Of a stretch of 64,000 bases of DNA, positions 1 to 64,000 are shown one piece after another. The stretch is taken from NCBI GenBank assembly GCA_940746715.1, contig CALNWN010000001.1, forward strand, positions 806,001-870,000. Reading direction: 5' to 3'. Under the pieces are notes generated by a model that was not told the origin of the DNA, did not search any database, and saw only the letters and a list, made by a program, of their open reading frames with translations. This stretch comes from an uncultured Paraburkholderia sp. GTDB lineage: Bacteria > Pseudomonadota > Gammaproteobacteria > Burkholderiales > Burkholderiaceae. How positions within the stretch are numbered: the first letter of the stretch is position 1; every line of letters begins with the position of its first letter. The position numbers and the translations under genes are program-made.

Positions 1-1191
1 TGCGGGCTCTTCCTCGGGCCGGGCGATGCCGAACACCTGGCGCAAATACGCGAGATACGCCTTGTCTTCGCACATGTTCTTGCCCGGCGAATCCGACAGC
101 TTGGCCACCGGCTGCCCGTTGCAGCGAACCATCTTGATGACGATCTGCAGCGGGTTATAACCCAGGTCGTTGGTGAGATTCGTGCCGACGCCGAACGCAA
201 GCTTACAGCGGCCGCGAAAGCGCTCGTATAGCTGCAGCACCTTGGGAATGTCGAGCGCGTCGGAGAACACGAGAATCTTCGTGCGCGGATCGCAACGGTT
301 CGCCTCGTAGTGCTTGAGCAGGCGCTCGCCCCAGTCGAACGGGTCGCCCGAGTCGTGGCGCGCGCCGTCGAACAGCTTGCAGAAGTACATGTCGAAGTCG
401 CGCAGAAACGCCTGCATGCCGTAGACGTCTGACAGCGCGATCCCGAGGTCGCCGCGATATTCCTTCGCCCACATTTCGAAGCCGAAAATCTGCGAATCGC
501 GCAGCCGCGGACCCAGTGCCTGACACGCCTGCAAATACTCGTGCGCCATCGTGCCGAGCGGCGTGAGGCCGTGCTTCATCGCGTAATAGACATTGCTCGT
601 GCCGGCGAACTGCTCGCCGAGACCGTCCTTCAGCGTGAGAATCACTTCTTCGTGCCATTGCTTCGAGAAGCGGCGACGGGTGCCGTAATCGGCGATCTTG
701 CAGTCGGCGGATTCCGGCCGAGCGCCGAGCAGTTTCATCTTTTCGACGAGGCGTCCGCGGCCTTCGCTGTAGTCCGGTTCCTGTTGCGTGTTGCGGAAGT
801 AGACCTCGTTGACGATCGCGAGCATCGGAATCTCGAAGAGGATGGTGTGCAGCCACGGCCCCTTGATCTCGATGTCGATCTCGCCATTGTTTTTGGGCGA
901 CGGCCCGATCGAAATGTACTTCTCGTTCAGATGGAAAAGCGCGAGAAATTCGATGAAATCGCCCTTGATGAAGCGCATGCGCCGCAGGTAGTCGAGTTCC
1001 TCGTCGGTAAAACGCAGCTTGCAGAGCTTGCGCACTTCCGCGCGAATCTCGCCGATATACGGCACGAGGTCGACATTGGGCGTGCGGCAACGGAAGCGAT
1101 ACTCGACGTTGGCCGCCGGAAAGTGATGCAGGACCACCTGCATCATCGTGAACTTGTACAGATCGGTGTCGAGCAGCGAAGTAATAATCAT
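1..1191 (-). CDS. pncB: Nicotinate phosphoribosyltransferase (3' end beyond window)
   Basis: Cytoplasmic enzyme of the NAD salvage pathway that joins nicotinate to PRPP with ATP to give nicotinate mononucleotide. The reading frame is open from the ATG at 1191 to the window edge, about 397 residues, close to the full family length of about 400, so only the last few residues are missing. Family segments visible are YGTRRR (about residue 169), GTSNVYY (about 197) and GTMAHE (about 213), the last being the conserved region around the histidine that is phosphorylated during catalysis. The start [14 protein letters not shown] is typical of the family. No lesions are seen. The opposite-strand reading frames over it are shadows. 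The assignment is very secure. Confidence 0.95.
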
Positions 1192-1488
1192 GATGGTGCG
1201 AACGGGACCGCGGGAAAGACGAAAGGCCTGACTCAACCCATGCATACGGCGCGCGTCGTGCGCACCGGCTTGACGCATGTTACCCGAATGCGCCGGCCTT
1301 CAGGCTTCGGCGCGCGGCCCGTCGGCCGCCGCCTCGCCCGCTCCCGTTACTTCCGGCCGGCGCAATAAACTAATCACGAAAACATATTAAAGGCAGGGTG
1401 CGATGCTGCATGCGCCTCTTGACGTTACGTTACAATAGCGCTTTTGGCGTTTGCGCCTTCCCTGATTCCGCATGCAGGAGCTGCCTGA

Positions 1489-1812
1489 ATGACTCACGTT
1501 GTGACCGAAAGCTGCATCAAGTGCCGCTATACCGACTGCGTCGATGTGTGCCCGGTGGACTGCTTTCGCGAAGGTCCCAACTTCCTCGCGATCGACCCCG
1601 ATGAATGCATCGACTGCGCCGTCTGCGTGGCCGAGTGCCCGGTGAACGCCATTTACGCCGAAGAAGACGTGCCGGGCGACCAGCAGAATTTCATCGAACT
1701 GAATGCCGACCTCGCCAAGACCTGGCCGAGCATCACGAAAACGAAGGCGCCGCTGCCGGAAGCCGACGAGTTCAAGGACGTCAAGGAAAAGCTCGCGCTG
1801 CTCGTGCGCTGA
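1489..1812 (+). CDS. fdxA: 7Fe ferredoxin FdxA
   Basis: Small soluble electron carrier of 107 residues. The cysteine pattern is that of Azotobacter FdI-type ferredoxins. Cys9, Cys17 and Cys50 should hold a 3Fe-4S cluster, and Cys21, Cys40, Cys43 and Cys46 a 4Fe-4S cluster; Cys12 and Cys25 are extra. Both CP motifs (CPVDC and ECPVN) are present, and the C-terminal half is the usual acidic extension. It is a monocistronic gene in the 297-base gap after pncB, which is transcribed the other way, so that gap must hold both promoters. The redox partner cannot be told from context. Intact. Confidence 0.96.
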
Positions 1813-1871
1813 GCGTTCCAGCCTGTCGCGCGCCCTGCCCGCTTCAATCAAATTGAGATGAACGCGAGGTA

Positions 1872-1900
1872 TTGACAGGCGCTTAAGCTGCTCCTACAAT
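1872..1900 (+). promoter_or_regulatory. Sigma-70 promoter of tRNA-Asn
   Basis: A consensus -35 TTGACA (1872-1877) and a near-consensus -10 TACAAT (1895-1900) are separated by exactly 17 bases. They lie 27 bases before the first base of the tRNA, which fits transcription starting near 1907 and leaving a short leader. Confidence 0.85.
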
Positions 1901-1927
1901 TTCGTTTCTCTGCTGTTGTTGTTCTGT

Positions 1928-2003
1928 TCCTCGATAGCTCAGTCGGTAGAGCGCCGGACTGTTAATCCGTAGGTCCCTGGTTCGAGCCCAGGTCGAGGAG
2001 CCA
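1928..2003 (+). tRNA. tRNA-Asn (anticodon GTT)
   Basis: A 76-base cloverleaf with encoded 3' CCA (2001-2003). The acceptor arm TCCTCGA pairs with TCGAGGA, the D arm contains AGCTCAGTCGGTAGAGC, the anticodon GTT sits at 1961-1963 in the loop CTGTTAA, and the T arm carries GGTTCGAGCCC. It reads AAC/AAU codons. It stands alone between fdxA and creA with its own promoter and terminator. Confidence 0.98.
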
Positions 2004-2010
2004 AAATTTG

Positions 2011-2041
2011 AAGGCCCGCATTCGTGCGGGCCTTTTCTTTT
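2011..2041 (+). terminator. Intrinsic terminator of tRNA-Asn
   Basis: An 8-bp stem (GGCCCGCA / TGCGGGCC) with a 4-base loop is followed by TTTTCTTTTT, directly after the tRNA 3' end. Confidence 0.9.
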
Positions 2042-2253
2042 TGTGCACCGACGCGTGTTGCGGTGCGACCCACTGGCCGCGCTGTTAGCCGTTGCGCCAC
2101 ATCCGCCGGGTCCCCCGCGCTCGCCGCCGCAATCACATTCATCCGCCGACGGCTTGGCCCCTCATCGCGCGAATCCCGCGGCGGTATACGATGACGGCTT
2201 CGCAGCGCACGGCCGCGCTGCCCAACGCACTTCGGTCATCAGCCAGCAATCTC

Positions 2254-2748
2254 ATGAAACTCCTTTCGTCGCGCATGGCGCTTGCAGGCGCCTCTGCAGT
2301 TCTCTCCGCCGCCGTTATCGTCATGCCTGTCGCGCACGGCGAAGAAGTCGGCAGCGTTAATACGAACTTTCACATCACGGGTTCGGATCGCGTGGTCGTC
2401 GAGGCGTACGACGATCCGCTCGTGCAAGGCGTGACCTGCTACGTGTCGCGCGCCCGGACCGGCGGCGTGAAGGGCACGCTCGGTATCGCGGAAGATCCCA
2501 CCGAGGCGTCCATCGCGTGCCGCCAGGTCGGCGCGATCCACTTCACCGGACCGCTGAAGCAGCAGGCCGACGTGTTCTCGGTCAGCATGTCGTTGATCTT
2601 CAAGGCTTTGCACGTGGTGCGCGTGGTCGACACCAAGCGCAACGCGCTCGTGTACCTCACGTACAGCGACCGGGTGGTGAGCGGCAGCGCGAAGAATAGC
2701 GTCAGCGCGGTGCCCATGCCGGCCGGCACGACGATCCCGCTCAAGTGA
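2254..2748 (+). CDS. creA: CreA family exported protein
   Basis: A 164-residue protein of the CreA family, a periplasmic protein of unknown function found widely in proteobacteria. The ATG at 2254 gives MKLLSSRMALAG followed by a hydrophobic stretch and an Ala-rich cleavage region ending near AHGEE, which is a clear signal peptide. The mature part starts EEVGSVNTNF and contains the family segments YDDPLVQGVTCYVS and ASIACRQVG, with two conserved cysteines. The frame is open back to 2092 and an ATG at 2191 is possible, but only the 2254 start puts the signal peptide at the N terminus. TATACG just before 2191 could be the -10 element. Intact. Confidence 0.85.
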   Translation: MKLLSSRMALAGASAVLSAAVIVMPVAHGEEVGSVNTNFHITGSDRVVVEAYDDPLVQGVTCYVSRARTGGVKGTLGIAEDPTEASIACRQVGAIHFTGPLKQQADVFSVSMSLIFKALHVVRVVDTKRNALVYLTYSDRVVSGSAKNSVSAVPMPAGTTIPLK

Positions 2749-2887
2749 CGCACCGGGCGAAGGCCACACATAACGCGAGCCGCGTCCTACGAAAAAGCGC
2801 ACGACGCGCGCAGCGGCACACCGCGCGCCGCGGCGCGCGCCAACTGCCATGCCGCGCTAAACTGAGTGGCTGTGCGAGAGCCCTGCC

Positions 2888-3779
2888 ATGACCGCCGCCC
2901 ACCGTTTCCGCAATTCCGCCCGTTACTGGCGCACGCCGCTGCTGCCCGGCGCGGATCTGCTTACGGCCGAATATCACGACCACGAATTCGCGCCGCATTG
3001 GCATGACGCGTACACCATCCCGGTGATCGTCGCGGGCGCGGAGGGTTACCGGTACCGCGGCTCCGACTATGTCGCCGAAGCGGGTGGCGTGCCGATCATC
3101 AACCCGGGCGAGCTGCACACCGGCTCGAAGGCGGTGGAGGCCGGCTGGCGCTACCGCGTGATTATGCGCCGGTGCCGTTCATCCGGCGTGATGTATGCGC
3201 CGGTGCCGTTCATCCGGCGTGATGTATGCGCCGGTGCCGTTCATCCACGAACTCGCCGACGACGTCGCCGGCAAGCCGCAGCCGCTGCCCTGGTTCGCGC
3301 CCGGCGTCATCCGCGATCCGGACCTCGCCGCGCGGCTCGCCAACGCCCACCGCCTGCTCGAAGCCGGCACCGACGCCCTCGCCGCCGAGGCCGCGATGCT
3401 CGACGCGCTGTCCGCGTTGCTCGTGCGCTATTCGCAGACGCAGCCGGAGCCCACGCGCGTCGCGCCTCACGACGCCCGCGTCGCCGTGATGAAAGAGCGT
3501 CTGACAGGCGACCTGCTCGAGGCTGTCACGCTCGCCCAGGTGGCCGAGGCCGCCGGCCTTTCGCCGTTCCACGCGGCGCGCCTCTTCACTCGCGCGACCG
3601 GGCTGCCGCCGCACGCATGGCGCAACCAGGTGCGCCTGCAACGCGCGCTCGCGCCGCTGCGCGCGGGCGTTCCGGTGACGGAGGTGGCCGCCGCCAGCGG
3701 CTTTACCGACCAGAGCCATTTCACCCGGCATTTCCGGCGCATGTTCGGCGTGCCGCCGGGGCGCTGGCAGGGACTTTGA
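2888..3779 (+). pseudogene. AraC-family transcriptional regulator, frameshifted by tandem repeat
   Basis: The N-terminal half (from ATG 2888) is a cupin-type AraC sensing domain, with HDHEFAPHWHDAYT and NPGELHTG. The C-terminal half, in another frame and ending at 3779, has the double helix-turn-helix of the family (LAQVAEAAGLSPFHAARLF, then VAAASGFTDQSHFTRHFRR). The frames are separated by a 31-bp unit present about three times (3163-3246). The first copy also lacks one base at its left boundary compared with the later copies. One copy with the missing base restored would read through as RVMYAPVPFIHE, so the gene was once whole. It lies just upstream of azlCD and was probably its regulator; this is a frequent arrangement for AraC regulators and amino acid exporters. 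Confidence 0.9.
3163..3246 (+). repeat. 31-bp tandem repeat, about 2.7 copies
   Basis: Copies start at 3163, 3194 and 3225 and are identical where they overlap; the third copy stops matching after about 22 bases. The period of 31 is not a multiple of three, so the two extra units destroy the AraC reading frame. It lies wholly inside a coding region, which points to a recent slippage or duplication event, or an assembly artefact. Confidence 0.93.
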
Positions 3780-3853
3780 CCGGCGCTTCCCGCAAGAACG
3801 TACAAGTCCCGCCGCGCCTCGCCCGCTATGCTTCCCACTCAAGGAGGCAAGTC

Positions 3854-4591
3854 TTGACCCAGTCGAACCAATTAAAGGAATTCACCGCCGGCGCGCGCGA
3901 CATCATCCCGATGATGGTCGGCACCGCGCCCTTCGGCGTGATCTACGGCACGCTCGTCGCGTCCGGCCCGCTGCAGCTGTGGCACGGCCAGTTGATGTCG
4001 CTCGTCGTGTTCGCCGGCTCGGCGCAGTTCATCGTGCTCGGGCTGATCGCCGGTCACGCGAGTTTCGCGGTGATCTGGGCGACCACGTTCGTCGTCAATC
4101 TGCGGCACGTGCTGTACAGCGCGACGCTCGCGCCGCACGTCGCGCATCTGCCCGCACGCTGGCGCTGGGCGCTCGGCGCGCTGCTCACCGACGAAATGTT
4201 CGCCGTCGCCTGGGAGCACTACCGCAACCGTGAGCCGGGCACTGTCGGCCCGCATTATTTCTTCGGCGCCGGTCTCGCGATGTATCTGAACTGGCAGTCG
4301 TGGACGGTGGCGGGCCTGCTGTTCGGCGCGGCCTTCCCCGGCCTGCAGTCACTCGGGCTCGATTTCGCGATGGTGGCGACGTTTATCGCGATCGTCGTGC
4401 CGCAACTGGTGGCCTTGCGCTATATCGCGGCTGCGGCGACGGCCGGCACGCTTGCGTTTCTGTGGCAGGCGTGGCCGTACAAGCTCGGCCTGCTCGGCGC
4501 GGTGTTCGCGGGCGTCGCCGTCGGTGTCGTGCTCTCGGCGCCGGGGCTTCGCCCGCGGCGCGCGCGCCGGTCCGCGGAGGCATCGCGATGA
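3854..4591 (+). CDS. azlC: AzlC family branched-chain amino acid exporter, large subunit
   Basis: A 245-residue inner membrane protein of the AzlC/YgaZ family, the large subunit of two-component exporters for branched-chain amino acids. The N-terminal part GARDIIPMMVGTAPFGVIYG and the segment FAGSAQFI are family hallmarks, followed by several hydrophobic helices. The start is an unusual TTG at 3854. It is chosen because AGGAGG lies at 3842-3847, six bases upstream, and no in-frame ATG precedes the conserved region. Its stop overlaps the start of azlD (ATGA, 4588-4591), which indicates translational coupling. Because azlD and the upstream AraC regulator are broken, this intact subunit is probably without its partner. 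Confidence 0.9.
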   Translation: MTQSNQLKEFTAGARDIIPMMVGTAPFGVIYGTLVASGPLQLWHGQLMSLVVFAGSAQFIVLGLIAGHASFAVIWATTFVVNLRHVLYSATLAPHVAHLPARWRWALGALLTDEMFAVAWEHYRNREPGTVGPHYFFGAGLAMYLNWQSWTVAGLLFGAAFPGLQSLGLDFAMVATFIAIVVPQLVALRYIAAAATAGTLAFLWQAWPYKLGLLGAVFAGVAVGVVLSAPGLRPRRARRSAEASR

Positions 4592-4916
4592 ACTACGTCC
4601 TCCTCATACTCGGCATGGCGCTCATCACCTGGGTGATCCGCGCCACAGTTTTCGTCTTCGGCGACCGGCTGGTGTTCCCGCCGCTGGTGCGCACGGCCCT
4701 CGGCTTCTGCCGGTCACCGTGCTGACGGCCATTATCGTGCCGATGGCCGTCTCGCCGCACGGCGCCGAGGCCGGCGCGGAGCTGACCTGGCGCAATCCGC
4801 AACTGGTCGGCGCGCTCGCCGCCATCGCGGCGAGTGCACTGACGCGGCGGCCACTTCTCACCATCGCGATCGGGCTGATGGTGTTTTTTGTCTGGCAGTG
4901 CATAGTACTCAGGTAG
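4588..4916 (+). pseudogene. azlD: AzlD family exporter small subunit, frameshifted
   Basis: Small membrane partner of AzlC, normally about 100-110 residues. From ATG 4588 the frame reads MNYVLLILGMALITWVIR and on to RTALGF near 4707, then fails and stops at 4725. The remainder continues in another frame from PVTVLTAIIVPM to the end at 4916, finishing with a typical hydrophobic helix. A single missing base after the GF codons (expected a valine codon before PVTV) explains both halves. Transport by AzlCD needs both subunits, so the pair is likely non-functional. Confidence 0.88.
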
Positions 4917-5093
4917 CGCCTAGGCCACCTGCCCTGGTAAGCGCCTACTCACACGCCAGGCCGCGACGGCCGCGGATCTGATCGTCACGAGGTCGGCCAA
5001 CGCGGCGGCCGGCCACCGCCGGTGCCTATCCGCCGGGCGCAATGAGCGCCGCCCGGCAACGCTCCGACGCCCGCGCGCTACCCGATAAAACCC

Positions 5094-5120
5094 TTAAGTT
5101 TCCCGTCGATCCGCCGATAT
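5094..5120 (+). promoter_or_regulatory. FliA (sigma-28) type promoter
   Basis: TTAAGTTT (5094-5101), then 11 bases, then GCCGATAT (5113-5120). This matches the flagellar sigma-28 consensus TAAAGTTT-N11-GCCGATAA at 7 of 8 positions in each box with exact spacing. Transcription would begin near 5127 and give an untranslated leader of about 150 bases before the ATG at 5275. No flagellar gene is nearby. The rest of the 358-base gap after azlD shows nothing else recognisable. Confidence 0.75.
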
Positions 5121-5274
5121 GCAGTCGAGGTCCGCTCGTCGGGATACATCCCGGCCAGGACGCGGCAACAGGCAGGAATCAAGCGCGCGGCGATCGCGCG
5201 TCGCATCTTCCGGGTCCGCTTGCGACCGGAACACACGACAAGGCCGCGCGGCAGCACCAAACGGGATAGACACA

Positions 5275-6038
5275 TGGGTCAAATCACCCTCACGCTAAAA
5301 GACGAGACCATTGCGACGCTGCGCAAGGATTTCGACGCTTTTCTGCGCGTATCGCTGAAGCTCGATCCGCAGTTCGCGACGCCGTCGTTCGAGGACTTTT
5401 TGCGCGCCAAGCTGCTCGACAACATGGTGCCGCTGACGGAACACGCGGTTCAGCGGATGTTGCAAGGCGGCCAGTACGCGTGGGCGAAACGCACGCTGGA
5501 CAAGGAGTTCCCGGACGTCGTCGCGATCCTGATGCAGCAGGCGGGAGAATTCGGCTTCGGCTTCGCGGCCCGCTCGGAGTGGACGCCTGAAGAGCTGGCC
5601 AAGCAATGCCGCGACTGGGCGGCCGCCATCGTCAAGGAAGCCGAAGGCGACGCCGTGCTGGTCGACCCGCTTGCCGCGCAGATCAAGGGCGCAGTGCAAG
5701 ACATTCAGGCGCTCGAGGAAATCATGCAGACGCCCGCGTGGCGGCTCGTCGAATCGCTGCGTCAGCGCGTGTACGAAGCGAAGGTGGCGTGCGAAACGAC
5801 AGTGGGCAGCACAGCGCGCGAGAAGCTCGGCGAGCTGCGCGGGCTGTTGCGGCTCGGCATTTCGCACGGCTCGTTCCAGAAGCAGGAAGCGCAACAGATC
5901 ATGGAATATCTGCGCCTGCTGAAACCGGAAATCTTCGTCGAGGAACCGTACGACGTCTTCTCGCGGATGGCGGCATGGCTGCGCAACTTCTTTGTCCCGC
6001 CGCGTCCGACCGCCCAGCAGCAGCGCCAGTCGCGCTGA
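5275..6038 (+). CDS. Conserved hypothetical protein behind a FliA-like promoter
   Basis: A 254-residue protein that I do not recognise as a named family. The start at ATG 5275 (MGQITLTLKDETIATL) follows a purine-rich GGGATAGA. There is no signal peptide and there are no membrane segments. It is mostly predicted helical and rich in charged residues, with long amphipathic stretches (for example QIKGAVQDIQALEEIMQ and EKLGELRGLLRLG), so it is probably cytoplasmic. A short hydrophobic and aromatic patch, MAAWLRNFFVPPRP, sits at the C terminus, followed by a Gln/Arg tail. The sigma-28 type promoter upstream suggests co-expression with late flagellar or chemotaxis genes; that is inference. Intact. 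Confidence 0.75.
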
Positions 6039-6119
6039 GCGCCCGCTCGCAAGCGCGCCGCCGCGCCCCCTCGGCTAGTCGTCAGCTAGCCTGCAGCCGC
6101 GGGCCCGGCCGCTTTCCGC

Positions 6120-8230
6120 TCAGTCCCACATCTTCCTGAGCCTCGCCCCGATTTCCAGCCTGGCCTGCGCCGCGGCGGCCAGCCCCGCGGCGCTCAGCGT
6201 GCTCGGCACAGGGACGCGCGGCCACGCATAGGCGTCGAACAACGGCATGAGATGCGCGGGAATGAAGCGCGTGCGCGACGCCCAGACATGGCGGTCGCCC
6301 AGATGCGTCTGATTGTGCACATAAAAACGCTGCGGCACGACGATATGCAGGTCTTCCTTCGCGCGCGTCATCGCTACATAGAGCAGACAGCGCTCTTCGT
6401 CGATGTCTTCTTCGCTGCCCATGCCCAGGTCGGACGGAATGCAGCCGTCGACGCCATTCAGCACGAACACGTTGCGCCACTCCTGCCCTTTCGCCGAATG
6501 GATGGTGGAGAGGATCAGATAGTCTTCGTCGACGAGCGGCACGCCCGACTCGTCGCTGGTGGCGTCCGGCGGATCGAGCGTGAGTTCCGTCAGAAAGCCT
6601 TCGCGCAACGCATACGTGCCCGCGATGCTTTCCATTTGCAGCACGTCGGCATGGCGGATCGCGGCGTCTTCGTGATTGCGCGCGAGATGCGGCTCGTACC
6701 AGCGCCGTACCATCTCGAATTCGGCGGGCCAAGGCGTCTCGCGCCCGTACACGCTCGACATCAGCTTGACGAACGGATGCCAGTCTTCCTGCGCGCGGGG
6801 CGGCGGGGCGAACGCCGCGAGCGCGCCTGCCGCCGTCTCGACGGCATCGCCAGCGGCGGCGCTGGCGCGCGCGACGATGTCGTCCAGCACCTTCGCGGCG
6901 GTGGCCGGCCCCACGCCCGGCAGCAGCTGCACGACACGGAAACCCGCCACGCGGTCGCGCGGGTTCTCAGCCCAGCGCAGCACCGCGAGCACGTCCTTGA
7001 CGTGAATCGAATCCAGAAACTTGAGCCCGCCGAATTTCACAAACGGAATATTGCGCCGCGTGAGTTCGATTTCGAGCGCGGCGCTGTGATGCGCGGCGCG
7101 AAACAGCACGGCCTGCGACTTAAGCTTCATGCCCTGCTCGCGTGCTTCGAGCACCTGCTCGACGACGTAGCGCGCCTGGTCGGCCTCGTCGGCGACCGTC
7201 ACGAGACGGGGGCGCTGTGCCGACGCCTTGTCGGTCCAGAGGTTCTTTGTATAGCGCTCGCGGGCCAGCTCGATGACCGCCATTCGACGCCGCGAGGATC
7301 GGCTGCGTGGAGCGGTAATTGCGCTCCAGCGTGATGCGCGTGGCGGGCAGATCGAACTGCGCGGGGAAGTCGAGAATATTGTGCACTGTCGCGCCGCGAA
7401 ACGAATAGATGGATTGGGCGTCATCGCCCACTACGGTCAGGCCGCGCCCGTCCGGCTTGAGCGCAAGGAGAATGGACGCCTGCAGGCGGTTCGTGTCCTG
7501 ATATTCGTCGACCAGCATGTGGTCGAAGCGCGCCGACAGATCGGCGGCAATGGCCGGCTCCGCGGCCATATGCGACCAGTAGAGCAGCAGGTCGTCGTAA
7601 TCGAGCACGCTCTGCTTCTGCTTTGCGTCGACGTAGGCGGCGAACAGCATGCGCAAATCCGCTTCCCATTCGCGGCACCACGGAAACGCGCTCTCCAGCA
7701 CCTGGCCGAGCGACGCGCCTGTGTTCACGACCCGCGAGTAAATGGCGAAACAGGTTCCCTTGGCCGGAAAGCGCCGCTCTTTCGCCGACAGCCCCAGTTC
7801 GTGGCGCACCAGGTTCATCAGGTCGGCGGAATCTTCGCGGTCGTTGATCGTGAAGGCGGGCGCGAGGCCGATAAGCTCCGCGTATTCGCGCAAGAGCCGC
7901 GCGCCGACGCTATGAAACGTGCCGGCCCAGGTCAGCCCTTGCGCGAGCGCGGCGCGAAAACGTCAGCAGCAGGATTCTGCGCGGGTCGGCGCCCTTCACC
8001 ATCAAATTGGCGACGCGATGCGCGAGCGTGTTGGTCTTGCCGGAACCCGCGCCTGCGATCACCAGCAGCGCGCCGGGCGGCGCATGCGGTGTATCGGCGC
8101 CGTATTCGACGGCCACGCGCTGCGCGTCGTTGAGCTTGGCGAGCCACGCGGCGGCGTCGGAGGGCGGAGATTCGGCGACGGAAAGCACGATGTTTTGGCA
8201 GGCGTTGGATGGATCGAGGATGGCGACGCA
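6120..8230 (-). pseudogene. UvrD/Rep-like ATP-dependent DNA helicase, broken
   Basis: Superfamily 1A helicase. The N-terminal piece has the Walker A motif AGAGSGKTNTLAHR and ends at LLTFSRR. The middle piece has TWAGTFHSVGARLL, the Walker B motif LVDEYQDTN and motif III VVGDDAQSIYSFRGA. The C-terminal piece (in frame with the stop at 6120) has motif V STIHSAKGQEW and motif VI LLYVAMTRAKEDL. Near 7955 the sequence jumps from TFSRR straight to ALAQGLTWAGTFHS with a frame change, so the stretch between motifs I and Ia appears shortened. A second frameshift lies near 7285. The start is uncertain and the N terminus is approximate. This is a secondary helicase, not necessarily the only UvrD of the cell. 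Confidence 0.88.
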
Positions 8231-8364
8231 TACTGTATATCCATACAACCCCGGCGCACAAGCGCCCTTTTTTCGGGACGCGGGGCGCGACCTGCCGGCG
8301 GACTGCCGCGTGAGCTGCATCGGCTCTGTCACGCCTGCGGCGTCTGAGAGCACTCGCAAAGACA

Positions 8365-8396
8365 ACGGCCCGTTCGCTTCGCGCGAAACGGGCCGT
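8365..8396 (-). terminator. Hairpin downstream of the small exported protein
   Basis: A perfect 10-bp inverted repeat (ACGGCCCGTT at 8365-8374 and AACGGGCCGT at 8387-8396), with further pairing toward the loop. It lies about 70 bases beyond the stop of the gene at 8463-8708 on the minus strand. The following T run is weak (TTGTCTTT), so termination efficiency is uncertain. Confidence 0.6.
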
Positions 8397-8462
8397 GATC
8401 GTCAGCCGGTGACTATCCTGCTCATCCAGAAAGCCACCAGCCGAAAAGCAACACGCCGCTTA

Positions 8463-8708
8463 TTGCTTCTTCGCGTCCTTCAGGTTGGCTTCGGCGTTGG
8501 CCTTGTCGGCGTCGGCTTGAGCCTCGGTTTTTTCCTTGTCCGCCTTGGCCTGCTGCTTCGCGGCCTTCTTGTCGGCGTGCGTGACCGGCGCGGCGGCCGG
8601 ATCGCTCGCCTGCGCAAATGCAACCGACGACAGGCACCCTGCGATCAACAGTGCGCCGAGCCGGCCGGCAGCGGTTTTGACGGACTTCGTGGATCGAGTG
8701 TTATTCAT
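8463..8708 (-). CDS. Small exported Ala/Lys-rich protein
   Basis: An 82-residue protein without a recognised family. It begins MNNTRSTKSVKTAAG, then a hydrophobic core (LGALLIAGCLSSVAFA) and an AQA cleavage site, so it is a signal-peptide protein released to the periplasm. The cysteine in AGCLS lies inside the core and is not followed by a proper lipobox context, so a lipoprotein is less likely. The mature part is almost entirely Ala, Lys, Asp, Glu and Gln and should form a highly charged helix or coil. A good ribosome site (AGGAGG) lies just before the ATG. It resembles the next gene (8868-9356) in composition and layout. Confidence 0.7.
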
Positions 8709-8867
8709 GCGATACCTCCTCCTTGCCAAAGCTGACAGGCTCGAGCGGGACCGACGCCCGCCTGAGCGCGAATCCGGCGTCGCAGGTGCGCGACGCCGGG
8801 GTTCGACCTGTGATAAATGCTGGTTAGCGCACCGTAAATGCGCGATCAATGCCGGACCAACGCAGAA

Positions 8868-9356
8868 TCAATGCTTAACCTCGCCGCCCTCGGCCTGGTC
8901 TTGCATGTTCATCTTCATTTCATTGTTGGCGGCCTGCTTGTCCGCGTTCATGTTGATTCTGGCGTCGCGCACCTGCTCCTTGTATTCGGACTTGGCGGCC
9001 TTTTCGTGCTGCTTGAGCTCGGCCTTCGATGCCTTCTTCGACGCGCGGTACTCCACATTAGCCTTCGCGTTGGCTTCGCGCTTTTGCACGAGCGGATCCG
9101 TCGAGCCCGACGCCGTCAGGCGGGTCGGTGCCGGCGTCACCGGCTGCACGCCTTGCGCAGCCGGCGCGAGCTCGGCGCCCGGTGTCTGAATTTGCGTCGG
9201 CGCTTGTGTCGGCATTTGCGTCTGGACCTGCGCCTGCGTATTCACGCCCACGGCCGGCTGCACCGGCTGAACGGGCTGCGTGGTCTGTGCCATAGCCGCG
9301 CTAGCGGCGAATGCGGTCATGGCGATACCGATCAGGAGCGTACGAATCTGGGTCAT
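8868..9356 (-). CDS. Exported Gln/Pro-rich and Lys/Ala-rich protein
   Basis: A 162-residue protein of unknown function. The N terminus MTQIRTLLIGIAMTAFAASAAMA is a clear signal peptide, cleaved before QTTQ. Residues about 25-75 are low-complexity Gln, Pro, Thr and Val repeats (TQPVQPVQPAV; PTQAPTQIQTP). Residues about 85-160 are Lys, Ala and Glu rich and probably a charged helix (KKASKAELKQHEKAAKSEY). It and the shorter neighbour at 8463-8708 share signal peptide, charged helical tail and orientation, and may be diverged duplicates or act together at the cell envelope. Intact. Confidence 0.7.
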   Translation of the reverse strand: MTQIRTLLIGIAMTAFAASAAMAQTTQPVQPVQPAVGVNTQAQVQTQMPTQAPTQIQTPGAELAPAAQGVQPVTPAPTRLTASGSTDPLVQKREANAKANVEYRASKKASKAELKQHEKAAKSEYKEQVRDARINMNADKQAANNEMKMNMQDQAEGGEVKH

Positions 9357-9695
9357 GGCAATGTCCTCTCTAAAGTTGTCGTGACGCGGGAAAGACAGCG
9401 TGGCACCGCGTCCCGGCGATGCCGGTCGGGACGCCGCCCGGTCTGCTCATAGCCGAACGAGATCCGGCAAGCTTTGCTGCTGAGACCCACTTTGCGAGTG
9501 AAGTCGTTTCGTGGCGACCGGTGTTACGCGACGTTTCACTTTCTGACAAGCGCATAACATCTGCTTGCATTTGCTTGCGATGTGCCGGCGGGAGCGGCTA
9601 AGGCAGCGCCCGAGACAGCGGTAAAGACAGCGCGTCTTCTTCAGGGCAAGCTTGTGGCTTATGATGCGAACCCCTCGCCAGAAAGTGCAAAGCCC
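9357..9695. other. Intergenic region, divergent promoters expected
   Basis: A 339-base gap between the minus-strand exported protein and the plus-strand S4 gene. It must hold the promoters of both. No open frame, repeat or RNA gene was recognised. Its left half is less GC-rich than its surroundings. Confidence 0.5.
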
Positions 9696-9914
9696 ATGCC
9701 CAATCTCGATTTCACGCTGACCGGCGACTACGTCGAACTCCACAATCTGCTGAAGATAACGGGGCTCGCGGAAAGCGGCGGCCAGGCAAAAATGATGGTC
9801 GCCGACGGTGCCGTGACCGTCGACGGCCGCGTCGAAACGCGTAAAACCTGCAAGATCCGCGCGGGTCAGGTGGTGTTGCTCGGCGATACGCGAATAGCGG
9901 TCCACGAAGCCTGA
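9696..9914 (+). CDS. S4-domain RNA-binding protein (YbcJ-like)
   Basis: A 72-residue protein consisting of a single S4 RNA-binding fold, similar to E. coli YbcJ. Visible features are the LHNLLKITGLAESGGQAKMMV helix-turn region and the following VDGRVETRKTCKIRAGQVV beta segments. Family members are small basic proteins thought to bind structured RNA; the target is not known. The frame is open upstream to 9582, but the conserved start MPNLDFTLTGDYVEL begins at ATG 9696. Monocistronic and intact. Confidence 0.85.
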   Translation: MPNLDFTLTGDYVELHNLLKITGLAESGGQAKMMVADGAVTVDGRVETRKTCKIRAGQVVLLGDTRIAVHEA

Positions 9915-10307
9915 GCCGGCGCGGCGACGGACCACGAGAATCCGCGACGAGCGCGCGCACCAGAAACGTGCGTTGTCCATCGACATTACGGCGGCCACAC
10001 AATAAGCTGTCGGTTTCGCCAGACGGGCCGATGGGTTGACACGGCTTGAGCCCGTGCCGGCGCCCGGGTCGCGGGTTCGGGCGCCATCGCCGGCATGGTG
10101 GGCTCGGCGGCGCGCCGCCTCCGTGCCGGCTCATGCGTGGCGTGTCCAAGATCCAAGGTCCAGGGTCGAGGGGCGCGACGGTACGCTGCGGCGATTGCCG
10201 CCGCAGCCCAAGCTGTGGTGACGCAACAGCCCGCATCGCCACACCCGCCCGTCTGCACTATTCGTCCGCGATACGCCCGTCTGCCAAACAATCAACACGC
10301 ACTCTCC
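9915..10307. other. Intergenic region with an inverted repeat
   Basis: A 393-base stretch with no convincing gene on either strand. It contains a perfect 8-bp inverted repeat (GGCGCCCG at 10059-10066 and CGGGCGCC at 10078-10085, 11-base loop) without a T run. Tracts such as CCAAGATCCAAGGTCCAGGG near 10145 look like short degenerate repeats. Confidence 0.5.
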
Positions 10308-11720
10308 ATGACCCAATCCGGCTTCACCCGGACGACCGCCCGTCCGCCGACTTTCTCGCGCCACGCCGCCGATACCGCCCGGCTCGCCGCGTCGCTCGCC
10401 ATCGCCCAACTGTCGCAAATGGCGATGGGCGTCACCGACACGATCCTGCTCGGCTCGCTCGGCCCCGACGCGCTCGCGGGCCGGCGGGCTCGGCGCGAAC
10501 CTGTTTTTCGTCGTCGTGACGCTGCTGCAGGGCGTGCTCACGTCGGTTAGCGTGAGCGTGTCGCATGCGCGCGGCGCGCAGGACGAGAGCCGCGTGCCGC
10601 ACATCTCTACTGGACGGGTCTGGTGCTGTCGGTGCTGTCGGTGCTGCTGTCCGTGCCGGCGTTCGCGTTGCTGTCGTTCGCGACGCAGATTCTGCTCGCG
10701 TTCGGCGAACCCGCGCTGCTCGCGCACAACGTCGGCCAATACGCGGCCGTGCTGCGCTGGGGCGCGCTCGGCAGCCTGATCGGCGTCGGTCTGATGCGCT
10801 CGTTTCTACCGGCGATCGGCGCGGCGCGGCGGCTGCTGTGGGTGTCGCTCGTGAGCGTCGGCGTGAACGGCTTTTTGAACTACGGGCTGATTCACGGCGC
10901 GTACGGCCTGCCGCGGCTCGGCTTTCTCGGCTCGGCCGCGGCGACGTCGATCACGGTCTGGCTCACGGCGCTCGTGCTGATGGCGCTGCTGCACCTGCGG
11001 CCGCGCTATCGGCACTTCGTGGTCGCGACGCGCCCCAACGTCCCGCTGATGGGAGAACTCTTCGGCATCGGCTGGCCGGTTGCGATCACCTACGGCGTCG
11101 AGTCGACGCTCTTTCTCGCCACAGGCCTGATGGTCGGCCTGCTCGGCGAGGCGCAACTGGCCGCGCATCAGATTGCGCTGAATGTCGCCTCGGTGGCGTT
11201 CATGGTGCCGCTTGCGATCGGCCAGGCGGCCAATGTGCGAGTCGGCTTCTGGTCCGGCGCCGGACAGCCGCTCGCCGCGCGCCACGCGGGTTTCGTCACG
11301 CTCGCGCTCGGCGTCGGCTTCATGACGCTCTCGGGTATCGTGCTGATCGCGGCGCCGCATTGAATCGTCGGCTTGTACCTGCATCTGGACGATCCTGCGA
11401 ATGCGGCGACCGTCGCGCTCGCCAGTTCGCTGCTCGGCGTGGCCGCCATTTTTCAGATCGTCGACGGAGGTTCAGGTTGCCTGCGCGGCCTGAAAGACAC
11501 GCGCATTCCGATGATGGCGGCCGCCTTCGGTTACTGGGTGATCGGCTTTCCGACCGGCTACATGCTTGCGTTTCATTTTGGGCTGGGCGCGCGCGGTTTG
11601 TGGTGGGGACTCGCGGCGGGTCTCGCGAGCGTCGCGCTGCTGATGACGCTGCGCTTTCACAAGCTGAGCCTGCGCCGCGTGCCGGCGGCCGCGGATGCGC
11701 CGCCCGCCGCATCAGTTTAA
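10308..11720 (+). pseudogene. MATE family multidrug efflux pump, multiple lesions
   Basis: Remnant of a 12-helix MATE (NorM-like) transporter of about 470 residues. From ATG 10308 the frame reads to GVTDTILLGSLGPDALAG near 10480 and then shifts. A middle segment contains NLFFVVVTLLQGVLTSVSVSVSHARGA with NLFF in the first three residues, and another shift occurs near 10606 before YWTGLVLSVL. The long C-terminal frame has family features (MVGLLGEAQLAAHQIALN, SGCLRGLKDTRIPM) but is cut by TGA at 11361-11363. The same frame resumes immediately with IVGLYLHLDD to the stop at 11720; the codon was probably tryptophan. Two frameshifts and one nonsense codon make function very unlikely. Confidence 0.92.
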
Positions 11721-12211
11721 AGCGACGACGAGCGGGTACGCCTCGCCCACTCACGAGGCGCGGACACGGGCATGGGCAAGATTCCGGCAGCGGTAATCGC
11801 AACGCAGCGACGAGCCGCTTTGCGGCGCCGCGCCGAACACTCACCTTCAGTCATCGGCTGAAACGCAAACTGGTTGCGCGCGCAACGAGTCGCTCAGCAG
11901 GCTTGCCGCCTCAACGGTAAAATGCCGCTTTCGGCGCGAGTCGGGCGAACCGGGTCATTGCGCTGAAAAACACGCCCGCGCGCCCCACAAAGGACCGCGC
12001 CGCCGGCAGGTCCGCCATCCGCGGACGCATTGCTCTCGCTGTCGACGAACGAACCGCATCCGCCGCTACGCACACGCTGCGTGGCAGGCGCTGACGCGCG
12101 CTCGCCGTCACGCGCTGCGGCTGCGGCACACCATCGCCCGTTACCGCCGCATCCTCGCGGACAAAACACCCCCGCTTCTCGCAAAAAATACATTACCAAG
12201 GACCTCGTCTC
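11721..12211. other. Intergenic region, no gene recognised
   Basis: 491 bases between the broken MATE and BASS transporter genes. Open frames here are antisense shadows or extensions of the downstream frame, and none resembles a protein family. No clear terminator with a T run follows the MATE remnant. Confidence 0.5.
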
Positions 12212-13091
12212 ATGCTTGCCCGCATCACCCGTCTCTTTCCGCTTTGGGCCGTGCTCATTTCGGTCGCCGCGTGTTTGTTGTTCACCGGCTTCGTTCGGCG
12301 GCATCGCGCCGCACTTCACCACGCTCCTCACCATCATCATGCTGGCGATGGGCGTCACGCTGTCCGTCGCGGACTTTCAGCGCGTCTTCACGCGGCCCGC
12401 GCCGGTGATCGCCGGCATGGTGCTGGTCGGCAGCGTGGCGAGCGGCATGGCGTCGAACGTGATGATCTATCTCGCGCGCGGCGACGTCGCGCTCTCGGTG
12501 ACGATCAGCGCGCTGTCCACCCTCGTCGGCGTGTTTGCGACGCCGCTGCTCACGCGTCTTTACGTGGATGCGTCGATCGCCGTCGACGTCCACGGCATGC
12601 TGATGAGCATTCTGCAAATCGTCGCGCTGCCGATCGTCGTCGGGCTCGCGGTGAACCATCTGTTCGGCAAGGCGGTGCGCAAGGTGGAGCCGGTGCTGCC
12701 GCTCGTGTCGATGGTGGCGATTCTGCTGATCATCGGCGCGGTGGTGAGCGGCACGCAAAAGAGCATTGCGTCGGTCGGTCTCGTCGTCATGCTCGGCGTC
12801 GTGCTGCATAACGGCATCGGGCTGCTCGGCGGTTATTGGGGCGGCCGCCTGCTCGGTTTCGACGAAGCAGTGTGCCGCACGCTCGCCATCGAAGTCGGCA
12901 TGCAGAACTCGGGCCTCGCGGCGACGCTCGGCAAACTCTATTTCACGCCGATCGCCGCATTGCCGGGCGCCCTCTTCTCCGTGTGGCACAACCTGTCGGG
13001 CTCGCTGCTGGCGGGCTTCTGGGCGGGACGCCCTGCGAAAGGCTCGACGCATCCCGACGGCAAACCCGTACTGAACGCCGAGCGCGTCTGA
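12212..13091 (+). pseudogene. Bile acid:sodium symporter (BASS) family transporter, broken
   Basis: Remnant of a BASS-family secondary transporter. The start [15 protein letters not shown] at 12212 is followed by a frameshift near 12295 (an extra base before GGIAPHFTT). The rest runs to 13091 with family segments [29 protein letters not shown] and [15 protein letters not shown]. After [17 protein letters not shown] the sequence passes straight to [11 protein letters not shown]. In the family one more transmembrane helix of about 30 residues is expected here, so an in-frame internal deletion is inferred, probably between two copies of the AGMVL coding sequence. The conserved GTASN segment reads GMASN. 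Confidence 0.87.
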
Positions 13092-13198
13092 GAGTTCGGG
13101 CCACGGCAACGAGGGCCCGATTCCCCTTAGAATGGATTTCTCGGCAGCGTGTGTCCATGCACCGCCGCACGAAAAGCCTGAACAAATAGGGGAAAAGC

Positions 13199-14847
13199 GT
13201 GCAGTGGCATCTACAACAAAAGCAGACCGCAACGTAGCGCAAACGCGCACTCGGTTTTGCGAGACATTTCTTCCTGCTGTGCTGCGCATCGGCATTTCTG
13301 ACCGCGTGCGCAAGCAAGCCGCCCGCCACCGCGTTCGATCGCACGGTCACTCACGCGCTGCCCGCCACCGACAACACGCCGCTTCGCGCGGCGCTGCAAC
13401 CGCTCGAAGCCGCTCATCCGGGCGAGTCGGGCTTTCGCGTGCTGTCGAGCGGCACGGACGCCTTGCAGATGCGCATTGCGCTCGCCCGCGCGGCGACAAA
13501 AACGCTCGACATGCAGTACTACATCGCGAACGAGGACACCACCGGCAAGCTGCTGCTCGGCGCGGCGCTCTATGCAGCGGATCACGGCGTGCGCGTGCGC
13601 ATGCTGGTCGACGACCTGAATTTCAAGGACATCGACCAGATCATGGCGGGCCTCAATTCGCAAAGAACATCGAGATTCGCGTCTTCAATCCGTTCGGCAG
13701 CGCGCATGAAGGCATGTTTGAACGCACCACGAATCTGTTCACGCAGATCGGCCATTTCACGTGCCGCATGCACAACAAGGCGATGATCGCGGATAACCAG
13801 CTGGCGATTGTCGGCGGGCGCAATCTCGGCGACGAATACTTCAGCGCGAGCGAGGTGCTGCAGTTCCGCGACATCGACGTGCTCGCGGCCGGCCCGATCA
13901 CCGCGGATGTTTCCGCGAGCTTCGACGACTACTGGAACAGCAGCCTCGCCTATCCGCTCGGTGTGCTGAACAAGCAGACGTTCGAGCCGAAGGAACTCGA
14001 CCAGACACGCGACGATCTTCGCAAGCACTAGCGCACGAATGCGGATCCGTACAACGCGAAGCCGTTGAACGCGACGCCGCTCGCCGCGCAGATTGCCGGC
14101 AGGCAGCTCGGCCTGACATGGGCGCAGGCCGAGTTCAAGGTCGATGACCCGGAGAAGATCGAGAAGCCGTCGCCGGACTACGTGGGCCCGCCGATGCAGC
14201 GCCTCGGCGAACTGATGAAGGACGCACGCAAGGACTTCCTGATCGTCTCGCCCTATTTCGTTCCGCACGATGCAGGCGTGAAGTCGCTCGGCGAGCTCAC
14301 GCATCGCGGCGTGCGTGTAGCGATCCTGACGAATTCGCTGGCCGCCACCGACGCGGTCGCCGTGCAGGCCGGCTACAGTCCGTTTCGCGTGCCGCTGCTT
14401 AAGCAAGGCGTCGAATTGTATGAATTCCGGCCGCGCCAAGAAACGCCGCCGGCGGGTGTCGCCGGCTCGCAATCGCGTGCGAGCCTGCATGCGAAGACTT
14501 ATGTGATTGACCGCCGCATTCTCGTGATCGGTTCGATGAACCTCGATCCGCGCTCGGCGCATCTGAACACCCAACTCGCGCTGGTGATTCACAGTCCGCA
14601 GCTCGCGGCGCAGATCGCTGACATCTTCCAGCGCGCCATCGGCCCGCAAGAAAGCTATCACGTCACGCTCGCGGACGAGGCGCAGCTCACCTATCTGCGC
14701 TCGATCGGCGCGCCGCCGTCGCTGCTCGTGTGGACGGACGTCGAGAACGGCGCACGTCGAAGCTATATTTTCGACCCGCAGGCAGGGTTGTACCGGAATC
14801 TGCTAACCGGGCTATTCTCCCTATTGCCGGTCAATGCAGAACTTTAA
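13199..14847 (+). pseudogene. Phospholipase D/cardiolipin synthase-like lipoprotein, three lesions
   Basis: The likely start is GTG 13199 behind AGGGGA. The product began as a lipoprotein, with a hydrophobic N terminus ending in a lipobox (AFLTAC, then ASKPP). The frame contains TAG at 13235-13237 before the signal sequence. It then reads LQMRIALARAATKTLDMQYYI up to IMAGLNS near 13665, where the frame shifts. The first HKD motif follows (HNKAMIADNQLAIVGGRN). A second nonsense codon, TAG at 14029-14031, interrupts the same frame, which resumes with the second HKD motif (HAKTYVIDRRILVIGSMN) and ends at 14847. Both catalytic motifs remain readable, so the decay is recent. It sits directly before fumC. 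Confidence 0.92.
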
Positions 14848-14861
14848 AGCGGAGCTGAACC

Positions 14862-16262
14862 ATGACTGAAGACGTTCGAATGGAGCGCGATACGTTCGGT
14901 GAAATCGCCGTGCCGAATGCCCGCCTATGGGGCGCGCAAACGCAGCGCTCGCTGCAGAATTTCCGCATTTCCACCGAGAAGCAGTCGCCCGAGCTGATCA
15001 CCGCGCTCGCCGTCATCAAGCGCGCAGCCGCCGAGGTGAACTTAGGCCTCGGCATGCTCGACGAAAACAAGGCGCGCGCGATCGTGCAGGCAGCCGACGA
15101 GATTATCGACGGCAAGCATCCCGAAGAATTTCCGCTCGCGGTCTGGCAAACCGGCTCCGGTACGCAGACCAACATGAACCTTAACGAGGTGATCGCGAAT
15201 CGCGCGAGCGAGCTGCTCGGCGGCGAGCGCGGCGAGTCGCGCAAGGTCCATCCGAACGACGACGTGAACCGCGGGCAGTCGTCGAACGACGTGTTCCCGA
15301 CGGCCATGCACGTGGCCGCCGCGTATGGCATCGTCAAGCATCTGCTGCCGGCGTTGAAGACGCTGCGCGATACGCTCGACGGCAAGGCGAAGGCGTTCGC
15401 CGGCATCGTCAAGATCGGCCGCACGCACTTGCAGGACGCCACGCCGCTCACGCTCGGCCAGGAGTTTTCCGGCTATGTGGCGCAGCTCGACCAGGGCATT
15501 CGCCACGTCGAATCGGCACTGCCGCATTTGTATGAACTCGCGCAGGGCGGCACGGCGGTCGGCACCGGTCTGAACGCGCATCCGCAGTTCGCGCAGAAGG
15601 TCGCGGCGGCCATCGCGCAGCTTACCGGCGTGCCCTTTGTTTCCGCGCCCAACAAGTTCGAAGTGATGGCCGCAGCTGACGCGCTCGTGTTCGCGCACGG
15701 CGCGCTGAAGACGGTGGCCGCGAGCCTGAACAAGATCGCGAACGACATCCGCTGGCTCGCAAGCGACCCGCGCTGCGGACTCGGCGAACTGTCCATTCCC
15801 GAGAATGAACCGGGCAGCTCGATCATGCCAGGCAAGGTCAACCCGACGCAGTCGGAAGCAGTGACGATGCTCTGTGCGCAAGTGTTCGGCAATGACGTCG
15901 CGGTGAACATCGGCGGCGCGAGCGGCAACTTCGAACTGAATGTATTCAGGCCGATGATCGCGCACAACGTGCTGCAGTCCATCCGTCTGCTGACGGACGG
16001 CGCGCACAGTTTCAACGAGAACTGCGCGGTCGGCATCGAGCCGAACCGCGAACGGATCGACACGCTGCTCAACGAATCGCTGATGCTGGTCACGGCGCTC
16101 AATCCGCATATCGGATACGACAAGGCCGCGCAGATCGCGAAGAAGGCGCACAAGGAAGGCACCACGCTGAAAGCCGCGGCGCTCGCGCTCGGCCACGTGA
16201 CGGAACAGCAATTCGACGAATGGGTGCGTCCGGGCGATATGGTGGGGCACTCGGCGCCGTGA
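14862..16262 (+). CDS. fumC: Class II fumarate hydratase
   Basis: A 466-residue homotetrameric TCA-cycle enzyme that interconverts fumarate and malate without an iron-sulfur cluster. Visible features are [10 protein letters not shown] (about residue 100), the [17 protein letters not shown] substrate region, the [16 protein letters not shown] segment with the catalytic His, and the superfamily signature [11 protein letters not shown] (about 320). The length matches the family. The ATG at 14862 is chosen because it gives the family-typical N terminus [15 protein letters not shown]. It is intact, although the genes on both sides are broken. A truncated GlxA remnant abuts its stop codon, so a deletion ended just outside the gene. 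Confidence 0.97.
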
Positions 16263-16265
16263 TGG

Positions 16266-16651
16266 CGCCGCCGGCTTCGCGGGTTGGGCGGCGCGCGGCG
16301 CATTGCGCCTGATCCACGCGACGAGTTCGGCTGCAGCGTGCAGTGCTCGTCGATCGGAACGCCCGGGACGATCAGCGTGTCGATCGGCTCGGCGTCGAGC
16401 GAGTCGAGCCGCTCGGTGACGACCGGCAGGCCCGGAAACGTCCGCAGGACACCGCCGTCGACGGACGCGACCGTCGTGCGATACGCCACGGGCGGCGCGG
16501 GCGTCGACGGCGGCATGGACAACGCGCCCTGGCCGTTGCCGTTGCCCGCGGCCAGGGTCAACTCCGCGCGCCAGAACGCCTCCAGCGGGCCGCACGCGTC
16601 GAGCAACACGAGATCGGGTGCAACGGCGAACACGATATGCCGCACGCTCAT
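16266..16651 (-). pseudogene. GlxA-like regulator (DJ-1/PfpI domain), truncated
   Basis: The N terminus MSVRHIVFAVAPDLVLLDACG is the start of the DJ-1/PfpI glutaminase-like domain found in GlxA-type AraC regulators, and DTLIVPGVPIDE is also typical. A frameshift near 16335 is followed by LVAWIRRNAPRA in another frame, and homology ends beside the fumC stop codon. The rest of the sensing domain and the whole C-terminal DNA-binding domain, roughly 200 residues, are missing. The ATG overlaps the stop of the upstream MFS gene (ATGA), so the two formed an operon. A deletion that stopped at the fumC border is the likely cause. Confidence 0.82.
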
Positions 16652-17965
16652 CACACAGCTCCCGCGGCGGAGCGGCGCGCGGCCGAGCGCGCGTAGGCCA
16701 GCGTGGCAAGCGCCGCGACGGCGAGCAGCGGGAAGATGGCCGCATTAATCGTACCCAGCCGAAGCGCGCCAGCAATTGCCCGGCGAACAGCGAACCGAGC
16801 GCGGAACACGCAAAGGTCGTGAATTCGCTGGTGGCCTGCGTTCTGGCGCGCTCGGACGGCCGGTACGACTGCGCGAGCAGCGTCGAGCCGCCGACGAACA
16901 TGAAGTTCCAGCCGACGCCGAGACACGCGAGCGCCGCGTAGAAATGCACGATGTCGGTCGAACGCAGCGCGAATACGCCGCACAGCGCCGACAGCACGAT
17001 GCCCCCGCCGATCACCGGCAACACGCCGAAGCGCCCGATCAGCCGCGCCGAAAACAGCGACGGCGCGAACATGCCGACCAGATGCCACTGGATGATCGCC
17101 GCGCCGTCGCCGATGCTGTGACCGCACGCCACCGCCGCAATCGGCGTCGCGGTCATCACGAACATCATGACGGCGTAGCCGAGCGCATTGTTGGCGAGCG
17201 CCGCCGCGAAAATGGGCTGCCGCACGATCTCGCCGAGAGGCCGCGGTGCGTCATGGGACGCGACCGCGGCGGGCACGGGCGCCATGTCGCGGTAAAGCAG
17301 CATCAGCAGCACGATCGACGCGAGCCCGAGTCCGGTCACGAGCGCATACGACCCCGCGAAGGCCACCGGCGCGAGCCAGTCCTTGCTCCACGCGGCGAGC
17401 AGCGGCCCGCACACGGCCGCGACCACGCCGCCCGTGAGCACCGTCGAAATCGCCCGGCTCTTGCCTTCGAGCCCGATGGCGTCGGCGGCGGCGAGCCGGT
17501 AGTACTGCGCGAACGCCTGAAACACGCCGACAGTCGTGGTGCCCGCGCAAAAGGCCCAGAAGTCGTGGTGAAAAATCGCCCACACGGACACCGTGCCGCC
17601 CAGCGCGCCGACGCCCGCGCCGAGCACGAAGCCCGCGCGGCGGCCGATGCGCGCCATCAGGAAGGACGCGAAGATGGTCGTGAGCGCGGCCGCCACGGTG
17701 ATCAGCGAGAAAGGCAGCATGGCAAGCGTCTTGTCGTCGGCGAGCGTATAGCCGACGAGGCCCGTCAGCGTGAGATCGATACCGACGAGGTGTACAACGC
17801 CTGGCAGAGAGGTAGTACGCGCGCGGCGCGTCGGCCATGCGGGTCGGAACCGTGCCGGTCCGCGGGCGGAGCGGAGCCGGTCCCGGTAGCGGCGGTTGTG
17901 GAAGGGGCGGTTGTGGCGTCGGTTGTCGAAGCAGCGGTTGTGACAGCAGAAGCGGCAGGCGGCAT
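16651..17965 (-). pseudogene. MFS transporter, multiple frameshifts
   Basis: Remnant of a 12-helix major facilitator transporter. The longest clean part runs from GIDLTLTGLVGYTLADDK through FLMARIGRRAGFVLGAGVGALGG (MFS motif A-like region is RIGRRAG) to LFAGQLLARFGW. Near 16755 the frame shifts and the ending INAAIFPLLAVAALATLAYAR is in another frame. At the 5' end, pieces of the N terminus (MPPAASAV, MADAPRAYYLS, QALYTSS) lie in three different frames within about 150 bases, so several small indels are present there. It was transcribed with the GlxA-like gene. Very long antisense frames over fumC and this region are not genes. Confidence 0.85.
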
Positions 17966-18169
17966 GGATCGGTCCCGGCGGCGAAAAGTTGGCCCTGGCA
18001 GTCACCGCCCGCACAGCGGCCATTCACGCTGCGGCGGCCACGGTGAGCGAGACGGCTCGAGTGACGAAAACCTCATCGTCACACGACCGCGCGTGGCAGT
18101 CATGACAATGATGCATCACTTACTGCCAACCCGGCGAGATCTGCGGCACGCCATGAGCCTGCCGGCCCG

Positions 18170-18301
18170 TCACTTGTGGAAAGTAATGCCCTCGTCGATC
18201 GTGCCGTACATCGTGACGCTGCCGTTGCCCGATGCCGAACCGCCCTGTGCGCAAGCGCCCAGCAGCACAATGGACGCCACCAGCGCCAAAACCATTTTCA
18301 T
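18170..18301 (-). CDS. Small lipoprotein
   Basis: A 43-residue product. MKMVLALVASIVLLGAC is a compact lipoprotein signal peptide with lipobox LGAC, and the mature peptide is AQGGSASGNG, then SVTMYGTIDEGITFHK. The exposed part is only about 27 residues after the lipidated Cys. The TMYGTIDEGI motif recalls the first strand of Burkholderia porins, but the gene is far too short for a porin. The role is unknown. Short intergenic stretches lie on both sides and no partner gene is evident. Confidence 0.65.
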   Translation of the reverse strand: MKMVLALVASIVLLGACAQGGSASGNGSVTMYGTIDEGITFHK

Positions 18302-18505
18302 GACCGCGTTCCCTGCAAAGACAGGCGTCGATTCTAGCCTGGCGCGGCAGGCGCACGCAGAAGCGAATCCCGCGCGCGGCGGCGCCGGGTTTTCGTAGCT
18401 GCTGCAATCCACGGTTCACGCTAGGCTGAAACATCGAATGCATGGGCCGCGTAAAGTGGCTGCATGACACGTTGCGCGGCCCGCGTAGCGCCGACACGAC
18501 TGAAC

Positions 18506-19139
18506 ATGGAGCGCCCCATGCCCGCTATCCTCGCAGACGAACACAATCATTTTCCAGGCCTCAGCCGGATCGGCGCGCTGCTGGCGGACCCCGGCCGGGC
18601 GGCCATGCTGTGGGCGCTCATGGACGGCAGTGCCCGCCCCGCCGGCGAATTGACGATGATCGCGGGACTGTCGCCGTCGGCGGCCAACGCGCATCTTGCG
18701 CGTCTCACGGACGGCGGGCTGCTCGCGCTCGAGGTAGCGTCCGGCGCCGCGACCGGTGCGCACCGTGCCGACCGAGATGCGCTACGCGCGCACCTGCTAC
18801 GACCATATGGCGGGCGAATTGTCGGTGCGCGTCTTCGAGCGGCTCGTCGGGCGCGGCCTGTTGAGCGTGCAAGGCACGTCGCTGGAAGCCACGGCGGACG
18901 GCGCCGCCCGCTTCGCCGACTGGGGCATCGACCTGTCCGCGCAGCGCAGCCGCCGGCGCCGCTTCGCCTGCACGTGCCCGGACTGGAGCGAACGGCGCCC
19001 GCACCTGGGCGGCGCGCTCGGCGCAGCGTTGCTCGAATCGTGGGCGGCTCGCGGCTGGGTCGAACGAACCGAGCGGCCGCGCATTCTGCGGATTACGCCT
19101 GCGGGTCATCGGCATTTCGACGCTTTTCTCGCCGAGTGA
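18506..19139 (+). pseudogene. ArsR-type winged-helix regulator, frameshifted
   Basis: From ATG 18506 (or 18518) the frame shows a winged-helix domain: LADPGRAAMLWALMDG, GELTMIAGLSPSAANAHLARLTDGGLLALE. This breaks near 18745. The remainder, from RYARTCYDHMAGELSVRVFERL to the stop at 19139, is in the next frame and is the C-terminal ligand-binding half typical of longer ArsR proteins, including a CTCPDWSERRPHLGGALG segment that could bind metal or a thiol. One indel accounts for the damage. The natural target is unknown. Confidence 0.86.
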
Positions 19140-19364
19140 GCGAGGCGGCGAGGCAACGCGACGCCGGCCTCGAAGCTCTCCAAAAGCGCGGTTGAGGCGA
19201 CTGCATATTCGACGAATGCGGGAAAAAAGCCCGGCCGACGCCCGATCGAGACCTTTTGTTACCGCTGGTGAGCCGGCCTTACAAATGTGGTGGCCTTGAA
19301 ACAGACGGTACGGGTAGAGTAGTTTACGGATGCTGCATGTGCATCGTCCGTCGGAGAACGCATC

Positions 19365-21887
19365 ATGAAAACCATGACACCACACCTACCGTCCAGACAT
19401 CGCACCCTCGGCTATACGCTGCTCGCCACCGCGGCCTTTCTGTTCGCCACGCAGTGCGCGCTCGCGCAGGAAGCCGGCCTTCCGCCGCAAGGCACGGCCA
19501 CACAGAACACCAATCCGCCGGGGCGCGTCGCGCGCCTGAACTACATGGCCGGAACCGTCACCACGAAGCCGGCCGGCGCCGCCGACTGGTCGTACGCCCA
19601 GATCAACCGGCCGCTAACCACCGGCGACCAGTTGTGGAACGATCAGAACGCGCGCTCGGAACTGCATATCGGCTCTACGGCCATGCGTCTCGGTCAGTCC
19701 ACGAGCCTCGACCTGCTCAACCTCGACGACAACAGCGCGCAGCTCAAGGTCGCTCAAGGCACGCTGTCGGCGCATGTGCGGGAGCTGCCGCCGGGGTCAT
19801 CATATGAAATCAACACGCCGAACCTCGCGCTCGGGCTGAACGGGCCGGGCGACTACCGCGTCGACGTCGCACCGGACGGCAGCAGCACCACCGTCACCGT
19901 GCGCAGCGGCAGCGCGACGGTTTATGGCGACGGCGGCGAGGTGCCGCTCGCCGCCGGCCAGCAGATGCGCTTTGCCGGCACCAACCTGCAGGCGCTCGCC
20001 GACAACGGCGTGCCGGGCCCGGACGCCTTCGACCAATGGGCCGCGAGCCGCGACGCCGCGGAAGACCGCTCCGTGTCGGCGCGCTACGTCTCGCGCGAAA
20101 TTCCGGGTTACCAGGACCTCGACGCCAACGGCACCTGGCGCAACAGCCCGGAGTACGGCGAAGTGTGGGTGCCGCGCGCGACGCCCGCCGGCTGGGCGCC
20201 TTACCACGACGGCCACTGGGTCTGGCAGGCGCCGTGGGGCTGGACGTGGGTGGACGACGCGCCGTGGGGCTTCGCGCCCTACCACTATGGCCGCTGGGCT
20301 TATGTCGACGATTCCTGGGCGTGGGTGCCCGGCCCCGTCGTGGTCAGCGCGCCGCCGGTCTACGCCCCGGCGCTGGTGGCATTCGTCGGCGGTGGCGGCG
20401 GTGGTGTCGACTGGGGCGTGAATCTGGCGATTGGCGGCGCGATAGCGGCGGGCGTCGCGTGGTTCCCGCTCGGCCCGGGCGAGCGCTGGCATCCGCAGTG
20501 GGACGGGCACGACAACTGGAGCCCGCGCTACTACGAACGCGTCAATCAAACGACGGTGGTCAACAACTACCACATCACCAACATCCATAACACGTACATC
20601 AACTATCGGGCGCCGCGGGCCGTGACCGCCGTGCCGGCGACGGCTTTCGTGCACGGGCAGCCGGTGGGCCGCTTCGCGCAGAAGGTGGATCCTGCGCAGT
20701 GGCGCAATGCGCGGATCAATCCGGGCGCGCCCGGCATCGCGCCGGTGCGCGAGAGCTTCGGGCCCGGCCAGCGTCGCGCGAACGACCGGCCGCCGGCGGG
20801 CGTCATGAGCCGTCCCGTGGTGGCGACGCGCAGTCCGTCGCTGCCGCCTGCTTACCACGACGCTCTTGCCCAGCGCTTCGCCCAGAGCGGGGCACGCGTG
20901 CCGGGCGCGGGACAGCCGATCGTGCGAACGTCGGTGCCTGCTCGCTTCGCCGGCGGGGCCGGTGCCTTGCCGACGCAGAATGTGCGGATCGTGCAGTCGC
21001 ATCTGCCCGGGCGGATGCCGGGCGCGGCAGCAGGGGCGCCGGTTCCGCAGCCCGGGGCCGGTGGGCAGGCTGCGCCTGGCATGGCTGAGCGCGCCGGCGA
21101 GGCGGGCCGGGGGCCGGGCGAGGCGCCTAGCATCGGCCAGATGCAAGGGCCAATGCCGGGTCGAATGCCAGGTCAAATGCAGGGCCAGACGCACGGCCAG
21201 ATGCAAGCGCTAATGCCAGCTCAATCGCAGCATGCAGGCCCACAACAAGCGCGGCCCGGCGTGCCGGTGCAGGCCAACGAACCGCAGCCTGGCGCGGCGG
21301 GTGCGCCGTCCAACGGCGTGCCGCGTCCACCGCGTGAGAACGGCGGTAAGGCGTCGGGCTTCGCGCAACAACATGGCATGGCTCAGCAAGCCGCGACCGA
21401 CGGCCGCCATGAGCCGGCGTGGACCCAGCCGCATGTGCCGATGGCCCAGCAAGCGCAGCAGAGCCGGCCGCGAGGCGGTGAGGACCCGCAGGCGGCAAGG
21501 GTCGGCGTCCCGCAGCAGGCTGGTGCCGACGCCAACGCAGCGATGCGCCAGCGCGAGGTGCCGCATCCTGTCGAAAATCCGGCGTTTGCGCCGCGGCCAC
21601 GTGCGGGAGAAACGCAAGGGCAGCAGCGGGTTCCACAGCCGGCGCAGCAGGAATACCGGCCGCAGGCCGTCGAGCGGGCGCAGGTTCAACAGGCGCCGCG
21701 TCCGGAGGGTCGTCCGCAGCAGGCGCAGCCGGGGTTTGATGCGCGAGCGCAGCAGCAAGCGCGTGCTGAGTTCCATCCGCAGCAGCAGATGCAGCCGCGT
21801 CAGGAACCGCGTCCGCAGCCGCAACCGCAGGCTCCGCACGGAGACCAGCATTCGGGCGGTGGCCACGACGAGCATCACCGAGGCTAA
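19365..21887 (+). CDS. Large exported FecR/DUF6600 protein with Pro/Gln-rich tail
   Basis: An 840-residue exported protein. It has a signal peptide ending near ALAQEAG. A FecR-like beta domain covers about residues 45-190 (RVARLNYMAGTVTTKPAG through AAGQQMRFAG). A Trp/Tyr-rich DUF6600 region follows at about 240-350 (WAPYHDGHWVWQAPWGW, WGFAPYHYGRWAY), with a Gly-rich and hydrophobic stretch at about 365-390. From about 420 to the end it is low-complexity Pro, Gln, Arg and Ala, including Gln/Met/Pro/Gly repeats such as GPMPGRMPGQMQG. The start ATG follows GGAG. It is one of the longest genes of the window and is undamaged among many ruins, so it may be under selection. Function unknown; periplasmic or surface location inferred. 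Confidence 0.85.
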   Translation: MKTMTPHLPSRHRTLGYTLLATAAFLFATQCALAQEAGLPPQGTATQNTNPPGRVARLNYMAGTVTTKPAGAADWSYAQINRPLTTGDQLWNDQNARSELHIGSTAMRLGQSTSLDLLNLDDNSAQLKVAQGTLSAHVRELPPGSSYEINTPNLALGLNGPGDYRVDVAPDGSSTTVTVRSGSATVYGDGGEVPLAAGQQMRFAGTNLQALADNGVPGPDAFDQWAASRDAAEDRSVSARYVSREIPGYQDLDANGTWRNSPEYGEVWVPRATPAGWAPYHDGHWVWQAPWGWTWVDDAPWGFAPYHYGRWAYVDDSWAWVPGPVVVSAPPVYAPALVAFVGGGGGGVDWGVNLAIGGAIAAGVAWFPLGPGERWHPQWDGHDNWSPRYYERVNQTTVVNNYHITNIHNTYINYRAPRAVTAVPATAFVHGQPVGRFAQKVDPAQWRNARINPGAPGIAPVRESFGPGQRRANDRPPAGVMSRPVVATRSPSLPPAYHDALAQRFAQSGARVPGAGQPIVRTSVPARFAGGAGALPTQNVRIVQSHLPGRMPGAAAGAPVPQPGAGGQAAPGMAERAGEAGRGPGEAPSIGQMQGPMPGRMPGQMQGQTHGQMQALMPAQSQHAGPQQARPGVPVQANEPQPGAAGAPSNGVPRPPRENGGKASGFAQQHGMAQQAATDGRHEPAWTQPHVPMAQQAQQSRPRGGEDPQAARVGVPQQAGADANAAMRQREVPHPVENPAFAPRPRAGETQGQQRVPQPAQQEYRPQAVERAQVQQAPRPEGRPQQAQPGFDARAQQQARAEFHPQQQMQPRQEPRPQPQPQAPHGDQHSGGGHDEHHRG

Positions 21888-21928
21888 GCGCCCTTCGCTT
21901 CTTCACAAACCGCCGCTCAGCCGCATAA

Positions 21929-21966
21929 AAAAGCCCCCGCGATTGCGCATCGCGGGGGCTTTTTCC
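21929..21966. terminator. Bidirectional terminator between FecR-like gene and thyA
   Basis: A perfect GC-rich stem (GCCCCCGCGAT / ATCGCGGGGGC) with a short loop, flanked by AAAAAA on one side and TTTTT on the other, lies between convergent genes and can serve both. Confidence 0.93.
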
Positions 21967-21977
21967 TGTCGCGTGTC

Positions 21978-22949
21978 TCAAACGGCCATCGGCGCTGTCA
22001 GCGGTTCGTGATGCCGGTAGCCGATCATCGAAAAATCTGACGGCTCGATCTTCTCCAGCCATTCGGGTTCGTACACGCCGGTGTTCGCGTAGTCCGGCAC
22101 GCGGTCGGAAATAGCCAGCGTCGGGCTGTCATAAGGCTCGCGCGTGAGCTGCTGCTGCAGCATGTCGAGCTGATTTTCGTAGATGTGCGCGTCGCCGATA
22201 AAGTACGTGAACCAGCGCGGCGTATAGTCCGTCAAACGGCCGACCAGATGCAGCAACGCCGCGCCCTCGGTCAGGTTGAACGGCGTGCCGAGCCCGACGT
22301 CGTTGCTGCGAATGTACAGGCACAGAGAAATCTCGCGACGCGCGACGTTCGGCAGGAACTGATAAAGCAGGTGACAAGCCGGTAGCGCGATCTGGTCCAG
22401 CACTGCCGGGTTCCACGCATGAAACAGAATGCGCCGGTCCGACGGGTTCTGCATGATCGTGTCGAGGCACTGGCGCAACTGATCGATTGCCTTGTACAGC
22501 AGCACCTTGCGGCTGCCGTTTTCGTCGAATTCCGTCACTATGCGAAAGCCGCGCGCGGTCGCGTCGGCCAGTTGCGCGGCCGCGCCGGCGTCCAGCACCT
22601 TGTAGGCCGGCCACTGGCGCCATTGCACGCCGTACACATCGCCGAGATCGTCCGGGCCCTCGCGATACGGGTTGGCCAGCCACTGCGGATTCTGGTTCGC
22701 ATTCGCGTCCCACACCTTGCAGCCGAGATCGCGGAAATCCGCCGCGCTGCGCGACGCGCGCAGGAAGCCGACGAGTTCGCCCACGGCCGACTTGAACGCG
22801 AGTTTTTTCGTCGTCACCGCCGGGAAACCCTGCTGGAGATCGAAGCGCAGCATGGCGCCCGGCATGCTGATCGTGCGGATGCCGGTGCGGTTCTCCTGCC
22901 ACGTGCCGGTGTCGAGAATCGTGCGGACGAGGTCCAGGTATTGTTTCAT
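21978..22949 (-). CDS. thyA: Thymidylate synthase
   Basis: A 323-residue cytoplasmic enzyme that methylates dUMP to dTMP using methylene-tetrahydrofolate, giving dihydrofolate, the substrate of the folA product encoded 2.5 kb away. Key segments are [27 protein letters not shown] and the active-site loop LPACH with the catalytic Cys, then [13 protein letters not shown]. The length is larger than E. coli ThyA (264), as expected for the longer betaproteobacterial form with an insertion in the first half. The ATG is at 22949. Intact. Confidence 0.96.
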
Positions 22950-23150
22950 GCGGGTTCCTTCGGCGCGGCGCAAGCGCCAAGCGGCGCGCGGCGAGATTGA
23001 GCGGAAAACCCGATTTTACCAAGCACGGCCATCCGCCGCCGACATTCACGCCGACGCATCGGCAGCGCACGGGATTGCGCAAAGATATGCGCGATGCGCG
23101 AGGCCCAGCGGACGGGAACCCACAGGTAGCGCGGCAGACAACCGCGCGCG

Positions 23151-23190
23151 ACAAAGTGCGACAAAGTGCGACAAAGTGCGACGAGGTGCG
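23151..23190. repeat. 10-bp tandem repeat
   Basis: The unit ACAAAGTGCG occurs three times exactly (23151-23180) and a fourth time with two changes (ACGAGGTGCG, 23181-23190). It lies about 200 bases upstream of the thyA start, in the gap before the broken sigma-54 activator. It could be a simple slippage tract or direct-repeat binding sites. Confidence 0.9.
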
Positions 23191-23277
23191 GCGAGACTCG
23201 GCAAAGGCCGCAGCTTGCAACCGCCCGGCCGCCTCAGCGCACCCAGGGCGGCGTTCACAAGCGTGACGCGCCGCCTT

Positions 23278-24514
23278 TCAGAGATGCGGCACCGAAGCCG
23301 GCAGGCCGCCATGTGACGTCGACAGCGGCCGCTTTCCATATGACGCATGCCGTGCGAGCAGAGCAGCCGGTACAAGGTCACGCGGGAAATACCGAGCTCC
23401 TGCGCGGCGTCGCCGAGACGCCCGCGATGACGCAGCAGCGCAAGCTCGATAGCCTGACGTTCGGCGGCTTCGCGCGCCTGAGCGAGCGACACCGGCACGA
23501 TCTCGACATACTCGGCCAGTTCGAGGTCGCGCGCGGTGATCGCGCGTCCCTCGGACATCACGATCGCCCGCCGCACGCGGTTGATCAGTTCGCGGACGTT
23601 GCCCGGCCAGCCGTAGTTGTGCAAAGCCGCGATCGCGTCCGGCGCGAAACCGCGCAGCCGCCGGCTCGCGTCCTTCTTGAAACGCTCCAGCATGTGACGC
23701 GCGAGCAGCTCGATGTCCTTGCCGCGCGCGCAGCGGCGGTTCGTCGATCTGCAGCACGCACAGGCGGTGATAGAGGTCCGAGCGGAACCGCCCTTCGATC
23801 ATCGCGGCGGTCATGTCCACGTGCGTCGCGGAAATGATCCGCACGTCGACGTCGATTGCGGAATGGCCGCCCAGCCGCTCGACCTTGCGCTCCTGCAAAA
23901 AGCGCAACAGGCTTGCCTGGCTTTCAAGCGGCAGGTCGCCGATTTCATCGAGAAAGAGCGTGCCGCCGTTGGCCGCTTCGACCCGGCCGATCTTGCGCTG
24001 GTTCGCGCCGGTGAACGCGCCGCGCCGAGCGTTCGTGAATCGCGACTGCCGTCAGTTCCTTGCCGGTGCCCGATTCGCCGGAAATAAACACGGGCGCGTC
24101 CGTCATTGCGACTTTGCGGATGGAGCGGAAAAGCGCGAGCATGGCGTCGCACGAGCCGACCATTTCGCCTTCGGCGCCTTGCGAAGCATCGTTCGAAGCC
24201 GGTTCGCCGAGCGAAATCATGCTGTACGCATGGCCGACCGAGTCGACGATCCGGTCGCCGGAATACGGCACGGTCACATAGTCGAAACAATAATCGCGCA
24301 CGAGGCGGCGCAGCGCCGCGTCCTGAAGCTGACCGGGCATGGTCGCAGCGACCCAGCCGACATTCGGCATGGTCAGGCAGGATTCGAAGGCGGCAATTTC
24401 ATGCGGCTGGAAATGACTGGACAGGTCGAGCAGGCCACCCGCTGCCGCTGCCGAACCGGCGCGTACGGCCCGGCTCGCGCGAAAGTAAATCAGTTGCCGC
24501 GTTGCGGGTTCCAT
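23278..24514 (-). pseudogene. Sigma-54-dependent transcriptional activator, broken
   Basis: The start [17 protein letters not shown] at 24514 begins an N-terminal receiver-like or sensory region of about 130 residues. The AAA+ domain then starts with Walker [11 protein letters not shown]. After [11 protein letters not shown] the sequence joins [13 protein letters not shown] out of frame near 24030. The family has about 27 residues here (the segment with AINC and the subunit-contact region), so about 80 bases are lost. The GAFTGA sigma-54 contact loop, Walker [11 protein letters not shown] and RFRSDLYHRL are readable, and a second frameshift lies near 23730. A Fis-type helix-turn-helix (AAQELGISRVTLYRLL) closes it. 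The exact native stop is uncertain. Confidence 0.88.
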
Positions 24515-24687
24515 TAGCGGGTTCCATTATTCAGATCCTCTCGTCAACGAACGTTAAGGATGATGCACGCACCTGAACCGCAATTCAGACACGCTGGCAC
24601 ATTCGGGATTCGCAAATAGCAAAAACCGAACGGCCATTCCATTCCGTGCGGACAGCTGATCCCCGGAAAGCGGCGTGTGTGTTTGAG

Positions 24688-24711
24688 AAGGCCCGTTAGC
24701 GGGCTTTTTTA
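24688..24711 (+). terminator. Short intrinsic terminator
   Basis: A stem GCCCG / CGGGC with a TTAG loop is followed by a run of six T. It is not adjacent to any intact plus-strand gene, so it may be the leftover of a lost transcript. Confidence 0.7.
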
Positions 24712-24934
24712 AATTCGGAGCTCTTTCCGAGAGCTTACTATACGCGCGCCGCTTGGAAAACAATTATGCGAATTTAATCCGCCTCCCCTTGCCCAGCAAG
24801 GCGCGCCGGTCGATAAATAAGTAGTCAGCTTACGGATAAGCAATTCTGGAAGCGCTTTTCTCAGACATAGCGGCGCAGGTAGTTCACCGCCGCAATTAAC
24901 ACTTAATAGGTATTTTTCTTCTCGCCGTTTCAGA

Positions 24935-24951
24935 GCTGAAACGTTTTCAGC
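24935..24951. promoter_or_regulatory. 17-bp perfect palindrome, possible operator
   Basis: GCTGAAA-CGT-TTTCAGC is symmetrical around a CGT centre and sits in an AT-rich context about 100 bases upstream of a strong ribosome site and ATG (25060). It looks like a dimeric-repressor operator, but no regulator can be named. Confidence 0.5.
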
Positions 24952-25059
24952 CAATTCGTTTAATTCGCCTGCGCGATGAGCCGGTTGCCTGCCGACGGGC
25001 CAAGGGATTGCGCGCGGTGGCATGTGTTTCGCTAATTGGCGTGCCTTAGGAGGCACATC

Positions 25060-25342
25060 ATGCGATCACCCTTGCTGGGCATCCGTCGGATGCGGATTGC
25101 GCTGCGCGCGGCGCTTTTGCCGGAGCGGCGTCCCGCCGCGGTTGCCGACGCGCTTCGCTCGCGGCAGAACCGCGCGTCCGAATTCGGGGCGCCGGCGCTG
25201 GCGCTCCGACGGGAGCTGACCGCGCCCGCGCGCGTAACCATTATGGGACGAAATTGCTCCGCCGCTGCCTTTGCCCTTACCGGTTCCGTCAGACGCCGCC
25301 AACAACGTGCAGCAGCTGGCGCCGGACGATTTGTGCAAATAG
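25060..25342 (+). pseudogene. Possible small degraded gene with a strong ribosome site
   Basis: TAGGAGG (25047-25053) lies six bases before ATG 25060. The frame reads [17 protein letters not shown] but shows no recognisable family and runs on into folA. Near 25245 another frame reads [19 protein letters not shown] followed by [13 protein letters not shown] and a stop at 25340-25342, which looks like a genuine protein C terminus. One frameshift would connect the two parts into a product of about 94 residues. I do not recognise it, and it may be nothing more than a chance frame. Confidence 0.35.
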
Positions 25343-25455
25343 CCGGCGTCGTCCCGCGGCAATCGGGGCGCGCAATCGGCAGAAGGCAGGCCGCGCTGCG
25401 GCCCGGGCGCCGGCGTCAGGTAGAATCGGTGCGATTACATTCCCCCTTCCATTCG

Positions 25456-25956
25456 ATGACGACGCTCACTCTGATCGTCGCTCGCGCCAATAACGGCGTG
25501 ATCGGCCGCGACAGCCAGTTGCCCTGGCGACTTCCCGAAGACCTCGCGTTTTTCAAGCGCACGACCATGGGCGCGCCCATCATCATGGGCCGCAAGACGC
25601 ATGAGTCGATCGGCAGGCCATTGCCGGGACGCCGCAACATTGTCGTGACGCGCGACGCGACACGGCGCTTCCAGGGCTGCGACGCCGCCACCACGCTCGA
25701 CGAAGCGCTGAAGCTCGCCGCACAGGATCAGGCGCCCGAAGCGTTTCTGATTGGCGGCGCGCAGTTGTATGTGGAAGGACTGCGTCTCGCGGACAAACTG
25801 ATCGTGACCGAGATTTCGGCCGATTTTCAGGGCGACGCGACGTTCCCCGCAGTCGACCCGGACGAGTGGGAAGAAGTCGCGCACGAAACGCATCGCGCGG
25901 ATGCGCCGAACGATTTCGACTATGCGTTCGTGACCTACAGGCGCAAGACCCACTGA
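25456..25956 (+). CDS. folA: Dihydrofolate reductase
   Basis: A 166-residue enzyme that reduces dihydrofolate to tetrahydrofolate with NADPH and supports thymidylate (thyA), purine and methionine synthesis. The start at ATG 25456 ([19 protein letters not shown]) fits the family. The signature region [17 protein letters not shown] holds the catalytic Glu, followed by [15 protein letters not shown] and the NADPH-binding [13 protein letters not shown]. The open frame extends upstream, but nothing there belongs to DHFR. Intact. Confidence 0.96.
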
Positions 25957-26075
25957 CGCAAACAGCGTGGCTGGCGCCGCGCATGGGCCATCAACGCGCC
26001 ATGAGCGCTCCGTAAGCTTTCCATAAGCACGCCAGCAGCACCCCTGTCACCACCCCTGAGCGCGCCGTCAAAAAC

Positions 26076-26110
26076 AAAACGCCACGCAAAAACTTGCGTG
26101 GCGTTTTTGT
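26076..26110. terminator. Bidirectional terminator between folA and pmbA
   Basis: A 12-bp perfect stem (AACGCCACGCAA / TTGCGTGGCGTT) with A-rich DNA on the left and TTTTTGT on the right, between convergent genes. Confidence 0.92.
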
Positions 26111-26144
26111 CTGCAGCGTGGCGGCGCCGGAAGCGAAAAACCGC

Positions 26145-27515
26145 TTACTGCCCCGCGATCGTCATCCGTTCGATCAGCACCGAGCCGGTCTGCTTCGTGC
26201 CGCGCGTGATGGTATCGGCGCCGATCGCGACGATATGGCGGAACATCTCCTGCAGCGTGCTCGCCACCGTGATTTCCTCGACCGGATACTGGATCTTGCC
26301 GTTTTCGACCCAGAAGCCCGACGCGCCGCGCGAGTAGTCGCCCGTCACATAGTTGACGCCCTGCCCCATCAGTTCGGTCAGCAGCAGGCCGGTGCCGAGC
26401 TTGCGCAGCATTTCCTCGAAGTCGTCCTCAGCGCGCGTGCTGGAACTGAGCAGCGACAGGTTGTGCGACCCGCCGGCATTGCCGGTGGTCTGCATGCCGA
26501 GCTTGCGCGCCGAATACGTCGAGAGGAAATAGCCTTCCACGACGCCGTCTTTCACGACGGAGCGCTGGCGCGTACGCACGCCTTCCTCGTCGAACGGCAC
26601 GCTGCCCATGGCGCGCGGCACGTGCGGATCTTCGACGATCTGCACATGCGGCGCGAACACCGGCTTGCCGAGGCTGTCGACGAGAAACGACGTCTTGCGA
26701 TAGAGCGCGCCGCCGCTCGTGGCCTGCACGAAGGCGCCGAGCAGCCCGGCGGCGAGCGGCGCCTCGAACAGCACCGGCACCTTGCGCGTATCGAGACCGC
26801 GCGCACCGATACGCGCGAGCGCACGCTGCGCCGCATATCGGCCGACAGCTTCCGGATCGGCCAGCTGTTCGGCGCTGCGCGTGGACGTGTACCAGTCGTC
26901 GCGCTGCATGTTGCGGCCGCTGCCGGCAATCGGCGCGCACGCAATGTAATGGCGCGAGTACGGATAGCCCGCGAGAAAACCGCGCGACGTGGCGAGCACG
27001 AACTGCGAATGCTGGGCCGACACGCTCGCGCCCTCGGAGTTCTTGATCTGCGGATCGGTGGCGAACGCGGCGTCTTCCGCGCGACGGGCGATCTCCACCG
27101 CTTCGTCCGCGGACAGATTCCACTGGTGATAGAGGTCGAGGTCGCGCGGCTCGGTTTCGAGCAGCTCGGCTTCGGCGAGGCCGGCGCAATCGTCTTCCGC
27201 CGTGAAGCGGGCAATGTTGTACGCCGCCGCGACCGTGTCCTTCAGCGCCTGAGACGAAAAGTCCGAGGTGCTCGCATTGCCCCGCTTGTTGCCGATGAAC
27301 ACCGTCACGCCGACCATCTTGTCGCGGTTGTGCTCGATCGTCTCGACTTCGCCGCGCCGCACGGAGACTGACAGGCCGTCGCCTTCGGAAATTTCGGTCG
27401 CGGCGTCGGTGCCGCCGAGCGACTTCGCGTGACGAAGGATGTCCGAGGCGATTTCCTTCAGTTCATCCTGGGTATGCGGAAAAAAGCGCTGCCTGACGTC
27501 CATGTCTGTTGCCAT
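26145..27515 (-). CDS. pmbA: PmbA/TldE family metalloprotease-associated protein
   Basis: A 456-residue cytoplasmic protein. PmbA (TldE) works with TldD in a heterodimeric protease that matures peptides such as microcin B17 and degrades CcdA. Typical features are AKSLGGTDAATEISEGDGLSVSVR in its first 20 residues, VEGYFLSTYSARKLG, and the ending VASTLQEMFRHIVAIGAD. It lacks an HExxxH metal site, as expected for the E subunit. The ATG at 27515 (MATDMDV) is chosen; a second ATG lies four codons later. It is divergent from darP, a conserved neighbourhood. TldD is not in the window. Intact. Confidence 0.94.
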   Translation of the reverse strand: MATDMDVRQRFFPHTQDELKEIASDILRHAKSLGGTDAATEISEGDGLSVSVRRGEVETIEHNRDKMVGVTVFIGNKRGNASTSDFSSQALKDTVAAAYNIARFTAEDDCAGLAEAELLETEPRDLDLYHQWNLSADEAVEIARRAEDAAFATDPQIKNSEGASVSAQHSQFVLATSRGFLAGYPYSRHYIACAPIAGSGRNMQRDDWYTSTRSAEQLADPEAVGRYAAQRALARIGARGLDTRKVPVLFEAPLAAGLLGAFVQATSGGALYRKTSFLVDSLGKPVFAPHVQIVEDPHVPRAMGSVPFDEEGVRTRQRSVVKDGVVEGYFLSTYSARKLGMQTTGNAGGSHNLSLLSSSTRAEDDFEEMLRKLGTGLLLTELMGQGVNYVTGDYSRGASGFWVENGKIQYPVEEITVASTLQEMFRHIVAIGADTITRGTKQTGSVLIERMTIAGQ

Positions 27516-27782
27516 TGTCGTTGCCGTCCTTGTGGGGCCGAGCGGCCCGGGTGTTCGTCCATGCGCGCTCGCACCTGCTCGCGCGACTCGCGTGTGCCTC
27601 GCCTGTGCCTCGTGTTCCTTCATGTAGGGATCACAGGCGCATGGGCATCGTTGAAGCATCCCGCGATCATAGCAAGCTAAGCGCTCGCGCACCTGGCTTC
27701 GCGCACGGTTTTTCGCACGGCGCGCGCGGCGCCAGACAGCGCCGAGGCGGGTTCGCCGGGTCCGGCACGCTACAATATCGGC

Positions 27783-28352
27783 ATGACACGCAAAACCCGC
27801 ATTCAACCCATCGAATCCGCCGAGCCGGAAGTCGACGAGAACGGCTACGACCGCCCGAGCAAGTCCCAGCTGAAGCGCGAAATGCACGCGCTGCAGGAGC
27901 TGGGCGCGGCGCTGATCGCGCTGCCCAAAGACGCGCTCAAGCGCATGCCGATGCCCGAAAAACTCGACGACGCCGTGCGCGAGGCGCGCCGCATCACCGA
28001 CCACGAAGGCAAGCGCCGTCAGCTGCAATACGTGGGCCGCGTGATGCGCTCGCTACTCGACGACGAAACCGCCGCGCTGCGCACCGCGCTCGACACGTAC
28101 AACGGCGTCAACAAGGCGGAAACGGCCAAGCTGCACTGGATCGAGCGCACCCGCGAGAAACTGCTCGCCGACGACGCCGCGCTCACGGAATTCATCCGCC
28201 AGCACCCGAACGCCGATCCGCAGCAGGGCCGCACGCTCATCCGCAACGCCCGCAAGGAAGCGCAGCAGGGCAAGCCGCCGCGCTACTTGCGCGAACTGTT
28301 CCAGTGGATCAAGAACGCGGACGGCCCTCGCGGCAGCGACGGATTCCGCTGA
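27783..28352 (+). CDS. darP: Ribosome-associated protein DarP (YjgA)
   Basis: A 189-residue basic, highly charged helical protein of the YjgA/DarP family, which associates with late 50S ribosomal subunit precursors. Visible features are the N-terminal [19 protein letters not shown] segment, [14 protein letters not shown] and the C-terminal [13 protein letters not shown]. It is divergent from pmbA and followed after 23 bases by mog, probably in one transcript. Intact. Confidence 0.93.
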
Positions 28353-28375
28353 CGACGACGTTGAGGAAAACGACG

Positions 28376-29032
28376 ATGACGACCGCGACGCCTGATTCCA
28401 CCCAAAAGCTCACACGCAGCCACCCGGACGAAATCCTGATCGGCCTCGTGTCGATCAGCGACCGCGCGTCCACGGGCGTCTACGAGGACAAGGGCATTCC
28501 TGCGCTGCAGGAATGGCTCGGGGCCGCGCTGAGTTCGCCGTGGCAGGTTGTCACGCGCCTGATTCAGGACGACGCCCCGACCATCTCCGCCACGCTCATC
28601 GAACTGGTCGATCAGGCCGGTTGCGATCTGGTGCTCACCACCGGCGGCACCGGCCCGTCGCGCCGCGACGTGACGCCCGAGGCCACGCTCGCGGTCGCGA
28701 CCAAAGCAATGCCGGGATTCGGCGAGCAGATGCGGCAGATCAGCCTGAATTTCGTGCCGACCGCGATCCTGTCGCGCCAGGTGGCGGTGATCCGCGAAAC
28801 GGCGGATCATGCTGCGCTGATCATCAACCTGCCGGGCCAGCCGAAGTCGATCAAGGAAACGCTGGAAGGCGTGCGCGATGCAGAGGCCGGCGGCGCCGTG
28901 ACGGTGCCGGGCATCTTCGCGGCGGTGCCGTACTGCATCGATCTGATCGGCGGGCCGTATGTCGAGACCCATGCCGACGTCGTGAAGGCATTCCGGCCGA
29001 AGAGCGCGGTGCGCGCGCCCCGGCCGGCTTGA
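28376..29032 (+). CDS. mog: Molybdopterin adenylyltransferase
   Basis: A 218-residue enzyme of molybdenum cofactor synthesis that adenylates molybdopterin before molybdate insertion by MoeA. The MoCF fold shows ILIGLVSISDRAS near the start and the MPT-binding motif LVLTTGGTGPSRRDVTPEAT at about residues 90-110, then NLPGQPKSIKE and PYCIDLIGG. The ATG at 28376 follows TTGAGGAAAA, a good ribosome site. It is directly downstream of darP. Intact, so some molybdoenzyme is presumably retained. Confidence 0.94.
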   Translation: MTTATPDSTQKLTRSHPDEILIGLVSISDRASTGVYEDKGIPALQEWLGAALSSPWQVVTRLIQDDAPTISATLIELVDQAGCDLVLTTGGTGPSRRDVTPEATLAVATKAMPGFGEQMRQISLNFVPTAILSRQVAVIRETADHAALIINLPGQPKSIKETLEGVRDAEAGGAVTVPGIFAAVPYCIDLIGGPYVETHADVVKAFRPKSAVRAPRPA

Positions 29033-29047
29033 GTTGTTCCGCGCGGC

Positions 29048-29659
29048 TTATTCCGCGTTCATCGACGCGTCGGGCGCGGGCGGAATCAGGAAGTGCTCGC
29101 GGTAGTACTTCAGCTCGTCGATCGATTCGTGAATGTCGGCGAGCGCCGTGTGCATTGCGCGCTTCTGGAAGCCCTTGTAAATGGCCGGCTGCCAGCGCCG
29201 GCACAGCTCCTTGAGCGTGCTGACGTCGAGATTGCGGTAGTGGAAGAAGGTCTCCAGTTCCGGCATCCAGCGCGCCATGAAGCGGCGGTCCTGGCAGATG
29301 GAGTTGCCGCACATCGGCGATTTGCCGGGTGGCACGTAAGCGCCCAGAAAATCGCGGATCAGCACCGTGGCGTCGGCTTCCCTCACCGTCGAGGCCTTCA
29401 CGCGCTCGATCAGCCCGGAACGCCCGTGCGTGTTCTGATTCCACTGGTCCATTTTCGCGAGCGTCTCGTCGCTCTGATGGATGGCGAGGACCGGACCTTC
29501 GACCATTCTGTCGAGCGTCGAATTCGTCACCACCACCGCGATTTCGATGATGCGGTCGGAGTCGGGGTCGAGCCCGGTCATTTCCATGTCCAGCCAGACG
29601 AGATTCATGTCGCTGCGCACGAGCGGCGGCTGTTGGGCGAATTCGAGAATGTCAGTCAT
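29048..29659 (-). CDS. orn: Oligoribonuclease
   Basis: A 203-residue DEDDh 3'-5' exoribonuclease that degrades 2-5 nucleotide RNAs and pGpG, an essential last step of mRNA decay. ExoI motif [21 protein letters not shown] is spread over residues 20-40, the central motif contains [20 protein letters not shown] in positions of ExoII, and [14 protein letters not shown] is ExoIII with the final catalytic His and Asp. It is convergent with mog and divergent from the M48 protease gene. Intact. Confidence 0.96.
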
Positions 29660-29824
29660 GAAGGCAACCCTGATGGCCGGGCCGAAAGCTTGCCTAGAAG
29701 CTGCGGCGCTGCGGCGATGGTTCGTGGGAGATGGTTAGGGACGGTTGTAGCCGGTTCAAGCAGGTCCCCGCTGCGAGGCGGGAAGAAACATATAATTCTC
29801 GCATAGATACTACGGAATCCACGG

Positions 29825-31084
29825 ATGCCTACCCTGTACTTCACTGTCCTGTTCGTCATCGCCGTCGTGGCGATGGTCGGCACCAAGCTGTGGCTCGCGT
29901 CGCGGCAGATCCGCTTTGTCGCGCGCCATCGCGAAGAAGTGCCGAGCCAGTTTGCCGGCACCATCGCGCTGGCCGCACACCAGCGCGCCGCCGACTACAC
30001 CGTCGAGCGCACGCGCCTCACCATGATCGAAATCGTCGTGGGCGCTGCCGTGCTGATCGGCCTCACGCTGCTCGGCGGCGTGCAGGCGCTCGACCTCGCG
30101 ATCACCGACTGGCTCGGCCGCGGCTACCTCGGCCAGATTGCGCTCGTCGCGGCGGTCATCGCCATCACCAGCGCGATCGACCTGCCGTTCGACTACTACC
30201 GCCAGTTCGTGATCGAGCAGCGCTTCGGCTTTAACCGCATGAGCCTGCGCATTTTTGTCGTCGACCGTGTGAAGGGCGTGCTGCTCGGCGCCGCGTTCGG
30301 CCTGCCGCTGCTCTTTGTCGTGCTGTGGCTGATGAACCAGGCGGGCAGTTTCTGGTGGCTGTGGACGTGGATTGTCTGGGTCGTCTTCCAGATGCTCGTG
30401 CTCGTGCTCTACCCGTCTTTCATTGCGCCGCTTTTCAACAAATTCGAGCCGCTCAGGGACGAAGCGCTGAAAAGCCGCATCGAAGCGCTGATGAAGCGCT
30501 GCGGCTTCGCCGCCAAAGGCCTCTTCGTGATGGACGGCAGCCGCCGCTCCGCGCACGGCAACGCGTATTTCACGGGCTTCGGCGCGGCCAAGCGGATTGT
30601 GTTCTTCGACACGCTGCTCGCGCGCCTCTCGGGCAGCGAAATCGAGGCGGTGCTCGCGCATGAGCTCGGCCATTTCAAGCGCCGTCACGTGATCAAGCGG
30701 ATGCTGGTCACTTTCGCCCTGAGCCTCGCGATGCTCGCGCTGCTCGGCTGGCTCACGCAGCAAGTGTGGTTCTACGAAGGGCTCGGCGTGAGACCGTCGC
30801 TCGTTGGCGGCAATAGCGCGCTCGCGCTCGTGCTGTTTTTCCTCGCGCTGCCGGTGTTCGTATTCTTCGTCACGCTGCTCGGCAGCCTCACCTCGCGCAA
30901 GCACGAGTTCGAGGCCGACGCGTTCGCCGCCACGCAAACCGACGCGCAAGACCTCGTCAACGCGCTCGTCAAGCTTTACGAAGACAACGCGTCCACGCTG
31001 ACGCCCGACCCGCTCTACACCGCGTTCTATTACTCGCATCCGCCGGCATCGCAGCGGATCGACCGACTGTTGCGGTACGCATGA
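29825..31084 (+). CDS. M48 family membrane metalloprotease (Ste24/CAAX type)
   Basis: A 419-residue integral membrane protease of the Ste24-like M48A group. The N terminus [20 protein letters not shown] is one of several membrane helices. A cytoplasmic part contains the zinc motif [10 protein letters not shown] (about residue 280), and the third zinc ligand is the Glu in [12 protein letters not shown] (about 360). Bacterial members act in membrane protein quality control or processing; the natural substrate is not known. Its stop overlaps the rsgA start (ATGA, 31081-31084), giving an M48-rsgA-DUF2007 operon. Intact. Confidence 0.93.
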
Positions 31085-32064
31085 GCGGCCGCTTCCGACA
31101 AACGCCGCGCGCCGCGTCCGGCACGCGCGTAGGCGGACTCGTCGTGGCCGCGCATGGCCGCCACTATCTGGTCGCGCCGGAACACGAAGGCCCGATGCTC
31201 CAGTGCTTCCCGCGCGGCAAGCGCAGCGAGGTGGCAGTGGGCGATCGCGTGATTTACGAGCCGACCTCGGCCGATCAAGGCGTGATCGTCGAAATCGGCG
31301 AGCGCCGCAATCTGCTGTATCGCTCGGATCAGTACAAGTCGAAGCTGTTCGCCGCGAACCTCGACCAGTTGCTGATCGTGCTCGCCACCGAACCGCATTT
31401 CAGCGAAGACCTGCTCGGGCGTGCTCTCGTTGCCGCGGAGGCCAACGAACTCAAGCCGTTGATAGTGCTGAACAAGATCGACGTAACGGATGCGTTGGAA
31501 GGCGCTCGCAGGCGGCTCGAGCCGTATCGCGCGCTCGGCTACACGGTGGTCGAAGTGTCGATCAAGGCGCAGCCCGAGGCCGCCCGCGCGGCATTGATCG
31601 AGCATCTGCGCGGTCACTCGACGCTGCTGCTCGGCCAGTCGGGCATGGGCAAATCCACGCTCGTGAATCTGCTGATTCCGGACGCCGAAGTCGCCACGCG
31701 CGAAATTTCGACTGCACTGAACAGCGGACGCCACACTACGGCCTTCACGCGGCTTTACCCGCTGCCGGCCGCGCTCGCTGGGGTCGAAGGCGACGGCGAG
31801 CGCGACGGAAAAAACGGCGCGCTGATCGACTCGCCCGGCTTCCAGGAATTCGGCCTGCATCATTTGACCGAAGGCCGGCTCGAACGCGCGTTCCCGGAGT
31901 TCCGGCCGCTGCTGCCAAACTGCCGCTTCTACAATTGCCATCACTTGCACGAGCCGGGCTGCGCGATTCTCGAAGCCGTCGCGGACGGCCGCATCCGTCG
32001 CGAGCGGCACGCGCTGTATGCGCAACTCGTGCATGAAGCCATGCCAGATCGTGCGCTGACATGA
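31081..32064 (+). CDS. rsgA: Ribosome small subunit-dependent GTPase RsgA
   Basis: A 327-residue circularly permuted GTPase that assists 30S subunit maturation. An N-terminal OB fold (about residues 10-75) includes YLVAPEHEG and [11 protein letters not shown]. The permuted G domain follows with G4 LNKIDV, then G1 [12 protein letters not shown] (about 183), and [10 protein letters not shown] as G3. The C-terminal zinc domain contains [14 protein letters not shown]. All key motifs are in order for this family. It is coupled by a 4-base overlap to both neighbours. Intact. Confidence 0.96.
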
Positions 32065-32345
32065 AGCTGATGCGCGCGCCGAACCTCATCATCGGACAGC
32101 ATTGGGTCAACGTGCTGGAGGCCGCCGGCATTGCGTGCGAGCTCCACAATCGTTATCTGAACGGCGCGCTCGGCGACATTCCCGCGGATCAATGCGCGTC
32201 GGAATTGTGGCTCGTGGATGACCGCGATGAATTGCTGGCGCGACGCCTGATCGAGGCTGCATCGCGCGGCCCTGCGGCCGGCTCGCTAGGCTGGCAATGC
32301 CGCCAGTGCGGCGAGAAGCTGGAAGCGCAGTTCACGGTGTGCTAG
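32061..32345 (+). pseudogene. DUF2007 zinc-ribbon protein truncated by a nonsense codon
   Basis: The product reads [23 protein letters not shown] and ends after 94 residues at TAG (32343-32345). The frame then continues as QCGTVRDPLDG to TGA at 32379-32381. The C-terminal zinc ribbon needs two CxxC pairs: CRQC is present, and the second pair is C-stop-QC, so a tryptophan codon (TGG to TAG) in CWQCG is the likely original. The N-terminal DUF2007 domain, a putative signal-transducing fold, is complete and the shortened protein could still be made. The start overlaps rsgA. Confidence 0.75.
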
Positions 32346-32426
32346 CAGTGCGGGACAGTGCGCGATCCATTGGATGGATGACGTGCCGCCCACGCGGCGG
32401 TGGCTTCGTGAGCGGTTTGTGCGGTC

Positions 32427-32457
32427 GAAAAAAAACGGGCAACCGCCCGTTTTTTTC
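32427..32457. terminator. Terminator after rsgA operon
   Basis: A stem AACGGGC / GCCCGTT with a short loop, preceded by eight A and followed by seven T. Bidirectional; it also serves the convergent CobD-like remnant. Confidence 0.93.
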
Positions 32458-32498
32458 TGCGCGCCGGCCTTTGCCTAGCCTTGAGCGATGACCAGGCC

Positions 32499-33402
32499 TC
32501 AAGCGAGCCACACCGCGATGGTCAGCATCAGCAGCAGAATCATCCACAGCACGACCGCGCGCCAGACGAGGCCACCGCCGATTGCAGCGTGCGCGGCGTG
32601 CAATCGTCGCCGACCTGCATGGGGCCATCGTCGCCGGTAGCGAGTGCGTCGAGGCTCGACTGCTCGGCAAGCGGCCCGGCCCGCTGCCCGCGGCGAGGAG
32701 CACGCCGTCATTCGCATCCGGCCACTGGCGCGCATGGTTGCGCCACGCGTAAATCGCGTCTTCGAAATTGCCGACAATCGCAAAGCCAAGCGACGTGAGC
32801 CGCGCCGGGACCCGGTCGATCACAAAAAAAGCCCGTTGCGCGAAGCTCGAAAAAGCCACGGTCCGATCGTCGACCGGCGCGCCCACGTGCGCGACAGATA
32901 TTCGGCGATCCGGTACAGCACGGCGCCCGCCGGCCCGACTGGAATCAGAAACCAGAAGAACACGCCGAAAACATGGCGATGCGATGCGACCACCGCGTGA
33001 ATCAGCGTGTGACGGACGATCTCGCTGACAGGCATGTCGAGCGTGTCGAGGCCGGTCCATTCGTTGAGGATTTCGCGCGCGCGGTACGTCGTGGTTATTG
33101 AGCGCGAGGTGGATGTCCGTAAAGTAATGGCTGAACTGGCGAAACCCGAGCGTGAAGTACAGCACCGCGACGTTCCACAGGAACGCCAGCACAAAATGGA
33201 TGTTGTAGAGAACGTAGTAGATGAGCGCGACGGCCAGCGTCCAGGGCACCACGACGACGAGCCAGGCAAGCAGGCCGTGCTTCGGCTTGCCCGCATCGAA
33301 TCCGTGCGCCGCCGACTCCGCATTATTTCGTAACGATAGCACAGGGTCGGATGCCGCTGAGCGGGGACGTTGCCAAACACCCAACGCGCGCCTGTAAGAC
33401 AT
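32499..33402 (-). pseudogene. CobD/CbiB-like membrane protein, at least three frameshifts
   Basis: Pieces in three frames together resemble the CobD/CbiB-family proteins (adenosylcobinamide-phosphate synthase-like) of about 300 residues. The N-terminal part has WLVVVVPWTLAVALIYYVLY and FRQFSHYFTDIHLALNN. A second frame from about 33100 has AREILNEWTGLDTLDMPVSE and VVASHRHVFGVFFWFLIPVG. The first frame returns near 32825, beside a run of seven A, with VIDRVPARLTSLGFAIVGNFEDA. The last piece, RAVVLWMILLLMLTIAVWLA, is in a further frame ending at 32499. The order of the pieces is preserved, so the gene decayed in place. Confidence 0.85.
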
Positions 33403-33405
33403 GCC

Positions 33406-34125
33406 TCAGGCCGCGAGAAAGCGATAGAAGTTGCGCAGCATCATGGCCGTCGCGCCCCAGATGAAATAATGGCTGCCCGTGCCGCTCTCGCCTTTTTCGG
33501 CTGCTTCGAGCGACGCGCCGCGCGGATACGGCATCGCGAAAAAGCGGCGCGCGCCGCCTTCATAACGGAACACGCGCTCTTCGTGATGCGCCGGGTTCAT
33601 CAGAAAGGCGAGCGGCACTTCGAAGACTTCCGCGACCTCGAGCGCGTCCGCTTTCAACGCGAAGGGCGGATGGACGAGACCGATCACGGGTGTCACGCGA
33701 AAGCCGGTGCCCGTCAGATAGTCGGGCAGCGCACCGAGCACTTCGACACGCGAAGGTGCGAGGCCGACCTCCTCTTCTGCCTCTCGCAAAGCGGTCGCGA
33801 TGGCGTCCGCATCGAAAGGCTCCTGACGGCCGCCCGGAAAGCTGACCTGGCCGGCGTGGTCGTTCAGGTGATCGGCGCGCTGCGTGAGCAACACGGTCAG
33901 GCCATGCGCGCGAATCACGAGCGGCACCAGCACGGAGGCGACCCGCGGGTCGGCGTGAATGTCGCGCCAGGGCGCCTCGACGATCGGCTCGGGCGTCCAC
34001 AAAAGCGGCTGCTCGAAGCGGGCGCGCAGACCGTCTGGCGTAAGCCGCTCCGCGGCGACCGGCGGCAGATGGGCACCCGTTGCTTCGACGGGCAGCGTTT
34101 GAGGTTTAAAGACGGGGCGGATCAA
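33406..34125 (-). CDS. Nudix hydrolase, CoA pyrophosphatase type
   Basis: A 239-residue Nudix enzyme resembling NudL/YeaB, which splits coenzyme A and derivatives. The Nudix box runs GGRQEPFDADAIATALREAEEEVG (given here as its boundaries GGRQEP and REAEEEVG, about residues 95-118). The LLTQRADHLNDHAGQVSFPG segment just before it, of which QRADHL and GQVSFPGG are diagnostic, is the UPF0035 motif of this subfamily. The start is taken as TTG at 34125, with GAGAG five bases upstream; there is no in-frame ATG before the conserved region, and the frame otherwise runs back into rplS. Intact. Confidence 0.88.
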   Translation of the reverse strand: MIRPVFKPQTLPVEATGAHLPPVAAERLTPDGLRARFEQPLLWTPEPIVEAPWRDIHADPRVASVLVPLVIRAHGLTVLLTQRADHLNDHAGQVSFPGGRQEPFDADAIATALREAEEEVGLAPSRVEVLGALPDYLTGTGFRVTPVIGLVHPPFALKADALEVAEVFEVPLAFLMNPAHHEERVFRYEGGARRFFAMPYPRGASLEAAEKGESGTGSHYFIWGATAMMLRNFYRFLAA

Positions 34126-34179
34126 CGGATCTCTCGAATGACGGATGGAGGCGATGCCGCTATTTTGACCTGGCCAACA

Positions 34180-34208
34180 AAAAAGCACCCGCGAGGGGTG
34201 CTTTTCCT
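34180..34208 (-). terminator. Terminator of the rpsP-rimM-trmD-rplS operon
   Basis: A stem AAGCACCC / GGGTGCTT with a GCGA loop lies eight bases past the rplS stop codon, followed on the minus strand by a run of T. Confidence 0.92.
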
Positions 34209-34216
34209 TACAGCAT

Positions 34217-34603
34217 TTACGCTTGGGAAGCAGCGCGGTCTTTCGAGACCAGCTTTTCCTTGATTCGAGCCGACTTGCCCGAACGGTCGCGCAGGTAGTA
34301 CAGCTTCGCACGACGCACGTCGCCGCGACGCTTCACGACGATGCTTGCCAGCAGCGGCGAGTACGTCTGGAACGTACGCTCGACGCCTTCGCCCGACGAA
34401 ATCTTGCGGACGATAAACGACGAATTCAGACCACGGTTACGCTTGGCGATGACGACGCCTTCGTAAGCCTGGACACGCTTACGCGTACCTTCAACCACGT
34501 TCACGCTGACAACCACCGTGTCGCCGGGGGCGAATTCGGGGATGGTCTTCTCGCCGAGGGCGCGCGCGATTTCTTCCTGCTCGAGTTTTGCAATCAGATT
34601 CAT
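34217..34603 (-). CDS. rplS: 50S ribosomal protein L19
   Basis: A 128-residue ribosomal protein at the 30S-50S interface. It starts [16 protein letters not shown] and has the L19 core [37 protein letters not shown] (the first 20 residues of it being diagnostic) and [24 protein letters not shown] codon directly precedes the ATG, but ATG 34603 matches the family start. Last gene of the operon rpsP-rimM-trmD-rplS. Intact. Confidence 0.97.
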
Positions 34604-34748
34604 CACTGACTCCTAAGTCCATCTTGTCGGCGTTCGTACCTGCCTGGCATGACATGCCCGGCTACGGCCCCGATAGAGGATGGGTTCACATCAGGCGCCG
34701 TACACGCATGTGCGGCGCCGCCTGGTGTCCGCTCGAAAGACCGGGGCT

Positions 34749-35516
34749 TTACGCCTTCGGCTCTTCCTTCGCGAGACTTGCGAGCCATGCCTCGTCGGCA
34801 CGACTCAACATCTTGTTCTTTCTGGCCTTGACAATCAGGTCAGGCCGTTTGCGCAGCGTATTGCGCAAGGCTTCCCGCCGCCGCCATGCCTCGATCTCCC
34901 CATGATGGCCGCCGAGCAGCACATCGGGCACACGCACGCCCTGATATTCCTCGGGCCGCGTGTAGTGCGGACAATCCAGCAGCACGTCGACAAAACTGTC
35001 CTGTACCGCCGACTGCGAGTCGTTGAGCACGCCCGGCAACTGGCGCACGACGGCATCCATCAAGGCCATGGCCGGCAACTCGCCGCCCGACAGCACGAAG
35101 TCGCCAAGACTGATTTCTTCGTCGACAACCCGGTCGAGCAGGCGCTGGTCGATCGCCTCGTAGCGGCCGCACAGCAGGATCAGCCCGGGTTGTTCGGCAA
35201 ACTTCATCACACGCTCGTGATTCAGCGTGGCGCCTTGCGGCGACATCATCACGACACGCGGTGCGCCAATACCCTGTTCCGCCTGCGCCGCTTTGGCCGC
35301 TGCGATCGCATCTTCCAGCGGCTTCGCCAGCATCACCATGCCGGGACCGCCGCCGTACGGGCGATCGTCGATTGTGCGGTAGTTGTCGGTGGTGAAATCA
35401 CGGGGATTCCACGTACGCAACCCATAGCGCTGCTGCTTTGCTGCCCGGCGGGTAATGCCCCAATCGGTCAGCGCGCGGAACATGTCGGGAAAGAGCGTGA
35501 CGACATCGAACTGCAT
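34749..35516 (-). CDS. trmD: tRNA (guanine-N1)-methyltransferase
   Basis: A 255-residue SPOUT-class enzyme that makes m1G37 in tRNAs and prevents frameshifting; it acts as a dimer with SAM. The N terminus is [13 protein letters not shown]. Key segments are [13 protein letters not shown] (about residues 50-62) and the trefoil-knot SAM site [13 protein letters not shown], then [16 protein letters not shown]. The ATG at 35516 is used; the open frame extends 14 codons upstream without family similarity. In operon with rimM upstream and rplS downstream. Intact. Confidence 0.97.
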
Positions 35517-35554
35517 CGCTCTCTCCGTTTTAGCGAACTCGATTTGCTCAACTA

Positions 35555-36289
35555 TCAATAATCGGCTTCCCAGTCGACGGTGATCTGCTTCGCCGCCTGG
35601 TCCACCGTTTTGACAAACACACCGACGAACGGGATCAAACGTTCGGCGGTGACCGTCTTGCCGGTTTTGTCGGCCGCCGGATATTCGACACGCAACACCG
35701 AGTGCGCGCCGTTGTCGATCATGCCTGCCACCTTGCCGAGGCTCGCCCCGGCAAGATTCACTACCTCGAGGCCGATCAGGTCGACCCAGTAAAACTCGTC
35801 GGCTTCGAGCGCCGGGAATTCGCTGCGGCTGATGTGGACGCTGGAGCCTCGCAGCGCCAGCGCCGCGTCGCGGTCAGCGACGCCGCCCAGATGGGCCACC
35901 ACACTGTCGCTGTGCAGTTTTGCCTGCAGCGACGGCGCGGATTGGCGCTCGCGGCCCTTCATGAGCCACCAGCGCTTTGCGCTCAGCAACGCGTCGCCGC
36001 CCTGGCCGGCATCCGCATGCGCGGCCACCTTGACCCAGCCTTTGAGGCCGTAAGCGTCGACGATTGCGCCGACTTCCACCGCGTCAGCCGGCCAACTCTC
36101 CGCCGTTTCGGGGCGCATGGCTGCTGCCTCGGAACCGGCGTTTGCCACATTGGCTTTCGCCTTGCCTCCGGGCCGCTCGCCCGGCTTGCGGACAAATGCA
36201 CCGAATGGCGCCGGGCCAGACGTCTTTGTGCGCGGGCTTGCCTCTTTTGCCTTGACGCGACCTGAACTGCCGGAATCACGCTCAGACAT
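35555..36289 (-). CDS. rimM: Ribosome maturation factor RimM
   Basis: A 244-residue factor that binds ribosomal protein S19 and helps mature the 30S head. The RimM N-terminal beta-barrel begins about residue 72 ([18 protein letters not shown]) and the PRC-barrel follows with [16 protein letters not shown] and [15 protein letters not shown]. Residues 1-57 are a low-complexity Lys, Arg, Gly, Ala leader. The frame also allows a start at the Met before [13 protein letters not shown] (residue 58), so the true N terminus is uncertain. Intact. Confidence 0.93.
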
Positions 36290-36433
36290 GACTAAACCTC
36301 AGACTGAACCTCAAATGGAGCCGCGCTACGAGCTTTTACGCCAGCTTCGGCAAAACTTCTTGCGCATCGGACTGCTCGTGCAGATTGCGCGAGCCGCCGG
36401 CCAAACCGACGCCAATACGCATGCGAGCTACCA

Positions 36434-36688
36434 TTAAGCAGCCGGCTGCGCCTTTTGCGCTTCTTTCACGAGACGCTCGACGGTCGGCGACAGTTGTGCG
36501 CCAACGCCTTGCCAATACGTCAGGCGGTCTTGAGCGATACGCAGAGCTTCGCCCTTCGTAGCGATCGGGTTGTAGAAGCCAACGCGCTCGATGAAGCGGC
36601 CGTCACGACGGTTACGCGAGTCGGTTGCGACGATGTTGTAGAACGGGCGCTTCTTGGAGCCACCACGAGCCAAGCGGATGATGACCAT
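36434..36688 (-). CDS. rpsP: 30S ribosomal protein S16
   Basis: An 84-residue ribosomal protein, first gene of the rpsP-rimM-trmD-rplS operon. The start [20 protein letters not shown] is the standard S16 signature, with [16 protein letters not shown] segment [15 protein letters not shown] and an Ala/Gln-rich tail. About 144 bases separate it from rimM, more than usual, and nothing coding was recognised in that gap. Intact. Confidence 0.97.
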
Positions 36689-36871
36689 ACTAGAATCCTT
36701 GAAAACCGGGGTTCGGAACGACTTAAACACTTGATTATAGCGGGAAACTGACGCCATAACAAACACTTACCGGGATAAACTGAGCAATCGGGTTGCGCCG
36801 CCCCTACAGCGCGGGCTCGGAACCTCGCGCTGGCCCTCGCGCAAACGCCTGAACAACCTGACGGAGTGCCC

Positions 36872-38041
36872 GTGAAATCCCAGCCGCGAACCGCCCATGC
36901 GCTCCTCTTTTCCGCTTGTCGGACCGTGTCTGTCTGCCTTACGGGCGGTTTTCGCCCGGCGGCGGCCGCATTGCTGACCGCCTTCGCCTGCCAAGCCCTG
37001 GCCGCGCCGCCTGTGGAGCGCATCAAACTGCCGCCGGGGTTTCGCATCGAAGTCCTGTCGGACGCGGTGCCGAGCGCGCGAGCCATGGCGCTCTCGCCAA
37101 AGGGCACTCTATGTAGGTGTAGGCAGCCTGGACGGTCACGTCTATGCGCTCGAGCTGGAAGGCGCACGCGTTGCCGCGCGCCATGTCGTGGCGACCGGCC
37201 TGAAGCTCCGATAGGCGTGGCATGGCACAACGGCGCGCTCTACGTCTCGGCGGTGTCGCGAACTACGCTTCGACTCGATCGACACGCGCCTCAATGCGCC
37301 GCCGCAGCCCGCCGTGGTCACCGACAAATTGCCCGCCGAGACCCATCACGGCGCGAAATTCATTGCCTTCGGCGCCCGGACGGCAAGCTCTATGTCCCGC
37401 AGGGAGCGCCCTGCAACGTCTGTCTGAAAGACCGCGACCGCTACGGGCTGATCGGCCGCATGGACCCTGACGGCAGCCATTATGAAGTGGTGGCGCGCGG
37501 CGTGCGCAACTCCGTCGGCTTTGCATGGCATCCGGCGACGCGCGAGCTCTGGTTCACCGACAACGGTCGCGATCTGCTAGGCGACGATCTACCGGACGAC
37601 GAGCTCAACCGTGCCTCGCGCGCCGGCCTGGATTTCGGCTTTCCCTACTGCCACGCCGGCGTGATAGCCGATCCGGAGTTCGGCGCGGGGCACCCCTGCA
37701 ACGCGTTCACGCCGCCGGTGGTGAAGCTGGGCGCCCATGTCGCTGCGCTCGGCATGCGCTTTTATAGCGGCTCGATGTTCCCGCCCGACTATCGCGACAA
37801 CATTTTCATTGCCGAGCACGGGTCATGGAACCGCAGCAAGAAGGCCAGCTACCGCGTGGTGCGAGTCGTCACCGACCCGGACGGCAGCCGTGCGACAAGA
37901 AGTGTTCGCCGAGGGCTGGCTTCAGTCCGGCGAAACCGTCTGGGGCCGCCCTGCCGACGTTCTGCCGCTGCCCGATGGCTCGCTCCTCTCAGCGACGACT
38001 ACGCCGGCGCTATCTATCGTGTCAGCTACCCGGCACATTGA
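36872..38041 (+). pseudogene. PQQ-dependent sugar (glucose/sorbosone) dehydrogenase-like, heavily frameshifted
   Basis: Remnant of an exported beta-propeller dehydrogenase of about 390 residues. A GTG at 36872 behind CGGAG starts a signal-peptide region ending near CQALAAPP. RIKLPPGFRIEVLSDAVPSA opens the propeller. Family pieces are then scattered over frames: LYVGVGSLDG, GVAWHNGALYVSAV, LPAETHHGAKF, then a longer clean run with YGLIGRMDPDGSHYEVVARG and GFAWHPATRELWFTDNGRD, ending GAIYRVSYPAH at 38041. Shifts lie near 37107, 37210, 37370, 37895 and 37990. At least five indels make this one of the most decayed genes in the window. Confidence 0.9.
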
Positions 38042-38271
38042 CTGCCCGCGCTGCCGTAAGGACACAACCCGAGCGCGCCGCCCTGAGGCGGAACGCCGCG
38101 TGACCGCCGGCACACGCCCGGCGTAGAATGCGCGACGGTCCGCGCGCAACGGTGCGCCGCGCTTGTTCACCGTCTGTTTTCACCGCCCGTTTTCGCCACT
38201 GCTTTCACCGCCCACTACCTCCCATTACCGAGCGCCGGTTTTCGACCGCCTGTCACTCTGACCTCCCTTAC

Positions 38272-38739
38272 ATGTCCACGTCTTTCTCGACCTCGACTTA
38301 CTTCCGCTCAAAAACGATCACGGCTGCGCTGGCTTTCTTCCTGGGCACACTCGGCGCGCACCGCTTTTATCTTTATGGCCCGCGCGACATCTGCGGCTGG
38401 GCGCACGTTATCGGCACGCTGCTCGGCATTCCCGGCGCGATGCTGCTGGTGGCCAGCGAACGCGCTTCAACGCTCGGCTGGGTGCTTGCCTTTCCAGGCG
38501 CCGTGTCGATTCTGGCCGCATTTCTCGCCGCGATCGTTTACGGTCTGCGGCCGGACGAAAAGTGGGACCGGCAATTCAACGCGCACACACAGCGGAAAAG
38601 CCGCTCGGGGTGGACCGTTATCTTCGTGGTGATTTTTTCGCTGCTGATCGGCGCCTTTCTGCTCATGACCGGTCTCGCCATTTCCTTCCGGACCTACTTC
38701 GAAACGCAAGTGCAGGCAGCGAAGGCGCTGTCCCAGTAG
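38272..38739 (+). CDS. TM2-domain membrane protein
   Basis: A 155-residue inner membrane protein. A TM2 domain begins about residue 10: KTITAALAFFLGTLGAHRFYL with the GAHRFYL motif, then a second helix (GTLLGIPGAMLLVA). Two more hydrophobic helices follow (WVLAFPGAVSILAAFLAAIV and VIFVVIFSLLIGAFLLMTGL), separated by a basic cytoplasmic loop (NAHTQRKSRSG). The ATG at 38272 puts the domain at the N terminus; the open frame upstream has no similarity. Function unknown. Intact. Confidence 0.82.
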   Translation: MSTSFSTSTYFRSKTITAALAFFLGTLGAHRFYLYGPRDICGWAHVIGTLLGIPGAMLLVASERASTLGWVLAFPGAVSILAAFLAAIVYGLRPDEKWDRQFNAHTQRKSRSGWTVIFVVIFSLLIGAFLLMTGLAISFRTYFETQVQAAKALSQ

Positions 38740-38763
38740 CGGGCCGGCACGCCACCCGATGCG

Positions 38764-38910
38764 CTAGAAAAGATCGAGTTGCCGCTTGTCCGGACGGAGT
38801 GCAGGGACTCGCGGCGCCTCGTTCCGCCTGAAATGCGACATATCCAGAATGCCCCGGTCGCGCTTGTTGAGCCCCAAACGGCGCACAGCCTTACGCCGTT
38901 TGTCGAGCCC
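38764..38910 (-). pseudogene. Possible C-terminal remnant ending in RQLDLF
   Basis: An open minus-strand stretch beyond the lrp stop codon reads LDKRRKAVRRLGLNKRD and ends RPDKRQLDLF at a stop codon. The basic composition and the QLDLF ending look like the tail of a nucleic-acid-acting protein, but there is no start codon of its own outside the lrp shadow frame. I do not recognise the family, and it may be chance. Confidence 0.25.
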
Positions 38911-38921
38911 TTCCAGAACGC

Positions 38922-39422
38922 CTAGCGCATCGCCTCGTCGCCCACCGGAATGGTCAGGGTTTCCTTGATCTCCTCCATCACCACATAGCTTTTCGACTGC
39001 ACGGCGCCGGGAAGCTGCAACAGGATGTCGCCCAGCAGCTTCCGGTAATCGGCCATTTCGCCGATGCGCGCCTTGATCAGATAGTCGAAGTCGCCCGACA
39101 CGAGGTGGCACTCGAGCACCTCGGGAATCTTCTGCACCTCCCGGCGAAACTGGTCGAACATGTTGCCGCTCTTGTGATCCAGCGTGATTTCCACGAACAC
39201 CAGCAGCGCCGCGCCCAGTTCGGCCGGGTTCACGCGCGCGTAGTAGCCGGTGATCACGCCGTCGCGCTCCATGCGCTTGACGCGCTCGACACACGGCGTG
39301 ACCGAGAGGCCGACCTGCCCCGCGAGGTCTTTCATGGCCATGCGGCCGTCCTGCTGAAGCAACCGGAGGATCTTGTGATCGAGCTTGTCGAGGGCCCGAA
39401 CCGGCTGACGTTGCGTGCGCAT
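38922..39422 (-). CDS. lrp: Lrp/AsnC family transcriptional regulator
   Basis: A 166-residue leucine-responsive-type regulator. The helix-turn-helix lies at about residues 14-62 (LDKLDHKILRLLQQDGRMAM, LAGQVGLSVTPCVERVKRME) and the RAM ligand-binding domain at about 70-150 (GALLVFVEITLD, VSGDFDYLIKARI). It is transcribed away from dadA, and Lrp-type regulators commonly control adjacent D-amino acid dehydrogenase genes in response to alanine or leucine, so it is probably the dadA regulator. The ATG at 39422 gives MRTQRQPVRALDK. Intact. Confidence 0.93.
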   Translation of the reverse strand: MRTQRQPVRALDKLDHKILRLLQQDGRMAMKDLAGQVGLSVTPCVERVKRMERDGVITGYYARVNPAELGAALLVFVEITLDHKSGNMFDQFRREVQKIPEVLECHLVSGDFDYLIKARIGEMADYRKLLGDILLQLPGAVQSKSYVVMEEIKETLTIPVGDEAMR

Positions 39423-39587
39423 ACTGTTTTTTCTGAAATTCTCAAAAATACGATAACAAAACCTAGCAGGTCGCCCAAATAGTATAGCGGTTAACACTGG
39501 GCGCACGGCATTACACGTCGTTAATCGAATGATTCAGACCAACCGACGCACCGCCCGCCGAATCCTTGCGAATTTTCTGGAGCAGCT
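39423..39587. promoter_or_regulatory. Divergent lrp/dadA regulatory region
   Basis: A 165-base gap that is markedly AT-richer than its surroundings, with tracts such as TTTTTTCTGAAATTCTCAAAAAT next to the lrp start and GAATTTTCTGGAG before dadA. AT-rich degenerate sites are the known preference of Lrp proteins, so autoregulation and dadA control from here are likely. Exact operators cannot be assigned by eye. Confidence 0.6.
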
Positions 39588-40874
39588 ATGCGAGTCGTCG
39601 TTTTGGGCAGTGGCGTCGTCGGGGTGACGAGTGCGTATTATCTGGCGCGAGCGGGTCACGAGGTGACGGTTATCGATCGTGAAGCGGGCCCCGCGCTCGA
39701 AACCAGTTTCGCCAACGCCGGCCAGATCTCGCCGGGCTACGCGTCGCCGTGGGCCGCGCCCGGCGTGCCGCTGAAGGCCGTCAAGTGGATGTTCCAGAAA
39801 CACGCGCCGCTCGCCATCCGCCTCGACGGCACGCAGTTCCAGTTGCAGTGGATGTGGCAGATGCTGCAGAACTGCACCGCATCGCGCTACGCAGTCAACA
39901 AAGGCCGTATGGTCCGCCTCGCCGAATACAGCCGCGATTGCCTGCAGGCGCTCCGCGCCGAAACCGGCATCCAGTACGAGGGCCGCACCGGCGGCACACT
40001 GCAGGTGTTCCGCACGCAACAGCAGTTCGACGGCGCGGCGAAAGACATCGCCGTGCTGCGCGAGGCCAACGTGCCGTACGAACTGCTCTCGGCGGCTGAA
40101 CTCGCGCAGGCCGAGCCGGCGCTCGCCGCGGTCTCGCACAAGCTGACGGGCGGCCTGCGCCTGCCGGGCGACGAAACCGGCGACTGTCAGATGTTCACTA
40201 CGCGCCTCGCGGCGCTCGCCGAGCAAATGGGCGTCACATTCCGCTACAACACGCCGATCGATGCGCTCGCCATGGCCGGCGACCGGATTGCCGGCGTGCA
40301 ATGCGGCGGGGAAATCGTGCGTGCCGATTCGTTCGTCGTCGCGCTCGGTTCTTACTCGACGAAATTTCTGTCCGGCCTTGTGAAAATTCCGGTGTATCCG
40401 CTGAAGGGTTATTCGATCACCGCGCCGATCGTCAATGAAGCCGCGGCGCCGGTCTCCACGGTGCTCGACGAAACCTACAAGATCGCGATCACCCGCTTCG
40501 ACAACCGGATCCGCGTCGGCGGCATAGCTGAGATCGTCGGCTTCGACAAGTCGTTGCGCCAAGCGCGCCGCGAAACGCTCGAGCTGTGCGTGAACGACCT
40601 GTTCCCGGGCGGCGGCGATACGTCGAAGGCTAGCTTCTGGACCGGTCTGCGCCCCATGACGCCGGACGGCACGCCTATCGTCGGCCGCACGCCGGTGCCC
40701 AATCTGTTCCTGAACACGGGTCACGGCACGCTGGGCTGGACGATGTCCTGCGGTTCCGGCCAATTGCTCGCCGACGTCATGTCCGGCAAACAGCCGGCGA
40801 TCAAGGCAGACGACCTGTCGGTTCATCGCTATCTCGGCGAGACCGGCGGCACGCCTCGCCCGACTTATGCGTGA
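39588..40874 (+). CDS. dadA: D-amino acid dehydrogenase small subunit
   Basis: A 428-residue FAD-containing, membrane-associated dehydrogenase that oxidises D-alanine and other D-amino acids to keto acids and ammonia, passing electrons to the respiratory chain. The N-terminal dinucleotide-binding motif is [19 protein letters not shown], followed by INRE-like acidic end [23 protein letters not shown] is diagnostic, as is the ending [18 protein letters not shown]. The ATG follows CTGGAG. Divergent from lrp. Intact. Confidence 0.96.
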
Positions 40875-40947
40875 AGTTGCGCGCGCTGAGCTCCATGCTC
40901 GGCGGCGTGTCTGCCAGCGGTTTGTAATCGTTCAAACCGGCTCGGCA

Positions 40948-40985
40948 AAAAAACAAACGGCGCCTTCCTACAAGGCGCCGTTTCT
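40948..40985. terminator. Bidirectional terminator after dadA
   Basis: A 10-bp stem (ACGGCGCCTT / AAGGCGCCGT) with an A-rich left flank and TTTCT on the right, between dadA and the convergent acyl-CoA dehydrogenase remnant. Confidence 0.9.
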
Positions 40986-41021
40986 ATTCCGACAGCAGTT
41001 TGCGTCAGATCCGAAGCCGCA

Positions 41022-42788
41022 TCAGAACTGATCCGCCGACAAACCCAACCCGCCCTCGCCGCCCTTCGCACTCAGGAATGGACGCCTCCAGCGCGCTCGC
41101 GAGCGGCAACACATGCTCGGATAAAACTGCGCGGTCGCGATCTTGGCGCCGTAAAACTGCGGGTCTTCGTCGCGCTTCTGGTTGGCGACGAGCAGCGCGC
41201 GCCATTTGCCAGCCGCCGAGCACAATGCCGGCGAGCTTCAGGTACGGCACGTTGCCCGCAAACACGGCGTTCGGATCCCGCTTAGTGTTTGCCACGACGA
41301 AATCGACCGCCGCGCTCAACGAGCGCTCGCCCTGCGCGAAATACTTCTTCATCGACTCGAACGCCGCGCCCGGTTGTGAGCCAAGCGCCTCGACCGTTTC
41401 GGCAAGCTCGGCGAGCAGCGCCTTCGCGACCTTGCCGCCGTCGCGCACGGTCTTGCGTCCAATCAGATCGTTCGCCTGGATCGCGGTCGTGCCTTCGTAA
41501 ATCGGCAGAATGCGGGCATCGCGGTAATACTGCGCGGCGCCCGTTTCTTCGATGAAGCCCATGCCACCGTGCACCTGAACGCCGAGGCTCGTCACGTCGA
41601 TTGACAATTCGGTGCTCCAGCCCTTCACGATCGGCACGAGGAATTCGTAGATCGCCTGATGCTCGGCGCGCTTCGCTTCGTCCGGATGGCGATGCGCGAT
41701 GTCGCTGTGCGCGGCCGCCACATAGGCGAGCGCGCGCATGGTCGAGAGCATGCGGCGCACGTCGGAATGCTCGATGATCGCGACAGACTGTTTCGCGAGC
41801 CGTCGACGGGACGGCTTTGCACACGTTCCTTCGCATAGGCGGCCGCCTTCTGATAGGCGCGTTCGGATACGCCGACGCCCTGCATGCCCACCGCAAAGCG
41901 CGCCGCGTTCATCATGATGAACATGTACTCGAGGCCGCGATTTTCTTCGCCGATCAGATGCCCGATCGCGCCGCCGTGATCGCCGAATTGCAGCACGGCG
42001 GTCGGACTCGCCTTGATGCCGAGCTTGTGTTCGATCGACACGCAGTGCACGTCGTTGCGCTCGCCGAGCGATCCGTCTTCATTCACGAGGAACTTCGGCA
42101 CGATGAAAAGCGAGATGCCTTTCACGCCCTCGGGCGCGTTCGGCGTGCGGGCCAGCACGAGATGCGCGATGTTCTTCGCCATGTCATGCTCGCCCCACGT
42201 GATGAAAATCTTCGTGCCGAAGATCCTGAACGAACCGTCGCCTTGCGGCTCGGCGCGCGTGCGCACGAGCGCGAGATCGGAGCCGGCCTGCGGCTCCGTG
42301 AGGTTCATCGTGCCGGTCCATTCGCCGGAAATCAGCTTCGGTACATAGGTTTGTTTTTGCGCGTCGCTGCCGGCTGTCAGCAGTGCTTCGATCGCGCTGT
42401 CGGTGAGCAAAGGACAGAGCGCGAACGACAGGTTCGACGCGTTCAGCATTTCCACGCAAGGCGTGGCGATGAGCTTGGGCAGGCCTTGGCCATCGTAGTC
42501 GACCGGATGCTGCACGCCTTGCCAGCCGCCTTCGGCGAACTGGCGAAACGCTTCCCTGAAGCCGGGCGTAGCGGTGACCACGCCGTCCTTCCAGCTGCTC
42601 GGGTTGCGGTCGCCCTCGACATTCAGCGGAGCCAACACCTCGCCGCACAGTTTCGCGGACTCTTCCAGCACGGCCTGAGCAGTGTCCAGATTCGCGTCCT
42701 CGAAGCCGGGCAGCGTCGCGATCTGTTCGAGATTCGCCAGTTCCTTCATCACGAACAGCATGTCCTTGATGGGCGCCGTATAGCTCAT
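41022..42788 (-). pseudogene. Acyl-CoA dehydrogenase (about 590 residues), frameshifted
   Basis: Remnant of a long acyl-CoA dehydrogenase of the AcdA/DmdC type. The start MSYTAPIKDMLFVMKELANL at 42788 behind AGGAGGAG is intact, followed by TGTMNLTEPQAGSDLALVRT, KIFITWGEHDMAKN and GYA-like ERVQSRPVDGS. Near 41800 the frame shifts to MLSTMRALAYVAAAHSDIA and VQVHGGMGFIEETGAAQYYRD (its first 20 residues are typical). Further shifts near 41200 and 41110 lead to QKRDEDPQFYGAKIATAQFY and the end LGLSADQF at 41022. It sits just downstream of intact etfBA, which would have received its electrons. Confidence 0.92.
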
Positions 42789-42810
42789 TTCTGTTCTCCT
42801 CCTGCGTGAT

Positions 42811-42850
42811 GGAAAAAGGGCGCGGGACTTGTTCGGTCCTGCGCCCTTCG
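42811..42850 (-). terminator. Terminator of etfBA
   Basis: A long stem (AAGGGCGC-AGGAC / GTCC-GCGCCCTT with one mismatch) between etfA and the acyl-CoA dehydrogenase start, followed on the minus strand by TTTTTCC. Confidence 0.85.
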
Positions 42851-42908
42851 TGTGTCGCCAAACGCCTTTTATGGCTTGTTAGATGGCTTGATGTGGCGCC
42901 GGGACGGC

Positions 42909-43844
42909 TTAGCCGAGTTCGTTCACGAGTTCCGGCACGAGCGTGAACAGATCGCCGACGAGCCCATAATCCGCGACGCTGAAAATCGGCGCTTCGGGGT
43001 CCTTGTTAATCGCGACGATCACCTTGCTGTCCTTCATACCGGCCAGATGCTGGATCGCGCCCGAAATGCCGACCGCCACATACAGCTGCGGCGCGACGAT
43101 CTTGCCCGTCTGACCGACCTGATAGTCGTTCTGCACGAAGCCCGCATCGACCGCTGCACGCGATGCGCCCAGCGCCGCGTTCAGCTTGTCGGCGAGAGGC
43201 TCGAGCACCTGCGTGTAGTTCTCGCCGTTGCCGAGGCCCCGGCCACCCGAGACGATGATCTTCGCCGACGTCAGTTCCGGTCGGTCCAGCTTCGTCACTT
43301 CGCGGCTCACGAACTGCGAGATGCCCGCGTCCGCTGCCGCTTCGATCTTCTCGATTGAGGCGCTACCGCCTTCAGCCGCGACTGCGTCGAAACCCGTGGT
43401 GCGGACCGTGATGACCTTGATCGGGTCTTGCGATTGCACGGTCGCAATCGCATTGCCCGCGTAGATCGGGCGCTCGAAGGTGTCGGCGGAATCCACTGCC
43501 GTGATGTCGCTGATCTGCGCGACGTCGAGCTTCGCGGCGATACGCGGCGCGATGTTCTTGCCGTACGCGGTCGCGGCGGTGAGGATGTGCGAGTAGTCCT
43601 TCGCAATGTTCAGCACGGTGGCTTCGACGTTTTCCGCGAGGCCCTCGGCGAGTTGCGGCGCGTCGGCGAGCAGCACCTTCGAAACGCCCGCAATCTTTGC
43701 CGCGGCTTCGGCTGCTGCCTGCGCGTTGTGGCCCGCCACCAGCAGGTGAATGTCGCCGCCGATCTTCTGCGCGGCTGCAATGGTGTGCAGCGTCGCGGCC
43801 TTGATCGAAGCGTTGTCGTGTTCTGCTATTACAAGATTCGTCAT
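42909..43844 (-). CDS. etfA: Electron transfer flavoprotein alpha subunit
   Basis: A 311-residue subunit of the soluble heterodimer that carries electrons from acyl-CoA and other dehydrogenases to ETF-ubiquinone oxidoreductase. The N-terminal half starts [19 protein letters not shown]. The C-terminal FAD domain has [34 protein letters not shown] (AAVDAGF and QTGK are the diagnostic parts) and [20 protein letters not shown] with [10 protein letters not shown]. It follows etfB after 16 bases. Intact, although the neighbouring dehydrogenase is dead. Confidence 0.97.
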
Positions 43845-43860
43845 TTGCCCTGTCTCCCTG

Positions 43861-44610
43861 TCACAGCACCTTGGCTTCGGTCTTCAGCTTCTCGACCAGC
43901 GTCTTCACATCCGGCACCTTCACGCCGGCGGAGCGCTTCGGCGGCTCGGCGACCTTCAGCGTCTTCAGGCGCGGCGTCACGTCGACGCCCAAGTCTTCGG
44001 GCTTGATCGTCTCCAGGGGCTTTTTCTTGGCCTTCATGATGTTCGGCAGCGTCACGTAGCGCGGCTCGTTCAGGCGCAGGTCAGTTGTGACCACGGTGGG
44101 GAGCTTCAAAGACAGCGTCTCCGCGCCGCCATCCACCTCACGCGAAACGGTCGCCTTGCCGTCCGCCACCACGACCTTCGATGCAAACGTCGCCTGCGGC
44201 AGGCCAGCCAGCGCGGCGAGCATCTGACCGGTCTGGTTCGAATCGTCGTCGATTGCCTGCTTGCCGAGAATCACCAGCTGCGGCTGTTCCTTGTCGACCA
44301 GCGCCTTCAGCAGCTTCGCGACCGCGAGCGGCTGCAATTCCTCGTTCGATTCGATCAGAATCGCGCGATCCGCGCCGATGGCGAGCGCCGTGCGCAGCGT
44401 TTCCTGCGACTGCGCGACGCCCGCCGACACGGCGATCACCTCGGTCGCCACGCCCGCTCCCTTCAGACGCACCGCTTCTTCCACCGCGATTTCGTCGAAC
44501 GGATTCATCGACATCTTCACGTTCGCGATATCGACGCCCGTGCCGTCCGACTTCACCCGGACCTTCACGTTGTAGTCGACCACTCTCTTCACTGGCACCA
44601 GGATTTTCAT
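43861..44610 (-). CDS. etfB: Electron transfer flavoprotein beta subunit
   Basis: A 249-residue AMP-binding partner of EtfA. It starts [20 protein letters not shown] and has [35 protein letters not shown] (CxP-like AMP site region) and the C-terminal arm [13 protein letters not shown] that clamps the alpha subunit. An ATG two codons upstream (MCMKIL) is possible, but MKILVPVKR is the family start. First gene of etfBA. Intact. Confidence 0.97.
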
Positions 44611-44754
44611 GCACACGCTCCAAAGTTACGAATACGTCAACCCAGCGAACATTATAACGACTGCCCTCGCGGCAACCGTCTCGCGGGCGCTCTAGCAGGA
44701 GGATATCGCTCCCCAGCGGCGTGACGGCAATATCGAACGGTCATTCTATTTTAA

Positions 44755-44788
44755 CCGCGAAAAAACCCGGGCGACAACCCCGGGTTCC
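44755..44788 (-). terminator. Terminator of the met operon
   Basis: A stem AACCCGGGG / CCCGGGTT with a short loop lies about 70 bases beyond the metQ stop and is followed on the minus strand by TTTTTT. Confidence 0.9.
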
Positions 44789-44853
44789 GACTCACGACTC
44801 TAATTTTCATATCGATATCGCCGACGTGTCATGCAAGGTGTGAAGCCTTCCGA

Positions 44854-45618
44854 TCACCAGGCGGTGATCACTGCGCCGCCGAATTTGCTCTCCACAAACT
44901 GCTTCACTTCCGGCGAATGGTAAGCGGCGACCAGCTTCGCGACCCACGGCTTGTTTTTGTCGGCCTTGCGGATCGCGATGATGTTCACGTACGGGTCCTT
45001 CGGGTCTTCGATCGCGATCGCGTCCTGGTTCGGCTTCAGGCCCGCTTCCATCGCGAAGTTGGTGTTGATCGCCGCGGCATCCACGTCGTTCAGCGAGCGT
45101 GGAATCTGCGCGGCGTCGAGTTCGACGATCTTCAGCTTTTTCGGGTTTTCGACGATGTCGAGCGGCGTCGGCTTCAGCCCCGCGTCGCTACGCAGCTTCA
45201 GAAGACCCTGCTTTTGCAGCAGCAACAGCGCGCGGCCGCCGTTGGTCGGATCGTTCGGCACGGCGATCTTCGCGCCCGGCTGCAGGTCGGCCAGCTTTTT
45301 CAGCTTCTTCGAGTAGATGCCCATCGGGTATGTGACCGTATCGGCGACGCGGATCAGCTTGTAGCCGCGGTCCTTGACCTGCGCCTGCAAGTACGGATCG
45401 TGCTGATAGCTGTTCGCGAGCGCCGCGTTCGGCTGAACGTAGTCCGAGAATTCGACGATCCTGATGTTCAGACCGTTCTTCGCCGCGACCGTCTTGACCA
45501 CCTCCATGATCTGCGCGTGCGGACCGCCGATCACGCCGACCTTGATGGTGTCTTCGGCGTGAGCCGCGTTGGCGGCGATGAGCGACGCGGCCAGCTTGAG
45601 AATGAAACGACGTTGCAT
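44854..45618 (-). CDS. metQ: D-methionine ABC transporter substrate-binding protein
   Basis: A 254-residue NlpA/MetQ-family periplasmic binding protein. The signal peptide MQRRFILKLAASLIAANAAHA is cleaved before EDT; it has no lipobox Cys, so the protein is likely soluble rather than a lipoprotein. Family segments are VGVIGGPHAQIMEVVK, YVQPNAALANSYQHDPYLQ (first part FSDYVQPN), YPMGIYSKK and AVPNDPTNGGRALLLLQ. The frame is clean, yet metI and metN, needed for transport, are both destroyed. It may be next to decay or serve another permease. Confidence 0.93.
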   Translation of the reverse strand: MQRRFILKLAASLIAANAAHAEDTIKVGVIGGPHAQIMEVVKTVAAKNGLNIRIVEFSDYVQPNAALANSYQHDPYLQAQVKDRGYKLIRVADTVTYPMGIYSKKLKKLADLQPGAKIAVPNDPTNGGRALLLLQKQGLLKLRSDAGLKPTPLDIVENPKKLKIVELDAAQIPRSLNDVDAAAINTNFAMEAGLKPNQDAIAIEDPKDPYVNIIAIRKADKNKPWVAKLVAAYHSPEVKQFVESKFGGAVITAW

Positions 45619-45634
45619 GGATGGACCTTTTGAT

Positions 45635-46288
45635 TTATTTATGGCTCAGACGACGCACGAGCCAATCCCCGAACAACTGCACCAGCTGCACGAAGACGAT
45701 CAGAATCACCACGACCGTTAACATGACTTCCGGCAGGAAACGCTGATACCCGTAGCGAATGCCCAGATCGCCGAGACCGCCGCTGCCGATCGCGCCCGCC
45801 ATCGCCGAATAGCCGACCAGCGAGACGAAGGTGATGGTGAGGCCCGCGACGACGCCCGGCAGCGATTCCGGCAACAACACCTTGAAGACGATCTGACTGG
45901 TCGTTGCGCCCATCGCCTGCGCCGCCTAGATCAGGCCGCGGTCGACTTCGCGCAGCGCCGTTTCGACGAGACGCGCGATGAACGGCGCGGCGGCGATGGT
46001 CAGCGGCACCACGGCCGCCGCCGTCCCGATCGACGAACCGACCACGAGGCGCGTGAACGGAATCACCGCCACCAGCAGAATGATGAAGGGCGTCGAACGC
46101 ACCGCATTGACGATCACACCCACCCCACGATTGACCGCGAGGTTCTGCAGCACGCCCTGACGATCCGTCAGGTACAGCAGAACGCCGAGCGGCAAACCCA
46201 CCAGCGCGCCGACCAGTCCGGAAATGCCCACCATCACGAGCGTTTCCCAGAACGACTGGACGAACATATCGAACATTTCACTCAACAT
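45635..46288 (-). pseudogene. metI: Methionine ABC transporter permease with one nonsense codon
   Basis: A permease of 217 codons with about five membrane helices. From [20 protein letters not shown] the frame is clean to EVDRGLI, then TAG at 45926-45928. The same frame continues AAQAMGATTSQIVFKVLLPE to the end RRLSHK at 45635. AAQAMGAT is the EAA loop that contacts the ATPase; the family has Glu at the stop position, so one G to T change (GAG to TAG) is the likely cause. No other lesion is visible. The start overlaps the end of metN by 11 bases. Confidence 0.93.
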
Positions 46289-46679
46289 ACGAGAGCTCCT
46301 CCACCACCACGCCCTGTTGCCGCAGATACGCGAGCGTCTCTGCCACCTTCGCCGGCTCGCCGCCCGCCAGCACCGCGAGCGAGCCGAACGCCTGTCCCTG
46401 AATCTCGTCGATCTGCCCGTGCAGGATGTTGAAGTCCAATTCGTAGCGGCGAATCGTCTCGGAGAGAATCGGCTGATCGACGCCCGAACCCGTGAACGCG
46501 AGGCGCAGCAGATGACCGCTGCCGGTCTTCAGCCGCTCGGCGACACGCGCCTTCATCGCGGGCGGCAGGTCCTGCGCGATCACGTCGCCCGCCGGGATCG
46601 ACAGATTGACGTTGTGCAGTGCCTCGACCCAGCCCCGTGGTCCGGCGAACCGCTGGGAGATATTGCGTATTTCGATCAT
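46278..46679 (-). pseudogene. metN: MetN ATPase with the whole nucleotide-binding domain deleted in frame
   Basis: MetN is normally about 345 residues. Here 133 codons read cleanly. The start [20 protein letters not shown] through LSIPAG is the first strand of the ATPase domain. It is followed directly by [19 protein letters not shown], which is the linker and C-terminal ACT-like methionine-sensing domain ([36 protein letters not shown]). Walker A, Q loop, ABC signature, Walker B and H loop are all absent, about 210 residues, with the frame preserved. The protein cannot hydrolyse ATP. A short repeat such as GGCGA at both ends may have mediated the deletion. Confidence 0.93.
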
Positions 46680-46954
46680 GGAAAAACGAAACGGCGGGTT
46701 TGCCGACGAGCGTAGTGCGCTCCCCGGCCAGCGGCCGCCGTCATTTTTATTGGGATTTGAGCCCGCGATTTTACCGCACGCTGGACATTTCTCTTAATAA
46801 TCAATTCCGATCGTTTCATAACTGGCGGGAATTAGAGAACCCACCCGAGAGCGCGAACGGCGCGGCGTCACCGCGTCAATCTATGATCTCGCGAACCACA
46901 ATTTAAGAGACAGCTCTGCCATGGAGACTCCGCAAGACATCTTCGCCAGCGCCG

Positions 46955-47818
46955 ATGAAAGCGTCGCGGAGCCGGTGCGTTCGACCCGTCACCACGGCGG
47001 ACGCGCTCATGCTGCCGCTGTACCGCTGGCCAACGAGGCAAACGCCGCGTGCGCGCGTGGCGCTGGTTCACGGACTCGCCGAACACGCCGGCCGCTACGC
47101 GGCGGTAGCCGCGCGGCTGAACGCGGCGGGGATCGAACTGCTGGCAATCGACTTGCGCGGCCACGGCCGGGCGCCCGGCAAGCGGGCCTACGTCGACCGG
47201 TTCGACGATTACCTGCTGGACGCGCAGGCCCTGCTCGACGCGGCCGTGCAAAGCACCCCGCCGGCATCCGCGCCGCTCTTTCTGATGGGCCATAGCATGG
47301 GCGGCGCAATCGCCGCGCTTTACGCGGTCGAGCATGCCGGCATCGCAGCGGAAGGGCCAGGAAGCCGCGCGAATCTGCGCGGTCTGATTCTGTCGAGTCC
47401 CGCGCTCGCGCCGGGGCGGGACGTGCCCGCCTGGATGCTCAAGCTGAGCCAGCTGATCAGCCGCCTGTGGCCCAGCTTCCCGGCAATGAAAATCGACGCC
47501 GCCCTGCTCTCTCGCGTGCAGTCCGTCGTGGACGCGAATCGCAATGACCCGCTCGTGCACCACGGTGCCATTCCGGCGCGCACCGGCGCGGAGCTGTTGC
47601 TGGCAATGGCGCGCATCGAACGTGGCCGTGCGGGGCTGCGCCTGCCGCTCCTCGTCTATCACGGCACCGCCGACAAGCTAACCGAGCCGGAAGGCAGCCG
47701 CGTCTTCGGCGAGCACGCCGGCTCGCCGGACAAGACGCTCACACTATATGAAGGCAGCTATCACGAGACGATGAAAGACCTCGACCGTGATCGCGTGATC
47801 AGCGACCTGATCACCTAG
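46955..47818 (+). CDS. Alpha/beta hydrolase, monoacylglycerol lipase-like, with disturbed 5' end
   Basis: A serine hydrolase of the lysophospholipase/monoglyceride lipase type. Visible parts are the VALVHGLAEHAGRYAAVAARL segment (HGLAEH), LAIDLRGHGRAPG, the nucleophile elbow LMGHSMGG (about residue 115) and the end YEGSYHETMKDLDRD with the catalytic His. The best original start is ATG 46921 (METPQDIFASADESVAEP) in another frame. CCC at about 46984 instead of CC moves translation out of frame just before VTTADALMLPLYRW. The frame used here allows restart at 46955 or at ATG 47009, so a shortened active enzyme is possible. No good ribosome site precedes 46955. Confidence 0.7.
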   Translation: MKASRSRCVRPVTTADALMLPLYRWPTRQTPRARVALVHGLAEHAGRYAAVAARLNAAGIELLAIDLRGHGRAPGKRAYVDRFDDYLLDAQALLDAAVQSTPPASAPLFLMGHSMGGAIAALYAVEHAGIAAEGPGSRANLRGLILSSPALAPGRDVPAWMLKLSQLISRLWPSFPAMKIDAALLSRVQSVVDANRNDPLVHHGAIPARTGAELLLAMARIERGRAGLRLPLLVYHGTADKLTEPEGSRVFGEHAGSPDKTLTLYEGSYHETMKDLDRDRVISDLIT

Positions 47819-47866
47819 ATTCTTCGACGAGTGGATGCGGCCCCGGCGCATTAGCGCTTCGGTCGA

Positions 47867-48261
47867 TCAGCGCTGCCAGCCGGGCGGGCGTTTGTCGATG
47901 AACGCCTGCACGCCTTCGAGCGCGGAATCGTCCATCATGTTGCAGGCCATGGTCTGGCCGGCGAGCTGATACGCGGCCTCGATGCCCATTTCGAGCTGGC
48001 GGTAGAAAAGGCCTTTCCCGGCGCTCACCGCTTCGACGGGCGAACGGCTGCGAATGTAGTCGTGCGCCTGCGTGTGCACGCGCAGCAGCGCAGCAGCGCG
48101 GCTTCGTCGGCGAGCGGCGGCGACTCGCGCTCGATCAGCGCGTCGATGCGGCTCGCGATCAGCTGATCTTCAATGGCCTGCAGCCGTGCGGGGCATTCGG
48201 GATGCCATTGCCCCATATCGTGCAGCAGACAGTCGGCGTGGGAATAGAAGCCTGTTGCCAT
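47867..48261 (-). pseudogene. Fused remnant: histone deacetylase-like N terminus joined to enoyl-CoA hydratase C terminus
   Basis: The ATG at 48261 starts MATGFYSHADCLLHDMGQWH, then PECPARLQAIEDQL: the N terminus of HDAC/AcuC-family deacetylases. A frameshift near 48080 precedes HTQAHDYIRSRSPVEA, still HDAC. At about 48025 the sequence changes to VSAGKGLFYRQLEMGI, AAYQLAGQTMACNM and IDKRPPGWQR with a stop at 47867: the C terminus of an enoyl-CoA hydratase/isomerase. The two genes must have been neighbours on this strand, and a single deletion removed the rest of both (an estimated 1.5 kb or more). Confidence 0.88.
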
Positions 48262-48464
48262 GATTCTCTTCTGCGGCGCAGCGCCTTCACCGCGCGCGGC
48301 GTGTCTCCTTCCATAGGCGCGCGCCTCTCGCGCGCCAATATTTATCAAGTTACCACACCATGTGCCTGTGACGCGTGCGGCACAGTTTTGCAAGAGGCCT
48401 CGGGTATACTGCCCCTTCCGTTTTCCTCCCGTCTTTGTCCTTTCGCACTGCGCCCCAGCTCACT

Positions 48465-49715
48465 ATGACCGTCAAGCTTGCCCTGTCTGCACGAAACCGG
48501 CTCAGCACCCGAACCATCGCCGCCGCACTTTCCGTCGCATCGTGCATGTTCATGGCAACCACGCCGGCCCTCGCGCAGAGCGTCGGCAAAAAACCGCCGG
48601 CGCTGCTCGCACAGGCCCAGCCGCAAAGCCCGGTTCCGCAAGGGCAAACGTTTGAGGAAGAAATCATTCCGCAGCGCTACGCGAACAATGCGAATGTCGA
48701 TGCGTTCATCAACGACATGGTGGCGCGCTACGATTTCGACGAGTCCGCGCTGCATGCGCTCTTTGCCGGCGTCAGCTATTCGGCGACCGCGGTGAAGCTC
48801 GTCACGCCCTCGCCGTCGCCCACGGTCAAGAACTGGCGCGCGTATCAGGCGCGCTTTCTCGATCAGATCCGCATCAACGCGGGCATCCGTTTCTGGCGCG
48901 CGAATCAGGCCACGCTGCAGCGCGCCTATGAGGAGTTCGGCGTGCCGCCCGAGGTGATTGTCGGCATTCTCGGTGTGGAGACGATTTATGGGCGTTTCAT
49001 GGGCAACTTCCGCGTGCTCGATGCGCTGACCACGCTCAGTTTCGACTATCCGAATACGCCTAATCGCGCGGACCGCCAGGCCACCTTCCGCAAGAATCTC
49101 CAGGACTACCTCGTGTGGACGCGCGATTCGCAGATCGATCCGACCACCGTGCTGGGTTCGTACACGGGCGCGATCGGCATTCCGCAGTTCCTGCCGAGCA
49201 GCATCGCGCAATATGCGGTGAGCTACGACGGCAAGAAAGACATCGACCTGCGCACGAGCCAGGCGGACGCCATCGGCAGTGTCGCGAACTATCTGCGTCA
49301 GAACGGCTGGGAGAATGGGCGGCCGGTCGTATGGAAAATCGGCACGGACGCGGGCAGCCTCGGCGTCGCACAAGCTGCCGCCGACGGCGCGCCCGAACCG
49401 CATTGGCCGCTCGACCAGTTGCTGCGCGCGGGGCTCGTGCTCAACGAGCCGGACGTGAATATCGCTTCCGAAGCGGGAACGCCGGTGACGGTGGTCGACC
49501 TGCCGTCGCCGGGACGCGGCACCGAATACATGCTCGGCCTGAAGAACTTCTACGTGCTCACGCGCTATAACCGCAGCTTCTTTTATGCGCTCGCGGTTTA
49601 CCAGTTGGGGCAACGCATCAAGTCGCAGATGGAAGCCAGCGACGCGGCCAACGCCGCGAACAATGGCAACAACGCGGGGAACAACGCGGCGGCGCCGGGC
49701 GCGGCTTCGCAATAA
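48465..49715 (+). CDS. mltB: Lytic murein transglycosylase B
   Basis: A 416-residue periplasmic muramidase that cleaves peptidoglycan with formation of 1,6-anhydro-muramyl ends. A signal peptide ends near ALAQS. Key parts are the GILGVETIYGRFMGNFRVLD segment carrying the catalytic Glu (about residue 170), the QDYLVWTR helix, and GSYTGAIGIPQFLPSSI, typical of family GH103. An Ala/Asn-rich tail of about 25 residues closes it. No lipobox, so a soluble form. The ATG at 48465 is chosen since the 30 upstream codons do not fit a signal peptide. Convergent with cysM. Intact. Confidence 0.94.
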   Translation: MTVKLALSARNRLSTRTIAAALSVASCMFMATTPALAQSVGKKPPALLAQAQPQSPVPQGQTFEEEIIPQRYANNANVDAFINDMVARYDFDESALHALFAGVSYSATAVKLVTPSPSPTVKNWRAYQARFLDQIRINAGIRFWRANQATLQRAYEEFGVPPEVIVGILGVETIYGRFMGNFRVLDALTTLSFDYPNTPNRADRQATFRKNLQDYLVWTRDSQIDPTTVLGSYTGAIGIPQFLPSSIAQYAVSYDGKKDIDLRTSQADAIGSVANYLRQNGWENGRPVVWKIGTDAGSLGVAQAAADGAPEPHWPLDQLLRAGLVLNEPDVNIASEAGTPVTVVDLPSPGRGTEYMLGLKNFYVLTRYNRSFFYALAVYQLGQRIKSQMEASDAANAANNGNNAGNNAAAPGAASQ

Positions 49716-49766
49716 GCGGGGATGCGGGGGCCGTCCGATCTCTTCGTTGTGACGTGACGTGATGGA

Positions 49767-49795
49767 CAAAAAAGCGCTCGCGGGCGCTTTTTTAC
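49767..49795. terminator. Bidirectional terminator between mltB and cysM
   Basis: A stem AAGCGC / GCGCTT with loop TCGCGG, flanked by A on the left and TTTTTT on the right. Confidence 0.9.
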
Positions 49796-49850
49796 TGGAT
49801 CTGACGTTCAGGCCCAGCGCTTCGGGCGCCAAGCTTGCCCGATTGCACAC

Positions 49851-50753
49851 TCAGGCGGGAAACACGCCCGTCGACAAATAACGGTCGCCGCGATCGCAGA
49901 CGATAAAAACAATGGTCGCGTTCTCGACCTGACGCGCCACGCGCAACGCCACCTCACACGCGCCGCCGGAAGAGATACCCGCGAAAATACCTTCGACCGA
50001 CGCCAGACGCCGCGCCATCGCCTCCGCCGCGGCCTGACTCACGTTCTCGACGCGGTCCACGCGGCTGCGATCGAAAATTTTCGGCATATAGGCTTCCGGC
50101 CATTTGCGGATGCCGGGAATGCGCGAGCCTTCCTCCGGCTGCGCGCCGATGATCTCGATTGCCTCGTTCTGTTGCTTCAGATAAGTGGACACGCCCATGA
50201 TCGTGCCCGTCGTGCCCATGGACGACACGAAATGCGTAATGCGCCCTTCGGTATCGCGCCAGATTTCGGGGCCCGTGCCCTCCACATGCGCGGCCGGATT
50301 GTCCGGATTTGCGAACTGATCGAGGATGATGCCCTTGCCGTCGCGCTGCATCTGCTCGGCGAGATCGCGCGCGTATTCCATGCCGCCCGTGACCGGCGTG
50401 AGAATGATTTGCGCACCGTACGCGGCCATGCTCTGGCGGCGCTCGACCGACAGGTCTTCCGGCATGATCAGCACCATCTTGTAGCCGCGGATCGCGGCCG
50501 CCATGGCGAGCGCGATGCCGGTGTTGCCGCTCGTCGATTCGATCAGCGTGTCGCCCGGTTTGATACGGCCGCGCGCTTCCGCCTTCTTGATCATCGACAA
50601 AGCCGGGCGATCCTTCACCGAGCCGGCCGGATTGTTGCCCTCGAGCTTTGCAAGGACCACGTTGTTGCGGCTACGGATCTCGTCGTCGGTGAGCCGGACG
50701 AGTTGCACGAGCGGCGTATTGCCGATGGTGTCTTCAATCGTTTTGTAGGCCAT
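49851..50753 (-). CDS. cysM: Cysteine synthase B
   Basis: A 300-residue PLP enzyme making cysteine from O-acetylserine and sulfide or thiosulfate. NTPLVQLVRL opens the fold. The PLP lysine is in NPAGSVKDRPAL (about residue 46), the substrate loop is ESTSGNTGIALA (about 73-84), and GTTGTIMGVSTYLK binds the phosphate. CysM-type length and the R/ERRQSMAAYGA segment distinguish it from CysK. The ATG is at 50753. It lies next to the comEA remnant, a conserved order. Intact. Confidence 0.95.
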   Translation of the reverse strand: MAYKTIEDTIGNTPLVQLVRLTDDEIRSRNNVVLAKLEGNNPAGSVKDRPALSMIKKAEARGRIKPGDTLIESTSGNTGIALAMAAAIRGYKMVLIMPEDLSVERRQSMAAYGAQIILTPVTGGMEYARDLAEQMQRDGKGIILDQFANPDNPAAHVEGTGPEIWRDTEGRITHFVSSMGTTGTIMGVSTYLKQQNEAIEIIGAQPEEGSRIPGIRKWPEAYMPKIFDRSRVDRVENVSQAAAEAMARRLASVEGIFAGISSGGACEVALRVARQVENATIVFIVCDRGDRYLSTGVFPA

Positions 50754-51007
50754 ATCGGTTCAGGTGCTGTCGATGCGCGGAGTCTTCAATCCATCGATTC
50801 TAAACCACCGTGCCGCCGGCTGCCGCGCGGCCCTTCTGCTCGCATGGATGCAGTCCGCGCGCACGCAAAAACCCGCGGCTGAGTACCGCGGGGAGCCAGT
50901 CATGCGAATGACAGCTTAAGGAGCGTTGTTGCCGGCTCCGACCATGAAGGACAACGATGGCGAAACAACGCGCGCAGCGCAACGTGCGCCGCGCGGCTCG
51001 CGTCAGA

Positions 51008-51372
51008 CTATTTCTTCACCGCCACTGAAGCGCCGCCCTTGGGCGTATTGGCGGCAATGGCCGCGCCCTTGGTCTGTGAAGACGCCGCAACCGCGGGCCA
51101 GCAGCCGCGCCAGCCGGACCGACAGCGAGACCCTCCGCCTGCAGGCGCTCGACGGTATGCCCGCCCATGCCCTTGACGCGCTTGCTGAGATCGGCTGGGT
51201 CCTTGAACGGACCATGCGCTGCACGCTCTTAGAGAATGGCTTTCGCTTTGGCCGGACCGATGCCCTTGATGCCGCGCAGCGCGTCCTCGTTAGCCGTGTT
51301 GACGTCAACCGACGCATACGCGTGGCCGAAAGCGGCGAGCATGGCCGCGGTAACCAGAATTTTTCGAAACAT
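51008..51372 (-). pseudogene. ComEA-like helix-hairpin-helix DNA-binding protein, broken
   Basis: ATG 51372 starts MFRKILVTAAMLAAFGHAYA, a signal peptide, followed by SVDVNTANEDALRGIKGIGP and AKAKAIL, the first helix-hairpin-helix of ComEA-type DNA-binding proteins. TAA then occurs (about 51228-51230). The same frame resumes ERAAHGPFKDPADLSKRVKG and MGGHTVERLQAEGL, the second part of the domain. A frameshift follows in the Ala-rich tail, and AVAASSQTKGAAIAANTPKG ending SVAVKK with TAG at 51008 is in another frame. Such proteins bind incoming DNA during natural transformation, so the lesion is consistent with loss of competence. Confidence 0.85.
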
Positions 51373-51448
51373 ATGGAATCTCCCTCATACAACCGGTCGG
51401 CGTCATCACCAACCGGGAGATTCCAGTTTAAACAGGTGTACATACTAA

Positions 51449-52441
51449 TTACACCTGGCCGAATAGCCAACGTACGTATCGGTTGACACCTTCCTGCACG
51501 CTCAGGAACGGCGCGTCGTAGCCAGCCGCGCGCAGCTTCGACAGGTCCGCCTGCGTGAAGCACTGATACTTGCCGCGCAATGCGTCGGGAAACGGGATGT
51601 ATTCGATCAGCCCGCGTTGCACCTGGTCGGCGAGCGAAAGCGGCGGCTCGTTGTTCAGCGCGCGCAGCGTGTTGACGACCGTGCTCGCAATGTCGTTGAA
51701 CGGTTGCGCGCGGCCGCTGCCCAGATTGAAGATGCCCGACTTGTCCGGATGGTCGAAGAAGAACAGGTTCACCTTCACGACATCTTCGACGGAAACGAAA
51801 TCGCGCGTCTGTTCGCCGGCGGCATAGCCGTTGTATTCGCCGAACAGCTTGACCTTGCCCTCGGCGCGGAACTGGTTGAAGTTGTGGAACGCGACCGACG
51901 CCATGCGCGCCTTATGCGTTTCGCGCGGGCCGTACACGTTGAAATAGCGGAAACCGGCGATCTGGCTTTTCGCGCCCGGCAGCACGCGCCGAATCACCTG
52001 GTCGAACAGGAACTTCGAGTAGCCGTACACATTGAGCGGCTGCTCGACTTCGCGCTCTTCGACGAAACGGCTCGAGCCGCCGTAAGTCGCGGCTGACGAC
52101 GCGTACAGGAACTGGATGTTCTGCGCGGGGCAGACGTCCAGCACGTCGCGGCTATAGCGGAAGTTGTTGTCCATCATGTAGCGGCCGTCGGTTTCCATCG
52201 TGTCCGAACAGGCGCCCTCGTGGAAAATCGCGCGCACGCGGCCGAAGTCGCCGCGCCTGAGGCGTTCGAGGAATTCGGTCTTGTCCAGATAGTCGTCGAT
52301 TTCGCAGTCGACCAGATTCTTGAACTTGTCCGCGCGCGTCAGATTGTCGACCGCGATGATGCGTTGTTCGCCGCGCTCGTTGAGCGCTTTCACGAGATTG
52401 CTGCCGATAAAGCCGGTCGCGCCGGTGACGATGAGGGTCAT
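51449..52441 (-). CDS. hldD: ADP-L-glycero-D-manno-heptose-6-epimerase
   Basis: A 330-residue short-chain dehydrogenase-type epimerase that makes ADP-L-glycero-beta-D-manno-heptose for the LPS inner core. The N-terminal nucleotide motif is [16 protein letters not shown], and the catalytic YxxxK is in [12 protein letters not shown] (Tyr about residue 140). [16 protein letters not shown] is diagnostic. Third gene of ugd-rfaE1-hldD, separated from rfaE1 by a large hairpin. Intact. Confidence 0.96.
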
Positions 52442-52527
52442 GATGGTCCCGCCGTAGTGTGGCTTGCATGGGACCGAAGCGAGCGCCAGGGCGCGTGCTC
52501 CGGTCGACAGGTTCAGTCGACGCGCCG

Positions 52528-52576
52528 CCGGTCCTCTCGCGCCGCGCTCAGCGGCGCGCGCTCACGAGAGGACCGG
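52528..52576. repeat. Large inverted repeat between rfaE1 and hldD
   Basis: A 12-bp perfect arm (CCGGTCCTCTCG at 52528-52539 and CGAGAGGACCGG at 52565-52576) encloses a second hairpin (CGCCGC at 52540-52545 and GCGGCG at 52551-52556). No T run follows on either strand, so it is not a standard terminator. It may protect or separate the two halves of the operon transcript. Confidence 0.88.
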
Positions 52577-52586
52577 GCGGGCCGCA

Positions 52587-53594
52587 TCAATGAAAGAGTT
52601 CGTCGTAGTCGACGGTGGCCGTGCCGAGTTTGCCGACCACGATGCCGGCCGCGCGATTGGCGAGTCCGACCGCTTCGACGAGCGTGAGACCCGCGCCCAG
52701 CATGGTGGCGAGCGTGGCGATCACGGTGTCGCCCGCGCCCGAAACATCATACACTTCGCGCGCGACGGCCGATGCGTGCAGGATGCCGTCGTCGGAGAAG
52801 AGCGTCATGCCCTCTTCCGAGCGCGTGAGGAGCAAGGCCTTGAACTGCAGATCCGCGCGCAGTTTGCTCACGCGCTCAGTCAGGTCTTCTTCCGATTTCC
52901 ACTGGCCGATCACCTCGCGCAACTCGGCGCGATTCGGCGTGATCAACGTGGCGCCGCGGTAGCGCTCCCAATCGTCGCCCTTCGGGTCGACCAGCACCGG
53001 CTTGCCGGCCGCATGCGCTCTCGCGATCATCTGCGTGACGTGGGTCAGGCCGCCCTTTGCGTAATCGGACATCAGGATCACGTCGTGCGACGGCAGTAAT
53101 TCGTCGAAGCGCGCGAGGCCCGCGAGCAACACCTCGTGCGCCGGCGAGTTTTCGAAATCGACGCGCAGCAGCTGTTGCTGACGCGACAGCACGCGCAGCT
53201 TAATGGTGGTGAGCAGCGCGGGGTCGCGCTCCAGATGCGGATTCACGCCGCTTTCGCCGAGCAGTTGCACGATGCGCTCGCCCGGTTCGTCGTGCCCGAC
53301 GACACACAAGAGACCCGCCTGCGCGCCCAGCGCCGCCGCGTTGCGCGCGACGTTCGCGGCACCGCCGAGGCGGTCCTCCTGGCGCTGCACGTGCACGACC
53401 GGCACCGGCGCTTCCGGCGAGATGCGATTGACGTCGCCGAACCAGTAGCGGTCGAGCATCACGTCACCGACGACCAGCACGCGCGCGGCCGCGAGCTGCG
53501 CGCACGGCACCACCGTCAATGCCGGCGACGGCGACGGCGCGATGGGAGCGGGCCTCGCGTCAGGCATCGGCCGCAAGTTCAGAGGGTTGGGCAT
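52587..53594 (-). CDS. rfaE1: D-glycero-beta-D-manno-heptose-7-phosphate kinase
   Basis: A 335-residue PfkB-family kinase that phosphorylates heptose-7-phosphate at C1 for LPS core synthesis; it corresponds to the N-terminal half of E. coli HldE (RfaE domain I). Features are [19 protein letters not shown] with [23 protein letters not shown] (about residues 70-85), and the PfkB signature [17 protein letters not shown] with the catalytic Asp (about 285). The start at ATG 53594 ([12 protein letters not shown]) overlaps the end of ugd; an alternative ATG is four codons upstream. The adenylyltransferase partner is encoded elsewhere. Intact. Confidence 0.94.
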
Positions 53595-54963
53595 AAGGGC
53601 GTCCAATCGAGTGATAGTCGATGCCGAGTTCGTTCATCGCATCTGGCTCGTACAGATTGCGGCCGTCGAAAATGACCGGCGACTTCAGCACGGATTTCAG
53701 ATGCACGAAGTCCGGGCTCTTGAACTCCTTCCATTCGGTGACGATGACGAGTGCGTCGGCGCCCGTAAGCGTTTCGTCCTGCGTGCTCGTGAAGGTGAGA
53801 CGGGCGAGCTGCTCCGGCGCGTCGTGCAGATCCATTGCGAAGACGCAGCGCGCTTCCGTCACGGCGACCGGATCGTACGCGCGCACCTGCGCGCCGCGCG
53901 CGAGCAGTTCGGCGATCACGCGACGGCTCGGCGCTTCGCGCATGTCGTCGGTATTCGGCTTGAACGCGAGGCCCCAGACGGCGAAGGTGCGGCCTGCCAG
54001 ATCGTTGCCCCACTTGTGCGTGATCTTCTGCACGAGCACGTCTTTCTGCTGGTAGTTCACTTCCTCGACGGCTTCGAGAATGCGCAGATTGTGGCCGCTT
54101 TCGCTGGCCGTGCGGATCAGCGCCTGCACGTCCTTCGGGAAGCACGAGCCGCCATAGCCGCAGCCCGCATACAGGAAGTGATAGCCGATACGCGGGTCCG
54201 AGCCGATGCCGCGGCGCACTGCCTCGATGTCGGCGCCGACCCGGTCCGCGAGATTCGACATCTCGTTCATGAACGAGATGCGCGTGGCCAGCATCGCATT
54301 GGCCGCGTATTTGGTGAATTCAGTCGAGCGCACGTCCATGTACAGCGTGCGTTCGTGATTGCGGTTGAACGGCGCGTAGAGGCGCTTCATCAGTTCGCGC
54401 GCACGCAGGCCGGCTTCGTCTTCGTCGCTGCCGAGCACGATTCGGTCGGGCCGCATGAAGTCGTCCACTGCCGCCCCTTCCTTCAGGAATTCGGGATTCG
54501 ACACGACCGAGAAGCGGTGCTTGTCGCTGCCCGCAAGCCCGCGTTTCGCGAGCTCTTCCTCGACGACTGCGCGCACGCGCTGCGCCGTGCCGACCGGCAC
54601 CGTCGACTTGTCGACGATCACCTTGAAGCCGTTCATCGTGCGGCCGATATTGCGCGCCGCTTCCAGCACGTATTGCAGATCCGCGGAGCCGTCTTCGTCG
54701 GGCGGCGTGCCCACCGCGATGAACTGCACGTCGCCGTGAGCGACACTTGCCTCGATATCCGTCGAAAACGTGATGCGCCCGGCCGCGCGCGTGCGGGCGA
54801 TGATTTCCTGCAGGCCCGGCTCGTGAATGGGCACGCCGCCGTTGTTGAGAATTTCGATCTTGCGCGGGTCGACGTCGAGACAGAAGACGTCGTTGCCGAT
54901 TTCTGCGAGACACGCGCCTGTGACAAGACCCACATAGCCAGTGCCGATAATGGTGATTTTCAT
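53560..54963 (-). CDS. ugd: UDP-glucose 6-dehydrogenase
   Basis: A 467-residue enzyme oxidising UDP-glucose to UDP-glucuronate with two NAD, for polysaccharides and, in this group, for Ara4N modification of lipid A. N-terminal NAD motif [18 protein letters not shown], then [12 protein letters not shown] and the catalytic Cys in [15 protein letters not shown] (about residue 265). The C-terminal domain includes [18 protein letters not shown]. Its stop overlaps rfaE1, so translation is coupled. Intact. Confidence 0.96.
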
Positions 54964-55044
54964 ACGCTTTCCGGTTGAAGGTTCCGGTGATGATTTCCGG
55001 CGATAACGCCGGTCATGAACACGCTGCCAAAGCCGTCCGCGACC

Positions 55045-56220
55045 TCAGTTCGACGCGGTGATCGGCTCGACCCGGCGCGGCGCGTAGGTTTCCCAACCGC
55101 TGCAGCCGGGGCACTGCCAGTAGAAAAGCCGCGCCCTGAAGCCGCAATTCTGGCACGTGTAGCGCGGCAGATTTTTGGTGCGCTGACGGATCAGCGTGCG
55201 CATCAGTTCCAGCTCGCTGCGCCGCGGCTCTTCCGCCACCGCCTGCTGCGCTTCGAGCAGGCGCGTCATGCCAGCGAGGTTCGGCGACTTCTGCATCTGC
55301 GAACGCGCGAGCGCATGGGCGGCGTCCGGCCCGCGCAGCGACGCCACGTGTTGATACGCGACGTCGAGCAGATCGTTGCTCGGATAGCGATCGACCCAGC
55401 TGGTGAGCAGATCCGCGCCTTCCTGCGCGCGGCCGAGCGCTTCGTAGGCCTTCATCAGCTTGTCGGCGACGAGCGGCAGATAAGCAGGATTCTGCTCCTC
55501 GACGCGCCACCACTGGGCGATCGCCGCTTCCTGCGCGCCCGCCGCGGCGTCGACGTCGCCGAACAGAATGGTGGCACGCACGTTGGTCGCATTCGCTTTC
55601 AGCGCGAAGCCGAGCTGGCGGCGCGCTTCGTCGGGCTTTTTCTGCTGCAGCGCTTCCTGCGCGAGCTCGCAGTGGAATTGCGCGATTTCCTTGTCGAGCG
55701 ATTCCGCGCCCATGGTTTCCAGATGCCGTGCGGTGTCGATCGACTTGACCCAGTCCTTCTCGATTTCGTAGATGGTGAGCAGCGCGCGCTGCGCGCCCAA
55801 CGCACAGTCGCCCGTTTCGAGCGAACCGAAAGTTTCTTCCGCGCGATCAAGCAAACCGGCCTTCAGGAAGTCCTGCCCCAATTCGAACAGGGCGTGATCG
55901 CGCTCGCTGACCGGCAGGTCCGCGCGGCTCAGCAGATTCTGATGCACGCGGATTGCGCGGTCCGTCTCGCCGCGGCGCCGGAACAGATTGCCGAGCGCGA
56001 AATGCAGCTCGACGGTTTCCGGGTCGAGCTTGACGACTTCGATAAAGGCGTCGATCGCCTGGTCCGGCTGCTCGTTAAGCAGGAAGTTCAGGCCGCGGAA
56101 ATAGGAACGCGGCAGATTGGCGCTTTCTGACAGCAGCGTCTTGAGGTCGTAGCGCGCAGCCATCCAGCCGAACGCGAAAGCGACGGGGATGACGAGCAGC
56201 CACCAGAAGTCTAGATCCAT
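55045..56220 (-). CDS. lapB: LPS assembly protein B (TPR and rubredoxin-like)
   Basis: A 391-residue membrane-anchored regulator (YciM/LapB) that, with FtsH, controls LpxC turnover and so balances LPS synthesis. The N terminus MDLDFWWLLVIPVAFAFGWM is a single membrane anchor. Several TPR repeats follow (for example NEQPDQAIDAFIEVVKLDPE and EVELHF region LHFALGNLFRRRGETDRAI). The C-terminal metal-binding domain has CQNC and CPGC pairs about 13 residues apart, with FYWQCPGCSGWETY. It follows lapA. Intact, as expected for a gene that is often essential. Confidence 0.95.
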   Translation of the reverse strand: MDLDFWWLLVIPVAFAFGWMAARYDLKTLLSESANLPRSYFRGLNFLLNEQPDQAIDAFIEVVKLDPETVELHFALGNLFRRRGETDRAIRVHQNLLSRADLPVSERDHALFELGQDFLKAGLLDRAEETFGSLETGDCALGAQRALLTIYEIEKDWVKSIDTARHLETMGAESLDKEIAQFHCELAQEALQQKKPDEARRQLGFALKANATNVRATILFGDVDAAAGAQEAAIAQWWRVEEQNPAYLPLVADKLMKAYEALGRAQEGADLLTSWVDRYPSNDLLDVAYQHVASLRGPDAAHALARSQMQKSPNLAGMTRLLEAQQAVAEEPRRSELELMRTLIRQRTKNLPRYTCQNCGFRARLFYWQCPGCSGWETYAPRRVEPITASN

Positions 56221-56290
56221 GCGATGAATGCAAATGAGCCGGAAGGCGGGAACGGGATGCCGCGCGAAAGCTGCGCAGCGAGCGACACAA

Positions 56291-56584
56291 TCAGATCAGC
56301 GGCGGCATGGGCGGGTTGTTCGAAGCCACCGGCGCCTCGCGCGCCACCCGCAGCTCGCGCTTTAACCGGCCATTTTCCATGCGCAGGCGGACGACGGCCG
56401 GCATCGACGAAACAAGGCCCGCGAGCAACCCAACCACGAAAAACGCGAGGCCGATCAGGATAAGCGGCGCCGACCAGGTGTAGCCAGCGAGGAAATTCAG
56501 CGTAGCGGGTTGTGTATTGGAGAGTGCCAGCACGAGCAACAGCACGAACACCAGTACACGGATCAGCCAGACGATAAATTTCAT
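56291..56584 (-). CDS. lapA: LPS assembly protein A (LapA/DUF1049)
   Basis: A 97-residue inner membrane protein. Two hydrophobic helices (FIVWLIRVLVFVLLLVLALS and APLILIGLAFFVVGLLAGLV) are joined by NTQPATLNFL, the DUF1049 pattern, and a basic C-terminal tail lies in the cytoplasm. LapA is cotranscribed with LapB and acts in LPS homeostasis. The ATG at 56584 is chosen because the frame upstream has no similarity. It lies after the ihfB terminator, so a separate promoter in 56585-56740 is expected. Intact. Confidence 0.92.
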   Translation of the reverse strand: MKFIVWLIRVLVFVLLLVLALSNTQPATLNFLAGYTWSAPLILIGLAFFVVGLLAGLVSSMPAVVRLRMENGRLKRELRVAREAPVASNNPPMPPLI

Positions 56585-56737
56585 GAATAGATCTCTTGAC
56601 GGCAGTTGCGGGGTGACGCCGGCCTGATGACGCGTCGCGCCACGGTGTTTGCCCGCGCCGAAGTGACCCGTATTGTAATTGAAGCCCTCGCGGCTGGGCA
56701 GGAAGTGGCCGAACGCTGGCTTACAGAAAAGCGCAGG

Positions 56738-56765
56738 CGAAAAAAAGCGCCGAAAGGCGCTTTTT
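56738..56765 (-). terminator. Terminator of rpsA-ihfB
   Basis: A stem AAGCGCC / GGCGCTT with a GAAA loop about 75 bases past the ihfB stop, followed on the minus strand by seven T. Confidence 0.92.
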
Positions 56766-56841
56766 CTGGTCTTTTGCCGACTGGCATTGGCCGCTGATGC
56801 CGCCAACGCCACGCTGCGAAACTGCACAGCGCGCGGAGCAT

Positions 56842-57165
56842 TTACAGATCGTCATCCGGCTCTTCGGCCTTCAACGGCTCGCCCGCGCGACGATCGACCC
56901 GCTCACGCAACTCCTTGCCCGGCTTGAAGTGCGGCACATACTTCTCAGGCACCAGCACTTTTTCGCCCGACTTCGGATTACGCCCGACGCGGGAAGGACG
57001 GCGGTTCAGGCCGAAGCTGCCAAAACCTCGAATTTCGATGCGATGACCTTTGGCAAGCGCCTCCGACATCGCATCAAGCATCGTCTTGACCGCGAAATCC
57101 GCATCTTTCAATACAAGCTGCGGAAAACGCGTAGCCAGTTGGGCGACCAATTCCGATTTGGTCAT
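56842..57165 (-). CDS. ihfB: Integration host factor subunit beta
   Basis: A 107-residue DNA-bending protein that acts as a heterodimer with Ihf[21 protein letters not shown] starts the helical body. [20 protein letters not shown] is the beta-ribbon arm, with the Arg-Asn-Pro tip that intercalates into DNA. The acidic tail EEPDDDL is typical of the beta chain in this group. It follows rpsA by about 105 bases, as in E. coli. Intact. Confidence 0.96.
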
Positions 57166-57271
57166 ACTGCAGCAGACCTCTCAAGAAAACGCCGAGCCGC
57201 CCCCGGTCACCCCGCGAGGGGTACCTGCCGCCAGTTCAAAGTCTGTGCGGCAGGTTGGGGGCATTCCTCAA

Positions 57272-58987
57272 TTACTGGTTCTGGCCGTCGAGCTTGGCCT
57301 TCAGCAGCGCGCCGAGGTTCGTCGTACCAGTGGCTGCTGCGCTGGAATCCGACGAAGCCAGGCCGCGGATCGCTTCCTGTTGCTCAGCCGAGTCCTTCGC
57401 CTTGATCGACAGGTTGATGCCACGCGACTTGCGATCGATGTTGATGATCATCGCGTTGACCTTGTCGCCTTCCTTCAGCACGTTGCGTGCGTCTTCCACG
57501 CGGTCTTGTGCGATTTCCGAAGCGCGCAGGTAGCCTTCGACTTCACCCGACAGCTGCACCACTGCACCCTTCGCGTCCACCGACTTGACCGTGCCGTCGA
57601 CGATCGAACCCTTGTCGTTCATTGCAACGTAGTTGCTGAACGGGTCGCCTTCGAGCTGCTTGATGCCCAGCGAAATGCGTTCCTTTTCGACGTCGATGCC
57701 GAGAACGATCGCTTCCACTTCGTCGCCCTTCTTGTACTTGCGAACCGCTTCTTCGCCCGTTTCCGACCACGACAGATCCGACAGGTGAACCAGACCGTCG
57801 ATGCTGCCCGGCAGACCGATGAAGACGCCGAAGTCGGTGATCGACTTGATCGCGCCTTGCAGCTTGTCGCCCTTCTTGAAGTTGCGGCTGAAGTCGTCCC
57901 ACGGGTTCGGCTTGCACTGCTTCATGCCGAGGCTGATACGGCGGCGGTCTTCGTCGATTTCGAGAACCATGACTTCGACTTCGTCGCCCAGCTGGACAAC
58001 CTTCGACGGCGCAACGTTCTTGTTCGTCCAGTCCATTTCCGACACGTGGACGAGGCCTTCGATGCCCGATTCCACTTCGACGAATGCGCCGTAGTCGGTG
58101 ATGTTGGTGACCTTACCGAACAGGCGCGTGCCCGACGGGTAACGGCGCGAGATGCCTTCCCACGGATCGTCGCCCAGTTGCTTGATACCGAGCGAAACGC
58201 GGTTCTTTTCCTGGTCGAACTTGAGGATCTTCGCGGTGACTTCCTGGCCGACGGACAGCACTTCCGACGGGTGACGCACACGGCGCCATGCGATGTCGGT
58301 GATGTGCAACAGGCCATCGATACCGCCGAGGTCCACGAACGCGCCGTAGTCGGTGATGTTCTTCACCACGCCTTCGACGATCGCGCCTTCCTTCAGCGTT
58401 TCGAGCAGCTTTGCGCGCTCTTCGCCCTGGGTGGCTTCGATCACGGCACGGCGCGACAGCACGACGTTGTTACGCTTGCGGTCGAGCTTGATGACGCGGA
58501 ATTCCAGCGTCTTGCCTTCGTACGGGGTCGTGTCCTTGACCGGACGCGTGTCGACGAGCGAACCCGGCAGGAACGCGCGGATGCCGTTGACCATGACGGT
58601 CATGCCGCCCTTGACCTTGCCCGTGATCGTGCCGGTCACGAGTTCGTTGTTGTCGAGCGCCTTTTCCAGCGACAGCCACGAAGCCAGACGCTTCGCCTTG
58701 TCGCGCGACAGGATGGTGTCGCCATAGCCGTTTTCCAGCGCGTCGATCGCGACGGAAACGAAGTCGCCCGCCTGCACTTCTACCTCGCCCGCGTCATTCA
58801 GGAACTCTTCGAGCGGGATGTAGGCTTCGGACTTGAGACCAGCGTTGACGACCACGAAGTTGTGGTCCACACGCACGACTTCGGCGGAGATCACTTCGCC
58901 GGCGCGCATGTCTTGCTTGGTCAGCGACTCTTCGAACAGAGCCGCAAAAGATTCGGTATTCGGGGTAGAGGTTTGCAGGTCGGACAT
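57272..58987 (-). CDS. rpsA: 30S ribosomal protein S1
   Basis: A 571-residue essential RNA-binding ribosomal protein that brings mRNA to the 30S subunit. Six S1 repeats can be followed along the chain; the clearest carry the pattern [20 protein letters not shown] (about residue 200), [20 protein letters not shown] (about 285) and [20 protein letters not shown] (about 370). The start [20 protein letters not shown] at ATG 58987 matches the family; a further ATG lies six codons upstream. It lies between cmk and ihfB, the usual order. Intact. Confidence 0.97.
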
Positions 58988-59181
58988 AAAAATCAAAATT
59001 TGCATGGTTCTCGCGGCGCCCGGCTGGCCGGAAGGTCAGCGCAACTACGGCAAAACTGCGAATGCCACGCGGGGTTAAGGGGTTAATACAACACTTCGCG
59101 ACAACCGCGAAGCACCTACCAGCAACGGACGACTGCCGCGCGCGCCGCCGGTTCGAAATAGCGATAAAACAGCAACTTCGA

Positions 59182-59868
59182 TCAGCTTTGCGGCACGAGC
59201 GCTTCGTACCATTGCACTACCTGCTCGACCGCCTGATCGACCGACAGGGCGGACGTATCGAGCAGCTTTGCATCCGCTGCGGGCTTAAGCGGCGCGGCTG
59301 CGCGCTGGCTGTCACGCTCGTCGCGCTCGCGCAAATCCCGGAGCAAGTCATCAATATTAGCAGAAAATCCTTTTTGTATCAATTGCTTATGCCGCCGCGC
59401 CGCGCGGGCCTCCACGCTGGCCGTCATAAAGACCTTCAGAACGGCGTCATGGAAGATCACCGTGCCCATGTCGCGACCGTCGGCGACCAGCCCCGGCTCC
59501 TTGCGAAAAGCCCGCTGACGCGCCACCAGGGCGGCGCGCACCGGCGCGTGCACGGCAATCGCCGAAGCGCGGCTGCCGACTTCCTCCGCGCGAATTTCCG
59601 CGGAAACGTCGACGCCGTCGAGCTGGGCAAGACCTTCACGAAACGTGATATGCAGATCGTCGATCAGTTTTACAAGGGCGTCGACATCCTCCGCCCCCAC
59701 CTTGTAGCGCATGCTGGCAAGCGCAGCGAGCCGGTACAGCGCGCCGCTGTCCAGCAGATGAAAGCCGAGGCTGGCGGCGACCAGCGCGGCCACGGTGCCT
59801 TTGCCGGAGGCACTGGGGCCGTCGATCGTAATGACGGGCGTCTGGTGAAAGGGACGGATCGGTTTCAT
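59182..59868 (-). CDS. cmk: Cytidylate kinase
   Basis: A 228-residue kinase that phosphorylates CMP and dCMP. The P loop is [20 protein letters not shown] (about residues 12-30), [13 protein letters not shown] is the CMP-binding start, and [20 protein letters not shown] is diagnostic. [22 protein letters not shown] segment [15 protein letters not shown] forms the lid end. It sits between aroA and rpsA. Intact. Confidence 0.96.
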
Positions 59869-59903
59869 CGAAAAAGTCGCACGTCAGGCGATTCGTACGC
59901 GAA

Positions 59904-61208
59904 TCAGGGGTGAGCAAGCGCCGCGAAGCGCTCGAAATAATCGGGAAAAGTCTTGCCGACGCACTTCGGGTCGTTGATCCGGACGGGCACGCCGCCGAGA
60001 CTCACGAGCGAGAAGCACATGGCCATGCGGTGATCGTCGTAGGTGTCGATAGATGCGTTCGGAATCAGCTTTTCAGGCGGCGTGATCATCAGAAAGTCTT
60101 CGCCCTCCTCCACTTTCGCGCCGACCTTGCGAAGTTCGGTCGCCATTGCCGCGATCCGGTCTGTCTCTTTCACGCGCCAGCTTGCGATGTTGCGCAGCGT
60201 GGTCGTGCCGTCGGCGAACAGCGCGGCAACCGCAATGGTCATCGCAGCGTCCGGAATCAGGTTGAAGTCCATGTCGATCGGATCCAGCTTGCCGTGGTCG
60301 TTGCCGACGCCGCGCACTTCGATCCAGTCCTCGCCCATCTGCAGGTTCGCGCCCATCTTGATGAGCGCATCCGCGAAGCCGACGTCGCCCTGAATGCTCG
60401 ACCGGCCCACGCCCTCCACTTTCAACGGCCCGCCGCCGAGCACGCCCGCCGCGAGGAAATAGGACGCCGACGACGCGTCCCCTTCCACCATGATCGTGCC
60501 CGGCGACTGATAGCGCTGCCCCGCCGGCACGACGAACTGGTGCCAGCCGTGGCGCTCGACGTTGATACCGAAACGCGCCATCAGCTTGATCGTGATCTCG
60601 ATGTAGGGCTTGGAGATCAGTTCGCCGTCCACCTGGACCGTGCTGACGCCGCTTGCCGTGCGCACGAGCGGCAGCGTCATCAGGAGCGAAGTGAGGAACT
60701 GGCTCGAGACGTCGCCGCGCACGCGGATCGGCGCTTCGGCGGAAATCTGCGCCGGGCGGATCCGCAACGGCGGATAGCCCTCGTTTTCCTCGTAGTCAAT
60801 TCTTGCGCCGATCTGCCGCAGCCCGTCGACGAGATCGCCGATCGGCCGCTCATGCATGCGCGGCACCCCGTGGATGCGGTAGTCGCCGCCGTTCACCGAC
60901 AGCGCCGCCGTCAGCGGACGCACCGCCGTGCCCGCGTTGCCGAGAAAAAGGTCGGCCGTGCGCGCCGTGAATGCGCCGCGCGTGCCGGTCACGACACAGG
61001 TATCGCCGTCGCGCTTGACCCGCACGCCGAGCTTTTCGAGCGCGTCGAGCATGACGCGCGTGTCGTCGGAGTCGAGCAGGTTCGTGATCGTCGTTTCGCC
61101 TTCGGCGAGCGCGGCGAGCAGCAGGACCCGGTTCGAAATGCTTTTCGAGCCAGGCAGACGAACCGTGCCGGACGCACGAGAAAAGGGTCCGAGATCGAGG
61201 AATTCCAT
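59904..61208 (-). CDS. aroA: 3-phosphoshikimate 1-carboxyvinyltransferase (EPSP synthase)
   Basis: A 434-residue shikimate-pathway enzyme that joins phosphoenolpyruvate and shikimate-3-phosphate. [19 protein letters not shown] holds the substrate Lys and Arg, and [16 protein letters not shown] is the PEP loop. [20 protein letters not shown] and [12 protein letters not shown] complete the site. The glyphosate-sensitive class I motif [10 protein letters not shown] is unaltered. The ATG at 61208 gives [14 protein letters not shown]; upstream extension is not coding. Follows tyrA. Intact. Confidence 0.96.
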
Positions 61209-61269
61209 GATTGAGTCCAGTTTCCGGTTATTGCGGCGCGCTTCTTTCGATGCGCTTATCTCAATGCGC

Positions 61270-62211
61270 TCATTTTGACCCGTCGGCCGACGCCACGCCG
61301 CCCGCGCGCTGTTCCTGCCACTCGGTGCGTGCCACGCGCGAGCGGGCGAAGACGGCCTCGAGCGCGGCGCCGTCCGCCGCTTCGATCGCCGCGCGCAGCC
61401 GGCCGAGCACGGCCGTATAGGCGTCGAGTTCGTCGAGCAGCGCGACGCGATTGGCGACACACACGTCGCGCCACATTTCCGGGCTCGACGCGGCAATCCG
61501 CGTGAAGTCGCGAAAGCCGCCCGCGGCAAAGGAAAATTTCAGCGCGGCGTCGGGCGAATTGAGAATCTGCTCGACAAGCGCGAACGACAACACGTGCGGC
61601 AAATGGCTGACGGACGCAAACACGCGGTCGTGCTGCGCAGGCGCCATGTCGCGCACGAGCGCGCCGGTCGCGCGCCACATGGCCGCAATGCGCTCCACGA
61701 ATGGCGGCGCGTTTTCCGGCAACGGACACAGCACGACATTGCGGCCGACGTAAAGGTCCGGCAATGCGGCCTCGACGCCGCTCGCCTCGCGGCCCGCAAT
61801 GGGATGCCCCGGGACGAACTGGCCGATGCGCGCGCCGAGCGCGGCGCGGGCCGCGGCCACGACGTCGGACTTGGTGCTGCCGGCGTCGGTCACAACTGTG
61901 CTGGCGTCGAGAAACGACGCAATGCGCTCGAGCAACGGCTGCGTCTGCGCAACGGGCGCCGCGAGCAGCACGACGTCGGCGCCGGCAAGCGCTTCGCGCA
62001 ACGCCGCGTCGGCGCTCAGAGCCGCCGCGCGGTCGATCACACCGAGTTCCAGCGCGCGTGCACTCGACGCGGCCGAGCGGCCCACGCCGATCACCGTGCG
62101 TGCGCCATCCGCCTCGCCGCGCTCGCGCAGCGCGCGCGCGAGCGATCCGCCGATCAGGCCGACACCGAAAATCACCAGCTTGTTAAAAGAGAACGCGGCC
62201 ACGTCGGTCAC
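61270..62211 (-). CDS. tyrA: Prephenate dehydrogenase
   Basis: A tyrosine-biosynthesis enzyme that oxidatively decarboxylates prephenate. [20 protein letters not shown] is the NAD motif, [10 protein letters not shown] and [16 protein letters not shown] (with the conserved His of the prephenate site) follow, and [16 protein letters not shown] is diagnostic. The start is taken as GTG 62211 ([11 protein letters not shown], 313 residues); a TTG at 62253 would add 14 residues. No chorismate mutase domain is fused. Intact. Confidence 0.93.
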
Positions 62212-62263
62212 AGAAAAAGCGCGCCTTTCGGAGAAACGAGGCGCGCGGGTCAAAATTCGCCGC

Positions 62264-63375
62264 CTACGCGGTGGCGAGCGTTTTTTCGAGTGCGGCGATA
62301 AACGCCTCGTTTTCTTCGGGCAGCCCGATCGTCACGCGCAGCCATTGCGGCAAACCGTAATTGCCGACCGGACGCACAATGACGCCCTGCTTCAGCAATT
62401 CGAGATTCACGCGGTTGCCGGCTGCGTCGTCGTCGCCCAGCGCACCAGCACGAAGTTACCGTCGGACGGCACATATTCGAGACCGAGCTTGTCGAATGCT
62501 TCTATCAGACGGCGATAGCCCTGCGCGTTGAGCGCTGCCGACTTCTCCAGAAACGCCTTGTCGTTGAGCGCGGCAATGGCCGCGGCCTGCGCGAGCGTGT
62601 TCACGTTGAACGGCTGGCGCAGACGGTTCAGGAGATCGGTCAACTCCGGCTGCGCAATCGCGAAGCCCACGCGCAGGCCGGCCAGGCCGAACGCCTTTGA
62701 GAACGTGCGCGACACGAGCAGGTTCGGATAACGGCGCACCCATTCGATCGAGTCGTAGCGCTTTTCCGCCGGCAGGTATTCCGTGTACGCCTCGTCCAGC
62801 ACGACGGCCACGTGGCGCGGCACCTCGTCGAGAAACGCTTCGAGCTTCGGACCTTCGATGAACGTGCCCGTCGGATTATTCGGATTGGCGACGAAGATGA
62901 GCCGGGTGTCGTCGGTGATCATCGCGGCGAGCATCGCATCGAGATCGTGGCCGAACTTCACCGCCGGCACGACGATCGCGCGCGCCCAAACCTTGGGTGG
63001 CAGCGCGTAGACCGCGAACGAATACTGCGCGTAAATGATGGACTACCCTTTTTCGACGAACGCGTGCGCGGCGATTTCGAGAATGTCGTTACTGCCGTTG
63101 CCGAGCGTGATCCAGTCGGACGGTACGCCGTAGCGTTCGCCGAGCGCGGTCTTCAGCTCGAACGCATTCGCGTCGAGATAGCGGCCCAATTCGCTCGCGG
63201 CCCGCGCCATTGCACGTTGAGCCGACTCGGGCATGCCGAGCGGATTCTCGTTCGACGCCAGTTTCACGATTTTCGCCTCGTCCAGCCCGAACTCGCGCGC
63301 GACTTCCGAAATCGGCTTGCCCGCGATGTAAGGCGCAATGGCGCGCACGTAAGAAGGACCGAAGGACGTTGTCAT
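62264..63375 (-). pseudogene. hisC: Histidinol-phosphate aminotransferase, three lesions
   Basis: A class II PLP aminotransferase of about 370 codons. From ATG 63375 the frame reads YVRAIAPYIAGKPISEVARE, ASNENPLGMPESA and GNGSNDILEIAAHAFVEKG, then TAG at 63043-63045; the expected residue is Gln (QSIIYAQYSFAVYAL follows in the same frame). A frameshift near 63000 precedes TQGLGARAIVVPAVKFGHD. PNNPTGTF and the PLP lysine segment SRTFSKAFGLAGLRVGF are clean. A further shift near 62430 precedes DDDAAGNRVNLELLKQG, and the gene ends ALEKTLATA at 62264. In this group a second hisC is normally in the his operon. Confidence 0.93.
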
Positions 63376-63460
63376 GAAATCTCCGAACGATTATTAGAAA
63401 AGTCGCGACGAGCGCACCGGCGTACTGGCTGGCCGGCGCTTGTTCGCGGGTTGCCAGTCA

Positions 63461-64000
63461 TCAGCGGGCGCGCGGATACGAGCCCAGAATCTTCAGGAAT
63501 GCCGCTTTCTCGCCGAGCTCGGTCAACGCGGCGGCCACGGCCGGATCGTCGCGATGACCTTCGACGTCGATATAGAAGTAGTACTCCCACGTGCCGACGC
63601 GCGCCGGACGCGATTCGAAGCGGGTCATGGAAACGCTGTGGCGCGCAAGCTGCTCGAGCAGCTTGAACACCGCGCCCGGCTCGTTCGGGACCGACACGAT
63701 CAGCGACGTCTGGTCATGGCCGCTCGCGCCCGTGCGCTCCTTGCCGATCATCACAAAGCGGGTACGGTTGTGCGGATCGTCCTGAATCAGCGCGTACGCG
63801 ACCTGCAAACCGTAGTGCGACGCGGCGCGAGCGCCGGCGATGGCCGCGACGGTCGGATCTTCCGCCGCCATGCGCGCCGCTTCGGCATTGCTCGACACGG
63901 CCTGGCGCTCGAGATGCGGCGCGTTGCTCGCGAGCCAGCGCAGGCACTGCGCGAGTGCCTGTGCGTGCGCGCAGACGCGCGTGACGCCGGTCAGGCCGCC
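63461..64000 (-). CDS. pheA: Chorismate mutase/prephenate dehydratase, C-terminal part (5' end beyond window)
   Basis: The last 180 codons are visible, open to the window edge. They hold the end of the prephenate dehydratase domain (AVSSNAEAARMAAEDPTVAA, then AGARAASHYGLQ, and TRFVMIGKER with the conserved TRF motif) and the ACT regulatory domain (TSLIVSVPNEPGAVFKLLEQ; MTRFESRPARVGTWEYYFYI, with the ESRP phenylalanine-binding motif). This bifunctional enzyme makes phenylpyruvate. It is first in the order pheA-hisC-tyrA-aroA. No damage seen in this part. Confidence 0.95.
   Translation of the reverse strand, partial: GGLTGVTRVCAHAQALAQCLRWLASNAPHLERQAVSSNAEAARMAAEDPTVAAIAGARAASHYGLQVAYALIQDDPHNRTRFVMIGKERTGASGHDQTSLIVSVPNEPGAVFKLLEQLARHSVSMTRFESRPARVGTWEYYFYIDVEGHRDDPAVAAALTELGEKAAFLKILGSYPRAR

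Follow-up and report, generated by a model that had tools for sequence, protein, structure and literature searches.

Early genome erosion in an uncultured Paraburkholderia, a soil bacterium likely on the path to plant-bound symbiosis

In the source of the DNA studied here, an uncultured Paraburkholderia, close to one in three genes of the analyzed stretch has been broken or deleted since the split from its sister species, with relaxed selection and drift in a life restricted to plant leaves as the likely cause; we give this reading a probability of roughly 0.8. The whole stretch, hereafter the window, is 64,000 nucleotides long. That the source is undergoing early genome erosion, as the original prediction from the window held, follows from the comparison with the sister, the clumping of lesions by gene, an elevated dN/dS, and comparable damage across the neighboring 155 kb. 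Lineage-specific pseudogenes, lower coding density and a genome smaller than those of relatives are all present. The source is likely a soil bacterium early on the path to a plant-bound symbiont.

Gene loss in the source and its sister

The source assembly is 5.18 Mb in size, compared to 6.3 to 8.6 Mb in its nine closest relatives, and its estimated contamination is 0.13%. Its LapB shares 98% identity with that of WSM2230 and 82 to 84% with Caballeronia proteins, which sets the core genes outside the Caballeronia leaf-nodule clade; by this comparison the source is assigned to Paraburkholderia, sister to a Paraburkholderia phenoliruptrix-like genome, and not to Caballeronia. The sister genome (7.3 Mb, 96% nucleotide identity to the source) appears to be P. 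phenoliruptrix itself or very near it, judging from 99% identity between one of its proteins and one named P. phenoliruptrix.

Lesions were called by comparison with collinear relatives, among them the sister (G080) and a third species (G006). Of the window's 63 sister genes of at least 80 amino acids, an intact or near-intact orthologue exists in the third species for 61, and in the source these are intact in 36 cases, slightly altered in 7, disrupted in 14 and missing in 4 (Table 1). Three of the slightly altered genes (PanS, the MFS transporter and the alpha/beta hydrolase) are frameshifted early on and probably no longer function, bringing the total to 18 clear and 3 probable losses. The original prediction arrived at the same totals for some 61 genes, although some of the 18 are near-complete deletions and the two gene lists may differ. 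In a symmetric control set, the 54 of 60 third-species genes that are also intact or near-intact in a further relative (G011), the source has lost 18 (13 disrupted and 5 missing or largely deleted) and the sister none (Fisher p = 1.4e-6). Aligning broken genes to intact orthologues, as had been proposed, reveals lineage-specific lesions. A further genome, G099, was dropped as a pseudogene control, since 22 of the 54 genes had no match in the 80 kb of contig compared; its 32 matched genes comprise 26 intact, 5 with minor changes and 1 in a run of N. Changes in lapA, DarP, RsgA and a DUF2007 gene are confined to the ends or compensated.

Table 1. Damaged genes and intact controls in the window
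Feature	Position	Strand	Remark
AraC-family regulator, broken	2888..3779	+	61-bp insertion
AzlD branched-chain amino-acid transport subunit, broken	4588..4916	+	1-nt deletion; AzlC partner intact
UvrD/PcrA/Rep-like helicase, broken	6120..8257	-	65-bp deletion, 1-nt insertion
MATE-family transporter, broken	10308..11720	+	two frameshifts, one nonsense codon
PanS-type transporter, probably broken	12212..13091	+	early frameshift, 84-bp deletion
Phospholipase D / cardiolipin synthase-like gene, broken	13199..14847	+	one frameshift, two nonsense codons; full-length match in sister
fumC, intact control	14862..16262	+	between broken gene and deleted gene
YciA-like thioesterase, deletion junction	16262..16300	.	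sister gene absent, ~1.4 kb gone
FtrA-like AraC-family regulator, remnant	16290..16654	-	remainder deleted
MFS transporter, probably broken	16651..17797	-	frameshifts close to both ends
ArsR-family regulator, broken	18506..19139	+	92-bp deletion
thyA, intact control	21978..22973	-	named by Pfam on sister protein
Sigma-54-dependent NtrC-type regulator, broken	23278..24515	-	five frameshifting deletions
CobD/CbiB family gene, broken	32499..33326	-	several frameshifts
rplS, trmD, rimM, intact controls	34217..36148	-	
Sorbosone-dehydrogenase-like gene, broken	36941..38041	+	six frameshifts
PA0069-type radical SAM gene, remnant	38764..38890	-	remainder deleted
Acyl-CoA dehydrogenase, broken	41022..42788	-	four frameshifts
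MetI methionine ABC permease, broken	45635..46288	-	nonsense codon
MetN methionine ABC ATPase, remnant	46278..46679	-	633-bp deletion
Alpha/beta hydrolase (lipase-like), probably broken	46921..47854	+	early frameshift, late nonsense codon
Enoyl-CoA hydratase, remnant	47867..48041	-	~1.4 kb gone at 11-bp direct repeat
ComEA-like helix-hairpin-helix gene, broken	51008..51372	-	frameshift, nonsense codon
hldD, rfaE-type kinase, a 467-aa gene, lapB, intact controls	51449..56220	-	
rpsA, intact control	57272..59005	-	
cmk and aroA, intact controls	59182..61208	-	
Third hisC-type aminotransferase, broken	62264..63375	-	three frameshifts and a nonsense codon; the other two copies, elsewhere, intact

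Two individual calls of the original prediction, a damaged competence gene and a broken duplicate of hisC, are borne out: the ComEA-like gene is damaged relative to the sister, and the hisC-type gene is one of three above the family cut-off. The helicase has 733 amino acids in the sister and scores under the curated cut-offs for the names UvrD, PcrA and Rep.

Decay extends beyond the sequence on which the prediction was made, with 51 of 134 genes lost in the adjoining 155 kb; raw counts against all 163 third-species genes there (44 disrupted and 43 missing or largely deleted in the source, 2 and 7 in the sister) inflate loss in the source, some genes lying past the contig end, and the 134-gene set is used instead. 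Coding density is 0.713 in the window and 0.776 to 0.855 in six relatives. It averages 0.69 over ten other 20-kb stretches of the source genome, 0.79 over ten stretches of the third species and 0.82 over nine of the sister, with wide overlap between single stretches.

Core genes were predicted to be clean, and rpsA, rplS, trmD, rimM, cmk, aroA, orn, ihfB, lapB, hldD and thyA are indeed free of lesions. So are a dihydrofolate-reductase-like gene, whose best scores lie under curated cut-offs, and an 84-amino-acid gene called rpsP, a name without a match at the cut-off used. As an absolute rule the prediction fails: 10 of the 48 genes in the most conserved quartile (window and flank pooled) are lost. 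The sparing of conserved genes is therefore a trend, and the loss of some highly conserved ones suggests drift, beyond disuse alone.

An EVS-like gene and the link to leaf symbionts

In the source assembly, contig C17 (57% GC), a predicted member of the genome, carries an intact gene for a sugar phosphate cyclase of the EVS type that falls in the leaf-symbiont clade. Among 398 genomes of the family, an EVS-like gene (E ≤ 1e-100) is found only in the source and in five genomes of one other genus, 2.4 to 6.2 Mb in size. The source protein is 88% identical to those of Candidatus Burkholderia (Caballeronia) kirkii and of an uncultured Caballeronia MAG, 86% to that of calva and 83% to that of humilis, and matches outside the leaf-symbiont group fall to 61% and 53%. 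The leaf-symbiont clade has support of 96/98 in the EVS tree, and synonymous divergence is 0.29 to 0.54 for EVS, compared to 0.77 to 1.15 for LapB against nine Caballeronia. The source has three genes of the DHQ-synthase family, one extra being a short remnant, while nine Paraburkholderia relatives have one each. Other genes of the leaf-nodule EVS operon were not found at the DNA level (ROK-DegT-GFO-HAD-cupin genes without a match, GH4-like a fragment only), and a search of a plasmid collection returned only distant EVS matches, 44.9% for the best listed.

A leaf symbiont of Rubiaceae is probably the best reading of these data, and Vangueria or its kin would be the most likely guess for the host. 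Endophytes from 16 Vanguerieae specimens of 5 plant species are described as sharing 99.4% 16S identity with P. phenoliruptrix, and 16S work reports P. phenoliruptrix-like endophytes in Vangueria leaves (PMC3555867). The same report calls the association rather loose and the endophytes cultivable (PMC3555867), a poor fit to a genome so strongly eroded.

Could the decay be real but the host another? A fungus, an insect, an amoeba or a bottleneck without any host, with the EVS contig incidental or a binning contaminant, is an unlikely account. In its favor, amoeba-associated Paraburkholderia genomes are reported at 4.1 Mb (PMC9601139), and no near-identical sequence links C17 to the chromosome stretches compared (best 80 to 85%), so that a binning error is possible. 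Against it stand the restriction of EVS-like genes, among the other family genomes searched, to five of a single genus, the match of the sister species to published leaf endophytes (PMC3555867) and the contamination estimate of 0.13%.

Selection, read errors and mutational mode

Across 35 intact genes, branch dN/dS is 0.138 (95% interval, 0.106 to 0.178) in the source and 0.062 (0.035 to 0.093) in the sister, indicating that purifying selection has relaxed in the surviving genes of the source. For lesioned genes the values are 0.266 and 0.107, and trimming to 17 genes, omitting one truncated at the edge of the window and another four with end-only or compensated changes, leaves the result unchanged (0.262 and 0.114). 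The comparison of intact and broken genes suggested earlier places both classes above the sister branch. The dN/dS of broken genes is still far below 1, which counts against relaxed selection and drift under host restriction.

Draft errors, named in the original prediction as the main alternative, would explain the lesions only in a very improbable case. Homopolymers hold more single-base lesions than chance predicts (11 of 63 in runs of at least 4, compared to 3.5% at random), so some could be read errors, and a query with a fragment of the phospholipase D-like gene found no second assembly of the source species (42 matches, none above 87% identity). However, 37 of the 63 lie in runs shorter than 3, and the 179 frameshifts fall in 72 of 182 genes where random placement expects 105.8 (SD, 4.4), lesion-free genes summing to 89 kb. 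Read errors as the main cause are rejected by this clumping, by large deletions alongside 18 nonsense codons, and by dN/dS raised on the same lineage even in intact genes.

Streamlined genomes keep a high coding density and few pseudogenes. Adaptive streamlining would suit the small genome, and two amoeba symbionts of the genus are reported with reduced genomes and no excess pseudogenes (PMC9601139), but it is the least probable alternative given the window's coding density and the loss of 18 of the 54 reference genes, 13 of which can still be recognized in place.

How did the genes die? A mutator is rejected by the lack of excess synonymous change (dS 0.029 on the source branch, against sister-branch values of 0.038 and 0.033 for the two gene sets) and by a MutL-type gene open over 712 amino acids. 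Insertion-sequence proliferation is common, though not universal, in early-stage eroding genomes, and an AT-ward shift is common later. Transposon-driven decay is not supported in the source, where neither of two transposase families is in excess (PF00665, 7 compared to 0 to 14 in six relatives; PF01609, 3 compared to 0 to 14), although short-read assemblies may collapse copies; the window itself is covered by gene tables. Unlike in many eroding symbionts, fourfold sites show no AT-ward shift (GC>AT to AT>GC, 131:17 in the source and 130:22 on the sister branch). Among 89 deletions of at least 8 bp, 18 have microhomology of at least 4 bp, compared to 4.2% at random. Repeat-mediated deletion is only suggested, because the set includes fragmented alignments of deleted genes, the median microhomology is 0, and BLAST end extension inflates junction overlaps. 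The decay is unusual in that it is mostly recent, with no visible transposon burst or base-composition shift.

Route to erosion and comparison with known systems

Under host-restricted decay, the source would have acquired the EVS region horizontally, from the pool of leaf symbionts, and would use it to make cyclitols of value to the host. Confinement to the host would then have shrunk the effective population, and transporters, regulators and catabolic genes would no longer have been needed. The lesions are absent from the sister, run through the window and the 155 kb beside it, and clump by gene; genes would have died through nonsense changes, small indels of the slippage type and deletions that may in some cases lie between short direct repeats, in the absence of a mutator or transposon burst. 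Erosion may be tied to the gain of a host-relevant gene. With an intact sister a few percent away, almost all gene deaths can be assigned to a single short branch, and the order in which early symbiont erosion proceeds, its rate and its mechanism become directly measurable. We see even odds that transfer of a DNA block gave rise to leaf symbiosis in a second genus, in which case a P. phenoliruptrix-like soil bacterium would have gained leaf-symbiont cyclitol DNA, a truncated chimeric fragment among it, and within ~3% synonymous change would have lost almost one gene in three, without mutator or transposon burst; sister and source would then form a near-perfect before/after pair.

Sodalis glossinidius is a gammaproteobacterium of an insect host. 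A high pseudogene load is described for it as a facultative endosymbiont (PMC7067036), a trait that it would share with the source. The amoeba symbionts Paraburkholderia bonniea and P. hayleyella have reduced genomes in the same genus but are reported as stable, without excess pseudogenes, whereas the source is in flux (PMC9601139). The predicted likeness to leaf-nodule Candidatus Burkholderia/Caballeronia gains independent support from the shared EVS-like gene but does not extend to the genus, and host restriction would be a further shared trait. Like the source, the Psychotria symbionts kirkii, calva and humilis carry the EVS gene (83 to 88% identity), and Ca. kirkii is described as massively eroded, with EVS on plasmid pKIR01 (PMC8599487). 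Their core genomes are Caballeronia, however, and in the source EVS is the sole gene of the operon that is intact at the DNA level. The non-nodulating Vanguerieae endophytes (Fadogia, Vangueria) are Paraburkholderia, as is the source, and are reported to stay in that genus except for those of Globulostylis (PMC10405798); P. phenoliruptrix, the sister of the source, is given as the nearest species of their OTU 7, and their loose association differs from the apparent restriction of the source (PMC3555867). The truncated chimeric fragment of the source is common to three genomes of the Psychotria leaf-nodule group.

Gene loss since the split from the sister genome

This lineage has decayed since its split from the sister genome (G080), and we consider it rather probable (about 0.78) that the cause is relaxed selection and drift in a life restricted to plant leaves. 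A search of 144 genomes of the genus with one broken gene placed the sister (7.3 Mb) at 96% identity and the next-nearest genomes at 89%; one of its proteins matches, at 99% identity, an entry named P. phenoliruptrix. The assembly under study (G000) comprises 5,181,803 bases in 51 contigs, 99.93% complete and 0.13% contaminated, and the window covers C1:806001-870000. Four relatives are collinear with the window, gaps being the sole interruptions (the contig of G011 begins at about window position 5077). From exact LapB matches, relatives G003 and G007 would be P. sartisoli and P. phenazinium.

Gene-by-gene alignment to the sister was limited to sister genes with an intact or near-intact orthologue in another relative, G006, which retained 61 of 63 in the window: 36 are intact, 7 carry minor changes, 14 are disrupted, and 4 are missing. 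Three of the minor cases (PanS, MFS, and alpha/beta hydrolase), which carry early frameshifts, are probably dead. These counts match the original prediction of about 18 damaged genes among 61 and three probable ones, although the two lists may differ because near-complete deletions are included here. That prediction had also proposed alignment to intact orthologues of relatives, and a symmetric control bears out the loss. It took the G006 genes with an intact or near-intact counterpart in G011 (54 of 60) and looked for each in the window and in the sister: the window has lost 18 of 54 (13 disrupted and 5 missing or largely deleted), and the sister none. In the adjacent 155 kb, outside the scope of the prediction, the G006 filter retains 134 of 142 sister genes, of which 42 are disrupted and 9 missing. 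Coding density, computed like the gene calls with a simple codon-usage ORF caller, is 0.713 in the window and 0.776 to 0.855 in six relatives. Ten 20-kb stretches on other G000 contigs average 0.69 (range, 0.43 to 0.86), compared to 0.79 for ten from G006 and 0.82 for nine from the sister, a comparison of density only, with ranges overlapping that of G000.

Could the lesions be read errors? In the window and flank, 179 frameshift lesions (116 deletions and 63 insertions) sit in 72 of 182 genes, whereas length-weighted random placement expects 105.8 (SD, 4.4). Single-base lesions number 63; runs of ≥3 contain 26 of them and runs of ≥4 contain 11 (random expectation, 17% and 3.5%), an enrichment indicating that slippage contributes and that some lesions could be errors. 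However, the other 37 lie in shorter runs, and the damage also includes 18 nonsense codons as well as deletions that remove several hundred bases or entire genes. Read errors are thus rejected as the main cause; clumping, nonsense codons, large deletions, and the raised dN/dS given below uphold the earlier dismissal of an error-rich draft.

Less conserved genes bear more of the loss. By quartile of sister-G006 protein identity, most conserved first, losses are 10/48, 13/48, 24/48, and 22/51 (Mann-Whitney P = 0.006), so the claim that essential genes are spared holds as a trend but not as an absolute, since the most conserved quartile still loses a fifth. All predicted kinds of target are among the genes lost relative to the sister: transporters (MATE, PanS, MFS, MetN, MetI, and AzlD), regulators (two AraC-type, one ArsR-type, and one sigma-54 NtrC-type), catabolic enzymes (acyl-CoA dehydrogenase, enoyl-CoA hydratase, a lipase-like hydrolase, and a sorbosone-dehydrogenase-like gene), a competence gene (ComEA-like), and a third hisC, two intact copies lying elsewhere in the genome. 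Also lost are a YciA-like thioesterase, a PLD/cardiolipin synthase-like gene, a CobD/CbiB family gene, a radical SAM gene, and a UvrD-like helicase. The genes kept include most of those predicted to be clean (rpsA, rplS, trmD, cmk, aroA, thyA, orn, lapB, hldD, and ihfB, with a DHFR-like gene as the folA counterpart) as well as rimM, cysM, and fumC. One tRNA-Asn copy was probably lost, since the sister and G006 have a tandem pair.

Features with coordinates
Feature	Location	Strand	Description
tRNA-Asn	window 1928-2003		one gene; two in tandem at this site in sister (L129) and G006 (L017)
DUF6600 gene	window 19365-21887		open; in-frame 225-bp insertion and 168-bp deletion vs sister; proteins 79% identical
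EVS-like gene	G000:C17:20301-21506	-	intact, DHQ-synthase family, 401 aa
Chimeric fragment (L183)	C17:18415-19064		EVS leader fused to GH4-like piece
Sparse stretch (L160)	C4:50001-70000		coding density only 0.43; contains 80%-identical match to C17:34939-35881

Selection and timing

dN/dS was estimated for 35 intact genes and 22 carrying at least one lesion, 57 in all; the set excludes four deleted genes as well as some seeds that were duplicated or doubtful. For each gene, two or three of the relatives G099, G011, and G006 served to polarize the substitutions. Intact genes show 0.138 (0.106 to 0.178) on the own branch versus 0.062 (0.035 to 0.093) on the sister branch, and lesioned genes show 0.266 (0.207 to 0.351) versus 0.107 (0.063 to 0.176). 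Five of the lesioned genes are cut by the window end (one) or have end-only or compensated changes (four); without them the values are 0.262 and 0.114. Intact and broken genes, whose comparison had been suggested beforehand, both exceed the sister branch, suggesting that purifying selection was relaxed even among surviving genes. Since dN/dS of broken genes is far from 1, most of them probably died late, in roughly the last fifth or less of the branch. Synonymous branch lengths are 0.029 (own) and 0.033 to 0.038 (sister), low estimates because only outgroup-agreeing sites were counted, and fourfold sites show no new AT bias (131:17 own versus 130:22 sister).

An EVS-like gene and a likely plant host

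The earlier analogy with Candidatus Burkholderia/Caballeronia does not extend to the genus: window LapB is 98% identical to that of Burkholderia sp. WSM2230 but only 82 to 84% to those of Caballeronia species, placing the genome in Paraburkholderia. Since non-nodulated leaf endophytes of Vanguerieae stay in Paraburkholderia, Globulostylis ones excepted (PMC10405798), we searched for EVS, the cyclitol-making sugar phosphate cyclase of leaf-nodule symbionts. G000 has three DHQ-synthase-family genes (one a short remnant), and each of nine relatives has one. The closest solved structure to the extra intact protein is 4p53, "Cyclase," the ValA enzyme. Within the best 120 of 1985 matches, identity is 90% to a protein without a name from a contig of 1.5 kb, 88% to Ca. 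P. kirkii, 88% to an uncultured Caballeronia MAG, 86% to calva, and 83% to humilis; beyond the leaf-symbiont group, identity falls to 61% and 53%. Among 398 evenly drawn family genomes, matches at 1e-100 occur only in G000 and five genomes of one other genus, and the tree places the protein inside a starred clade with leaf-symbiont sequences. Its dS to these five is 0.29 to 0.54 (dN/dS, 0.14 to 0.21), whereas that of LapB, the sole core gene compared, to nine Caballeronia is higher (0.77 to 1.15). Leaf-nodule symbionts have an operon with ROK, DegT, GFO, HAD, and cupin genes, whereas a DNA-level search, which divergent versions could escape, found none of these in G000.

Contigs C17 (57% GC) and C20 (56% GC) carry EVS remnants and repeated EVS-leader copies. 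The chimeric fragment is common to G000 and three leaf-symbiont genomes of another genus (L195, L211, and L212); it is truncated in all four, with the frame interrupted in G000 and two others, and G410 keeps an open 159-codon frame. The shared junction favors transfer as a block. Contamination of the genome bin is a possible alternative origin of the EVS contigs.

Danneels and others reportedly described leaf endophytes of Burkholderia s.l. whose genomes are eroded and carry cyclitol genes gained by horizontal transfer (Environmental Microbiology, 2023), and G000 may well be one of them; our literature searches found no publication describing this genome. For Ca. B. kirkii, an EVS plasmid and massive erosion are reported (PMC8599487). 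In 5 plant species of Vanguerieae, 16 specimens are reported to contain endophytes 99.4% 16S-identical to B. phenoliruptrix, but the association is argued to be loose and the endophyte cultivable (PMC3555867). We give even odds to leaf symbiosis having arisen in a second genus by block DNA transfer, followed by rapid gene loss. Our confidence in this and in the leaf-restricted reading is reduced by the described looseness of the Vanguerieae association and by the chimeric fragment not being clearly dead in all copies.

C17, C20, and C21 of G000 (L183 to L186 and L213 to L215) bear many copies of a 90- to 190-bp stretch that comprises the EVS leader plus the first codons, and leaf-symbiont contigs have this repeat as well. 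At their starts (L213 and L215), C20 and C21 have 127 bp of end sequence exactly in common, the kind of overlap that k-mer assembly graphs leave, indicating that the two contigs are probably adjacent.
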